Shown: piece after piece, positions 1-64,000 of the stretch
Layout: each line of letters begins with the position of its first letter
Numbering within the stretch: position 1 is the stretch's first letter
From: Turnera subulata
Lineage: Eukaryota; Streptophyta; Magnoliopsida; Malpighiales; Passifloraceae
DNA length: 64,000 nucleotides
Reading direction: 5' to 3'
Assembly: GCA_028386065.3 (NCBI GenBank)
Contig: JAKUCV010000197.1
Span: 12,004-76,003, forward strand
Notes under the pieces: model-generated
Databases searched by the model: none
Told to the model about the DNA's origin: nothing
What the model saw: only the letters and a program-made list of their open reading frames with translations
Translations under genes and position numbers: made by a program

Positions 1-198
1 TATAAAATGTTACTGGATGTCTAGAAATGCTTCCGCTGTGCAAATGTTGATGTCCCCATAAGGTGACGTAATTGTGATTTGATTGACTATTTTTCATTTT
101 ATTGATATGTGTTCTTGCTTTTATGTTATGTTGGCCACGTGGTGATTCTATTTGCTGTAATTACTGTTAGACGGGTGAACTTAGGTCAGGGTGTTTCA
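1..198 (+). repeat. 5' LTR of element 1, 3' end only
   Basis: Matches 6210-6407 without a visible difference and ends in TTTCA, the CA end expected of an LTR. The rest of this LTR lies left of the window. Confidence 0.9.
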
Positions 199-201
199 TT
201 T

Positions 202-217
202 TGGTAGCGGAGCGGGC
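202..217 (+). other. Primer-binding site of element 1
   Basis: Starts TGGTAGCGGAGC three bases after the LTR end. It resembles the initiator-methionine tRNA site of plant gypsy and copia elements (TGGTATCAGAGC) with substitutions. The same variant is found in element 3, so it is a feature of this family and not random decay. Confidence 0.65.
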
Positions 218-584
218 GGTAGGTCCTTGGGAGTCTGTTTTGACTGATTGTTGTGCTTGTCTGTTGTGCATAGCTCGCTCCATATGTTTATCATTTTTGC
301 ATTTATATCATTTAGTTAGTGCACTATGGATCCAGTCGAGGGACGCCAGCTGTCGCGGAACATACACATAAGAGGTAAATAATGTCATAATATGCGAAAA
401 TACAAATATTATAAATATTGCTAATATTTTAATACAAAGGGAAATATTAATATATTGATTGTGAAAAGAAACATTACATTGATATTTAATAAGAGGGGAA
501 ATAATACATGGATTTTTGATATTTTATAAAAAAAAGGGGAAAGATTACATTGATTCTTGATATTTTATAAAAATAAAAATATTT

Positions 585-1268
585 TCAACGGTTTGCAACG
601 ACGTTGACACGGAAGCTATTTGCGTCGCTGTTGACGTTGACCGTGACTCTGTCGCTCCAAGAAAGCCACATGCCGCCTCTGTCGCGCTGACCAGGAATCT
701 CGAACCGGTTAGCTTGTGAGAACCGGAGTGGGATGAGACCATGATCGTCCCGTGGTTGCCACTGTGTCTCCGTCAGAAGAACCATGTTCGGCTTGTACTG
801 GTTCTTCAGATCCCTCAAAGTGCGTGAGAACTCCTGTGCACGCCTAGCAACTCCTCTGCAATTCCACACCAGCAGTCGTACCTTTGGCCAGGTTGGAGGT
901 AGCCGAGTCATTCTGGGTATGCTCTGGGCTGTCATTGCGAGCTGGTAGTAAGCGCCTTGCTCCACAGTTTGGCAAGTGGACTCCAAGTTGAACTCTTGAA
1001 GTCTATCCGAGATGAAGAACATCACGGAGTTGGCTGATCCGTAGTAGGATGTCCTCAGAGTGCCGCGATCCTCCAGGAAGAACACCTCTTCCATTGGAGT
1101 GACGAAGAACCGTGACGAGTAGAGCTCGTTGACGAAGACTAGACGTGGCATTCTTCCGAGCTCATTCGGCAGCTTTTCAGCACGTTCGTTGACCATGCTG
1201 TAGGCTAGACGATTCCTTCTGCCGAGGTTGGCACCTTCGACAAAGAACACTGACGATGGAGCAGGCAT
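585..1268 (-). CDS. ORF-B copy 1: unrecognised retroelement antisense protein, 227 aa
   Basis: An intact 227-residue frame antisense to element 1. I do not recognise residues 1-125, which are conserved in all three copies (FFVEGANLGRRNRLAYSM at 8-25; LVFVNELYSSRFF at 43-55; YYGSANSVMFFIS at 75-87). Residues 127-227 resemble the start of a LINE-type endonuclease/exonuclease/phosphatase domain: WNCRG (135-139), YKPNMVLLTET (158-168) and GGMWLSW (198-204). The asparagine and glutamate of the first catalytic motifs are present, but the later Asp/His motifs are absent because the protein ends, so nuclease activity is unlikely. A TATA-like box lies 128 bp upstream on the same strand. The start is fixed by the matching starts of the copies at 23855 and 52192; all three run 684 nt to the terminal stop. 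Function unknown. Confidence 0.75.
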   Translation of the reverse strand: MPAPSSVFFVEGANLGRRNRLAYSMVNERAEKLPNELGRMPRLVFVNELYSSRFFVTPMEEVFFLEDRGTLRTSYYGSANSVMFFISDRLQEFNLESTCQTVEQGAYYQLAMTAQSIPRMTRLPPTWPKVRLLVWNCRGVARRAQEFSRTLRDLKNQYKPNMVLLTETQWQPRDDHGLIPLRFSQANRFEIPGQRDRGGMWLSWSDRVTVNVNSDANSFRVNVVANR

Positions 1269-1395
1269 TTTGACTGGGAGATTTTGAGTTTTTACTGAAC
1301 GCGTGGGGTTTTGTATTATGACCGTGGTATTTTCTATGCTTGAGCGTTTTATTGCTTTTAAAACATTTTTGATGAATTACACTTCACCGCTCCTT

Positions 1396-1403
1396 CTTTT
1401 ATA
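1396..1403 (-). promoter_or_regulatory. TATA-like box upstream of ORF-B copy 1
   Basis: TATAAAAG on the minus strand, about 130 bp before the ORF-B start. Copy 3 has the same octamer (52078-52085) about 110 bp before its start, and copy 2 has TATAAG. Promoter function is inferred from this recurrence. Confidence 0.5.
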
Positions 1404-2210
1404 CTCTTACGGGGAGCGTGATTACCGTTTTTAATTTTCAAGATTTTGCTTTTTGAAGATTTACCGTTGCTTGCATTTATTGCTTTACGCGTTTTTCGGA
1501 CTACCGTGCCAGAGTTTTTCAGTCTTATTCCATCTCTTGATTTTTTTTCGCTCTGGCTACCTTGTCTTTCCTTTTTGTGGCCTTTCCATAGTTTCTTGCA
1601 CCTTTCACCACTTGCATCCGTGACCGTTGAAGATGGACAGATGGGACCGCATCTCGAGTAGAGAGCATGTGCGACGAGTTTACAGCTGTTCGAACATCGT
1701 GGAGAGATGCGAGACGAGACTGACGTTTTGGCTTATGCGGAAATTGTGAACAAGTGGGTAGCGTTTCTTACGAGGGACACAGGACGCTCTCGTGATCGTC
1801 ACCGTGCGAGTTAACGGACGTTCTTTTCATGAGGGAATCGACGTCACCGTTAGTTGTGAACGTTACGTTTCGTGATTCGAGAATGCTTAGGACCGATTTA
1901 GGCGACGATCATGAAACGCGATTTTGTTTTAGTTTCTTTATGTTTGATTTTGTTAAACGAGTTTTGTTTTAATTATTAATTTCTTTATGTTGGTTATAAT
2001 TTGTTTTATCAGTCCTGTTTATAACATCATTATGTTCAATTTTATTTTCATTCATGACGGTTTTGTTATGTTTTAAATACTTTGTATTTCAATTAAATAT
2101 GATTTATCATATCTTAACAAGAGAATTCATGATATAAGAATTTCTAATTTAAAAGGAAATTTATTTTATTAATTTCATAATAAGGTTATACAACAGAGAA
2201 GAAGTACTCT

Positions 2211-2591
2211 CTATGGAGTCACTTGCTTCTCTAGATCTTTTACAATCTTCTTGGCATTCTCCATGTGAGGAAAGAGCTCCATGCACGCCAGTTCTATTTG
2301 TGCTACCGCCGAGCTGATCTTCTTCAGCGAGAAGTTCAGTTGTGTCAACTTCTGCTGCGGTGTGCTGCTCTCAGCTACCGCCTTGCCCTTGCGATCAACA
2401 GCCTTCTTGCCGGCACGCTTCTTCTGTCGTTTTGGGGAAACGACCATGTGCTCTTCCAGGCCGATGATGTGCGTCTTGAAGCGCTTCTTCGGAGGTTCCT
2501 CTTCATCGGAGCTTGTTTGGAAAGCTCTGCCGCCGATGTAGCTATCGTCCTCCGAGTCTGAGGTCGTTCTTGTTCTCAGTGGGGAATCCAT
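2211..2591 (-). CDS. ORF-A copy 1: unrecognised basic/acidic retroelement antisense protein, 126 aa
   Basis: A 126-residue frame antisense to element 1 and upstream of ORF-B on the same strand. An acidic, serine-rich N-terminus (SDSEDDSYIGG, 11-21; SSDEEE, 27-32) is followed by basic clusters like nuclear localisation signals (PPKKRFK, 33-39; KRQKKRAGKK, 54-63). The C-terminal 45 residues have heptad-like hydrophobic spacing and could form a helix or coiled coil. The frame is open further upstream, but the methionine at 2591 aligns with the start of the copy at 50859 and sits just 3' of a TATA box. I recognise no family; a nucleic-acid-binding or regulatory role is possible but unproven. The two copies differ by one glutamate in length. 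Confidence 0.65.
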   Translation of the reverse strand: MDSPLRTRTTSDSEDDSYIGGRAFQTSSDEEEPPKKRFKTHIIGLEEHMVVSPKRQKKRAGKKAVDRKGKAVAESSTPQQKLTQLNFSLKKISSAVAQIELACMELFPHMENAKKIVKDLEKQVTP

Positions 2592-2626
2592 GGCTGTGTG
2601 TGTGAGTTGCCAGCCATGAGGTTCGG

Positions 2627-2634
2627 TTTTTATA
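2627..2634 (-). promoter_or_regulatory. TATA-like box upstream of ORF-A copy 1
   Basis: CTATAAAAAC on the minus strand, about 40 bp upstream of the ORF-A start. The copy at 50817 has CTATAAGAAC at the same spacing, and the bases between box and start are strongly conserved, which supports a core promoter. Confidence 0.6.
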
Positions 2635-2754
2635 GAAGATGAGATGTCGTGTAAGGGTATAAGCGACATATCACGTTGAGTTCGGACACCTGGTGGAGTG
2701 TACCAGAAGCATATCGTGGTAGGACCCACGGATAAGACACGGAATTTCGGGGAC

Positions 2755-2779
2755 GAAATTTTTTTTAAGGTGGGTAGAT
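2755..2779 (+). other. Polypurine tract of element 1
   Basis: A T-run followed by AAGGTGGGTAGAT directly before the TG of the 3' LTR, the usual plus-strand priming site of chromovirus-type gypsy elements. Element 3 has the same tract on the minus strand. Confidence 0.75.
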
Positions 2780-5700
2780 TGTAACGACCCGGGTAAAATT
2801 TTTGAGATTTTACCGAGTCGCTTTAACTCTTACAACGGTAAATAGATTTTATCGTTGTAACCGAGAATTCTACCGCACCGAGTTTTTCGAATTTTACCGG
2901 GAGTAACCGAGCCTCGTTTCGATCGCCAAGGACATACGACGTTTTGGAGTATCTGCGTAACCGAGCCTTGGAATTAACTTCCGAGAATTCTACACGGCTA
3001 ACCGAGCCTCGGTTTTCAATTCCGAGACTTGAGCAACGCTCAGGGGAATTAATCGGATTTTCCGAGCCCAAGTTGTATTTTCGGGACCGGGACGAATTTC
3101 GAAAGGACGTTTATGCCCTTGGGATATTTTGGAACTCAAAGGAACTGGAAGGGTAAATCAGTCTTTTGTAGGATCAGATTTTTCCAATAAATAATGATAG
3201 ATATTTTCTTTATTCTTTCCTTTTCCTCCTCCTTTTCCACCCACTAACCCTTGTCCCCTGATTTTTTTTGTTTTAACCGGCCCACTTCCCATTTTCTTTC
3301 CATCTTTTCTTTTCTTCTTTGTCTCCTTTCTTTTCTGTTCTTTTATTTCTTTCCTCTTTTTTGCCCGAGCACCACATCCCTGCCTCCTTTCATTTCTTCC
3401 TCTTCTTTCACTTTCTCCCTCTCACATCTCTTCTCCCTCTTCCCTTCCTCCTCCTCCTGCAACCCGAGACCACCGCCCGAAGCCTCCCCTGCAGTAAGGC
3501 GCCACGCCTTTTCCCCCAACTTCATCCTCTTCGACTCGTCTCCACCGCCTCCTCACCGTGCCTCACTGCCGACCACCACCACGACACCACCATCCACCGC
3601 GACGCCTCCTTCCCCACCCCTGGCAACCGTCGCTGCTCGTGATTGCCGCCAGCCGTCGTCGACACCACCAAGCAGAGACACTCGATTTCCTCTCCCTCTC
3701 CCCCGGCTCCTCTGCCTCGCCCCGATCTGCCCCTTGGCCGCCGCCGCCGTAGCAGCGATTGAGGGTGCCGTGTGGGTAAGTGAGCCGCCCTCCTTCCACG
3801 TCGGTCGCCACCGCTGTGGGTGAATCAACACGTCTCAGGTCGCCTCTGCTCCTCCCCTGTTCGTCGTCACCAGTCGAGCTGGGCATAGACACGACCGAGA
3901 GGCTGAGCTCGCGCCAGCGAAAGGGGTAAGAATGCTACTGCTGAATTCACCTCCTTCTCTCATGTGATTGTTGTTGGGATTGTGAAGCAATTCTTGTATT
4001 CGTATTTGCGGGTTGAAATGGTAGAACTGGGACTGATTTTCTTGGTTTGATTTTGCTTGATGGTGCGGTGTTGGTGTTTTACTGGTTGATTTACAGTAAC
4101 AGTGGAGTATTTGGATTGTCGTGAACAGTGCCGGCCGGAATCCGGCAGCCTCGGGATTTTTCCGGCGATGCCTCGGGAACATTCCAGTGAACCCGAACAT
4201 GGACTTGGGGTAAATATCGGACCTTATGACCCATTATCGAACCCGGACGATATTAACGGACAGGACATTTAAATGACGTTAAATAAACAATTAATTAACC
4301 TAATTAATATTAAAATACGATTTAATTTCATGACTACATTATGTCTTGTAATGGTATAACTTTACCAAAAACTAAATCACGTTATATTAATTTAGTATGT
4401 TGTTAGCAAGTTATAATTTTTGGCATATATGAAATTATAAGTATCATTTTTGCAACTTTACGTTATAAACATTTTATACCATACGCTTGGCTAAGCTAAC
4501 TTATTACTAATAGTACTATTTAAATTTAAGTACATTATTCATGTATTTAAGTATCTCCCCTATTTTATAAACTTCGAATACTAAATGCATATACATTCAT
4601 TTTTACCTTATTGAGAATAATTACCTCTTTTAGCATATATATATATATATATACATGTAATTAAGCAATTAGCAACTTAAGTCACGGATTAAAAATGATA
4701 TTATTCCATTTGGAATTAACTATATATTTATAAGTCTTTTGCATAAACCATACAAAATCTATTTTATGGCTATGCCAGGATTGTTAATTTACCGGAAGTA
4801 ATTTACTAACGTAACAATGGTATTATTATTTTACACTATCGGTTATATGCATACATGTGTTTATTGTATTATATTTACTTTAAATGACTAGAATAGTGCC
4901 GACTATAAAAAATTATATGTGGTTATACATAACTTACCTAATGAGTATGTATTTGACACGAGCGTCTAATGGGCCGGAATATCGGCTTGGATGCTCGGGT
5001 TCGGTTTTAAGCTCGGTTCGATTTAAATTCGAAATTAAGTATAATTGGTATATCGAATAAAGAGGCTAATTTCATAATAAAGAAAACTAAGGAGATAAAT
5101 AAATTAAATTTGGTATAAGACAGGCCGTATAATAATTTCTAAAACCGGCATCATGCATGATCATTACTATCTGTGCATCATATGTGATTATCTTTGTTAT
5201 AAATATAGGAACATCGAGGCTTAATTGGATGTCAATTCTCTGGAGTATCAGGTGAGGATATAAACTTATAAACTTCGGTATGCTGCTCGTGATACCCCGA
5301 ATGTTTGATTGATCGTTTTTCTTATATGTTGTCTTGTCGTGCTTATCATGATATTGTTGGCTGCTATTGTGATTATTGTTATGTGATTGAGGACTGCTGT
5401 GATTGATTGTTGAACTCTGTGATGTTGACGTGTGCATTGTGATGACCATACGAGATACGTGATATTGAGTTAAAAGTGACAGTGACCCGGTACTCTGACA
5501 TTGTGATTGGGTTCCCAGAGGAGCTGTAAGGCTGAGAGCCTGCTCGAGAACGTGAATATGATGAGTTACTGTCGGACAGTGGAATAAGAAATAATAATAA
5601 ACAGTGGTAATAACATCTAGACATCTAGGTTGTCACGTGACAGGTATTGGTACGGCCAGATGGTAGTCGCCCTGTGATTTGTGATATGATAGGGAGGACT

Positions 5701-6407
5701 GCGTGGACTCCCGGCTGAGGACTGCGGGACTCAGTTGATTTGTTATAGGAAGGACTGCGGGACTTCCGCCGAGGACTGCGGGACTCGGTTATTTGTGATG
5801 TGATTTGTGATATTTATGGATTAACGGGGAGTACCCTGGGGTTAGCTAACCTGGCTACCAGGCACGGCCAATACTTATTACGTGACAGGGCCCTAATAAT
5901 AAAATTGGTAAGTCTATTGTCATATGTCGGTGAGTTTATCAGATTAGCCTAACCATGAGAAGTCGGACGTATAGTTAGTACTGGTAAGTTGATACTGATA
6001 CTATGTTTGCGCTTGCTGTATTTCTTTTGTGTTCTGTGATGGCTTGGGTGTATTTGCGGTTGTATGTATACTGTTGTTTATTTGTTTATCGGTGAGACAG
6101 TGGTTGGTCTCACCCCTCACACAGTTCCTGCAGGTTAGGTTTGCATACCGGTGGTTGTGGCGTCCCCTCGGACAAGACTCGGATCCAATAGCATGCATTG
6201 TGTCTTGCATATAAAATGTTACTGGATGTCTAGAAATGCTTCCGCTGTGCAAATGTTGATGTCCCCATAAGGTGACGTAATTGTGATTTGATTGACTATT
6301 TTTCATTTTATTGATATGTGTTCTTGCTTTTATGTTATGTTGGCCACGTGGTGATTCTATTTGCTGTAATTACTGTTAGACGGGTGAACTTAGGTCAGGG
6401 TGTTTCA
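2780..6407 (+). repeat. 3' LTR of element 1 (3.6 kb)
   Basis: Begins TGTAACGACCCGGG and ends TTTCA. At 3628 bp it is very long and codes for nothing convincing. A pyrimidine-rich stretch (about 3210-3480) leads into a GC-rich stretch (3480-3930) with splice-donor-like GTAAG at 3776 and 3927, then AT-rich sequence. Near the 3' end it holds a four-unit hairpin array (5692-5788) and a segment, about 6160-6215, that resembles the equivalent part of the element 3 LTR. Confidence 0.85.
5692..5788 (+). repeat. Array of four hairpins with compensating stems
   Basis: Four copies of a constant loop, GACTGCGGGA (the first has one extra base), are each flanked by a different but self-complementary 5-bp stem: GGGAG/CTCCC (5692-5712), CTGAG/CTCAG (5715-5734), GGAAG/CTTCC (5748-5767) and CCGAG/CTCGG (5769-5788). 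The stems vary while pairing is kept. Confidence 0.85.
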
Positions 6408-8402
6408 TACACCACCACCATATTAGTCTCATTGGATGTAAGAAATTTTAGTGCAGGGCAGTGAAGTTGATTTTAGAATGATGGAAATTTTACCAGGATA
6501 ATGGTAAAAATGATGGGGAACTTCAAACTTGGACCCAAAAAAAAAAATTAATGGGAAACACCTTTCTTTTTTCGATTCCGATGGAATGGATAGGCATTAT
6601 TCCACTAATATCATTACCAAAAGATGGAGTAAAAATGCTTATGAATCTGATGGGTAGATGCTCTTGGCTGATTCTAGAAAGCAAAGCACTGTGTCACTGT
6701 CAGGCTGACTGCTATCCTTCTCCTTGGGTTGTGTAGTGGAAAAGATTGGTTCCGATTCAAAGATGCTAACATTGCAAAACTCATTCTTGCTTGTTGCTTC
6801 ATTGCGAGTTCAAAGCATAATGGAAGAAGCTATTGGCTTACTTATCTAGCCTGAAGTCATGTCTTGATTATTCTAAATAACACATTTCTAACACTTCTAT
6901 TCGTGACTGCAAAGTATCAAGGTGCATTCGAGTTGTATTGCTTGATGTCCTGCTTTAATCGTTTATTCGATTGCAAATTATTGCCATATATTACTACTGA
7001 TACTAACTAGGTTTAAGGCTAAAGACAGGACAAATAATCTATATCTATACTATTTAATACCCTTATTTAATATTATATTAATAATAATAAATAATGAGTG
7101 ATACGTCATATACTAAAGAATGACATTTAGTCTATTATAATAATTCTCTTATAGTATAATCGTGAATAAATTAATAGAATTAACTTATTTATTAAATATA
7201 TAATTTAGAATATCGACTAATTACAGGTCTTAGAGAATTACTCTCTTATATTATAAAACTCAACAAATTAATGTAATTATTTTTATTAAATATATAATTT
7301 AATATGATAAATTATATAATTTAGAATATCATGAACATCTACAAATATCGTTAAAGAAAATTTAATTTAAGAATTGCTATACAAAAAGTTATTCTGAAGA
7401 GTTCCTATGGCTTTACATTATATGAATAACAGTAATAAAAAACCAGTACTGAAAAAACATAATTACAAAAAAAAAGCTTAAACACTTAGCAAAAATTAAA
7501 ATCAAGAACAATTATTATGAAGAAAATAATCGTGAGAACTCATGAGGGATGCGTTCAAAAGTTTATTGAAACTATCTAATAAATTCAAATTTATACATAA
7601 ATGACGAAAGCATCTAATAAATTGGTGAAAGGAAAAAATTAAAAACACTTTTACAAACAGATAAGTAAAAAATAGTTGAAGAATACAATTATGGTATATA
7701 AATGATGGATACCCAAAAATAATTTACTACAATGTTAACAAACACATATAAAATTTTAAAATTAAAAAAAATATTCTCCACCTAAAAATTTTCACTTTCT
7801 TTCCTCATTTACAGAATTTATTTTTCCAGAGTGTTTGATCCTACCCTAGTCAAAATAAAAAAAAAAAACAATAAGAACATATGTTAGCATATTAGGTGTC
7901 GCCGTCTGGTTTCACTGGTTTCAATATTTTTGCACTATATCACTTTCAAGAACTTTGGCGGTAGTCTCCTTCCAGCTAGCAGATGCTTTAAGCAGGACCC
8001 AATCCTGAAGCTGTTAGAATCTCAAGAATCATTCACAGTAGTCCTACGAAAACACCCAATCCTGAAGCTGTTAGAATCTCAAAAATCCTTCACAGTAGTC
8101 CTACGGATGGGATAAGATACTGTTATGAGGTTGGTGTTCAACAAGTAAGATAAATCATGTTTGATACTATGTGCTATGAACCCATCATGAAAAGTTCATA
8201 TGAAAAAAAGGACTAATTATATGAAAATCCAGAAGAGAGATTGAATTGACTTAAATGATATCCAATTTCTGATTCATAATAGTGTATAAACTGCACATTT
8301 CCTTTCATGAGTTCTCTCCATTCAGTCTTTGTAAGCAGAAGTTTTTCATACAAACTAACACTCCAGTTTTAACAAAATTCTATACAAAGGAAGAGGACTC
8401 TT
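6408..8402. other. Intergenic, AT-rich, no gene seen
   Basis: Runs from the edge of element 1 to the stress-protein gene. The part from 7030 to 7900 is very AT-rich. No coding frame of note; a short tandem duplication is listed separately. Confidence 0.7.
7998..8111. repeat. Tandem duplication, 57-bp unit x2
   Basis: The stretch beginning CCCAATCCTGAAGCTGTTAG occurs at 7998 and again at 8055 with only a few differences. Confidence 0.85.
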
Positions 8403-9926
8403 TCAGTTGAACTTGCCTGAAAAGCACGTACACCCAGCAAACTTCTTTTCAAAGTGGTCAGTAATATGAGGTCTTTTTGGACTGGAGGAAGGCACCACCT
8501 CTGTCACCTGCTGACCATCCGCGATCTTCTTTCCATCATGTATTATAGTAACTTCACAAAAATCCGGGGCATTCTTCTTGACAAATTCTCCTTTGGTCAA
8601 TTTCTTCCGTAGTTGTAGCCTAAAATATGAAGCTAACAGGATAAGGGTCATCATTATCAGACATGCAATTAACCATATGGACTTTCACTTACCTATCCAG
8701 GAGGAAAACTGCTAAACACAAAAAGTAAAAATCTGTACCTTGAGCGAGGTAGTCCTTTAGTTCCCATGACTAGTCTAGTAATGTTCAGTATAGGAATAAG
8801 TTCCAAAATGGCTTTGGAAGTCAAGCTGCTCTCAAGGAGCATTGTATCCACATTGACCTGTCACAGGGAAGCAGAAAGTTGAATTATTAAGGCTTTGAAC
8901 ACATTGGGGTAATATTTTGTAATAATATACTTGGAAAAACATATGAACCTTGGCATCTTTACATAAGCGAATGTATTTTTCCAGCTTGTTTCTTCTTCTA
9001 TTGTTCTCTTCATTGATGTAAAACCTCAGTTGATCCTGGCTTAGTTGGTGCCTAGATAATCTCCCAACTGTGTCAACAACCAATTACTATACACATGAAG
9101 CAACTATAACAGTAAACCATAATAAAGTTTATCCGACATTGGATCAGAATCATATCTCACCCTTCTTTGTTGCATAGTACGTAAAAGTATGGTTGCTTTT
9201 TTGTTGAGCTATAAAGTATATGATTCAACTTGTCATCATGCATTATTTAATACAGAAAGTGGGCTGCTGCTGTACCATCTAATATTTTATTCTCCCTTTT
9301 CTAATTTACTAATGTTGTTGAACAAGATATCTTTACCGAAATCCCAAAGTCTGAATCAATGGATTAAACCAATATTCTCTGCATCTACTTTATTTTGAGT
9401 GACCATTGAAAATGTCTGCTTACGTGAAGATTGCTGCTATACATGGGATTATCGACTTCAATGATGTCACTTAAAGGAGTACAAGCCGACTTAGAAAAAA
9501 AAATGAAAAAATTTGATCCCTTCAATTAGACACAGATTGCAGACATGATAGTTGGTCAACTATGAAACTGTAGCAGATACAACCAGAGATATAGTAAGTC
9601 CAGACCCCAGAGTCCCAGACTCAACCCCTCGAACTTGTAAGAACATAAGTCAAGATGTTGTTACCTGGTGTGTTGATGTATGTTAAAGGAGGGAAAACAT
9701 GAATAAGGAACAATCTAGCTCCAGGAGAAACACAGTGATCAAGAGCCCACTTCAGGACATCTAAGTCATCTTTACCAACTGCTACATAAACATCATTAAC
9801 AAAACCATCAATGCTATTAGTGACACTCCTGCTATCCTCCCCTATCTCCACTATCTCAGGAGACATAATTTGTCCAGCACCACCATACTGCACAGAACTT
9901 GCAGACACATATCTCTTTTCTTCCAT
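8403..9926 (-). CDS. Universal stress protein (USP) domain protein, 238 aa, 4 exons
   Basis: Exons on the minus strand: 9926-9665, 9067-8949, 8857-8739 and 8619-8403. All junctions are GT-AG and in phase, giving 238 residues. After a short serine-rich leader with VEIGEDSRS comes the USP fold: DVYVAVGKDDLDVLKWALDH (first strand and helix) and LFLIHVFPPLTYI in exon 1; the helical stretch QDQLRFYINEENNRRRNKLE in exon 2; VNVDTMLLESS and LNITRLVMGTKGLPRSR, the nucleotide-loop region, in exon 3; and a basic tail (LRKKLTKGEFVKKNAPDFCE) in exon 4. The closest family I know is the USP part of plant U-box/kinase proteins (PUB35/36/54 type); here neither U-box nor kinase follows, so it is a stand-alone USP. 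The start chosen is the first methionine matching that family (MEEKRYVSAS). Probable role: stress signalling, cytosolic; not provable from sequence. Confidence 0.85.
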
Positions 9927-12171
9927 TACTTTCCTTGCTCTCTCAGGACACACACACAAATCAGACGTTAACAACAACAAATAACTTATGTGAGAGCGAT
10001 ACAAGGGTCTTTTGAGTCTGGCCTATTTGAGAGCGAAGATAACAACGTTTAGGCTAGGAGTTGATTGTATGTTTATAGGAAAAGGGTCGTTGCTTTCAAA
10101 GCCACAAAAGAAAAAGGGGATTCTCTTTGTCAAGTTTTGCAGGCTATTGGATGTGTCAAAAAATGACCATTGCTCTTTTTTGTTAGGGCGACCTTTCAGA
10201 GTAAAAGAATCTTTTTGATTACTTCTACTCCATAAACTAGTTTGACATTGCCTTTTGAACATGTACCCTCTCTCGTATGTCATCCATATAATATAATTTC
10301 GACTAGGATGGATCTTTACTGTGCCTACTGTAAGGCACAGAGGAAAAGCAATACAAAGTAGACCTTATAGGGTCAGCTTGAAAAGAAAATGAGTAGAAAC
10401 TCATTTATCTTTAGCTGGAAAATTCATTACAGGCTTCTTTAGGTTGTTGTATCACTGTAGTCAATTCTTTCTATGTTGATGTGAATGGAAAACCATTTTT
10501 TCTTGGATATTAACCAAATGCTCTAGATGGAAAAAGATGATTCAGTGCCAACTCGTTGATTGTTGTATGTATTTGATAAAAGAGGTGTCTATTTCTCCTT
10601 GGACCCTTCTCTGCCGGAAACAATTTATCTCTTATACTACACTAGTGCTGCACAACTCAGCCATCCCAAACAAGGCTCATAGTCTGTCTAATATACCCCC
10701 ACAAATTGGAGGATGCTGTCTGTATCAGGAAGGTGGTTCAAGTATTGTAAACAGAAGGAAGCATCTCAAAACTAAAGACAAGGCCCTTCTAAGCTTTTTG
10801 TCCTTAAATACTATTTTTGACGAGATGGATGTGGAGGAGATTTGTCTTTTATCTTCTAAGCAAATATAAAAGGTACTGTAGTTCATTACAATCAGAATAA
10901 GAAATCAATTTCCTCCCTTGTAATTATTGCATTACAAGCATGACAAACTCCAGCGACCATACATGTGTGTGTCCTGAAATTATCTGGAATACTTTGATTT
11001 TCCAAGATGGTGTGCTATATACAATATTGTGGCTCTGGTGTCAATATTACGTCTCCCTCTTGTGCTATCCTTGTAAGCCTCCAATATATAGTAAGTACCA
11101 AATATTTGCGATCACACCAGTTAGGTAATCTAATTATGCTATCTGCACAATGGCATAATATAATGTAAGACCTTAAGCATTGCAGTAAGGGAAGTGAATG
11201 GAGAATCTAAAGAGAGACATCTTGGTATCTGATCTGTCTTAAGAGGCCGTCTAGTGGCTAAACTTTATGACCCAATGCATTACTGGTCCAGCTTGAGGAG
11301 TAGGACTTCTCCTACTAGTAGCAGTCTCTTCCTTCATTTTTTTTTTCTTAAAAAAACACCAAATAAGTAGAAATTTTATACTGAGTTGGCATGCTCAGCT
11401 TCTGTAATTCCACTTTATACAACCATCTGATCTAATTCTTTCCAGAATGATATACTGGTCTAGACATAATAAAAAGGACACATCCTGATAGAATAAACGT
11501 GCAGTTCTAGGATTGAGAGTCCAGCAACCTATTCAGTGAACCTGCAATGCAGATTTTGAGCCCTTCAATAGTGCTTTCCCATCCTTTGGCAGGATTGAGC
11601 ATTCCCGGAGCACCCTTTTACTACTAAGTACTAACCAGAAGTGGGACCAAAGAAAGCATGGGAAGAGGAGGAAACACAGAATATGCATCTAAAGTGTGGG
11701 TGGACCATTAGCCCACTATTTTGTAAGGGACCAACCTATAAAGCACGCCACTCAACAAGAAAAAGTTCATCCCTTCCCTAACAGAAACGTGCATATGAAT
11801 AGAATCTCTAACAATGTCATACGTATGAAACAATTTATTATTACATCTCCTTCCACTAAAAAGGGATCCAACTTGCTAGAAAGTCAACATCTTCTACAGT
11901 GTAGTGGGAAATATCATTGTAATGCTGAATTCTATTAAACTCATATCTTATACATGTCGTTTCTTCACCCTTATACTGCACGCATATCGGTTTCGGATAT
12001 GGCCGATCATACTCCAGGGTCAGGAATTTACTAGACAACGAAATGGAAGTGGGTCTGCTAAGCAGATCAGTTGTGCTGCAAGATGGTGGGCCTATCTGCA
12101 ATCTTCAAGATTCTGTATATAAAGAATGCCCCTCATGCCTAAATGAGACTGGAAAAAATCAACTTCCAGAA
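9927..12171. other. Intergenic between the USP and FRO genes
   Basis: The two genes are divergent, so both promoters should lie here. I see only short random frames and no repeat of note. The FRO frame is open for 43 codons upstream of the chosen start (from 12043). Confidence 0.6.
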
Positions 12172-15100
12172 ATGGCTAAAGCCTATCCTCTGGCCGCTCT
12201 GAAATTGTTGATGATCATTTTACTTGCTGGTTGGTTTTCACTTTGGCTTCTAAAGCCTACTAATCTATGGACTAGAAAGTGGAAGGAAGCTGAAGATAGT
12301 GCAAGGCATACCCTTTTTGGCTATTATGGTGAGTAGTTTTAATCTGAACTTGGTTTAGCTTCTTAATATATATTTGCATGTCTGAACTTAACCAGAGTTT
12401 GAGTCCTTTCATACATCTCTATCTGAACTCAATATATTGCAGGTCTTAACTTTGCTGTGCTCACATTACCTTTCATTGCTATAGCTATTGCTGGACTTTT
12501 GTACTTAAACTTGCTTCCTAAGGTGTCAAGAAGCAGGTAATATTACATTACTTTGCATTTGTTTCCTAGGGCGCCAAAAACAGATAATATGCTTTGTTCA
12601 ATGACCATCCACATTTGAAAATGAGAATCTCTGCATAATTATCTTTTTGTGATTCAAATGTCGACAGACAAGCAAGGAGATCAACCACTGGTTTCTCAAA
12701 TCCAGTGATCGTAAACAGCTTGGCGGGCATTATATCAAGCACAGAGATTCTTATAATTGTCCTTTTTATCCTCTTTCTAGCTTGGACTTTTTATGAGCGC
12801 ATCTCTAGTGATTTCAAGAAGTTAACACCAGCCAAATCATTGAACCTGAATTCGTGAGTTTTCGAAGTTCTAGATTATTAACATGCCAGATTTTGAATCT
12901 ACAATATGACCATTACTGATATCAGTCAGTGTTTCAGATGGCAGCTCAAGTATCTGAAAGTGGCAACCAGATTTGGTCTGCTAGCGGAAGCCTGTCTGGC
13001 TTTACTTCTTCTGCCTATTTTAAGGGGTATGGCGTTATTTCAGCTGCTTGGCATTCAGCTTGAGGCTTCAGTCAGATACCATATCTGGCTTGGGACTTCC
13101 ACAATTTTATTTGCCACTATTCATGGTGCAAGCACCTTGTTCATCTGGGGTGTAAGCCACCATATCCAAGATGAGGTAATTCCTGCTGCTCTATTATGTT
13201 TAGTTTTGGAAACAAAATTTGCATATATGTTTGAAAATTCATTGTTCAGCTTACATTTAAGTGAAGTGAAGTGAGTGGTCTAGTGCATCAACATAATTCT
13301 GTCTTCTTCTTACTTGTTTCCCGTGTGTGCTCCACTACACAGATATGGAGATGGCAGAAAACAGGGCGTATTTACCTTGCAGGGGAGATAGCTCTTGTTG
13401 CAGGGCTAATAATGTGGATCACCTCACTTCCTCAAATAAGGAGGAAAAGATTCGAGATGTTCTATTACACGCACCACCTATATGTAGTGTTCCTGTTATT
13501 CTTCTTATTCCATGCTGGGGATAGGCACGTCTACTGGGTCTTCCCTGGAATATTTCTCTTTGCCCTTGACAAGCTACTCCGGATTATACAGTCAAGGCCA
13601 GAAACTTGCATCCTATCTGCTCGAGTATTCCCCAGCAAGTCCATAGAACTTATTCTGCCAAAGGACCCAAGTAAACTTTCTATCCTTTCTTGGATGTAAT
13701 GATTAGTTTGACTGCAAAAGCTCACCATGGCATGGTTTTATTACAAATTGTAGGCTTGAAGTATACACCAACAAGTGTGGTATACATGAAGATACCAAAC
13801 ATATCCAAATTCCAGTGGCACTCCTTCAGTATAACTTCTAGCTCTAACGTTGATGATAAATCCATATCTCTGATAGTTAAATGTGAAGGAGACTGGACAA
13901 GTTCTTTGTACAATATGATACAGGCAGAGCTTGATTCAGATGCAGGGTATATGAGCTGCATCCCCATCACAATTGAAGGTCCTTATGGCCCTGCCTCATT
14001 GGACTTCTTAAGGTTAGAAAATAGAAAAGAGGAACACAGAATTACAGTAGTTTGCACTGCTTTATGGATTACAAATTTGTCTATAATTTTAGCTATTTAT
14101 TGTCTCCATTCAACCGGTGCTTACTAAAATCATTTGCAGATATGAAAATCTAATTTTGATTGCGGGTGGAATTGGCATAACACCATTTCTAAGCATTTTA
14201 AAGGAGATCGCTTCGGTCCCAAGTGGTAGCAGATACAGATTTCCTACTCAAGTACATCTTGTATATGTTGTCAAAAAGTCCCTAGACATTTGCCTGTTAA
14301 CCTCCATATCTCATCTACTTCTAAACCAGTCCCCCACACAACTAAATCTAAAGCTAACAGTTTATGTAACCCAGGAAGAGAGGTCTAATGCAACAGTGAG
14401 AGAATTACTGAACGACATGTCATTAGTTAGAACAGTTAACTTTAGCACCAAATGCTCGAATTATACCCTTCAAGGACTAGAAAAACCAAGTTGGAAGGCT
14501 GCCATAGTTGCCCTATCCTCCATTGTGTTCCTTGTTTTTCTTGTCTGTTTCAACCACATCTTTGTTCCTGCTGAGAAGAAAAGTGCTGCTTCACTAAAGA
14601 TGGCTGTACCTGCAGAAAAGAAGGGCACTAAAGATAAAGTTCCCTCTTCCGTAGCTGACATAATTTTGTTAGCTTCTTTCATCATAGGCATAACATGCAG
14701 CACTTTTGCGGCAATTATTTTGAGATGGAAAAGGCTCAAGAATGGCTCTCCACCTGTCACCTCGAAACCAGGCAAAATTATGGAACCAAATTCGGTGGAA
14801 ATGGGGAATCCTATCCACCAGGAACATGAAATACATTTTGGAGGAAGGCCAGACTTCCAAGGTACTAATTCTGCTATACATTCCTAGTTCCAGTTCTATG
14901 ATACTTTTTCTGCAAGTTACTTCTATGATACCTTGCCTTCTCTTAGAATGTATGGTCTCTAGAGACTGTAGATACTTTCTTTTGACATTACATTTCTGAA
15001 CAGATATATTGTCCAAGTTTCCATATGAGATTAACGGGTCGGATATTGGGGTCTTGGTGTGTGGACCTGAAACCATGAAAGAGTCTGTAGCATCACTATG

Positions 15101-15185
15101 CCAGTTGAAGTCTCAAGGCTTCAGGATGGGAGCTAAAGGGAGGAGACCATACTTCAACTTCCACTCTCTCAACTTCACACTCTAG
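12172..15185 (+). CDS. FRO: Ferric reduction oxidase (FRO family), 721 aa, 8 exons
   Basis: Exons 12172-12328, 12443-12536, 12668-12853, 12938-13175, 13343-13670, 13754-14012, 14140-14861 and 15004-15185 join in phase with GT-AG introns to give 721 residues, the normal FRO length. The enzyme is a membrane flavocytochrome that passes electrons from NADPH through FAD and two haems to chelated Fe(III) or Cu(II). Visible: N-terminal membrane helix with WLLKPTNLWTRKW; the ferric-reductase core with haem histidines in RYHIWLG, ATIHG, THHLY and FHAGD; an FAD motif reading HSFS (357-360) where FRO2 has HPF; NADPH motif AGGIGITPF (429-437); a late membrane helix (about 500-520); and C-terminal CGPETMKES. 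The start at MAKAYPLAALKLL matches other FROs; an in-frame ATG at 12043 would add 43 residues. It looks closest to the FRO6/7/8 group; organelle versus plasma membrane location is not decidable here. Confidence 0.93.
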
Positions 15186-16999
15186 TAAAAACCAAATGAA
15201 AACCCATGAAAATCTTCCTCAACTGCAATAGTACCTAGCTAGCCTCAATAATCGATGCAGTCATAAGCAAATGTTTTCGAAATAACAAGTAGTATTCAGC
15301 TTATTTTTCCAAAATGTGTAAAATTTAATTACTTGACCTTGTGCTTCATTGCCACTATAACTTCTCGGCAATCCATAACTTCTTGTCGCCAATCCAATCG
15401 CATACGATTATATGGTGATTGTTGCCAATAGTCGAGGGATGAGGGCAACAAAATATCAACAAAGTACTCAAAAACTGGAAAGATTTGATTAGGATTGCCT
15501 GCCCACGTGTACTTTTAACAGTTGAGTGTGTCCTATTAAGTGAATATCCTCTTTAACGAGGTGAGGTGGAGCAAATTCCTAATTACAGGCACTGTTCTGG
15601 TCATGTCGGGGGGCTTATCGTTCCAAGAAGTCAAGAAAATGAACGCACATTGAGAAAAGAAGAAAGAATAGAGAAAGTTAAGAAACCAGCCCACTATATG
15701 TGTGTCATGATGTGGCACTGATAAGCTCATTTGCCAAACCTACTAGATAAAGACTTGTGATTTAGGCAGCCGCGCAGTTGAAAATATCTCTTGAATTATT
15801 GAGTCTAACTTGTATTATTTCCAAAATAACCCGACCTGACATTTCAATGTCACATAAAAAGGAAGCTTGACAACCCCAATTTCATGAGCCAACACCATGT
15901 TGGGTTAACTATTGCGTACCTTCTCTTCTTTAAGACCAACAAACATGGTCTTGGGAGGCAGGCAATAAAAAGAATGCAAGTGGAAGAAGGATGCATCCTC
16001 CCTGATCAGATAGTTCTACATTTTCTTATACCCAAATGGCCGAAGCATGTTTTATTTTATGATCCAACTTGCGCGATTTATGAAAGAAAAAGATGACAAG
16101 TAGACGACAAACCTGTAAAGCCCATTTGTCGTGTTGGATCGTAGCTGCAGAGGAAACAGAGAAGCCTGTAATATTTTAAAGGGTTTGAGCTGGAGTTGGT
16201 CCACTGGCCTAATGATTTATTTTCAATCACACAAGAAGTGATAACATTAAATAAAAGAATGGCTAGGTCCACTGTTTTTTTTTTCCCGACTGTCTGTAGC
16301 AATTGCTTAGACAGAGACACATTGACCATGGTTTAAAAAATTAGGAAGAACACACAAGGATATGAGAAGGTGAAGGCTGAATGCTACATAGTGTATTGGA
16401 CTTCAGAATTTCAATGATGTCCTGTAGAGTATTTTTAATATTGGTTTCAGCCAGAAAGCCACAAGAGACATGATAGAAATGGAGCAGTACCGAACCTGCT
16501 GAGTGTGACAATTTGGTTGCCCCATTACAAGTTGCTAGTGCTACAGGCAATTTGCAAGTATAAATATATTTATTAGTCCAAAAGACTAGTTTATTATTGC
16601 AAGTAATTATCACTTTTTCTTCAGGAAATACTTAAACAAAAGTGATGTACGTGAGTTGATCAGTCAGTAGTGATCAAACCTGAAAAGGTAGTTAAAACTC
16701 CAAAACTGGAGAGACATGAAAGAAAACAATTTTTTTTTTAATGAGAAAACAGATATTAAATATAATGAATTGCTATTTGGAGACCCTCGGACCAGATATT
16801 CACAAATAGTTATCCCCACATAACTAACATATCTGTGGATTTATGAATAATATCTTTTGAAAAAATGGATGCAACAGATATAGTTGAGCGGAATTAACAA
16901 AATCGGGAAGCAAGAAAATCCATACTAAAAAAACATAATGTGAAAAAAAAAAGTGAACAAAGAACCAAAAAAAAACCATATTCACACGTGGAGTCCGTC
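15186..16999. other. Intergenic, 3' flanks of the FRO and lectin-kinase genes
   Basis: Convergent genes, so this holds both 3' untranslated regions. No coding frame or repeat stands out. Confidence 0.6.
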
Positions 17000-19033
17000 C
17001 TACGTTTGGGCCACCACTCCGCCGGCACCAATAGCATCCCCGCCGGCGGCCAAAGCACCCAAGAACTCTGCCGGTGCCACCTCCAAATCCTCCCCGACGA
17101 AAAGTGCCACCACCTCCCTCATGCTAGGCCTCCTCTGCGGATCAGGGTGGCAACAAGCCAACCCAAGTTTCAACACCATCTCCATCTCCTCCGCCCCATA
17201 CTCCCCCTTTATCCTCTCATCCGCCGCCTCCACCACCTTCCCTTTCGCATAAAAATCCCTCACCACATCAATCAACAACCTATCATCCTCCTCCTCCTTC
17301 CCCATCTCTATGGGCCTCCTCCCACACGCCACCTCCAATATCACCACCCCAAAACTATACACATCACTGGCCGAAGTCGCCACCGCCATCGTTGCCAGCT
17401 CCGGCGCCAAGTAACCCAACGTGCCAACTACCCTCGTCGTGCTAGGCACTTCGTTGTGGCTGTACAGCTTCGCAAGACCAAAGTCCCCAAGCCTGCCCCT
17501 CATGTCCGAATCCAACAATATGTTACTGGACTTGATGTCTCTGTGTACCACCACCTGGTCCCAACCGTTGTGGAGATAGTTCAGCCCTTCTGCCACATCA
17601 GCGAGGATTTGGCGGCGTTGTTGCCAGTTCAACAGTTTGTTGCTTCTGTTTCTTGAGCTTGTGAAAATGTACCTGTCTAGGCTTCCATTGGGCATGTAGT
17701 CGTAGACAAGCAAGAGCTCGTTGGATTTCCTGCACCATCCTCGTAACTGTACTAGGTTCTTGTGTTGAAGCCTGCCTATACTGGAAATCTCTGCCATGAA
17801 CTCCCTCAGGCCTTGTTTGGAGTCGTGGTTCACGCATTTGACTGCAATCTCCGTTTTGTTTGATGGAAGGGTTCCTTTATACACTTTTCCAAACCCGCCC
17901 GAACCCAGAAGCTGATCATTGGAGAATCCATTGGTTGCTTGGGTTAGTTCTTCGTAAGAGAATCTATGAGGCCAGTATTCCAGCTCCCAGTCCTCGATAT
18001 CGTCCTCTTCTTCATCTTTCAACTTGTTCTGTCTCCAAAACCAGTAAAACCCAAAACCGAAAAGAATCAAGAAAGCAACACAGCCAATTACTATCCCGGC
18101 TATAGCACCACCGGATAAAGAACTGGAAGAAGAAGGCAAACTAAACACGGGCAGATTAGTAACGTTTATATCTTTAGCTACCCCCCTGTCACTAAAACTC
18201 CAGGCTAAAATCCTCTGTGCCTCCACCCACTGAGTTTTTGAAGCCGAAAATCCCACAAACATATCAGCTGAGACATAATTAGCAATCACCGGATCTTTAA
18301 AGGTAAGAGTAGGCAAAGAAGGACGAGGGATGCCAACAGGAGCAACCGTGACATTAATCACCAAATCCACTCCATCAAAATCAATCCAGGCGTGAATGTT
18401 CTGTCCATTCCCTATACTCACCGGCACAAACCCACCGGAGGAGTTATAATACCCGGCGTCTTCCGTCATTGCAGATTCGATGTTGTTCAAATCAATCCCG
18501 ATATGGTTCCGGTTGGGGTCATTGAATTCCGGGTTCTGACCCGTGTCGAATTCGACCGCCAAGAGCGGGGCTTGGACCGGGACGGTTGCATTGGTGAAGA
18601 GGCCGAAGTACTGGCTGGCCAGAGCGCCGGGAGGGTTTGTCCAGTTGGAGAGGACAAAGCAGAGACCAAAGCCTGGGCTTGAAGCTATTTGCGGTAAGAT
18701 TGAGAAGACGAAGGAAGTTGAAAACGAAGAGAGGGTGGAAGAAGCGGTGCCGTTTTGGGATGGCGATGATCTCATGTTGATTCTCGTCGGGTAAAAGGCG
18801 CGGCCCAGGGAGTACTGGTTGGAGTCGTTGGTTAGCCGGATAACCGACGAGTCAACCCTGGCGTCTTGGATTAGATCGACGCCGGGGTTGGTGGAGTTGA
18901 AGGAGTTGAAGAGGAAGTCGAGAGCGAAGCTGCAGGGTTGCGTGGAGACAAGGAGGAGGAAGAGGAGGAGAACTGGTGGTTGTGGTGTCATGGTGGCGCC
19001 CGGTGGCCGGAGGAGGAGAGATTTGAGGGCCAT
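17000..19033 (-). CDS. LECRKS1: L-type lectin-domain receptor kinase S.1, 677 aa, intronless
   Basis: A single open frame encodes a complete receptor kinase. A hydrophobic signal peptide (about 15-38) precedes a legume-lectin domain (about 38-290), which includes LAVEFDTGQNPEFNDPNRNH, the metal-binding region, and several N-glycosylation sequons. A membrane segment follows (GAIAGIVIGCVAFLILFGF, about 329-347), then the EDWELEYWPHRFSYEELTQA stretch characteristic of the S.1 type. The kinase has GSGGFGKVYKG, invariant lysine in AVKCVNH, HRDIKSSN, DFGLAK and GTLGYLAPE, so it should be active. It sits in the plasma membrane; the ligand is unknown, and relatives act in immunity and development. 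The methionine at residue 15 (18991) gives a cleaner signal peptide and may be the true start. Confidence 0.95.
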   Translation of the reverse strand: MALKSLLLRPPGATMTPQPPVLLLFLLLVSTQPCSFALDFLFNSFNSTNPGVDLIQDARVDSSVIRLTNDSNQYSLGRAFYPTRINMRSSPSQNGTASSTLSSFSTSFVFSILPQIASSPGFGLCFVLSNWTNPPGALASQYFGLFTNATVPVQAPLLAVEFDTGQNPEFNDPNRNHIGIDLNNIESAMTEDAGYYNSSGGFVPVSIGNGQNIHAWIDFDGVDLVINVTVAPVGIPRPSLPTLTFKDPVIANYVSADMFVGFSASKTQWVEAQRILAWSFSDRGVAKDINVTNLPVFSLPSSSSSLSGGAIAGIVIGCVAFLILFGFGFYWFWRQNKLKDEEEDDIEDWELEYWPHRFSYEELTQATNGFSNDQLLGSGGFGKVYKGTLPSNKTEIAVKCVNHDSKQGLREFMAEISSIGRLQHKNLVQLRGWCRKSNELLLVYDYMPNGSLDRYIFTSSRNRSNKLLNWQQRRQILADVAEGLNYLHNGWDQVVVHRDIKSSNILLDSDMRGRLGDFGLAKLYSHNEVPSTTRVVGTLGYLAPELATMAVATSASDVYSFGVVILEVACGRRPIEMGKEEEDDRLLIDVVRDFYAKGKVVEAADERIKGEYGAEEMEMVLKLGLACCHPDPQRRPSMREVVALFVGEDLEVAPAEFLGALAAGGDAIGAGGVVAQT

Positions 19034-21034
19034 GTAGGTGGGCGGTCAATACATCGCCGGCGTGAAGTGAAGGGGGAAAATGGAAATATTATTATGGTGG
19101 CCTATGAAAAAAAACATTGAAATGGGTTGCTTGTTTTGGTCATTTGAGATGTTTCAGTTTACGGCGGACAGTAGATACTGCTTTTCTTGACTCCAGCGAT
19201 GTCTAATGGAGTTGCCTTTTTTTTATTTGTATATATTGAATAATTGAATTCTCCTCATAATTATCGCTATCCATACCCGCGCTAATTTTTTTGAAATTGT
19301 TGACTTTCATTGAAACAAAATAAAATTAAACACTGGTATTTATTTATTTTTTTTACCTTTTGTTGTTGGGGAAAAAGTTTAATACTAACATGTATGAATT
19401 AATAACCTTGGCCGCCACCAAATGAATAACGTTTTGAAATAAATTGTAGTTCAGCTCAAACAGTAGTGTTCAAATCATACTGCAGTAATATGCAACTCGG
19501 TGCAAAAACATGAAGACCGATTAGCAATTTTCTATTTTAAAACACTTCTAGCATTAATGGGGGTTGATAATAAAAGAAGAAATTTGAGGGTTGTTGAGGG
19601 GATTTTCAAGGGTAAAACCTCAATAATGGTTTCCATAAATTTTCAGGTGTGTCTAGTTGGGACTGGAAGGGACTTGGTCAAAGAAGCAAACTTGAATTGA
19701 AGAGCATGTATTTCTTGTTCAGAGAATGGTATGCATTTGACCAGTCCGACAAGAAGACTAGCGATTTAGCATTGAATCGAGAAAAAGGGCATAAAAGCGC
19801 ACAGAAAAAAAAAGAATTCTTCTCGATTCATCATATAATGGCCAATGGTTAAATATGCATTTCCTTGTTCTCTTGTCCATTTGCTTCAATACCCAAATCC
19901 AAACTTCTCCTAGAATTACGGTAGAATAATTATTTAATTTTAACTTGTCATATTGTTTTCCACATGTATTATGCAAGGAGATAGACAATGGTAACAAAAA
20001 TACATGAGGAGATATACAAAATTTTCACTAAAGAATGTGCTTATTGCTTAGATTGAGAATAAAATTTGGTAATTTAGGGGACTATAAAGTATAAAACACT
20101 AGTAGTTTGAAGCCCACCTTTGCTTGTGTGGGCTGAGCCCGCCTGTAGGGATAACAAAGACTATAACCAAGTCCTTTTATTTTCTATGTTTTTCCATGAT
20201 GCATTGCAGTATGAAAATGGAATCAATCATACGAGAAGAACACTAACTGTACCTTTTAAGGGGCAATGTAATTTCTTAATTTTGCCCCAAATTCTAGAGC
20301 AGAATAAATTCTGCAAGCACAGATTCCGTACAGAGACATCTCCAAAAGTTGACTAAATCTAGCTTCAACTTCTGCGGGTGGGTTATTATGCCAACAAAGG
20401 TCAATGCAATTGAAGTCACATTCACATACATGCCGATTAGCAGTACAGCATCGTTGAAAATTCGATAAAAATTTTGCCTCCAACTTGCCAATTGACATTA
20501 ATCTAATTTTATAGTCAAAACGAATGTCGTCAATTTGCATTGCACGATCTATAAACGTATTGTTGCTCAAAAAGAAAAAAAAAAAGAGAGAGAGAATAAT
20601 TTCGCTTGAGCTGTTTTGTGTTTGGTATGCCAATTGCCGTTAGTGTCACTTTAGTCTTCCCAAGTTTTGTATATGGTAAACCAATCAAAACGATTTACCC
20701 TATTAAGTCCAGCCAAATCCATTGTACAAATAGCTGTCCAGAAACCAAGTTTTAAATAACCATATTGAGGATAACATATCCATTGGAGTATCTCATGATA
20801 ATATATGCTCTAAGTTATATATATTCAGCATATCCATATCCAATTGGATCTGGTAATATACTCCCGCAAAGCCTGTTTATTCAGCATATCCAGTGGGATA
20901 TGGTTGCACAAGTATCTCATGCTTGCTGCTGTGCAAATAGCTGCAAGAATGAATTGGTTGATAATTGATAGTGATCCCATGGAAGAATAGTATCTTGTCA
21001 TGATATAAAGGTTATATGATTATTAAACAAAGAC
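19034..21034. other. Intergenic, upstream of the lectin kinase
   Basis: Promoter side of the lectin kinase, then AT-rich DNA up to the target duplication (AAACT, 21035-21039) of element 2. No gene seen. Confidence 0.6.
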
Positions 21035-21039
21035 AAACT

Positions 21040-21245
21040 TGTTATAAATATATTATTTCGAGGGACCAATATGTAGTGAATGTCATTTTGAGGGACCAAA
21101 GTGATACTTTGCCACCTCCTGTGTATTATATATAAGGAAATAAAGAAACAGAAAACGGTGTGAAGCCGGGTAACGAGACCCGTTGAACCCCTCCTCTCAA
21201 ATCTTCTTCCCAAATTTTTAACTCAAATCCGATTGTTTTATAACA
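21040..21245 (+). repeat. 5' LTR of element 2
   Basis: 206 bp, TG...CA ends. The sequence right after it, CGTTATCAGCACGA, is where a primer site is expected but does not begin with TGG; plant copia elements with this leader are known to me only as a general type. Confidence 0.92.
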
Positions 21246-22022
21246 CGTTATCAGCACGATAACTCTACCCACTAAGATATCAAACTGAAGAAGAAGAAAA
21301 ACCAAAGAAAAATTTTTCGGCCGTTTTCCGTTCGTCCTCCGGCGCCGGCTTCCGCATTGTTGTGCATGACACCACTACCGCCATCTTGATCCCCTCGCTG
21401 TCGCCGACTGGCCGGCGCCTCCTCCACCTCCCTCTGGTGCCCGACGCGCCGTCAGAAGCCCTCGACCCGACGGCGGATCCGGACCTGTTTGCTGCCAAAG
21501 CCGGGTCTGCCTTCACCCGACTGTCCTTCCGCCGCCTGCATAGCCGTCGCCCGACGCTTGCTACCTCCCACGCCCGGTCCCCTGCCGTGCCTGCTGCTGC
21601 CGACGATTGGAGCTTCTGTCGCCGCCGTCCACCGGTGACTCTATTCCTCTTCTTTTAATTTTTTTTTTTTTAGAAGCCCATTGATTAAACTTGATTTGTT
21701 TTGTGTTTTGTTTGCTTGATTGTTTGTGTGTTGCTTGGTTGATTCTGTTTTGGCTGTGAATGGATGACGGATTATGATGAGTTTTTTTGGTGTTGTTGAT
21801 GGAGAGTTCACGGATTGTGTTTTTGGCCGGAACTCGGCGACCGTGAACAATGCTCCGCCGGAATCCGGCGTGAACAGTAATTTGCATCTCGGGATTTTCC
21901 GGCAAGTCCGGAACGCTATTATACTTATTTTGTGATTGGCCGGAATTCAGCGCTTCGGAATTTTTCCCAGCAAGCCCGGAAGGCTATTGTATTTATTTTA
22001 CTGCTTTTCTTTACATTTTAAA

Positions 22023-22310
22023 TGGGCTCATATAAGGCCCATCACCTTTAATTAGCAGTTATTTAATTTTTATTGGGCTAATTTTTAAAAAAGCCCATGT
22101 ATTAATATGATATATTATATATATTATTGCTGAAAGATTTATCGAGTAAGCATATTTTATGTTTTTATTAGAATTGAGCTATTAAAAGGCCCATTGCATT
22201 TAATTTTTAGTCATTTATTTTAATTGGGCTAATTTATGTAAGGCCCATTGCTTTTAATTTTTCGGTTATTCAAATTCTTCATTGGGCTAATTAACGAAAG
22301 GCCCATGTTT
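22023..22310. repeat. Tandem repeat with five TGGGCT...GCCCA palindromes
   Basis: About five imperfect units of 60-80 bp, each with TGGGCT followed within 5-12 bases by AAGGCCCA or AAGCCCA. Such GGCCCA elements also match plant TCP (site II) motifs. Confidence 0.65.
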
Positions 22311-23171
22311 ATTTCTTTCATTTCAGTCTTTAATTTTATTTAAACTATGTTATTCAAGACCCTTATAATTTCCAGAAGAAATTTATTAAGGGTATCAAAT
22401 GCGGACAGGAATTTACATGATAATAGTCTGGAAGACTAAATATAAGAGTCCAGCAGACCCAATAAAAGAAAATACAACGAAGACTGGAAGTCTTACCGTC
22501 CAAAAGATCCTGAAGATCCTTATAAGGAAAATCGAAAATAAAAGCTATTACCACCAGAAGATGGAAATTATATAACCACCAGAAGGTGGATAATATACTT
22601 GCTTACCCTTAAGGAGCAATTTATTTTATATTCAATTTATTTTATGTTCAGTTTAAATTATCACGCATTGCAATTTTTTTTATTTATTTTTCAGTACTTT
22701 ATAATTGTTTCTAGAATAATGCCTCAAACATTAGTCTCGAAGACAATGCAAAATTGACATCCACAGGGGGAGAATTATATGTGTGGATGTCAATATAACA
22801 TATTATGACATCTCGAAATGAGAAAAAGATTAACATGCTCCAGAAGAGCATAAATCCGAATATGTTCCTGAAGAACACACGTTTTAATATGATCTAGAAG
22901 ATCGTATATTTACGCTCTGGAAGAGCATATACTCTTGAAGAGTACAGACACCCCTAGTAATAAAATGAATTATTATGGATCCCGATGAATTGACTCTGAT
23001 CTATTCCCAGAAGTGAATAAAACAGTATAACTATTTGTGCCTGTGGGCGTAAATGAGATAATAAATGGAAAAGACTAAAAGCAAACATGCATATTATTAT
23101 TGCATAAACGGATACATAACTGGAGAACATTCAAAGAAGAATGGTTCTCATACATATGTTTAAACAGTAAT

Positions 23172-23855
23172 CTATTTGTTGGGTTCAACATTAACCCTGA
23201 AACTCTGAGCCTCACCATTAATGTTGACCCTAACACTGTCATTCTAGGAGAACCACATACCACCCATGTTGTTTTCTCCAGGTATCTCAAACCGATTCGT
23301 TGGAGGAAAACGAAGTGGAATCACACCATGATTCTCTCCTGCTTGCCACAAAGTCTCAGTAATCAGTACCATGTTAGGCTTGTACTGATTCTTTAGATCC
23401 CTTAAGGTACGCACAAAATCTTGAGACATTCTTGCTACACCCCTGCAATTCCACAGTAAAAGTCGTACCTTAGGCCATGTAGGTGGTAACCCAGTCACCC
23501 TTGGGACGCTCCTAGCCATCATGGAAACCTGATAATAACTGCTTTGATTTAAAATTTGACATGAAGGCTTTAGCTGAAAATCCTGCAGTCTATTAGATAT
23601 GAAAAACATAATAGAATTAGCCGAGCCATAAAAGGAAGCCCTTAAATTGCTTTGGTCCTCTAGGAAGAATGTTTCTTCCATAGGAGTTACAAAGAACGTA
23701 GATGAATATAGTTCATCAACAAACACTAAACGAGGAATTCTCGCCAGAACATCCGGTAATTCCTCTTGCTGCTCATTCACCATGCTATAAGCTAACCTAT
23801 TTCTTCTTCCTAGAGAGGCACCCTCAACAAAGAAAATAGTAGCTGGGGAAGGCAT
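23172..23855 (-). pseudogene. ORF-B copy 2 in element 2, one nonsense codon
   Basis: Same 684-nt frame as the copies in elements 1 and 3, again antisense to its host element. Residues 1-203 are open and keep the N-terminal block (FFVEGASLGRRNRLAYSMVN) and the endonuclease-like block (LLLWNCRGVAR; YKPNMVLITET). Tryptophan 204 is replaced by TAG (23244-23246); reading on, homology continues to the normal terminal stop at 23172 with no frameshift. A further in-frame ATG at 23891 would add 12 residues not found in the other copies. The first 28 codons differ from copy 3 mainly at synonymous sites, pointing to past protein-level selection. The truncated 203-residue product could still be made. Confidence 0.75.
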
Positions 23856-23917
23856 TCTTCTTGTCTTGTTGATTTTTTGAGTTTTCTGCATCTTCCTGTC
23901 TCAAATCGCCTCCCCTT

Positions 23918-23924
23918 CTTATAG
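23918..23924 (-). promoter_or_regulatory. TATA-like box upstream of ORF-B copy 2
   Basis: CTATAAGAAGG on the minus strand, about 65 bp before the conserved ORF-B start. Position relative to the frame parallels copies 1 and 3. Confidence 0.45.
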
Positions 23925-25080
23925 CCTGAGATCAGACAGCTAGGTGTCAGTTTTTCAAATGTGGACCCTTCTTCTGTCTCCGAAAAGATCCAGAAGATTT
24001 TTCGGTAATTAAAACTTTGCATTATTTGTCAGTAAACTCCAAAGCTTTTCAATCTTCGAGGTTTTGCTTTTGGAAAAGTTTGCCACTATTTTAATTATTG
24101 TCCAGTAATTCTGATCTTTTTGACATGAGTGGCAGAAATAAGCCTAAAATTGGCACATATATAGCTAGCCTGAAGCTAGCAGTTGAGTAATCGAAACTCA
24201 ACATATCAAGCCAGAAGCTGAAATGCTCTAGCCTGAAGCTAGAAATTTTAAGTGTTTACATACACAAGTTTATACAGCCTGAAGCTGAGACCAACTAGAA
24301 GTAAACTGATAGATATGTAATTTATAGCTAGTATGCACCAGCCAGAAGCTGGTAAATAATTTTTCTAAGTTATCCAGCATGAAGCTGGCACCAACTTGAA
24401 GTTGGTACATGGACTTATTATTTGGCATGACCGGTTGGGCCGTCCCGGGTCAATAATGATGCACAAAATTTATTGGATCATTCATTAAAAAACCAGAAGT
24501 TTTACAATCAATGAATTTCTATGAGTTTGTTTGCTGCGAAAGTTATTATACGGCCTTCCTAAGATGAGAATGGCCTAGTATCACCAGCATGTTTGAGAAT
24601 AGTTCAGGGACATAAACGCGGGCTGATAAATCCGCGGTGTTAACCATCTAGGTAATTTTTACGATGCATCGACTAGATGGTCTATTGTGTAACGCAAGTT
24701 GGCATTGTGCGCACTAATTTAATAATTAAGCCACTTGCAGGTATATGTCCCTACTTATGTTACTAGACTATATGTCTAGATAATGCTGGTATATTTCTTC
24801 AATGGATAATGTATATAATTGGAAATAAACCCAAACAGATCTGGGGGAACATTGACAATTGATTGCAGGACTATTGATAAAATATTACTGTTTGAGAAAA
24901 TGGTATTTTATATGCAGCAACACTTGAGTGCATCAAGCCAACATGATGTTATAAGATCTCCCCTATTTAATTGATTAATGGTCATATACTTAGTATCTCC
25001 CATCTTCGGACCATCGGTTATTTAGTATATTATGCTCCACCACAGGGTTGTGAAATGGTCTCTTAAAGAAGATTGGGAAT

Positions 25081-26150
25081 CTACGTTGGGTATGAATCTC
25101 CATATGTTCCAAGAGTAATTGAAACCTATGATAGGAGATTGGAGATTCATTTATTGTAAGTTTTGCTTATTAATTTGATATTTTACCCAACATCAGGGGG
25201 AGGTAATAAGCAGCTGGATCAAGAGATTATTGAAATGATTTATCAATATCTAGTTTTTGATCCTCGAATAAATTAGTATGAACCTGAATTTCAAAAGATG
25301 ATTCATTTGCAGGAAAATTGATATGCAATTGTCAGAAACATTTAAATTAAGTATGACCATATACCAGCTGCAAATGCTCCTGTTTAGATTGATGTTCCTG
25401 AAGAACAATGTAAGTATGCAAATGAATCTATAGATTATACTCGGTTCCAAAAGAAAAGAAATTCTCGGTAGAGAATAAAGGAGCAAAGTGATAAGATGGC
25501 CCCAGTAAGGAAATAAGGCCTCCAGTAGAGGTTTGAATTAAAAGTCCTCATACAGAGGAAAATCCTCCAGAAGAGGTTTTCTGACACAAATTGATAAAGT
25601 TCCAGAAGTAACTCAGGTACTTGAAATAAGTGAGCATGGTGAGATCTCAATCACAGTGTCAGAAATAAGATGGAACCGACGTGAAATAACCGTCGACGGA
25701 ATATAATTTTTATTTATTATATAGCGCTAAATAAAATGAGGATAATGAACCTACTAATGAAAGTAGGCGTTGTATGATTGGCCAAAATATATGAGATATA
25801 ATTAAAGGCTGTGTTGGACTTGCATGTGAAGCGAGTAATTTTTTGGACCTGTAGTTCGTACACCAGATGGTGTAAAATTTAATCGGTCGGTAAATGGGTA
25901 TTTGTGCGGAAAATATAAATGAGATATAAAGCACGGTTGCACAAGGTTTTACCCGAACGACCTTATTTTTTAATTATGAGGAGATACACTCCCCTGTGGT
26001 GGATGCAATTATTTTGATAAGTCTGGCATTATATAAAAAGAATTAGAAATGCATCTAATGAATGCTTTTACAGCCTACTATGGATCCATAAGTTGTGAAA
26101 TATACATGAAGATTCCTGAAGGATCCACGTTGCCTGAAGCAACTAATTCT
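25081..26150 (+). pseudogene. Relics of copia pol in element 2
   Basis: Stop-interrupted stretches still match Ty1/copia polyprotein: YVGYESPYVPRVIE near 25083, FYPTSGGGN near 25180, DHIPAANAPV near 25358, the WNRREITVDG block near 25672 and CEIYMKIPEGSTLPEAT near 26095-26145. These correspond to the integrase/reverse-transcriptase region of copia elements. No catalytic domain is intact. Confidence 0.6.
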
Positions 26151-26756
26151 CGGGAAATTACATCCTGAAGAAGCTTCCAAATACCGTGCTAATAGATTGG
26201 TCCTGGAGTACCCTGACAAAGTACAATTTACATTGCAAGAAATATAAAGCCTGAAGCTTTTGTCTTAGGCCTATTGGCATGATATGAATTTACTCTTATC
26301 TTCGGGGAATAACAAATATGTAATCCTGTAAACCCGAAAGAGAGTAAAGTTGATTTTTGCAGATGTAGATCCCTTATTTAGTCCACACAAAGCACAGATG
26401 GACATCAACTACAACTTTACACATGATATTGCGATATCATCGGGACTACAAAAGCAAGATGGCAAGATAGACGCTCCAACGACAAAATCATGAAGATAAT
26501 GCTGCTAACTCTGTCCAATTGAAATAATGAAGTACCAAAAGTGATCAGACAAAATACACATCACCAGAAGCTGACAAGGACGATTGGCATGCAACGATAT
26601 CAAGAAATCAACGGAGGCCAAAATAAGGGGGAGTAGAATACGCACTGCACTCTTTTTCCCTTCACCAAGTTTTTATCTCACTGGGTTTTTCTTGGTAAGG
26701 TTTTTAATGAGGTAGTTGTCCCTAAAGCGTATTCTACCCAATGCACAATGACATTC

Positions 26757-26765
26757 AAGGGGGAG
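26757..26765 (+). other. Polypurine tract of element 2
   Basis: AAGGGGGAG directly before the 3' LTR. Confidence 0.85.
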
Positions 26766-26971
26766 TGTTATAAATATATTATTCCGAGGGACCAATATGT
26801 AATGAATATCATTTTGAGGGACCAAAGTGATACTTTGCCACCTCCTATGTATTATATATAAGGAAATAAAGAAACAGAAAACGGTGTGAAGCCGGGTAAC
26901 GAGACCCGTTGAACCCCTCCTCTCAAATCTTCTTCCCAAATTTTTAACTCAAATCCAATTGTTTTATAACA
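26766..26971 (+). repeat. 3' LTR of element 2
   Basis: 206 bp, about five transitions from the 5' copy; followed by target duplication AAACT. Confidence 0.92.
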
Positions 26972-26976
26972 AAACT

Positions 26977-29900
26977 AGTAATTTAGCGATTGACTCTTTC
27001 GATTTGCTCAAGAAAAAAATCTGTGTCCACTCATGGTGGTGATTACAAAGTTTATCAGACTGTCAATTAGATACTAAGTATCACAAATCTTCATTTGTCA
27101 ACTTTTGTGTCGCTTCATTACTAGGGCAAGACACGACACCCCTAGGCAAGTTTCTAAGTAAGCCGTCATCAATAAGAAAGTTACCCAACCTTAGAGCCCA
27201 ATCACAATCGACAGGACTTGCAGGGTCATTGTCTTTCATTTCTGGGCTTTAGGTACATGGATCTCGACATTTTCTAACCCCCAAATGTCTTGATACAGAC
27301 TCTTCTACGTCTACCCCTCGGAAAATTGCAAAGTAATCTGAAAACTACCAAATGGGTCTAAAAACTACAATCAAACCGCAGAAGAAAATTACAAAACATT
27401 TCTTCATGTCATCTATTCATAGTCCAAAAATTGGGGCTTTCATCCGATACATCCATGGCAGAAACATCCAAGGCCGATTACAATTACCCAAATCTTATCT
27501 CATTTTTTTGACTCCTACCTAGTTTGGATTAGAACCATCCGTGGCTAAAGATGTAAGGACTAAAGGACCCATCTGCTGTTTTCTTTCATGAACACCACAA
27601 ACCATGTGTCACCTACGCAGTCGGCCATGACACGAAAATCTGCTCTGTGTGTCTACTTCCATTTACTACATTAAAGAAAGCTCTACTCCTTTCTTATGTC
27701 GCTTTTCCCGGTTGGAAATGGGCAAAGATTGGGCAAAAAACAAAGCCACCGTTACATAGGATGTCAGTGGATGATGTTAGCTTGTCCCCTTGGGCCTAAC
27801 TGCATTGGAAACAGTCTTTTTAAACAGTGTGGCCATGTAAACACCACAGCATCTCTCCACGTATTGACTAGTCACTAGTGCAAATTGTCATCCCTCCACG
27901 TCTCATTTGTGACAAGGAATCTTTCACTGCAAGGACAAAGGCTGGATGAAATGAAACCTTCCTATGAAATGAGAAATGACTACTTTTGAATTGGTTCAAA
28001 AGAAAAATGATTAATTTGACTAGTGAATGACTCTTGTGTAAGTATTTCATCCACCATAATCAAACCAAATGCGCAGCTCAGAATATCAAATCGGCAACTC
28101 AAGAAAAAAAAAAATCAAAGAAGAAATCACTTAATATCGGAGATGGAAAGGACCCATCATACACGAAGATTACACGGGGTTTATTGTTTTCAGTTCAACT
28201 AGAAATACATGATTACCGGATGGTCTTAACTAATAACTAATGTCGTGTTCGAAATGTGGAATGTTAATTATAATTAATACCTCCACCAGCGAATCAAAGA
28301 AAGTGAAAATGGTGAAGTTATGTACTCGCAAATGGTCTTGGTTCTGGTTTTCCATCTCCAGCTATTACCTCGGCCACTTATCTTGTCGTCTCCTCAAATT
28401 TCAACCAACCCACCCCCTCCTCTGTCCTCGTAAATCCCAAAACTACACAGTTGTGGTCATGGGAGAAGAGTGCCACCGCATGGTCTTCTCTCCTGGTGCA
28501 TCCAGCTCCAACATGGACGTGGATCGGCGGACGGTTCCCCCCCAAACCTCATTGACTGATCTACTCCTCCGGATTCAGATGTTACCTGTATCAGTTATAT
28601 CTCAACCAGTTTTTTTAGCCTTTTCAGTTTTTTTTATATGTTCGAGACTTTAATCCCTTGTCATATATTGTATTATTATGTTTTATCATGTTTCTTGTAT
28701 AAGATAGAAGTCGACTTGAGCTACCGACTTCTAATCATGTATTGAGCTCACGTATATTGTTTAATATACTTCCTGGTTTTACACCCAAAAAAATATTGGA
28801 TTTAGAGCGTAATGGAAGTAACAGAAAACGTGTCTTTCCTTCTCGTTATTTTGATTGGGTTATGGACAGAAACTCGCCCTTCCCTCGAATCAGAAAAAAC
28901 CAAAAACAAAAAGAAGAGACTTGAAGGAAACAAAAACTTTCCGGAATTAGGATTATCTTATATGAAAACAACCTCTCTGTTCACATACATTTGGGAAACC
29001 AAATTAACGTTAAATTGTAAACATACACCATTCTTATAGTATTATTCTCTGGCAATCGTACCAACAATTCGATCATCTGAAGATAAGAACTCTGGTGTCG
29101 GGAAACTCCTAGTACAATTTAACGCAGGTGTCATATCAATTTACTTATTTAACTAATGCGTATTATTCTCTTAATTGGTTCTAGCCGTGGCATTTGTAAA
29201 ATTTAATGGAGACCTTAATTCAAAGTGTGACGCGTAAGGCTTCCTTTTCAAAAAGAGTTGTCATATACTTTACCAAACTCAATGTGAAATGTAGGGATTT
29301 GCTTTAGATCTCTTCAATTGCAGTGATTTGTTAATGTTTATGTAGAAAAGGATTTGATATGGTATCAGATTCCAGTCGGTACAACAAATATAAAACAGCG
29401 GCCGTGGCTTAATATCATAGCCAAAAAGTGAACTTAACGATTGGAAGAATATCATGTCGATTTTTTAAAAAATTAAGATACCAGAAAAGGCGGAATGCAG
29501 CGGATTTTGTTTGTAAACCTTCTTTTTCCTCTTGACAACAACTCATAAGAGATGTTTAGGGCCACAGATCTTCTATAACTTCCACATGAAGTTGGAGAAT
29601 TGTCATCTCATCGAATCCTAGGCGAAAAACAAGCCTCTCACGTACCCGAATAAAGAACTAACAAACAAGAAAAAAGATTGGGAAGCCTCTCACATCACTC
29701 TCCCCTATATATTAGGCCTTATTTTTTAAGTATTTTTTATTTTTAAATTTATTTTTTATACATCTTAACATAAAATTATTTTTTAGTTTTTTATATATAA
29801 AAAAATTATTAAATTTTCATACAAGTTAATTAAAATAGGTGTTTGATTGTATTATCTTTTTCTTGTAATTCTTAGAATGTATGTTTTTTTTCTTATTATG

Positions 29901-30790
29901 GTTATTGACCGTAGGAGGAAAAACACAGTAAGAATGACAATAAACATTTGAAATATTACTTATAATCAAATGTTTTACATAATTTTTTGATGATTAAATG
30001 TAATTCATATGAAGTATAGAATGAAATCCATGGTTACCCCGTAATAATATTTTACTGTTTATGATAAAAATTTCTGACTTTGATTTTTTTAATTACCAAT
30101 AGATTATAAAAGTATACTACAATTTCCTTAAAAATAATAGAATCAACATAGAATATAGGTTTTAAGATGAGAGATAGTATAGTGTACAATAAGTTTAATT
30201 AATGTTTAATTTAAGTTTTATTTTCTTCCAATACATGGACAATTTAGAAACTAAATATATTTTAAGGAGTACAAAAATAGATTTAAAAATAAAGAGGTAC
30301 TTCAAAAATAAGATCTAATACATAGGGAAAATGTAGAAGGTTTCCAAGAAGATAACACACCACTTATTTTAATTTGGAAATTTCTGCTCAGGAAAAACGA
30401 GCACAATTAAGCTAAACCCTTCTTTTTTAAAAAAATGAAAGCAGGCAAATTGGCCCCCCACCCCAGCCTTTTCTTCTTTTTTTCTAACCACAACCCCAGC
30501 CTTTGAGGAAAGCAAAACGAGGGAAGCCCCACCAACCATAGTGGGCCAGAGGGGGCCCACTTTCATCAGCCCACCCTCTCTTACTCCCTCCCTCGTTGCA
30601 TGTTGCTTACTTTTTCGGTTTTTCCTCGAGGGACCAAAAACGAATATCCGAATAATGATATGGGTTGGTTCAAGTTTTTTTTTTTTTAATCGTCAAGCAA
30701 CCACCGCTTCCTTTCTGGTTCCAAACTATAATTAAAAGAAAAAACAATAAAAATTAAAAATAACGCTCCTTAAACCCGTTTAATACGCGT
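26977..30790. other. Intergenic, no gene seen
   Basis: Nearly 4 kb without a convincing coding region. Frames such as 28240-28653 have no recognisable domain. Contains the AT-rich candidate element at 29703-30327. Confidence 0.6.
29703..30327. mobile_element. Candidate AT-rich MITE with long terminal inverted repeats
   Basis: The left end (CCCTATATATTAGGCCTTAT and about 40 more bases) matches the reverse complement of the right end (CCCTATGTATTAGATCTTAT...) over about 60 bp with several mismatches. I could not see a target duplication, so the borders and class are uncertain. Confidence 0.5.
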
Positions 30791-30791
30791 A

Positions 30792-30826
30792 GGGCCCACG
30801 CCGCCCTCCCTCTACCCCTATATATA
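30792..30826 (+). promoter_or_regulatory. Core promoter of the PB1 gene
   Basis: TATATATA at 30819-30826 in a GC-rich context, preceded by GGGCCCAC (about 30792), a typical TCP-factor site. The start codon lies about 165 bp downstream of the TATA box. Confidence 0.65.
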
Positions 30827-30990
30827 CCCGTCTATCGCTCTTCCCTTCGGTTTGCAACACAGAACACAAACCAAAACACCTCCTCCTCCCAAAAGAAGGG
30901 AAAAATTTCCTCTCCCGTCTTCTCTTCACTCTCTCCCCTCTAAAAGAAGGAGGTTCCCTTTTAAGAATTTTTTCTTTCCTAAGAAGAAGG

Positions 30991-31695
30991 ATGGTGAGCG
31001 ATAGTGAGACTAAGAAGAGCCCAGTGACAGTCAAGTTCCTGTGCAGTTACGGCGGTAAAATCCTCCCCCGTTCCGTCGACGGCAAGCTCCGTTACGTCGG
31101 CGGACTCACTCGCGTCCTCGCCGTGGATCGCTCCATATCATTTGCAGGTTCGTTACACTCTCCTCGCTTGCTATTTGGGATTCATCGATGAATTGATTAG
31201 TTAGTCGATTAGTTTGTTAATTAATTATAATCGGTTCTGTTATGCTAAATGTTTTTGTGGCTTGGTTTCGTTACAGAGCTGATGGTGAAACTTGGTGAAT
31301 TCTGTGGATACTCCGTCGAATTGAAGTGCCAGTTGCCTAAGGGAGACCTGGAGACGTTGATTTCCGTCAAATCCGACGAGGAGTTGGCGAATCTGATCGA
31401 GGAATACGACCGCGTCGCTCCCGGTTCGAAGATCAGGGCCGTTCTGACCCCGCCGAAGTCGCTGAAGACGGTGTCGCCTCCCCCGTCGGCTCCGGCGAGC
31501 GTGGACTACACCGCGACGCGATCGCCTTACGATTCCCCGGATTACCGCCGATACCGGAGTAATTCGCCGTCTTTCGGCTGCTACGGAGATTCCGGCCGGT
31601 TCCGCTACGACTACTCCCGCCGTGGACTAGCGCAGCATCAAAGAACTACAACCACCTTGTGCTGGGATCCCCGGTGTTACGGTTACTGCTATTGA
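30991..31695 (+). CDS. PB1-domain protein, 191 aa, 2 exons
   Basis: Exons 30991-31147 and 31277-31695 join in phase (GT-AG). Residues about 10-100 form a PB1 (octicosapeptide/Phox/Bem1p) domain: VKFLCSYGGKILPRSVDGKL carries the conserved basic side, and DLETLISVKSDEELANLIEE the acidic OPCA-like motif, so both interaction faces seem present. PB1 domains pair head-to-tail to assemble signalling complexes. The remainder (about 110-191) is low-complexity, rich in Ser, Pro, Tyr and Arg, ending CYGYCY; there is no kinase or other domain, so this is one of the small plant PB1-only proteins of unknown partner. The stop is followed by a normal AT-rich 3' region. Confidence 0.9.
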
Positions 31696-33852
31696 TCCCG
31701 ACTTGGAAAAGCCCCAAGATCTAGGGTTTCATTAAGGCACCTGGGCTTAGATTAGTTGATACGAATTACGAACTAAACAAACAAATTACTGGATGGTGAC
31801 GAAAACAAAACAGTAGTTGGAATTTTAGTGCTTGAGTTTTTGATGTGTGAAACTCGACTGTAAATTTGGGATAAACAAAAGGGTGAAATTTTTTGATTGC
31901 CTGAGAATATATGAAATGATTTCGCGGTTAGGGTTCCGTTTCCGGCCGTCAGTTTTGGATCTCCAACTTGGTTACTATTTTGAGTATTGACTCTGTCCGG
32001 TCTGCCACGTGGCCGTCATGCGTTGCCGGGACAAAAATTCGTGGCATTATACAGGTAAATATTCGTGTCTTTATACGGGTCGTTTCGTGCGGCCGGTTTG
32101 ACACGTACAGAGACCTAACTGGACTGTGGGGTCCAGTGCCACGAGCCGCAACCAATTGCTTTGTAAGTTTCTTTTTGCATTTTTTTCTATAATGATTCTG
32201 TTTGAATATATTGTTAGATTATTATTTTCCATTTCTTAATATGTTTGGTACCTGATTTGCAGGTCAAGGAATCCTGGGAATGGGAATATGTTTGACTTGA
32301 GGGCCAACTAACAGGCACCAAAGGAAATCAACACATTGCGTTGAATCTTCTTAATAAACTGAAACAAAAACATTTGGATGGCTATCATTAATCTTTGTTT
32401 AATTGGATGTTATAAAATGGTGAATACATTGAAGGCCATATTGATATAAGTATTCCCAAGGGGAGGAAGCAGACAAGAAAGTGAAAGAGAATAAACAATG
32501 ACTCAAAACAATACCATCAGCAAAGCAGCAAAAGGGAAAGACAAAGCCGTGGAAACCATATACGGGGAAGCTGTAATGCTTTTCCACTTCAGTTTCAGGA
32601 CTTTCTGTGTCTGATTTGACTTCTAACCACAGCAGATAGTTGGGTTTTTCTGCACCTAAGATCCTGGACTTAATCTTTGCAAACAGTGGAGGTGAGTTCT
32701 GTAAGAGTGGGAAGAATAATCAAACGGGCACTCATCTTGCAGGGCACTAAATCAGAGTTGGACTGGTGATCAATTGAGGACAAGAAGTCTAATGATTTAA
32801 CACATAATATCTCCAGGCGCTTTCAGACTTTGGCTTATAATGGAAGAAAAATCCAGAAACAGTAAACTCAGCCTGGGTTTTTTTTGACATAGTCAAACCA
32901 GTTCACGATTACAAATCTTATCGTATCAGTAGTTTATTTTATTCAAAGGGATTACTTGTCCCGCATAAACAATTAACAAGTTCTTGAAGCCGACCCCATG
33001 CCAGCTTTTAACAATTATGCTAAATGCAAACTTATTTGGCTTTTAATAGCTTTCTTATGTCAAGCAAAGTGGTAAACAGCGGGACTTTTGGGGCCCTGGG
33101 GCCAACCATTATCATTAGCCGGCTCACATCAGCGTGTATAAAATGTGTAAAGGGTTCCCTTCCCACTGGTTTTCCCTGACCTTTGAAACACTTAAACACA
33201 TTTGAGTAATATCTAACAGGAATTTATATCTGGTTAACATTTAATCATTTATGACTCATGAAATAATATATTTTAACACGCTAGGCATATAATTGGGACT
33301 GTCCGCTGCAGAACAGTTATTTGAGACTACTCCTGCAGATCAATTATAGAGAAAAACCCAACGAGTTTCTTGTGGCAAAAACAAAAAGTCACTCCAAAAT
33401 AAAATGTAACTCACCAAAGACATCTTCTCACGACTTTGTAGCCGCTGTCACCTTTTCTTCTTCACCTTGCCACTATATCACCACCATACAATGCCACCCA
33501 ACAAGCTCTTTCAAGTAAATTGACTTCAGCCAATAACAACACGCTTGACCTCATTGTGGTTGCAATCAGCTCGCCTCCCTTAAGGGTTCCTCTAAGCTAA
33601 TCAGCAATTATAATTTTGTCTGATAACAAGTATAAAACTTTTTATGCAGACACACCCTGGGCTTCCTGCCGCTAAGTTTCCAAATCGTTAATACTAAAAG
33701 TCAAAGGTTAAGACAACATAGGAGCTTGAACATTAACGCTGTTGATGTACAAATTGGATAGATTTATGCAATTACAATAACATCACCAGAACAAATAACA
33801 CCATAACGATGCAGGACGATTCTCGCACTGTTGGCGAGATGCAGTTGTAGAA
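31696..33852. other. Intergenic, no gene seen
   Basis: 3' flank of the PB1 gene and downstream side of the APC15 gene. No frame or repeat that I can support. Confidence 0.55.
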
Positions 33853-35253
33853 TCAACCTGTTTCTTGCTCAAACTCTTCACCTTCAGATTCCTCACCATT
33901 ATCAGCATCATCATCATCTGCCTCATTATCACACTCTTCCTTATCGTTATAAACAGTTGTTTTCCCAATCATAATGACATTGCTATTAGTCTTACTGATT
34001 TCATTTAACTGTCAAACAAGTCATTGTTTGTCAGCAAAGCAAGCACTCCAAAATAGAGAACAAAGCCAAATATCAACTAAGCAGAACTATTTTCTAAAAA
34101 AAAAAAAAAAAAAAAAACTCAGCAGAACTATAATCCCATATAGACTTCAAACATATAAACGCCTACTATGTATTCCAACTTCAAACAGATGTCATGTTGT
34201 ACTCTCTATTATTCATGGACAAATTAAGAGGCATGAATATACGCAGTTCGGGGTTTACTTCAAAATACAACAGCAAAGCAAGAGAAAGTCTATGGCAGAA
34301 ATAACCAAAAAATGCATAAAGAGGTTGATGCGAGGTATAGAAAGATGCATAGGCCAATAATAAGGGCTCTGTCTATGCCTGTATCAAGTCCAAACCTTTC
34401 TATCCTCCCCCACAGTATGCCCTCTACTTTTGCACTCAAAGTGCCTTTGTACCTTTCTCTCTAAGAATACCAACTTAAGCACCGGATTCCACCAAGGAAT
34501 CAAAACGCTAGTTTCCTCCTATCCACCCAACTGTGCAGGCCACCATCATCCTAACAGCCCCCTACAACATATCTTAGCAACAATTCACGGAGTATTTCTA
34601 TTGTGCCAACCTTGGTTTTCACATATTTTAAGCTTCAAAGTCCATGCTAAACAAAAACAAAAAAGTATCAGAAATATATTTTGGATTAACCAATTTCTCA
34701 AAGTTAAAACCTGACATCATATGAAGCCAGAAATAAAACTTCATGATGAGGTCTACAGGATTATACATACCCAAATAAACCAAACATCAATCAATCAATC
34801 AAACATGTGAAACTTTGACCCTGAAGACCTGGTCAGTGTAAACCAGGATGAATTTAGAATTCCAGACTCATCAACATATTAAACTGTACACTAGTGTTTT
34901 GGACGCTTGACTCCTAACTAATAAGTATATGAACCTTAAAATACAATGATCAAAGAATGCTGATAATAACCCCACAAATGCAGTCAAAACATCGGATAGA
35001 ATACACGAGGCAATTAAATTAATACTTCGAAGTTGAGAGATTGAAAGGAAATAAAATGGGAATTTCTTTTTTTTTTTTTTTTGTTTAGATAGGTATAAAG
35101 AGGGATTACCTTCTCTTCGAAATCGGATTCTTCCATGGCAAGGAGGAGCTCGTCGGTGTGGGGTTGGGGCCACTGGGATGGGAGGAGATGCGACGCCGGA
35201 GTAGTCCTCATGGAGGAAGGATACTGCGTCATGAAAGCAGGGAACTGTAACAT
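33853..35253 (-). CDS. APC15: Anaphase-promoting complex subunit 15-like protein, 99 aa, 2 exons
   Basis: Exon 1 is 35253-35110 and exon 2 is 34008-33853, separated by a 1.1-kb GT-AG intron in phase 0. The product starts MLQFPAFMTQYPSS, has LPSQWPQPHTDELLLAMEES in the middle of exon 1, then NSNVIMIGKTTVYND and a strongly acidic tail (CDNEADDDDADNGEESEGEE) ending EQETG. This layout - a short conserved N-terminus, an IGK motif and an acidic C-terminus - matches the APC15/Mnd2 family, which promotes turnover of the mitotic checkpoint complex on the APC/C in the nucleus. The assignment rests on recalled plant homologues; the small size limits certainty. The exons are short and easily missed by frame finding. 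Confidence 0.75.
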
Positions 35254-36336
35254 TTTGATCTTTCTCTTCTCTTCTCTTCTCTTCTCCGTCCACAAAAAGC
35301 TTCTTCACCGATCTCCCAACTCTTTTAGTGGCTACTGTTGCAATGTTGTGTGCTTTCTCCTCTTTACAACAAAAAAATGGGCTTTACTGTAAAGCCTGTG
35401 AAGAAAACTATGCTCCGTGGGCTGGTCAGGATTCAATTAAGCCCAAATGGGGATTCCACTCGCTTTCACATTGAATTGCACTGAACCTGTTGAAGAGTTA
35501 TCTTGACAATTTTAAAATAAGCAGCTCGTTAGCCTGATTCCCATATCCCCCACCGGTCTCAATATGGGACAAAAACAAAGTAAAAGCCAAAACAAAAACG
35601 TAGAAAAACAATGAAGATTTGCTTACGCAGACAACAATCACTTGTCAGACTACTTATACATTAAACAATACTGGCTTTTGTGTGAACAGAAATTGCACAA
35701 ACAACAAAATCAGGAGTAGATTCTTTTGTATGTTTTGGGTTTTGATAAGAACAAAATCAACAGTTGAAAAGTATATATTATAACACAAAAAACCATTTCC
35801 AAAGTCTGGAGGAAGATTATTTGGCCCAAAAAAGAAAACAAAAAGCCTGGAGGAAGAAGCTGAAAGATGTAAGCAAAGCGCAGAGTTTAGGTTACTACTT
35901 TGTTGACCACTTTTAAAAGAAACCAAAACACAAAACCCAACAGCAGCAACAACCGCTTCCTGATAATAATCCATGTCGATGATGAGGATGATGATGATTC
36001 TACATTCCTCCTATATTCCCGTTTCTTCCCATCTCATTAGTCATCACTCCTCCGTGTCCTTTTCCTCTGCTCTCCAGTCTCCACGTTATCTTCAATGGCC
36101 ACATTCTCAAGCTTTTTTTTCTTCTCCTCCTCCTCGGAAAACGAGGCCACAAGCCCACAAACAATTACTACCCTTTTTGCTCCATTTTTTATCTCTCTCT
36201 ATAAAGCTTAAAGCCCATGCACTATTAATTCCTCTTTCGCTTTCAAGCAAAAAAAACTCACACTACCCCCTGTTAATAATTTCAATATCCCCCCATATAT
36301 AGCATACCCACCATAAGAAATTGCCATTTCGCGGCC
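35254..36336. promoter_or_regulatory. Bidirectional spacer between APC15-like and C2/GRAM genes
   Basis: The two genes are head to head 1.08 kb apart. For the plus-strand gene, CTATAAAG at 36199-36205 lies about 135 bp before the start codon; another TATATA occurs near 36295. CT-rich leader sequence (35258-35285) precedes the minus-strand start. Confidence 0.5.
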
Positions 36337-39300
36337 ATGAAGCTATACGTGTACGTCTTGCAAGCCAAGGACTTGCCTGCAACGGTGAGGGACACGTACG
36401 TGAAGCTGAGAGTTGGGAAACACAAGTCCAAGACCCGAACTTGGAAAAACAACAACAGCAATACCGACCCTGTCTGGAACGAGGAGTTCGTGTTCAGGGT
36501 GCGTGGCAAGCATGAGGAAGGCCTAAGCGTTTCGGTGTTTGGTCATGTCCATGATGATCTCGGGCTGTTTAGCGGGTCTGGGGATTTAGTGGGTCGGGTC
36601 TGGATTCCGTTTTGGGAGGTCTCCGCGGAGCAAAATCAGAGCTTCCCTCCTACTTGGTACTCTCTCCAAAAACCAGCGACTGGCAAGTTTGTCAACGTGG
36701 ATTGTGGTTCGTGTTCTTGATGCTTACCCCTTTCTTCGGTTTTCCTATATAGCTAGTGTTTGTTTTATTTTGTTTAGGGATTTTGTTTGGCGTGATTGGT
36801 GAGATATATATATATGTGAATTAATTTTTCGAGTGCAAGTTTGACACTTTGAATAGAAGAGGAGCAAATTCTTGTCAAAATGTTTCAGGCACGAGTAGAG
36901 AATCAAATTCTAACTTGTGAATAGTGTCTTCTTAATTTCATGCTTTGCCACTGTTGTGTTATAAGTAGATATCGAATCCATCAGCTTTCAAGGGAATTCT
37001 GATGGTATGATATGAATGTTTCAGGCATGATGTTTGTAGAGAATCAGGGGAATTCTTCATCGTAGCGTAATCATATTCATTTTATTGAGGATTTGAGATG
37101 ATTTAACTTTTACATTACATCACTGGATATACCCCTGGTATTAGGATATGTATTTCCTAATGTTTAGTAATGAATACCTCTAATGAAAAAGAGAGAAAAA
37201 GAAAATCTTTTTACAGTACAGGGGATTCTTTCTAAATAAGAAACCTCGAATACTTATTCATCATTTTTCTTTCTAAATTCTAGTTTCCATCGAAAGGAAA
37301 CTTACTCTGAAGTGACATCTTTCCTAAGTGGTTCTTTGATCATACAGAAGCATTGTGGTCTAGAGCATTTGCAACTTCATTGCACGATCTAGAGTCTATT
37401 CCAAAAGAGTACGGAAAGACTAAAATCCTTAATTGTGTAGTTGTTATCTTTCTCTCACGCGTACGTATTCTTGATGTTTGTTCTTGATATATTCCCCTAT
37501 TGCTTAAGTATAGTATAAGTATATTATTAATTTCTTTCCGTATATATATCATTGTATTAGGGCTATAGAGTTGAAACTTTTCTTCTCTTAAAACATCCGA
37601 TTTGAGGTTTTCTCCACCGTTCTCTTGGATTCACACCAGCTGGACAATGCATACATCTATGACTTTTGTCCATTGACATCAGTGTTAGAGATTGATAAAC
37701 TTCAAATAAATTTGATTAGTTTCCCCTTCTTCCTTTTGGCTTTTGCAAAGCCGGTTGTAAATCAGCTGCAAGGCTGAATAGGGGATTTTAGTTTTTGATG
37801 CATATCCAGTGTGTGAGTTGCTCAATCTTTTTGGTGTGCTACCTCATGACGAGATTGACATATTGTCTTCAATTTCTGCCTATTCTATGGACACAAGTTG
37901 TGCATGTATCCTTCACTTGAAGGCCATACTCTCTTATTTGGCATTGCATCTATTACATCTTTGTGTTTGCAGGGAAAATTCTTCTCACTCTCTCACTGTG
38001 CGGGAAAAACAGTCCCAGTAACTTGCAGTTTGCACATTCAAATGTCAATAAGGAAAAGTGTGAGGAAATAAACGGACTAGATATGCCAGTTAATAAAATG
38101 TTTTGCCCCAGGCCTCAAAGCCTAAAGGTGACAGAAGGGAAGAAATTGATGAAGTCAATCACAAGCCGTTTGGAGAGGGTTTTCCATAAGAATTCTGATA
38201 ACTCAAGAACTGATTCATTTCGGTCTACGGAGTTGGGCAGTTCATCATCCGATTATGAGGATAGTGAGCAACCATGTAATTGTAGCTTCGAGGAAGCTAT
38301 TGAAATCATGAGCTTGAGGAATGCTGAAGAAATGCCAGAGAAACTCCAGGGTGGCACTCTTGTTGATCAGACATATGTGGTGCCAGCAAGTCGCCTGATT
38401 ATGTTACTTTTTGCACCTGACTCGCAGTTTAGGAGAGACCTAGCAGAAATGCAGGGAACAACAGATATTGAAGAGGGCCCCTGGACTTGGAAGTCAGATG
38501 CGATGTATTGTCTAGCACGGACCATTTCCTACACAAAAGCTGCAACGAAGTTGGTTAAGGCTGTTAGAGCCATCGAGGAGCAAACTTTTATAAAGGCAGA
38601 TGGTCAGGAATTTGCAATATTGGCAACTGTTAGCACCCCAGATGCTCCATATGGAAATACATTCACTATTGAGTTGCTATACACAATAGGTCCCGGACCA
38701 AGATTATCTTCGGGAGAAGAATCTTCCCACCTGGTAATATCTTGGGGTATTAATTTTCGGCAAAGCACAATGATGAAAGGCATGATCGCAGGAGGTGCAA
38801 GGCAGGGACTAAAAGACAGCTTTGATCAGCTTGCGAACTTATTGGCTCGAAATTGTAAGATATGGGATCAGGTGGATACACCGGAGAAGGACCATATATT
38901 GGCAAATATGGAAGCAGAACACCAATCAGATTGGGAACTAGCATATCAGTACTTTTGGAATTTCAGTCTCTTATCGACCATTGTTATGGTCTTGTATGTC
39001 ATTGCACACATTCTACTTTGTGAGCCAAGCAAAGTGCAAGGTTTGGAATTTCTTGGTCTTGACTTACCAGACAGTTTCGGACAGTTTTTCATTTGTGCAG
39101 TTCTAATCACACAGCTGCAACGTGCTTATGACATGGTGTCACATTTTATACAAGCTAGGTTGCAGAGAGGTAACACTCATATCCTCTGCATCATATTTAC
39201 TAGTTTTAAGTATACAAACAATGAGATTCTTGTTACCTCTCTTACTACTTCCCATGTTTCACTATCTTGGTATCATTTTCAATAGCAAGTGATCATGGCA

Positions 39301-42114
39301 TCAGAGCCCAAGGGGATGGATGGGTTCTTACCGTGGCATTAATAGAGGGAAGCAACTTATCATCCTTAGATTCAACAGGGTTATCTGATCCCTATGTGGT
39401 GTTAACTTGCAATGGTAAAACAAAAACGAGCTCTGTTCAGCTCCAAACTAGCGATCCCCAATGGAACGGTAAGTCTTTTTCATATGTGGATTCTTTGCTG
39501 TAATTTATGTACCTATAAAGGTAAGACCATGTTTAAGGTATGATGCAGACATACTGGAGTTTGATGCAATGGATGAACCACCTTCAGTTCTAGATGTTGA
39601 GGTTTTTGATTTTGACGGTCCATTTGACCAGGCCACCTCACTTGGGCATGCTGAGATCAATTTTTTGAAATACACATCAACTGAACTGGCAGACATGTGG
39701 GTATCCCTCGAGGGGAAGCTTGCTCAGTCTTCTCAGTCAAAATTGCATCTGAGAATATTTGTAGACAATACCAAGGGTGTTGAAACAATTAAGGAGTATT
39801 TGACGAAGATGGAAAAGGAAGTTGGAAAGAAGGTAAACATGTACATATTACTTTTGAATTAAGTTAAAATCAGAAGGTGCTATATTATCGATATCTATTC
39901 CTACTGGGATGGTAATCCATGGTGTTAGTTAAATTTGTTTGCTTCCTTTTTTACATGTGCATAAGTTTCCGCTATATCCTAGATATTTTATTCTTTATAG
40001 ATTAGTTTATGATTATCTTCTTTTCTGGGTATTGTGACAGTTGAACATACGATCACCTCACAGAAACTCGATGTTCCAGAAACTGTTTGGCTTGCCACCA
40101 GAAGAATTCCTTATCAGCGACTATACATGCCACTTGAGGAGAAAAATCCCTCTGCAGGTGCTATATATTGTTTTTTTTCTTTATGGTAAGGTGCTATATA
40201 TTGTTTCCATAACGTAGCATACTGTCTTGAAAAAAATTGATTGCTGGGATAGCCATCTTAATTGGGTTGTTCCATTGTGTAATGCAAACTTTAATTTGAA
40301 TGTGGGCTGTTTAATATGGAACTCCCACTTTGTTTAAAACCTTCTAGTTTTCTAAAAGATTCTGAAGCAAGATGTAATAGCATCCACATTAAAATAGCTT
40401 TATATTACTATTTCTCTTTGTAGTTTCATTTGCAGGAATCTACCGCTTGGAACTTATATGTTGCTTATATTACAGGGGAAGGTTTTCTTATCCGCAAGAA
40501 TTTTTGGGTTTTATGCGAATTTGTTTGGACATAAAACCAAATTCTTCTTCCTTTGGGAAGATATTGAAGACATCCAAGTGCTTCCCCCTTCACTTTCATC
40601 TGTTGGTAGCCCTTCGCTGGTCATAACCCTGCGGAAGGGTAAAGGTCTTGAAGCGAGGGACTGGGCAAAATCTCATGATGAAGAAGGGAGGCTGAGATTC
40701 CACTTTCAATCATTTGTGTCATTCAGTGTTGCTAGCAGGTATCAGTGATATAAAAATTTTTTTTTGCACTTGATTCGAGGGGTATATTCCTTCATTAAAT
40801 TAATGGATTTGTAATGTTGTATCAACAGGACAATTATGGCCTTGTGGAGATCAAAAATACCAACCGCCGAGCAGAAAGGGAAATTTGCTGAAGATCAGCT
40901 GCTGCAGGATCAAGATAAAAAACCTATTTTGTTAGAGCAGCTGCTGGATCAAGATAAAAGACCCATCATGCTAGAAGATCCAGGATGCATTTTACAAGTT
41001 GAAGATGCTAAGATGTCAAAAATTTATTCTGCTGAACTTCCAACTGGTGTAAGTAATCACTCTGACTCATTTACCTCTTCATTTCCTTTATAAGCGTGCT
41101 AGGATCGCACCAGCGGAAGGGTTTTGTTATCCGAAGCCCATTCTAATAAAAAGGATGCCTTGGGATTGAGGACAGGAAATTGATACACATTTTCCTGTTA
41201 GATTATGTCCTGGGTATGGTTGTAGGTGCAAGTGCCTTGTAACTTGGTGCAGTTGTGCAATTCATCCTCAAGCTGTTTGTATGACAAACTGGTCAAAATT
41301 GAATTTTACAATTATAGTCGAGGCTATCATTAACAGATATAAGTAAAGGACTCGGCAAACTTATCGCCGTTGCTCTCTCTTTGCTGCAGAGAATAGTCCA
41401 GATGCTTCAGAGTACTGTTCTATCAGTTTTTTGGAGATTCTGCTGCTATCTCTTTTACATTGTTCACGTTCATCATTGCTAGTCATATAATTTGATGAAC
41501 TTGTTCATTGGTGCTAAAACTATTGTTTGTTTAGTTGCAAACACTAATGGAAGTCTTTGGAGGAGGAACAATGGAGCTTAAAATCATGGAGAAGTCTGGA
41601 TTTCTTGATTATGTAACCACTCCATGGGAAGCAGTCAAGACCGGTGTTTATGAACGCCATCGCTCCTATAGGTTCACCCGCCATGTTTCGATCTTCGGAG
41701 GGGAAGTCACCTGCACACAACAAAAATCTCCCCTTGAAAATGATAGGGGATGGATCATTAATGAAGTGATGGTGCTCCACGATGTACCATGTGGTGATCA
41801 CTTTTGTGTACGTTGCCTTTTGGTTTCTTGATCTTTATCCATTTCTGGAAACTATGCACTTGTTTGATTCTGCTCTTTTCTTATTCTCCCTGTACTTGCA
41901 GGTGAATATGAAGTATCTGGTTGAGAAATCTTCCCTTGATCATGGTGCATGCAAGTTGGATGTTTATATTGGAGTAACCTGGTTGAAGAGTACCAAGTTC
42001 CAGCAGAGAATCACTCGAAATGTTACCGACAAATTCACCCAAATAATGACTGATATGTTTAAACTGGCTGAGAGAGAAATTTTGACTGCATCTCGACTGG
42101 ATAGTTTCATTTGA
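36337..42114 (+). CDS. C2 and GRAM domain-containing protein (C2-VASt-C2-GRAM-VASt), 1039 aa, 9 exons
   Basis: Exons 36337-36706, 37973-39169, 39286-39468, 39549-39832, 40041-40157, 40476-40738, 40829-41048, 41535-41807 and 41902-42114 join in phase, all GT-AG. Order: C2 domain (1-115, MKLYVYVLQAKDLPATVRDT); VASt domain (about 240-420, LQGGTLVDQTYVVPASRLIM); hydrophobic segment (FSLLSTIVMVLYVIAHILL, about 450-470); second C2 (525-650, TGLSDPYVVLTCNGKTKTSS); GRAM (about 695-800, MFQKLFGLPPEEFLISDYTC, FFLWEDIEDIQV); second VASt (about 885-1035). The Arabidopsis relatives At1g03370 and At5g50170 have this layout. C2 and GRAM bind phospholipids, and VASt domains bind sterols or lipids at membrane contacts, so a lipid-sensing or transfer role is inferred. 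The exon 7/8 junction has an unconventional but phase-consistent GTACGT donor at 41808. Confidence 0.93.
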
Positions 42115-43517
42115 CAAATATTTGTGCAGGAAGAAAATTCTGTTTGCAGTTCAACTGCATAGCTCATAAGTGTATCCATTCCCCTTAGAAGCTGTCAATA
42201 GTTTTAACTTTGAACAATCATTTTCTTCTACTTCTCAATATACAAAAGGAAAAATTTAAGTGTCTTCTGCTATTGTCTTGCAATTACCGAACATTCAACG
42301 TCATATGCCCGTCTTCACGAGCACTCCACATTGTTAATTTTTAAACTATTTTTTTTTTAAAAAAAGGAATAAGAATAGGAAAGCTACGCTTGAGACTTTA
42401 TGTAGATAAACCTGGTACTCAGTAATTGTAAAAGTTAAAATTTATTACATTTCCAATATTTGGAGTAGCCTGTCTATCGGAATTTTTTCCACACAGTAGT
42501 TGACTTGTCTCTAAGGTTGGGCCATTTAATATTTGTCGAAAATCAACATTGTTGTGATTGGGCTGGTTAAGCATGAAGTACGAAACATTTTGAGAGCCAT
42601 CGTGCAATACTATAAAATGCTTCATAAGTTTGTAAAAATTTCAGTCAATTTTAATTTTAGACATAAAAAATTAAAGAATGTCTATGTGTCTTATAAACTA
42701 TCAATTAAAAATATCAAATGTGCTTTTATAATAATTTAATTTATAATAAATATTTTTTTTATGAATATCAAATCTTAATAGCATCTCACATGATGTAAAA
42801 CACATCAAGTCATTTAAAAGCTTACATTTAAGTTACATATCAAAAATTACAATAGTAACTTGCCAGTACAAAAAAAAAATATGTTTTCTTTTACTTTTTT
42901 ATGAGAAAATTAATCATCCTTGCTTTGAATTTATATTAGTATTTATATCAGGTCAGGCATACTACTGATTGTTTGTAATTTATGACTTTCTACTTTTTTT
43001 TTGGCTATTTTCGTAGTCCGAGCTTTTCTAGAGATTTAAACTGGTTGACGCCAATAGTAATTTCTTTCTTCTTGTAACTCCTCATTACATTTATTCCCAT
43101 TTCCATATCTTTTCATCCCTCAAGTAATTCCTATCTTTCATCTTATATTTTCTTTGCTTTTAATACTCCCCTCCTCTTTTGGATTGGTCTCGTCTATAAA
43201 AATACGAGCTTTGTCAACGTTTTTTCATCGGTTCTCTTTATTTCACCCACTGTCTCATCACACTCTTTTTCTCACACTACTAATAACCTGAGTTCCCTAA
43301 GCGCCTAACAACGGAGATCATCGAACCGAGTGGGACTCACATCGTCAGGTAATAATCTCTAAACCTTGCAACAAACTCTGCGATGTAGTGCATTTTATAT
43401 AGCTCTCTTCGGGGCGGAGCGAGAAGCCCAGTTCAGGGAGGCCAAATTGTCCAAATTTTTTAGAAGAGCCCCAAATTGTCAAATTTGTGTAAAAAATCAA
43501 CATTTGCAGGACTCAAA
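42115..43517. other. Intergenic with a possible leader region
   Basis: No gene that I can support. Around 43250-43349 there is a CT-rich then GC-balanced stretch followed by GTAATAAT, which looks like an untranslated first exon with a splice donor, possibly of the relic gene continuing at 43510. Confidence 0.4.
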
Positions 43518-44288
43518 CTAACGTTTAGGGATGGCAATGGGTGCCTGTAAACGGGGAATCCGTGGGGAATCCCCGAATGGGGAACGGGGATGGGGGTAAT
43601 TTTTCCCCCACGGGGGCGGGGATGGGGGACATTTTGGCCCCGTGGGGAATTTGATAACGGGGCAGGGAGCGCTCCTCCCGACCCGCGGGGACCCCGAAAT
43701 AAGTGAAAATACAAAATTACCCTTCAACCACAATCCAATTAATATATACATCAATAATAAAATATGTTTTTATTCTTTTCTTCCCTTTACATATTAAAAT
43801 TAATATATATGTCTTTCTTTCTTTCATCTTGGTAGATCTAATAGAGCATTCTATTGATAAGATTTTGGTTTTTGTGATTTCTTATTCACGCTAATTATAC
43901 TTATACTATGCAGCAGGTCCTATTTTTTCCCAAGTTGACACAATTATTTTTGATTTTCGTAAGAATCAACAAACCAATAAGTTAGAATTGGAGAGTAGGC
44001 AAAACTTTTGAGTTGCAATTGTAAATATATTGTACATTATTTTTATCTATGAAATTGGGAATGGATCCCCGTGGGGATCCGATGCCCCGCGGGGAACGGG
44101 GATGGGGGCATTTTTTCCCCCGAACGGGGAATGGGGGTGGGGATGGGGGAACATTTCGAAAACGGGGGTGGGGTGGGGAACCTTCCCCCGCGGGGACCCC
44201 GACCCATTGCCATCCCTACTAACGTTCCTCATGACCAACTTGTGAAACAAATTGCTGCTGTTATGCAGGAGAAGTTCACCAATTCTCG
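43510..44288 (+). pseudogene. Possible relic exon interrupted by the hAT MITE
   Basis: With the MITE and one duplication copy ignored, 43510-43525 plus 44227-44288 form an exon-like piece with an acceptor (TTTGCAG) and a donor (CG|GTAACA), open in one frame and reading NVPHDQLVKQIAAVMQEKF. Similar acceptor-led pieces start at 45171 (PRYGWAYSTMM) and 45370 (PKDYKPPISGHFTEEES), but the phases do not all fit. I do not recognise the protein. Confidence 0.3.
43526..44218. mobile_element. hAT-type MITE, 693 bp
   Basis: Terminal inverted repeats start TAGGGATGGCAATGGG and end CCCATTGCCATCCCTA, flanked by a perfect 8-bp duplication CTAACGTT (43518-43525, 44219-44226), the hAT signature. About 170 bp at each end are G-rich (left) or again G-rich with C-runs (right) and mutually complementary in part. 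There is no transposase, so it is non-autonomous. Confidence 0.9.
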
Positions 44289-44394
44289 GTAACAACCGAT
44301 CAATTACATTGTATTATTATTATGGAAAAAGCCCACAGTTGTGCAGGGTAATCTAAATTGGATAGCATTGTTATTATGATAAAGGTCCACAGTT

Positions 44395-44487
44395 CCACTG
44401 TAAGCGCTCGCTGAGCCCGGTGGTTTGCCCTGGCCCTGGACTGGGAGAGCCTCCCCTCAACCTAAACTTTAATCGACCAAAAAAAAG
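44395..44487 (+). mobile_element. Short SINE-like insertion, 93 bp
   Basis: Flanked by a 14-bp direct repeat AAAGGTCCACAGTT (44381-44394, 44488-44501) and ending in an A-rich tail, as expected of target-primed insertion. The body is GC-rich (GCTCGCTGAGCCCGGTGG...). I saw no clear tRNA-type promoter boxes, so it is probably a 5'-truncated SINE. Confidence 0.5.
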
Positions 44488-44501
44488 AAAGGTCCACAGT
44501 T

Positions 44502-45706
44502 GTAGAGGGTAATCTAAATTGGTTTGTAATTCATTTTGCTGCTCTGTATTTGACCTAAATGTTTGTCTGTCACCATTCGGTGTTTTAATGGTCAGAATAG
44601 TTTCTTTTTCTTAATTTGGAGTCTGAATAAACACTTTCTTGGCACATTCTCTCCGGAGTGATCGTTCATGTCTTCATAAACAACTCTAAAAATACTTAGT
44701 TGTTTTTTCTTTCTAGGTTCATCCATCATGTTTTTATTTATCAAGAAAAGCTACTGTAATGGAGAAATGTTTCAAATGCGGGATTTATTTGTTATGGTAC
44801 AAATTTATTACAACTACACCCTTGCTTGCTATAGCCACATGTTTTCTGTTGAAAAATTTTAGGTATTCAAGTTCAACTGCTTAGTAAAGATTTGGTGACT
44901 GGTGTTAAAAATTATAATCTTGCTACAGTTCAAATTATAATCTTTCTACTAGAACACTCAAGTTTTCAATGTAGTATTTACAAGTAACTTTACAGATTTG
45001 TATGATGAATATGTTTTTTTGGATAAAATTAATGATTTTCCAAAACCTACCATTCTAAACAAACCAAACAATGTGTTTTGACATGTTGAAATTTGATATC
45101 CTGAACTGTGGGTTGACGCAAATCGTGAATGTATCCAATTAAATTGACTAATTACGTTTTTGTTTCAGCCCAAGATATGGATGGGCCTACTCTACAATGA
45201 TGATGCGGTATACTGCAATTTTTGTATTGTTCCTCATAGCTTGTTTATGTATTTCTTCACTTTAGTTTTCTCTCACATGTAAGTTTTGTTATTCCACTGT
45301 AAATATGCTTTTGATCACTGAATGAATTGAACCCTGAAATTTCTACTATACATTGTTTTGATCTTGCAGCCTAAAGATTATAAGCCTCCAATCTCCGGGC
45401 ACTTCACAGAAGAAGAATCCCGTAAGTCATGGATGACTCATTGGAGGATGATGGAGGTTGGCAATTTCAACAGCAAGACTTTTGAATTAAAGTTCGGGAT
45501 TGAATATTTTTTTTGCTTGCGTTAAATTTACATCTACAGTAAGTTTAATTTCAATTTCTGTTCATCTGACAGTAGCGGATCCACGGTGTAGTCATTGTAG
45601 GCATATGACTACACTGATCTTCCAAATCTTCTAATAAATTATAAGATTATTTCTCTTTTTAAAAAAAATCTATTCTTTTTAGTTATTTTTTCTCTTATGT
45701 TTTCCT
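44502..45706. other. Intergenic / relic gene introns
   Basis: AT-rich with two acceptor-led, exon-like pieces (45171-45209, 45370-45420) discussed with the relic exon at 43510. Nothing else seen. Confidence 0.4.
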
Positions 45707-45716
45707 TTAAATAATC

Positions 45717-47643
45717 GGTAAAAAAGTTTTTTTATGTCCTTACACTTTGTTGTTTTCACATTTATTGTCCCTCCTCGTTTAATTTCACTCAACATGTCCT
45801 TGAACTTAAGATTTATCGGGCCACTATGTCCTTTTTACCTGCTATTACAGGTTGATTGTTATGGTACTGACACTTGTCTTGTGGGATCATGGGCTGTTCT
45901 TTTTTTAATCTTTCTTCTATTTTCTTATTAAAATAAATCAATTTTATAATAATAAAAAATAAATAAATCATAAACAAATATGTACTGTTGAATCTTTATT
46001 TTCTTACTTTTTATTTTAAATGTTTTAAATTCTTTTTTTAATAAGTAAATTTTTTATTTTTCCTTCACAAAAATATTCTAATATAATCAAAATATGATAT
46101 CAAAATTAGGAAAAAGAATTTATAATTTTCATAAATTATAAATAAATAAATGATATGGCTATTTTTTTATTGGCAAGCTAAAAATAGTGAGGTTATGGTG
46201 TACCCAATAGGATTTTTTTATTGGCAAGCTAAAAACACACTCCTGTACTCCACTCGCAATCAAACTATTACAAATAGACCTACCAACTTCATATTCTAAT
46301 ACTACAATTACAAAATGTGAACGATTTCCTTTTTTTCTTTATGCAGAATTTCATGTAGATATTTCTTCAAACAGTTGGCACGCATACCTCCTCAAGTAAC
46401 ATGATTAAGTCTTCAACAAACTTCAACGGTGTGGCTCAGGTTGGCATGGCCACAAAGGATTCATCCCAAGCTGACAAATCATCATCTGAATACTCACTTT
46501 CTCATCAACTCTCTCGAGAACTCTCCTGGGAAGCTATTCCTCTTTACCAATATGAAGGGCTTTGGCTCCCATGTGAGTTAGATATTCAAGACATTCAAGC
46601 CATCCAAACCCAGTTTCAAGGCAAGGGACGATGATGTTCTACTGGCATCCTCCATGAATCCCCTCCTCCACCCCAACTCCTCCTCCACTTCTTCCCAGAG
46701 GTTCTCCGCCAACTTGAAGTCAAAGCCCTCCATAATTGCCCACTCCAAGCCGCAGAAGTCTTGCTTCGTTGACCCCAAGAAATCGCCACCCCAAGTCTCG
46801 TGAACCGGATCTCGTCGTCAAGGCCGACAAATCGAGAGTAGTAGAAAGGACGGCGCTGCTGTGTTCGCAGGAGCTACCGTGAGTCATGGCGGCGCTCTTC
46901 GGGTTCCCCTCCACCGGCTGTAACAACAAGCTTAATGTCCTCGCCGTGGGTAAGTCACATCGGCCGGTCTCGTGTCCTCTCCTCCCTCTCGACTCTTCCC
47001 TCCCCTTTTTTTTTTAATTTTTTGTTGTTATGCCCAATTGCAGTTTTATCGTGTTCATTTTGTTGATGGGCTCATGGTGATAGATGGATATTAATGGTAG
47101 CTGTGTGTTGATTGTGGTGATTGAGGTTGGGTTGGATTTTTGGTATGGTTGGGGTTCGATGAAGCAAGGGAGAAGGGAGAAGCAGGGTGTGGCGAGATTG
47201 GGGAAGAAATCAGCGGCCGGTTTTTTGGCGACGGCGCTAGGAGGACAAGGGCGGAAGGTGGGTTGGCGTCGATGTGGAAACTGGAGGGGTGAGGCAATGG
47301 TGTTGGTTCGGTGCTGGTGGTTACCGAGCGAGGTTGGAACTTGGGAGTTGGGAGAGAGATGAGGAGCATGGGGGAGAGAAAATAAAAATGATTTATTTAA
47401 TTTAAATAAGAATTTTATAAATTAACTTTTTGGTAAAAGGAAAGGAAAAGAGAATAAAAAATTGGCAGCATGTGGCCTTCGTGACACGTGTCATCACCAT
47501 AGCATCTAACCGGCTGTAAAGAGTTAAAAGGACATGGTAGCCCGGTAAAATGTGAGTTCAGGGACATGTTGAGTGAAATTGAACGAAGAGGGACAACAAA
47601 TGCGAAATCGATAAAGTTTAAGGACAGAAAAAACTTTTTTACC
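45717..47643. mobile_element. Pack-MULE (Mutator-like element), 1927 bp
   Basis: Terminal inverted repeats of about 240 bp (45717-45955 and 47405-47643), beginning GGTAAAAAAGTTTTTT, are flanked by a perfect 10-bp duplication TTAAATAATC (45707-45716, 47644-47653), within the 9-11 bp range of MULEs. There is no transposase. The interior (46330-47370) is GC-richer than the surroundings and includes a sulfotransferase-derived piece plus at least one other exon-like fragment (ATGGCGGCGCTCTTCGGG near 46886, followed by a GTAAGT donor), so it has captured host gene parts. Confidence 0.9.
46401..46665 (+). pseudogene. Captured N-terminal fragment of a cytosolic sulfotransferase
   Basis: The frame from 46401 reads SRELSWEAIPLYQYEGLWLP and then QAIQTQFQ, the N-terminal signature of plant cytosolic sulfotransferases (SOT). 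After a small frameshift near 46625 the match resumes as RDDDVLLASSM, then stops exactly where the PAPS-binding motif (KSGTTW in the family) should follow; unrelated sequence continues. It therefore lacks the catalytic region. It lies inside the Pack-MULE and is a captured exon piece, not a working gene. Confidence 0.7.
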
Positions 47644-47980
47644 TTAAATAATCTCTATCTCTTTCATAATATTTTTAAGATCATTAATTATTCACTAGAT
47701 TTCTTCATTAATTTACTATCAATTAATTTTATTTCTATTTTCTTCCATTTATATAGATTTTAATTCTTTCCTTTATTATGATAATATAAATTTTGCCTTA
47801 TAATTTTTTTCTTTCTATATCTTTTTGGTCTCTTTTTCTTACTTTCTTTAGGTATGTTGTCCATATGTTAAAAAAATATATATATTTGATTTATAGTAAA
47901 CTAATTATTCATTATCTTCAAAATTAAAAAGAGAAATTATTACATAACAAATAAATCTATAACAAAATTCCTTAAGAATT

Positions 47981-50673
47981 TGAAACGCCCCGACCCGCAT
48001 TTACCGTACACAGTAAACACGTGCCGGAACTGTAACGACCCAACCAAACAAAGCCCAGCATACAACGTATACAATAGAAACTCGGGCTCAACAGCCCAAA
48101 ATAAAAACAACAATAACATCATAACCGGCCCAATGGCCCAACAATAGCAAAAGGTAGCACAGCGGAAGACTTAATAACTCACAAAGACACTGTATGCGAC
48201 ATAGATGCAAACTATGGATCCGAGTCCTGTCCAAGGGATAATGCCGCAGCCTGTCTGGAATGCACCAAACCTGTACCACAAATAATCCATCCTACGGGAT
48301 GAAAGCCCGCAGGTGAGGGGTGAGTCCGAAGTGCTCACCGACGAAGGATAGACAATCAATATGCAACACTATAAATTACTCAAGTCAAAAAGAAGGAAAA
48401 AAACTGTCAAAATACACCAAACCAAAAGGCTCGACCCAAAACCGGTCCAAGACCAAAAAGACTAAAAACAAAAATCCATTTTCCAATTTTATCTTTCCGG
48501 GCCCCGTCACGGATAAGCTAGAGACCTGGTTCTCAACATATTTCGGGTGCCAGACCAAATCCAAGAGAACCTAGGGATCGACATCCCAAAAATAAGAACC
48601 TAGGGATAGACATCCCAAATATAATCACGGGATAGACATCCCAAGCATAGACATGCTTATCACAAGTAACCCAGGTCATGGCCACCACAAAATAGTCTTA
48701 AACCATCGAGTCGTACCACTACTTACCACATGACAACTATATTATCATCATTCAAAACCAAGTCACAGGGATCAACATCCCTAACCATAATACCGGGATA
48801 GACATCCCATCCAAAACCGAGGATCGACATCCTGATCACAATTTATTATTTATTCCATCATTCTTAATACCAAAAAGACACAGTGATAAATATTCAAAAA
48901 CTCGATGTACGGGGATAAACATCCCAAACCAAATCGAGTCGTACCACTACTTACCACGTGACAACTATATTATCATCATTCAAAACCAAGTCACAGGGAT
49001 TAACATCCCTAACCATAATACCAGGATAGACATCCCATCCAAAACCGAGGATCGACATCCTGATCACAATTTATTATTTATTCCATCATTCTTAATACCA
49101 AAAAGACACAGTGATAAATATTCAAAAACTCAATGTACGGGGATAAACATCCCAAACCAAATCATGGGGATAAACATCCCAAAAACAATCAGGACACTAG
49201 GATAAACATCCCGAACCAAACCACAGCAAATGCAACAACCAACAGAGCAATATTCATCAAACACAATAACCGAGTAATACAGGCACATATTGAAGGAAAT
49301 CCATCCTCACCTTGGCCGATTACTCAATCCGGAGACAATGACCGGTCCGAAGCCGACTCCTCGGGAAACTGCCCGATATCAAACCTATACAACAAACAAT
49401 ATATACTCACATAAGATGCACATAAGAGTATGCCATGATGCCAATACTGCGAAATAAATCCATTCCAGTTCATATCCTTTATTATCATATTTTACAGAAA
49501 ATATTAAAACCTTTTATATTTTTCTCAAAATAATATATATTTTTCCAAAACTGATTTTATTCCAGAAAATAAATAAATATATATATATATTATTTCTTTT
49601 TTTTAGAAAAAACTAGACTGGGCCATGAACTGTGCAGCCCAGCCTACTACATAGACCAAGCCCAGCCCCCAAGCAGGAGCCCACGCAGCAGGCCCAACTA
49701 CACAGCCCACAACCCAAACCCAGAAACTGTGCGACCCGTCTACATGAAACGGATCTTTGCAAAACCAGGGTCTCACCTCCGGGTTGCACGACAGGAGCGA
49801 CGAGTGCGAGGGAGAAGCTGGCGCGGGGTCGACGAGGCTGAGGCGACCCCTCCGGCGGTGGTAAATTGGTGCTGCAACGCCGGAGAGGAAGATCCGCGGG
49901 TTGCAGGACGGGTCAACGGCAGCTGGCGGCGCGTCGGTAGGCGGAAGAGCTCGCTAGCGACGGCATCGAGGTCGCGATGGCATGGCGACGACGATGGTGG
50001 CGTCGGTGAGTCGAGCTGCGGCGGAAAACTCTTCCTAGTGAACAGTGAAGGCTCGGAGGAAGGTGGTGCCACTGTGCTTTTTTTTTCTCTTCTTTTTTCT
50101 GTATTTTTCTTTTCTTCCATTTTTCTTCTTCTTCTTTTTTTTTCTTCCTATTTTTCCGATTTTCGTTTCTTTTGTTTTCATTTTTTTTTAATTTTTTTCC
50201 TCTCCCTCTCTCTGTTTCCTATTTTTTTTTCTTTCTTTTCTCTTTTCTTTTCTTTTTTTCTTCCTTTTTTTTTTCTCTTTTTTTTTCTTTTTCCTTTCCT
50301 TTTTCTCTCTTTTTTTTTTCTTCTCCTCTTCCTCCCTTCTCCTGCTTCCTTTTTATAACGATGAAAACACTGTGCAACGTGTGCACCTTCAATAATGCAG
50401 CTTGTCTACATTATGGAGCGAGTCCGGTCCGGACCAGAAAATAACTGATACCCCCTTAGTTATTTTCCGGTGTGATTTTTTTGAGGATTTCGGGACCCAA
50501 AAAATACCAACTTTGGTCTGTAAAATCCACAGAAAAATCTCGAGCGCGGGAAAACCCTAGGTTACGAAAAACAACGCCCGATTAATTACCCAAGATTAAT
50601 TCTATCGGTAAATCACTGTAAAAAGACTTTTTCAGTCCCGGTAAAAATCCAAATTTTTACCCGGGCTGTTACA
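47981..50673 (-). repeat. 3' LTR of element 3 (2.7 kb)
   Basis: Paired with 53134-56013. Holds a tandem duplication of about 230 bp (48710-48930 and 48940-49140) not seen in the other LTR, a hairpin array, a GC-rich stretch (49680-50050) and a CT-rich tract (50070-50345). Confidence 0.9.
48574..49212. repeat. GGGAT-NNAC-ATCCC hairpin array in the 3' LTR of element 3
   Basis: About 14 short palindromes with a four-base loop (AGAC, CGAC, AAAC). Most stems are GGGAT/ATCCC, but some change on both sides: AAGCAT/ATGCTT (48643-48658), AGGAT/ATCCT (48820-48833) and AGGGAT/ATCCCT (48767-48782). Confidence 0.8.
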
Positions 50674-50700
50674 GTCTACCCACCTTAAAAAGAATTACGT
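50674..50700 (-). other. Polypurine tract of element 3
   Basis: On the minus strand reads a T-run then AAGGTGGGTAGAC directly before the LTR TG; matches element 1. Confidence 0.75.
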
Positions 50701-50816
50701 CCTCGAAATTCCGTCTTATCCGTGGGTCCTACCACGATAAGCTTCTGGCACTCTCTGCCAGGTGTCCAAACTCAACGCGAGATACCGCTTATACCCTTAA
50801 GCGACATCTCATCCTC

Positions 50817-50822
50817 TATAAG
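50817..50822 (+). promoter_or_regulatory. TATA-like box upstream of ORF-A copy 3
   Basis: CTATAAGAACC about 40 bp before the ORF-A start; the flanks match those of copy 1 at 2620-2640. Confidence 0.55.
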
Positions 50823-50858
50823 AACCGAACCTCATGACTGGAAAACTCACACACAGTC

Positions 50859-51236
50859 ATGGACTCTCCACTGAGAACAAGAACCACCTCAGACTACGAA
50901 GACAACAGCTATATCGGTGGTACTGCTTTCCCGACAAGCTCCGATGAAGAACCGCCAAAGAAGCGCTTCAAGACGAACATCGTCGGTCTGAAAGAACACA
51001 TGGTCGTCTCCAGCAGACGGCGTAAGAAGCGTGCTGGCAAAGAAGCTGAGGATAGGAAGGGCAAGGCAACTGCTGAAAGCAGCACTCCGCAGCAAACTCT
51101 GACGCAGCTGAACGTCTTACTGAGGAAGATCAGCTCGGCGGTGATGCAGATAGAACAGCCATGGGCGGAACTCTTTCCCCACGTCAAAAAGATCCAAATG
51201 CTTGTAAAAGATCTTGAGAAGCAAGTAACTCAATAA
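50859..51236 (+). CDS. ORF-A copy 3: unrecognised antisense protein, 125 aa
   Basis: Intact second copy of ORF-A. It starts MDSPLRTRTTSDYEDNSYIG and keeps the acidic serine-rich block, the basic PPKKRFK and RRRKKRAGKE clusters, the glutamine-rich STPQQTLTQLN linker and the C-terminal helix ending KDLEKQVTQ. It is one residue shorter than copy 1 (one glutamate fewer). Both ends are conserved, so the frame has been kept although element 3 is old. Function unknown; the basic clusters suggest nuclear entry or nucleic-acid binding. It is antisense to the host retroelement and lies 955 bp upstream of ORF-B, with part of that spacer conserved in element 1. Confidence 0.65.
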   Translation: MDSPLRTRTTSDYEDNSYIGGTAFPTSSDEEPPKKRFKTNIVGLKEHMVVSSRRRKKRAGKEAEDRKGKATAESSTPQQTLTQLNVLLRKISSAVMQIEQPWAELFPHVKKIQMLVKDLEKQVTQ

Positions 51237-52077
51237 AGTACTTCTTCTCCGTTGTAAACCGTTATGAAATAAATAAAATAAGTTTTCTTTTCAAATCAAA
51301 ACTCTTATGTTTCGAAGTCTTATGTTAAATAGAAAAACAAAACATCTCAAAGCAGATTAAAACTCAACAATAAGGATATAAAATCAAACATAAAGAAATT
51401 AAAAACAAAATTCGTTTAACAAAACCAAAACATAAAGGTGTTAAGACAAAAACATGGTTTCATGTTCGGCGCTCTAGATCGGTCGTAGACATCCTCGATC
51501 CCGAGAAACGTAACACGCACAACTAACGGTGACGTCTGTTTCCCTCATGGGAAAGACATCCGTTAAGTTTCAAGGTGTCGATGACGTCACGAGCACGTCC
51601 TGTGTCCCTCGAAAGAAACGTTATCCAATTGTTCACAAATTCCGCATGAGCAAAAAATGTCTGTCAAGTCTCGTATCCCTCCATGATGTCCGAACAGGTG
51701 TAAGCTTGTCGCACATACACTCTACTCGAGGTATGGCCCCATCAGTCTAACCACAACGGTCACGGATGCATGTGATAAAAGATGCAGGAAAATATAGAAA
51801 AACCATAAAAAGAAACGCCAAGGTAGCCAGGGCGTTAGAAAATCGTGAGATAGAAAAGAGCTGAAAAACACTGGCATTTGTAGCCCGAAAAATGTATAAA
51901 GTAACAAAGCAATAAATGAAGCAACGACAAAATTTTTAAAAACAACACCTTGAAAAATGAAAACGATTTGGAGCTTTGTGAAGGGAATCTGCTTTTCCCA
52001 TCACCAAAAAATCCTTTAGACCTTCCCGGGGATAGGTGGGGTCTAAACTTTGAAAAACAAAACGGTAAACATTTTTC

Positions 52078-52085
52078 TATAAAAG
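52078..52085 (+). promoter_or_regulatory. TATA-like box upstream of ORF-B copy 3
   Basis: CTATAAAAGGC, a canonical plant TATA box, about 110 bp before the ORF-B start at 52192. Confidence 0.6.
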
Positions 52086-52191
52086 GCAAAATAACGGAAA
52101 GCAAAAACCACAAAGCATCCAAGAGAAAACAAAACCCTCGGGCAAAGAAAACACCACGTTCAGAAAACCCAACACCACGCATCGAAACAAC

Positions 52192-52875
52192 ATGCCTGCT
52201 CCATCGTCCGTCTTCTTCGTCGAAGGTGCCAACCTAGGCAGAAGAAACCGGCTGGCTTACAGCATGATCAACGAGCGTCCAGAGGAACTACCGAACGAGC
52301 TTGGCAGAATGCCCCGTCTGGTCTTCGTCGACGAACTCTACTCCTCCAGATTCTTCATCACTCCCATGGAAGAGACGTTCTTCCTGGAGGACCAAGGTAC
52401 CCTGAGGACCTCCTTCTACGGCTCGGCCAACTCCGTCATGTTTTTCATCTCTGAAAGACTTCAGGATTTCAACCTAGAGCCCACTTGCCATTTCCTGGAC
52501 CAAGGTACCTACTACCAGCTCTCGATGACTGCCTAAAGCATGCCTAGAGTGACTCGATTACCTCCAACTTGGCCAAAGGCCCGACCACTGGCGTGCAACT
52601 ACAGAGGAGTCGCTAGGCGTTCCCAGGAGTTCTCGTGTACCCTGAGGGACCTGAAGAACCAGTACAAGCCAAACATGGTTCTTCTCACGGAGACCCAATG
52701 GCAGCCTGAAGACGATCACGGTCTCATCCCACTTCGGTTCCCTCCAGCAAACCGGTTCGAGCTTCCTGGCCAGAACAACGCAGGCGGCATGTGGTTCTCG
52801 TGGAACGACAACATCAGGGTCAACATCAACAACGACCCCAACAGCTTCAGGGTCAACGTCGTTCCGAGAAGATGA
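52192..52875 (+). pseudogene. ORF-B copy 3 in element 3, one nonsense codon
   Basis: The same 684-nt frame as copies 1 and 2. Residues 1-114 are open (MPAPSSVFFVEGANLGRRNR onward); codon 115, glutamine in copy 1, is TAA (52534-52536). After it the frame resumes to the conserved end without any indel. The endonuclease-like part has lost a key motif: WNCRG of the other copies reads CNYRG here, while YKPNMVLLTET remains. A 114-residue N-terminal product could still be made, and matches the part unique to this family. Antisense to element 3. Confidence 0.75.
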
Positions 52876-53117
52876 ATGTATTTTTTTTTTTTTAACAAAT
52901 TATCCATGTAATGTTAATGTTTTTAGTAATATTAATAATATTTATGTTTCCGCTTATTTATGGCATCATTACCTTTTATGTGTATGTTCTGCGACAGCTA
53001 GCGTCCCTTGACTGGATCCATAATGCACTAACTAAATGATATAAAATAATAAACAAATGGAGCGAACTATGCAAACAAGAATAACAAACGCACAAAGACT
53101 ACCCAACAAGACCTAAC

Positions 53118-53129
53118 GCTCCGCTACCA
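53118..53129 (-). other. Primer-binding site of element 3
   Basis: On the minus strand reads TGGTAGCGGAGCG just inside the 5' LTR, the same variant as element 1. Confidence 0.65.
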
Positions 53130-53133
53130 AAAA

Positions 53134-56013
53134 TGAAATGCCCCGACCCGCGTTTACCGTACACAGTAAACACATGCCGGAACTGTAACGACCCAACCAA
53201 ACAAAGCCCAGCATACAGTGCATACAACAGAAACTCCGGCTCAACAACCCAAAATAAAAACAACAATAACATCATAACCGGCCCAATGGCCCAACAATAG
53301 CAAAAAGTAGCACAACGGAAGACTTAATAACTCACAAAGACACTGTATGCGACATAGATGCAAACTATGGATCCGAGTCCTGTCCAAGGGATAACGCCGC
53401 AGCCTGTTTGGAATGCACCAAACCTGTACCACAAATAATCCATCCTACAGGATGAAAGCCCGCAGGTGAGGGGTGAGTCCGAAGTGCTCACCGACGAAGG
53501 ATAGACAATCAATATGCAACACTATAAATTACTCAAGTCGAAAAGAAGGAAAAAAACCGCCAAAATACACCAAACTAAAAGACTCGACCCAAAATCGGTC
53601 CAAGACTAAAAAGACTAAAAACAAAAATCCATTTTCCAATTTTATCTTTCCGGGCCTCGTCACGGATAAGCTAGGGGTCAGACCTGGTTCTCAACATATT
53701 TCGGGTGCCAGACCAAATCCAAGAGAACCCAGGGATCGACATCCCAAAAATAAAAACCCAGGGATAGACATCCCAAATATAATCACGGGATAGACTTCCC
53801 AAGCATAGACATGCTTATCACAAGTAACCCAGGTTATGGCCACCACAAAACAGTCTTAAACCATCGTGTCGTACCACTACTTACCACGTGACAACTATAT
53901 TATCATCATTCAAAACCAAGTCACAGGGATCAACATCCCTAACCATAATACCGGGATAGACATCCCATCCAAAATCGAGGATCGACATCCTGATCACAAT
54001 TTATTATTTATTCCATCATTCTTAATACAAAAAAGACACAGTGATAAATATCCAAAAACTCAATGTACGGGGATAAACATCCCAAACTAAATTATGGGGA
54101 TAAACATACCAAAAACAATCAGGACACTAGGATAAACATCCCGAACCAAACCACAGCAAATGCAACAACCAACAGAGCAATATTCATCAAACACAATAAC
54201 CGAGTAATACAGACACATATTGAAGGAAATCCATCCTCACCTTGGCCGATTACTCAACTCCGGAGACAATGACCGGTCCGAAGCCGGCTCCTCGGGAAAC
54301 TGCCCGATATCAAACCTATACAACAAACAATATATACTCACATAAGATGCACATAAGAGTATGCCATGATGCCAATACTGCGAAATAAATCCATTCCAGT
54401 TCATATCCTTTATTATCATCTTTTACCGAAAATATTATACCATACGTATATCCGAATATAATTTCGGTACCATACTTTAATTAAAACTCCTTTTATATAT
54501 TTTAATAGAGTAATTATACTTTGTCTTCCAAAATAATAACAATATAATTTTCCTAGAAATTATATCATATATATGTATTTTTACAAAATATTTTCATAAA
54601 AATTATTTACCATAATATAATTTTCTAAAAGAAAATAATTATACATGTATATATATTTTCCCAGAAATAATAACATATTTATATAATATTCTAGAAAATA
54701 TTTTCATAATACATATCTTTTCCAAGTAAACATAATATTATTTTTTCAAAACAAAACATAGTTATTTTAATTTTCAAAGAATCCAAAACACTATAATTAA
54801 AACCTTTTATATTTTTCTCAAAATAATATATATATTTTTCCAAAACTGATTTTATTCCAGAAAATAAATAAATATATATATATTATTTCTTTTTTTTAAA
54901 AAAAACTGGATTGGGCCATGAACTGTGCAGCCCAGCCTACTACATAAGACCAAGCCCATGCCCCAAGCAGGAGCCCACGCAACAGGCCCAACTATGCAGC
55001 CCATTACCCAAACCCAGAAACTGTGCGACCCGTCTACATGAAACGGATCTTTGCAAAACCCGGGTCTCACCTCCGGGTTGCGTGACAAGAGCGACGAGCG
55101 CGAGGGAGAAGCTGGCGCGGGGTCGGCGAGGCTGAGGTGACCCCTCATGCGGTGGAAAACTGGTGCTACAATGCCGGTGTCGTCGTCAGCGGCGCGGAGA
55201 GGATGATCCGCAGGGTTGCACGACGGGTCACGGCAGCTGGCGGCGCGTCGGCAGGCGGAAGAGCTCCCGAGCGACGGCGTCGAGGTTGCGATGGCATGGC
55301 GACGACGATGGTGGCGTCGGTGAGTCGAGCTGCGGCGAAAAACTATTCCTGGTGAACAGTGAAGGCTCGGAGGAAGGTGGTGCCACTGTGCTTTTTTTTT
55401 CTCTTCTTTTTTCTGTATTTTTCTTTTCTTCCATTTTTCTTCTTCTTCTTTTTTTTTTCTCCCTGTTTTTTCGATTTCCGTTTCTTTTCTTTTCATTTTT
55501 TTTAATATAATTTTTTTCCTCTCCCTCTCTCTGTTTCCTATTTTTTTTCTTTCTTTTCTTTTTTTTTCTCTTTTCTTTTCTTTTTTTCTTCCTCTTTCTT
55601 CCTCTTTTTTTTTTTTTCCTTTCCTTTTTCTCTCTCTCTTTTTTTTTTCTTCTCTTCTTCCTCTCTTCTCCTGCTTCCTTTTTATAACGATGAAAACACT
55701 GTGCAACGTGTGAACCTTCAATAATGCAGCTTGTCTGCTTTATGGAGCGAGTCCGGTCCGGACTAGAAAATAACTTATACCCCCTTAGTTATTTTCCGGT
55801 GTGATTTTTTTGAGGATTCCGGGACCCGAAAAATACCAACTTTGGTCCGTAAAATCCACGGAAAAATCTTGAGCGCGGAAAAACCCTTGGTTACGAAAAA
55901 CGACGCCCGATTTACCTTGAATTAATTACCCAAGATTAATTCTTTCGGTAAATCACTGTAAAAAGACTTTTACAGTCCCGGTAAAAATCTAAATTTTTAC
56001 CCGGGCTGTTACA
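53134..56013 (-). repeat. 5' LTR of element 3 (2.9 kb)
   Basis: Matches 47981-50673 throughout but has an extra AT-rich stretch (about 54425-54790) and lacks the 230-bp internal duplication. Long lysine/arginine-rich frames on the minus strand here are shadows of the CT-rich tract 55390-55680. Confidence 0.9.
53732..54142. repeat. GGGAT-NNAC-ATCCC hairpin array in the 5' LTR of element 3
   Basis: Same array as at 48574-49212 with fewer units, including AAGCAT/ATGCTT and AGGAT/ATCCT variants. Confidence 0.8.
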
Positions 56014-57320
56014 GGATTCCTAAATATAAGCCTATGAGTCTATAATTCAAGGATTGATGAAATAATTTTTTTATCAAAATAATAGCTTATTGGTGTTTGT
56101 ACATAATTAATCTACCAAAACATATATGAATAATTTTTTGTACTTAATTAATTTTAATATTTGACACTAAAATTATTATTTAAACTGATTTGATTATATA
56201 ATTTTTTGTGCTTTTATTTATTTGCCTACGCTAAAAAATATTTCTGGATCCGCCACTACATCTGGATAACTTACAGATACAGAGTACCCTTCTCGGACAA
56301 TTGGTACAATATGAAATAAATGATGGCGCGGACCCCAACCAAAGTTGTTGTAGAGTTTCAGTACAAAGGGATTATTCTTTTAATTTTTCCAAAACCTACC
56401 ATTCTAAACAATTCAAGCACATAATGTGTTTTTATTTTATTATGTCAAACAAATTATTAATTGATCGTTGTCATTTATAGAACAACTGATGTTGTTTGAT
56501 ATATGTTACAAATTGATAAATTTAATTAGTATCCACACATAACTTTTGTGGTGAGGTAGAATAAATACTAAAATATATGTGCAATTGGTTATTCATAAGA
56601 ATTTTATGAAAAAGGAAAAAAAAGTTAAAAAGTGCATGCTAAATTAGATAAAGATTTTTTTAATTTAAATATGAGCAATGTAGTTTCCTTATATAAAATT
56701 ATTTAATTTTAAAATTTCAAAAAATATATTTTCTTATAAAAAAATGATATATGATAAAAGAAAAAAATTTAATTAAAACTTTCATTGTTTGTTAAAATAA
56801 TCATATAGTATAACCAAGATTCTTCACTATCAAATGAAAATTAAAGATAAGAACCCACCGTAACAATTAATTTAATAATTTATTTATTAAAAGAAAAATT
56901 TATCAAACACTTATCCATGTTATATAAAAAAATTAATGTTTATGTTAAACAATGATATGCCTAGTAAAAAAAATTAAAAAGATTAACTTAAGGTTACTAA
57001 AGAGCAGAGTAAAACTATATATCCACCTTAACATTAATTTTTTTTAACTATTAGATAAAATTGTCATATATTTATTTCAAAATATATAGTGAAAATTTTT
57101 ATTTTTTTAAAAAATGTTATGCATGGTAAAAAAGATAAACTAAAATGCAATGAAATAGTCATGGTTTCATTTAAAAAAGTTTATATTATATTGGAATGAG
57201 ATAAAAATATGCTTAGCATGTTAGCAAAATTTGAAGAAATATGAAAAAAAATCAATAAAGTGTTATAATGGCAATTTGTAAATTCACTAAGTGAATGATT
57301 TGTTTTTGATATATTGTGTA
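56014..57320. other. AT-rich intergenic sequence
   Basis: Very AT-rich (especially 56450-57290). No gene or clear repeat boundary seen. Confidence 0.6.
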
Positions 57321-57329
57321 ATTTCCTGA

Positions 57330-57650
57330 CTTAGAAAATTTTAAGCCGCATCTTAAAGGTATTATCAGCAGCATTATGTTCATGCCCTGGGAGGACACAT
57401 GCTTTGTCACCCGTGGTAGTGCTTATGCTGCTGTAAATTTTAAGGAGAAAGATCAAGCGACCTCATGGAAGCCAAGAGGCATGGCACAGGAATCGGCATT
57501 CTTCTGCTGTGATGGGACTTGCCGGGATGTATCATAAGCAGAAATTGTACTGACAGCTGGTGCAGATAAGAGAATTATTGGGTTTGATGTCCAATGAGGG
57601 AGAGCAGATTACAGCTACCTACTACATAGTGAATGCATGAGCGTTCTGCC
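57330..57650 (+). pseudogene. Decayed WD40-repeat gene fragment
   Basis: Around 57500-57640 the translation reads SSAVMGLAGMYHKQ, then after a one-base frameshift IVLTAGADKRIIGFDVQ, a TGA stop, and GRADYSYLLHSECMSVLPNP. The LTAGADKRI...FDV stretch is a WD-repeat blade and the following block resembles a plant WD40 family I recall only loosely. With a frameshift and a stop within 140 bp it cannot be functional. Confidence 0.5.
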
Positions 57651-58583
57651 AAATCCATGTGACCTCAATCTCTTCAATCTTTTCAACTTATCCTCTTTCT
57701 GGCTTTGTTAATTGACAGTGCATAACTCTCCTTGATTATTGCTTCACCATCATCAGAACAAAAAGGAAAGAAATCAAGAAATAATCTTCTCTATCAATTC
57801 GGTCTGATGTTGATTGTTGCATTATGCTCTGGTCATTCTTCTATCTATATTCTACGTACAAGATATGACCACTTTAGTCATACCCTTCTCTACATCTCAC
57901 GAGATTTTAGTATAGAAGGTCAACTACAGAACACCGCCTGGAATTTTGATGCATCAGAGAATGCTTAGGGGACTCACGTTTGATTTTGTCGAGGAGATAA
58001 TTATAGCCTAGGGGTGGGAGGAGCATCGAATGCATCAAGTTTTTATTGATGTTGTATCCTACTCGGAAGTTGTAACAATATGGTGTTTCAACGAGTCATT
58101 ACCTTGGGAAATTCCTTCTCGGTTCATTTTTGCTTTGTTGCTCCTCATTTTGCAATGAGCTGAAGCCCTGTTACTTGTTTGTAAGAGGAGCTGAAAGCAT
58201 TTTCTGTTTCATCTATAATCGGACTCAGATGAAGATGACTTGGGGAACTGAAAAAATAGATGTTTGATGGGCTCATAATTGACTTCAGGGATAGTTTTGA
58301 TTACCATGATGATCTGATGTGAAATACCTGCCAATGCCATTACGCCATTCATTATTATTCTTTACCATGGATCTTTCATTGGAAGGAACAACATACATGC
58401 AGTCCACTGTGGGCCTCAAGCCCATCGTTCATTTTTGGAGCATCTCAAATCTCTCTGCCAACGAATCAGTTAACGACGAGTCCAAACTCACAAGCAAGGA
58501 CCTTCCACCAGTGATCCATACTAAATTTTAAAGAATAGCCCAAGTCTAAGCATAGAATGTCTATCCCGGTCTATATCCACCTT
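57651..58583. other. Intergenic
   Basis: Downstream of the WD40 relic, possibly its former 3' region; no supported gene. Ends at the 9-bp duplication (58584-58592) of the MULE. Confidence 0.45.
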
Positions 58584-58592
58584 TGCTGAGGA

Positions 58593-60707
58593 GGGTTAAT
58601 TACATTTTGACCCCCTGTATTCTCGTTTATTATTCACGAACCCCCTGGACTTATTTTTTCGTCAATCGACCACCTGAACTCCCAATTTCATGCAATTGAC
58701 CCCCTACGTTAGAAATTTTAGGTTTCCGTTAAATGATTTAACGGAATGCAGGGATAAGTGACATGTGGCAGTATCTTAACCATTCAATTTTTTTTATTTT
58801 CTTTTTCTTAAAACTATAGAATAAAAAATATTATATCAAAAGAGAAAAAAAAGAAAAAAGAAAAAATGGAAAACAATCAGATTCTTAATCATTTAATAAT
58901 TTTTTTGGTTATTTTAATTTTTCCAGAAAAAAAGATTATGGAAAAGAAAAAAAAGAGAAAATGATGAATCGTTCCTCCTCTCTAACCATTTAATAATTTT
59001 TCGGTTATTTTAATTTTTTCAGATAAAAAAGATTATGGAAAAGAAAAAAAAATAGAAAATGATGAATCGTTCCTCCTCTCTGGTCATTCCCTACCCAACT
59101 CAACTCCCTCATCAATAATTTCTTTGCCACAAAATACATAAACAAATCAATTCCAATCCAATCCGTAAATCAAATCCAACTCAATCTAATTCCTAAATCA
59201 AATCTAATTTCTAAATCCAACCCAATCAATCCCTAATCCAATCCCCAAATCAAACCAAATCTAATCCCTAAATCAAACAGAGACGGAAGGAGGGGAGGAG
59301 TGTGGGGGAGGAAGAAAAAAAAGAAAGAGAAAAAAAGAAAGCGAAGAGGAGGAGCGTGAGGGAGGAAGAGAGAAAAAAAAAGGGGCCGCGTGGTGGTGGT
59401 GGAGGAGCAGGGTGAGGAGTGTGAGGGAGGAAGAAGAAAAAGAAAAGAGAAAAAAAGAAAGAAGAAGAAGAGAAAAAAAACAAGGCGACGAAGAGGAGGA
59501 GGAGGATCGTGGGTGAGGGAGAAGAAAAAAGAAAAGAGAAAAAAAAAGAAGCAAAGAAGAAGAAGAGATTAAAAAAAAAAGCGGCGTGGTGGTGGTGGTG
59601 GTGGTAGTGGTGGTGGAGGAGGAGGGGGAGGAAGAAGAAAAAGAAAAGAGACAAAGAAAAGAGAATAAAAGAAGAGTACAAGAAAAGAGAAAAAAGGCGA
59701 TGAGGATAAAGAGGAGGAGGAGTGTTGTTGTGGAGGATGAAGAAAAAGAAAAGAAAAGAAAAGAAAAAGAGGAGAGGAGGGGAAAAAATTGGCAGTGAGG
59801 GAGAGAAGTTTGTTTATTAATGGTTTTTTCTATTTTTTTCTTTGATACAATATTTTTACTTTGTTGTAAAATAATTGGAAAAAGAAGAAAATAAAAAAAT
59901 ATTGAATGAATAAAATTTTGACACGTTTCAATCAGCCCGACAATGGGATCTTTCCATATTTTTAGGGAATAATTATTAATTTCCTAAAATTTAAGTATTT
60001 TTCTATTTTTATGCTAATTAATGGGAGCTTTTATATTTTTAGGGAATAATAATTATTAATTTCCTAAAATTAGGTATTTTTTATTTTTAAACTAATTAAT
60101 GGAAGCTTTCCATATTTTTTAGGGAACAATAATTATTAATTTACTAAAATTTAGATATTTTTCTATTTTTATACTAATTATTGGGAATTTTTATATTTTT
60201 AGGGGATAATAATTATTAATTTTCTAAAAACTAATTAATGAGAGCTTTCCATATTTTTTAGGGAATAATAATTATTAATTTCCTAAATTTTAAGATATTT
60301 TTTTATACCAATTAATGGGAGATTTCTATATTTTTAGGGAATAATAATTAGTAATTAATACGAGCTTTACATATTTTTAGAGAATTGTAGTATTAATTTC
60401 GATATTTTTTTGTTAATATATTTTTGTTTCTTTTCCTTTTTTATTTTCTTGAATTTTATTTAATTTTATGTAAAAATAAATTCGTATTTTTTGTTAAAAA
60501 ATAAAAAATTATTGAACGGTTACGATGCTGCCACGTGTCATCCATCGCTGCATTCCGTTAGTGTAAGTGACGGAATCCATCTGCCCATGGACGGAGGGGG
60601 TCAATTGTATGAAATTGGGAGTTGAGGTGGTCGATTGACGAAAAAAAAAGTTCAGGGGGTTCGTGAATAATAAACGAGAATATAGGGGGTCAAAATGTAA
60701 TTAACCC
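58593..60707. mobile_element. Non-autonomous MULE, 2115 bp
   Basis: Terminal inverted repeats of about 190 bp, starting GGGTTAATTACATTTTGACC, are flanked by a perfect 9-bp duplication TGCTGAGGA (58584-58592, 60708-60716). No transposase and no recognisable captured gene. The interior has a 104-bp direct duplication (about 58880-59085), a homopurine tract and about six AT-rich tandem units of roughly 75 bp (59945-60370). Confidence 0.9.
59270..59800 (+). repeat. Homopurine (GA-rich) tract, about 530 bp
   Basis: The plus strand is almost all A and G, with a (GTG)n patch at 59586-59620. Long lysine/glutamate or serine/phenylalanine frames here are translation artefacts. Confidence 0.85.
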
Positions 60708-60716
60708 TGCTGAGGA

Positions 60717-62273
60717 TGATTCCATGTTTAAGGCTCTCCTCATAGTATTTTCGATTCCGATTCCATCTAACATTTATATTCTCTTAGCCATAATGTGCAA
60801 ACTGAAATCTGCATACCTAACATCAGGCAAGGGCAACCTTAACCAGTGTCAATTTTTAGCCCTCACAATTAGGAATCAAAACCAATTTTGTATCGATGGA
60901 TGTGGCACCTGGCTAGTGTTTATCTATGTATATACACACGTCAGGTAACAATTCAAAATTGCAAAAATAAACCCTAGGGGCATTTTTTTTGCACACCCTC
61001 GCCTCCCTATATATTATGACTTCCCATTGTAATTAGTAATAGGATTTTTGCTGATCAAAGGAGGGTGGACAAATTCTGGCCCTGTATCATGTATTTTGTT
61101 AATGCTTTTGATGTGTTAATATGATCATTCGTCTACATTGAAAAACAAAAGAATTTTCTTGGGAATATAAAGAATTTAAGAAACACCATCACATCCTATC
61201 CGGTACCTCGTCGCTGAGAAAATATTTGAAAATCATAGATGCAGGATGGATTTAGGGGTTGAGCGATGCTAATTTTCCAGGAGGACTGGAGTTTGAGTCT
61301 TGCAAATAGTTTCTTTACACAAATTTTACAATTTGTACTCACCTAAAAAATTTTTTCTTGATTATTTACGGATTTTGAAGTCTTTCTTTGAATTCAATGG
61401 CGGGGGTTGGGGCATGCATCTATGTGTCAATTACAAATATCTGAATTCAACAATTATAATATTCTGTAATTTGGTAGTAATTCTCCACGGTTACAAATAT
61501 CTTTCAAATATCTTTCACTTGTAAATTGAAAGTCAAGATTAGGTATAAGATTTTTTATTGATCTTCTTTCCCATTCTGCTTTTATGCTTCGCTCCTTTGA
61601 TTGCGTCGTACTTAAGCGATTCCCACCCCCATGCCCGATTGTTTGATCTGAGCTCATAAGAGGCACGCATCCGCCTTCAATTTCATATATGGAACTGGAA
61701 ACTTTCCGGGATAGTATTTTTTATTAGAAAACGATGTTGTCATTCATTCATTGTGTAGGAAACAGTAGACGTGGGAGACCAGTCTCAATTACATCATTGG
61801 CAAGCAAGAATAGATGTATAGTATACTCCCCGGAGGACAATATTTAGGACGTAATTAGTTTTCCATTGGCCCTGGTGCGAAGTTTAAAACAACATGGACG
61901 GACAGTTGCCCAAAAACTTTGAAATCGAGGATTGGGGTAAATAAAACCCAATTTGTATAATTCATCAGGTGCCAAATCCACCAATTAAGTAAAATTTAAG
62001 GGTTCATTTGAAAACAAAAAGAGTAAAATTTAAGGTTCAATTTGGGTATCTTGCCTAAAAAAATCCATCCATTGAAAGGAAAAAAAGACAAGAAAGGCGC
62101 CTCAAGATTACTTTCTCTCAAGCACCTCATGATCAAATCATAAACAAAAACTTCCCAACAAAAAGAAGAAAAAAAACAATATTGGAGATCCGCAAAATCC
62201 AATAATCTGTGATGAAAGGCTAGATGCCAACTTATCTCCAACCTATGGGAATACATCAATCATAATTTAAAGA
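60717..62273. other. Intergenic, 3' flank of the PP2 gene
   Basis: No coding frame or repeat that I can support. Confidence 0.5.
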
Positions 62274-62706
62274 TTAAGGAAGAGGGACAATCTTGGGCCT
62301 AAATTCAATTCTCTTCTCACTGAGGCCTCTCATGGGCATAACCTTATCAATGTTCTCCCAACTCCACCAAAGTGTAGCTCCATCATCTCCATAGCACTCA
62401 TTGAAGAACTCACCCATCACAATCTCCCTCCATCCATCTCGTCTTTCTACCGACATCCCATCCATATCCTCCGGAGGATCCAGTGATGCAGCCCGTCGCG
62501 ACCCCCCACCGAGGCCTCCTTCATAATACGCACGTAATTCCATCATTTCAGAATCGAAGCTGAAATTCCATTCATCAATCTTAAACACAAGGAAGGCTAC
62601 ATATGCAGTCTTAGGTGACAGAAGTTTGCTCTCAAAACTACCCCTGTAACCATATTCCGGACTTGTTATGTTCACACGCCCTGCAGGAGATAACCTTCGT
62701 GAAAAC
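62274..62706 (-). CDS. Phloem protein 2 (PP2)-like, 3' exon only
   Basis: A minus-strand exon of 433 bp bounded by an acceptor (TTTTCCAG, 62707-62714) and a stop at 62274. It encodes the second half of a PP2 lectin domain: SFESKLLSPKTAYVAFLVFK, then RRDGWREIVMGEFFNEC and IEFRPKIVPLP, which match the LSP.T.Y.AYLV.K, R.DGW.EIELGEFF and EIRPK signatures of the family. PP2-B members are F-box lectins and PP2-A members sieve-element lectins; the distinguishing N-terminal exons should lie right of the window. A copia LTR starts 17 bp upstream of the exon, within the intron, so splicing may be altered. An ATG at 62717 could start a 147-residue truncated protein. Confidence 0.75.
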
Positions 62707-62723
62707 CTGGAAAACATATATGT

Positions 62724-63011
62724 TGTTGGAACTTATAGAGAAACTTAGGTTAAAAAAGATAGGAAAACTCCTATTTTGGCATATTATATTCATCAGTAAC
62801 CACTGAATTTATATAGGAAAAAGACTAACAACTTTCCTAGGCAGATGATCCTGATTACAAATTTAGAAAGGAATAACTACTAAAAATCTGCTAAAATCTA
62901 AAACAAATCTGAAACAAATATGTTTGATCATGTCCAGTCATGATTATTGGAACAAATTAATAACTAAACATGATCTATTCAAAGGAACCAACAATGCCAT
63001 ATTTCCTAACA
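62724..63011 (-). repeat. 3' LTR of the copia element
   Basis: 288 bp with TG...CA ends and an adjacent polypurine tract. The left border could be 3 bp further left because of a TGT repeat. Confidence 0.8.
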
Positions 63012-63177
63012 CTCCTCCTTGGCATGTTGGTGACAAACACTTCTCCAGGGTCTTCAATCTTGTTCTTACTCAGCAACTTAGAAAAAATATTTTCAATGAG
63101 TGGAACCTGCAGCCTTGGATGTGAATCACTTGAAGGTTGTGCTTTGGTTGGGCTACATACACCAGTGTGGATGAACT

Positions 63178-64000
63178 TCAATTTTTTATTACTTGTCCTT
63201 GCTTCATTTGCTTGAATTGGTAGTTTTTCCGACTCATCTTGTGAAAGATCTCACTAACTTGAGCATCAAAAAATGTTTCATCTTCCCGATCAATATGATC
63301 AAGATTTGTAACCATCTGTGAGGTGCTGACATAGGCCGGTTCATTCACTTTTTCCCACTCTAAAGCAAATACTCTATTGTTCATTTTGACAGTGAACAAT
63401 TCTACTCCAGAAGGATCAAAAATAGTGCATTCTCGATCCTTAAAAACCAATGAGTAATTCTTTTCAAGCATTTGCCTAATACTCAACAGATTTTGGCTAA
63501 TATTTGGTGCATATAAAACATCAGGAATAACTTTGGTACCTGATACTGTTGAAACAACTACAGAACCTTTGCCTTTGACTTCTAAGAGCTCTCCATTTCC
63601 TACTTTCACTAGGGATTTGAAGGAATCATCAAGGCACTTGAACATGGCAGCATTATTGCACAGGTGATTTGTGTATTCGCTATCAATAAGCCAAGCATTA
63701 GAGGGGTTATTAGTAGAAAGACAAGAGACAACAAAAAGTTGCTCCTCCTACAAGTCATCATCTTGTGGCACTTGTGCTTGAAAATTTCTTGATTTCCAGA
63801 CTTTGGCAATGTGTTCCTTTTGTTTACAATTATCATATATAGCATCAGCTCTCCACCAGCAATATTTTTCTAGATGCGTTGTTTTTTTGCAATGATTACA
63901 AGGAGGAAAAGTCTTCTTTGAACCTCTATTGCTATTGTTTAGTTGCTTTCTCTTACCAGAGAATTGTTTTTGTACATACAAGGCTTCTTCAGGGAACCTC
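63178..64000 (-). pseudogene. Copia gag / protease / pre-integrase fragment
   Basis: The frame entering from the right has a CX2CX4HX4C zinc knuckle (CNHCKKTTHLEKYC) followed by a degenerate second one, then TAG at 63748-63750. The same frame continues with NAWLIDSEYTNHLCNN, the protease active-site region in which the usual DSG reads DSE, and the pre-integrase block (VLYAPNISQNLLSIRQMLEK), ending at a stop at 63178. One stop codon, a changed catalytic triad and the missing pol make it defective. Confidence 0.8.

Follow-up and report, generated by a model that had tools for sequence, protein, structure and literature searches.

The explanation that we favor for ORF-B, a 684-nt reading frame present three times in a 64,000-nt stretch of the Turnera subulata genome (the window), is that of an antisense accessory gene that lies behind its own TATA motif and has spread among at least three lineages of plant LTR retrotransposons. 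We give this explanation as a whole a probability of roughly 0.6, including its naming of the lineages as Del/Tekay-type gypsy, Bianca-like copia, and Sirevirus-like copia. Judging from sequence comparisons, ORF-B has probably moved from one family of jumping genes to another and probably aids the spread of the elements that have it.

Results

Three antisense copies in the window

The three copies lie at the places and on the strands given in the preliminary description (Table 1), and they align end to end, 684 nt each, without any indel. That description took the frame to be open in all of them, which is true of copy 1 but not of copies 2 and 3. Because of their in-frame stops, we regard the latter two as decayed copies of a selected gene. 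Identity is 81.0% between copies 1 and 3, 67.0% between 1 and 2, and 69.3% between 2 and 3. Change between copies is mostly synonymous, as had been proposed: copies 1 and 3 differ with a dS of 0.73 and a dN of 0.109 (ratio 0.15), and copy 2 is synonymously saturated against both (dN of 0.194 with copy 1 and 0.157 with copy 3). In all three elements the primer binding site (PBS), the PPT (by eye), and the LTR ends confirm that ORF-B runs against the polarity of its carrier, and it is antisense wherever orientation was readable, in the window and at the genome loci.

Table 1. Positions of the ORFs, TATA motifs, and element parts in the window
Feature	Position	Strand	Remarks
ORF-B copy 1	585..1268	-	within element 1, antisense; intact, 227 aa
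ORF-B copy 2	23172..23855	-	within element 2, antisense; 684 nt with in-frame TAG, codon 204
ORF-B copy 3	52192..52875	+	within element 3, antisense; 684 nt with in-frame TAA, codon 115
TATA motif, ORF-B copy 1	1398..1403	-	upstream, -135
TATA motif, ORF-B copy 2	23918..23923	-	upstream, -68
TATA motif, ORF-B copy 3	52078..52083	+	upstream, -114
ORF-A copy 1	2211..2591	-	within element 1, antisense; 126 aa, basic/NLS-like (by eye)
ORF-A, element 3	50859..51236	+	125 aa, antisense
TATA motif, ORF-A copy 1	2629..2634	-	upstream, -43
TATA motif, ORF-A, element 3	50817..50822	+	upstream, -42
Element 1, end of 5' LTR	1..198	+	remainder lost to assembly gap at window base 1
Element 1, PBS region	199..213	+	TTTTGGTAGCGGAGC
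Element 1, 3' LTR	2780..6407	+	Del-type ends, TGTAACGACC ... GGGTGTTTCA
Element 2, 5' LTR	21040..21245	+	copia, Bianca-like, 206 bp
Element 2, PBS	21246..21259	+	CGTTATCAGCACGA
Element 2, 3' LTR	26766..26971	+	206 bp; target-site duplication AAACT flanking element
Element 3, 3' LTR	47981..50673	-	element on minus strand; Del-type ends
Element 3, 5' LTR	53134..56013	-	element on minus strand

The LTR coordinates and the Del-type ends bear out gypsy-type termini with kilobase LTRs for elements 1 and 3, and LTRs of 206 bp for element 2. No long gag-pol ORF was seen within the three elements (by ORF scan, and by eye in element 2), in agreement with the claim that they have no working gag-pol. The PBS of element 2, CGTTATCAGCACGA, is presumably of the half tRNA-Ile type. 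A PBS complementary to half tRNA-Ile is also the type stated for Bianca copia elements (PMC6317226). The commonest published Del LTR attachment site is TGTAACACCC (PMC4029996); the LTRs of elements 1 and 3 start with the close sequences TGTAACGACC and TGTAACAGCC, and both have GGG at U5 positions -8 to -10. These two elements are probably Del/Tekay-type gypsy, assigned by their LTR ends since pol is missing from both.

Elements 1 and 3 each have a further antisense ORF, ORF-A (126 and 125 aa), which is absent from the preliminary description; its two copies have a dN/dS of 0.17.

A TATA motif precedes ORF-B in 61 of 62 copies (20/20, 14/14, and 7/8, plus 20/20 diverse copies), against 4/20 and 6/14 downstream of it and 0.23 to 0.29 in random windows. 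The motif is conserved and may well be a promoter-like signal.

The ORF-B family and its carriers

The 519-Mb assembly around the window was searched with a distant ORF-B relative, and all 150 places scored, the best of 7577 candidates, matched at E<1e-43; 125 of them are stop-free and 25 have stops (counted by eye). A set of 27 copies falls into four clades in a tree rooted only at its midpoint, with synonymous distances between clades saturated or nearly so. ORF length is nearly constant across these deep clades, and the variable sites at codon positions 1, 2, and 3 number 128, 90, and 214 (of 228 each). Partial ORFs (L051 and L056) and second partial copies (L041 and L042) were left out, neither the tree nor the sampling of clades III and IV includes diverse copies not 684 nt long (L070, L071, and L074), and two copies read as 681 nt were kept out of the tree and padded for substitution counts. 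The relatives P0001 to P0003, full-length ones among them, come from outside this assembly, and P0001 is at most 42% identical to any of the best 150 of the 7577 places.

Because gypsy-type and copia copies are synonymously saturated against each other, the three window copies do not come from one recent insertion; nor is ORF-B a known transposon domain in sense orientation. The proposal that it moves between families is strengthened by its presence in at least three LTR lineages of both superfamilies. Members of the Bianca-like group have mostly unrelated LTRs, yet their ORF-B copies are nearly the same and their internal sequences similar. There the mean ORF p-distance is 0.026, and LTR-end identity averages 0.72 against 0.67 when shuffled (Spearman 0.07). 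This comparison covers 105 pairs among 15 of the 21 Bianca-type copies; the remainder comprised five that gave no PBS match and one whose LTR is cut. Of the 18 pairs listed, at least 6 rest on fewer than 20 aligned bases and are meaningless. Transfer presumably took place through template switching between co-packaged element RNAs.

At eight of nine Sirevirus-like loci gag or pol adjoins ORF-B on the opposite strand, and one has no gag or pol match. L079 has copia RVT_2 (E=6e-76) and rve (3e-17), L078 has gag without pol, and six of the other seven have gag or pol, always opposite to ORF-B. The RNase H end lies about 500 to 570 bases from ORF-B at L079, L083, L084, and L086, which places the ORF as between pol and the 3' LTR, and it is gag, not RNase H, that adjoins it at L078, L080, L082, and L085. 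Thus, the view that carriers have no gag-pol holds for the window elements but not for these four of nine loci, where RT/RNase H is within a few hundred bases.

Sireviruses have a CA/ATTGG junction and a palindromic motif repeated near an env-like ORF (PMC2829016). L078 has such a junction, ...AACA/ATTGG, its LTR pair being outside the fetched stretch, and the palindromic repeat AACATCGATGTT occurs 19 times in L078, 12 times in L079, and nowhere in the window; it differs from most published Sirevirus motifs in having no core CGG-CCG. The Sirevirus PBS nonamer TATCAGAGC is not in L078, which has TAGCGGAGC instead, and hence we call L078 and L079 only "Sirevirus-like." Both, the carriers seen at length, have a sense ORF with PF20167 downstream of ORF-B, which recalls the env-like extra ORF, eORF-3'F, present in sense in 74% of SIRE elements (PMC6317226). 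ORF-B itself differs from eORF-3'F in being antisense and, with 227 codons, would have gone uncounted in that survey, whose limit was 250 codons (PMC6317226).

Selection acts on the protein

The neutral expectation for the nonsynonymous share of changes is 0.68 to 0.72, with a transition bias set by hand rather than fitted. Among changes shared by several copies, the nonsynonymous ones are 27/78 in the gypsy type (15 copies), 21/48 in the Bianca type (30 copies), and 1/8 in 8 full copies picked by flank and not by ORF. They are 13/44 in clade III (10 copies) and 6/13 in clade IV (5 copies, P=0.04, a weak result), both sampled by protein similarity, which favors conserved proteins. Pooled dN/dS is 0.20 to 0.39 within families, far from the value near 1 that would have spoken against selection. 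The low nonsynonymous share of shared changes implies that selection acted while ORF-B sat in replicating elements, and the earlier suggestion that it is selected for its protein is upheld. This pattern favors ORF-B serving its carriers, rather than parasitizing them. In the Bianca type, private changes appear neutral (114/164 nonsynonymous, 0.70; 10 stops against 8.7 expected), as in close-to-neutral decay.

We also considered, and rejected, that ORF-B is the most conserved stretch of its element. Copies ranked by ORF similarity have an ORF about 97% identical and flanks mostly 80 to 96%, but this contrast is at least partly an effect of search selection: flank-chosen copies have no ORF excess, with 93.6 to 96.5% for ORF-B and 90.6 to 95.9% for other noncoding flank (main "mid" matches). 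Since nucleotide conservation is not above that of the flank, constraint is visible only in the kind of change.

Some stops are inherited. That at codon 204 arose in the Bianca type by two shared changes (7/30 and 2/30 copies), two gypsy-type copies share a stop at codon 109, and two share one at codon 170. Among 14 flank-chosen Bianca-type loci, a full ORF-B was present in 8, part in 2, and none in 4 within the 2 kb fetched; one of the six without a full ORF is nearly half N. The inherited stops and these six loci indicate that copies without an intact ORF-B protein also multiply.

The protein

The second half of ORF-B aligns weakly to PF03372 in 4 of the 14 proteins scanned, in the same register, within columns 2 to 94 of 225, and always under the gathering score: copy 1 (E=0.013, residues 134 to 211) and P0001, P0002, and L078 (2.3e-4, 5.4e-4, and 1.4e-4). 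Two of the other ten have no second half (the N-terminal piece of copy 3 and P0003). The stretches WNCRG, TET, and GGMW, with the first 90 or so profile columns in four members, resemble an EEP/LINE endonuclease. In contrast to a complete EEP domain, the match ends at column 84 to 94, near the ORF-B C terminus, before the later catalytic residues, which are absent, and it follows about 130 residues that have no convincing Pfam match yet are conserved down to P0001. Rather than a nuclease, the truncated half is more probably a module that binds nucleic acid or protein. Fold matching gave no match backing a function for ORF-B.

Discussion

To which kind of gene does ORF-B belong? Grande and RIRE2 are gypsy elements, and so is Retand, whereas ORF-B resides in Del-type gypsy and in Bianca-like and Sirevirus-like copia elements. 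Descriptions of additional ORFs on the antisense strand of plant retrotransposons go back to 1997, with no role known for them; those between pol and the 3' LTR (aORF-3R) include maize Grande gene23, rice RIRE2, Silene Retand, and PvRetro13 (PMC7264820). ORF-B is of this known kind: it is antisense in LTR retrotransposons, kept across copies, next to RT/RNase H at four Sirevirus-like loci, and has a TATA motif where the Grande aORF has its own upstream promoter (PMC7264820). To call it "unknown" was therefore too strong, the more so as its second half resembles half an EEP/LINE-endonuclease fold. The Retand antisense ORF has Transposase_28, for which (PF04195) no match was reported in the 14 ORF-B proteins scanned. 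Within the literature searched, sharing across the three lineages appears to be new. A parallel is found in bdelloid rotifers, where ORF3 genes are common to LTR and Penelope-like elements (PMC5408684); one type of accessory gene thus occurs in retroelement groups that are not related, which suggests a pool that they share. That host is an animal, and its genes are of GDSL esterase and DEDDy exonuclease types, unlike the truncated-EEP plan of ORF-B.

Independent captures, from a host gene or from some other mobile element, might instead have given each lineage its ORF-B, with a selection signal that is mostly the host gene's. Plant LTR retrotransposons are known to capture genes (PMC7264820), and synonymous saturation between clades leaves room for separate events. 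We nevertheless consider repeated capture unlikely: shared changes among element copies are low in nonsynonymous share within each clade, captured genes usually lie in sense (PMC7264820) while all ORF-B copies of readable orientation are antisense, and protein database searches returned no host-type relative, the genome being represented by the best 150 of 7577 candidates. The alignment to PF03372, sub-gathering and in four proteins, could also suggest a LINE-type endonuclease fragment that was inserted once in antisense and hitchhiked with successful elements. A passenger of this sort would not be expected to stay near-constant in length while four clades diverged to saturation, to show strong constraint on its codons, or to keep its TATA motif, and conservation of the first 130 or so residues down to P0001 further lowers our belief in it, which is slight.

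Could the antisense transcript matter, rather than the protein? Antisense RNAs of LTR elements may regulate the sense RNA, through double-stranded RNA or silencing control (PMC7264820), and the TATA motif is conserved on the antisense strand; since amino acids rather than nucleotides are conserved, third positions varying at 214 of 228 codons, we find this very improbable. We also doubt strongly that elements 1 and 3 are not truly gypsy, which would reduce the sharing to ordinary recombination within copia. They have no gag-pol for classification, and their PBS core TGGTAGCGGAGC is also in L078, but the LTR ends of both fit the published Del landmarks (a TGTAACACCC-like U3, and GGG at U5 -8 to -10; PMC4029996), and L078 has the Sirevirus CA/ATTGG junction instead.

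If ORF-B is an exchanged accessory gene, what could it do? Lineages of two superfamilies, differing in LTRs and partly in primer, keep the same protein, so it probably targets a process of the host, at a step common to all carriers, and not element machinery. Our leading guess, a tentative one, is that it would act in the nucleus to relieve silencing or another host defense; a role as part of one element's particle is less likely. A broader picture, at least as tentative, is that both LTR superfamilies might share a mobile pool of accessory genes, of which ORF-B would be an exchanged, self-promoted counterdefense gene, selected in each lineage and letting nonautonomous carriers with foreign LTRs prosper. 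The finding suggests that accessory genes can cross plant LTR superfamilies, comparable to the sharing reported between rotifer retroelement classes (PMC5408684). It also makes the old question of antisense additional ORFs testable, with one protein in many natural backgrounds and at least 150 scored places in a single genome.

Elements that carry ORF-B

With element polarity read from the PBS, the LTR ends and, by eye, the PPT, ORF-B, the 684-nt antisense open reading frame, proved antisense in 3/3 of its carrier elements in the window; the 206-bp LTRs of element 2 are likewise as the preliminary description had claimed. Target-site duplications (AAACT) flank element 2, and in element 1 a PBS region directly follows the 5' LTR. 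Other internal DNA common to elements 1 and 3, ORF-A among it, is 79-82% identical in a self-comparison of the window.

LTR-defined carrier elements, ORF-A copies and other features of the window
Feature	Position	Strand	Remark
Element 1, 5' LTR, terminal part	ends at 198	+	remainder missing, assembly gap
ORF-A in element 1	2211-2591	-	126 aa, antisense
Element 1, 3' LTR	2780-6407	+	Del-type ends
Element 2, 5' LTR	21040-21245	+	206 bp
Element 2, 3' LTR	26766-26971	+	206 bp
Element 3, 3' LTR	47981-50673	-	element on minus strand
ORF-A in element 3	50859-51236	+	125 aa, antisense
Element 3, 5' LTR	53134-56013	-	element on minus strand
Diverged tandem repeats	58883-60378		offsets about 78 to 295 bases (self-comparison)
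Copia polyprotein fragment	63178-63645	-	Pol_BBD, E=7.8e-14

The LTRs start with TGTAACGACC in element 1 and TGTAACAGCC in element 3, and in each of them U5 reads GGG from -8 to -10. These landmarks are close to those of Del gypsy elements, for which a published account (PMC4029996) gives TGTAACACCC as the commonest U3 attachment site and GGG in the type A U5. The PBS of element 2 and its relatives, CGTTATCAGCACGA, is probably of the half-tRNA-Ile type, compatible with the primer reported for Bianca (PMC6317226).

A tree of 27 full-length ORF-B copies has four deep clades: the gypsy type (I, with copies 1 and 3), the Bianca type (II, with copy 2), and clades III and IV, whose carriers are Sirevirus-like copia elements. 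Locus L079 (clade IV) encodes, on the strand opposite ORF-B, copia integrase (rve, 3e-17), RT (RVT_2, 6e-76) and RNase H, followed downstream by a PF20167 ORF, also opposite ORF-B. In locus L078 (clade III), the strand opposite ORF-B carries gag and a PF20167 ORF, and no pol was found in the fetched stretch, which suggests that pol-less Sirevirus-like elements retain ORF-B. Among seven further loci with diverse ORF-B (five from clades III/IV, two outside the tree), gag lies opposite ORF-B in three and RT/RNase H in another three; the 1.5 kb fetched for the last, L081, contains neither. At four Sirevirus-like loci (L078, L080, L082, L085) gag adjoins ORF-B.

The Sirevirus junction CA/ATTGG is present in L078, whose LTR pair lies outside the fetched stretch. 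A palindromic 12-mer, AACATCGATGTT, occurs 19 times in L078, 12 times in L079 and 0 times in the window, and clusters mostly near where the env-like PF20167 ORF begins. Palindromic motifs are a described feature of Sireviruses, and these repeats near an env-like ORF resemble them (PMC2829016). The PBS nonamer of L078 is unlike the published Sirevirus one.

The ORF-B family in and beyond the genome

We searched the genome (518,689,335 bases, 7125 contigs) at the DNA level with copies 2 and 3. The best 40 of 2906 candidates for copy 2 were 96-98% identical; the best 40 of 4998 for copy 3 were 94-95% identical, plus three partial second copies at 78-80%. In L041 (1221-1677) and L042 (1222-1313), a second partial ORF-B lies directly 3' of the full copy, with 78% and 86% identity to copy 3 over the aligned part, which suggests tandem duplication. 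L025 has two Bianca-type copies about 3 kb apart (811-1488 and 4537-5215), the first without an in-frame stop in its aligned part.

Three distant protein relatives come from ENA records: P0001 (226 aa), 35-38% identical to ORF-B over the full length; P0002 (218 aa), 74% identical to P0001; and P0003 (175 aa, with an end that by eye is out of frame), 78% identical to P0001 over 65% of its length. When P0001 was searched against the genome, all of the best 150 places scored, out of 7577 first-look candidates, had E<1e-43 and near full-length alignments; counted by eye, 25 have in-frame stops and 125 none. Twenty places taken from this list comprise 15 of exactly 227 codons, two of 226 that start one codon late, and three that continue in a different frame or beyond the usual stop. 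Since none of those best 150 places exceeds 42% identity to P0001, this protein does not come from this assembly. Hence, the family exists elsewhere, its length and plan being the same.

Residues 133-220 align to columns 2-94 of 225 of PF03372, the endonuclease/exonuclease/phosphatase (EEP) fold, in every case scoring below the gathering threshold (E-values: P0001 2.3e-4, P0002 5.4e-4, L078 1.4e-4, copy 1 0.013). The scan covered 14 ORF-B proteins; the other ten showed no PF03372 match, two of these lacking that half. The early EEP motifs WN and ET, which we take to be catalytic, are present; the later half of the domain is missing. No Pfam family convincingly matches the first ~130 residues, and fold comparison with a low-confidence structure model gave no relative.

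Selection and decay

The three window copies align over all 684 nt, so the claim that they lack indels stands. The frame is intact in copy 1 only: codon 204 is TAG in copy 2, and codon 115 is TAA in copy 3. Copies 1 and 3 differ by dS 0.73 and dN 0.109; copy 2 is saturated at synonymous sites against both (dN 0.194 to copy 1, 0.157 to copy 3). Within each copy set we compared changes present in at least two copies (shared) with those in one copy (private), against a neutral nonsynonymous share of 0.68-0.72.

Nonsynonymous changes and pooled dN/dS of ORF-B by copy set
Set	Copies	Shared	Private	dN/dS
Clade I	15	27/78	60/107	0.20
Clade II	30	21/48	114/164	0.39
Clade II, flank-chosen	8	1/8	57/92	0.34
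Clade III	10	13/44	55/101	0.22
Clade IV	5	6/13 (P=0.04)	47/94	0.29

The pooled dN/dS values bear out the earlier proposal of selection on the protein. Private changes in the 30 clade II copies have the profile of unselected decay (share 0.70; 10 stops against 8.7 expected). In the remaining sets the private share, 0.50-0.62, is below neutral, so part of these changes must be old. Together, the low nonsynonymous share of shared changes and the private decay indicate that the protein was kept while the lineages transposed and decays after insertion. Two observations count against selection: in the flank-chosen copies the nucleotides of ORF-B are no better conserved than the flank, and some stops are common to several copies (codon 204 in clade II, codons 109 and 170 in clade I).

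Probable exchange between elements

The probable exchange of ORF-B between clades is old. Within the Bianca type, 15 copies with a readable LTR end differ on average by 2.6% in ORF-B, and their LTR ends are 0.72 identical against 0.67 when shuffled, without correlation to ORF-B (105 pairs, at least six with <20 aligned bases). LTR ends are 0.85-0.93 alike in four of the pairs formed by the window copy, L018, L020 and L023. Inside the elements, most of the sequence between a point some 630 bases past the PBS and the 3' LTR matches. The copies were selected by ORF similarity, which alone cannot yield unrelated LTRs. LTR and leader seem to have been swapped around a common body. PMC5668417 reports recombination among LTR elements in the course of bursts.

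Putative antisense promoter and possible role

A putative antisense promoter is marked by a TATA motif 67-135 bases upstream of the ATG in window copies 1-3. Such motifs precede 20/20, 14/14 and 7/8 copies in three samples, and lie within 160 bases upstream in 20/20 diverse copies, against 4/20 and 6/14 in the 160 bases downstream and 0.23-0.29 of random windows. For ORF-A, the second antisense frame of elements 1 and 3, the TATA motif lies at -43 and -42, respectively. Its dN/dS is 0.17 for this single pair; by eye, its protein contains NLS-like basic stretches and perhaps a coiled coil. It was not found in element 2 or in the fetched loci, the gypsy-type ones extending only about 400 bases past ORF-B.

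Antisense additional ORFs are a described class in LTR retrotransposons, and that of Grande reportedly has its own promoter and a nuclear product (PMC7264820). ORF-B belongs to this kind. Within the literature searched, two things are apparently new: that Del-type, Bianca-like and Sirevirus-like elements all carry it, and its half-EEP plan. The retention of one protein across lineages and superfamilies suggests a role directed at the host, for which a putative counter-defence function is our leading guess.
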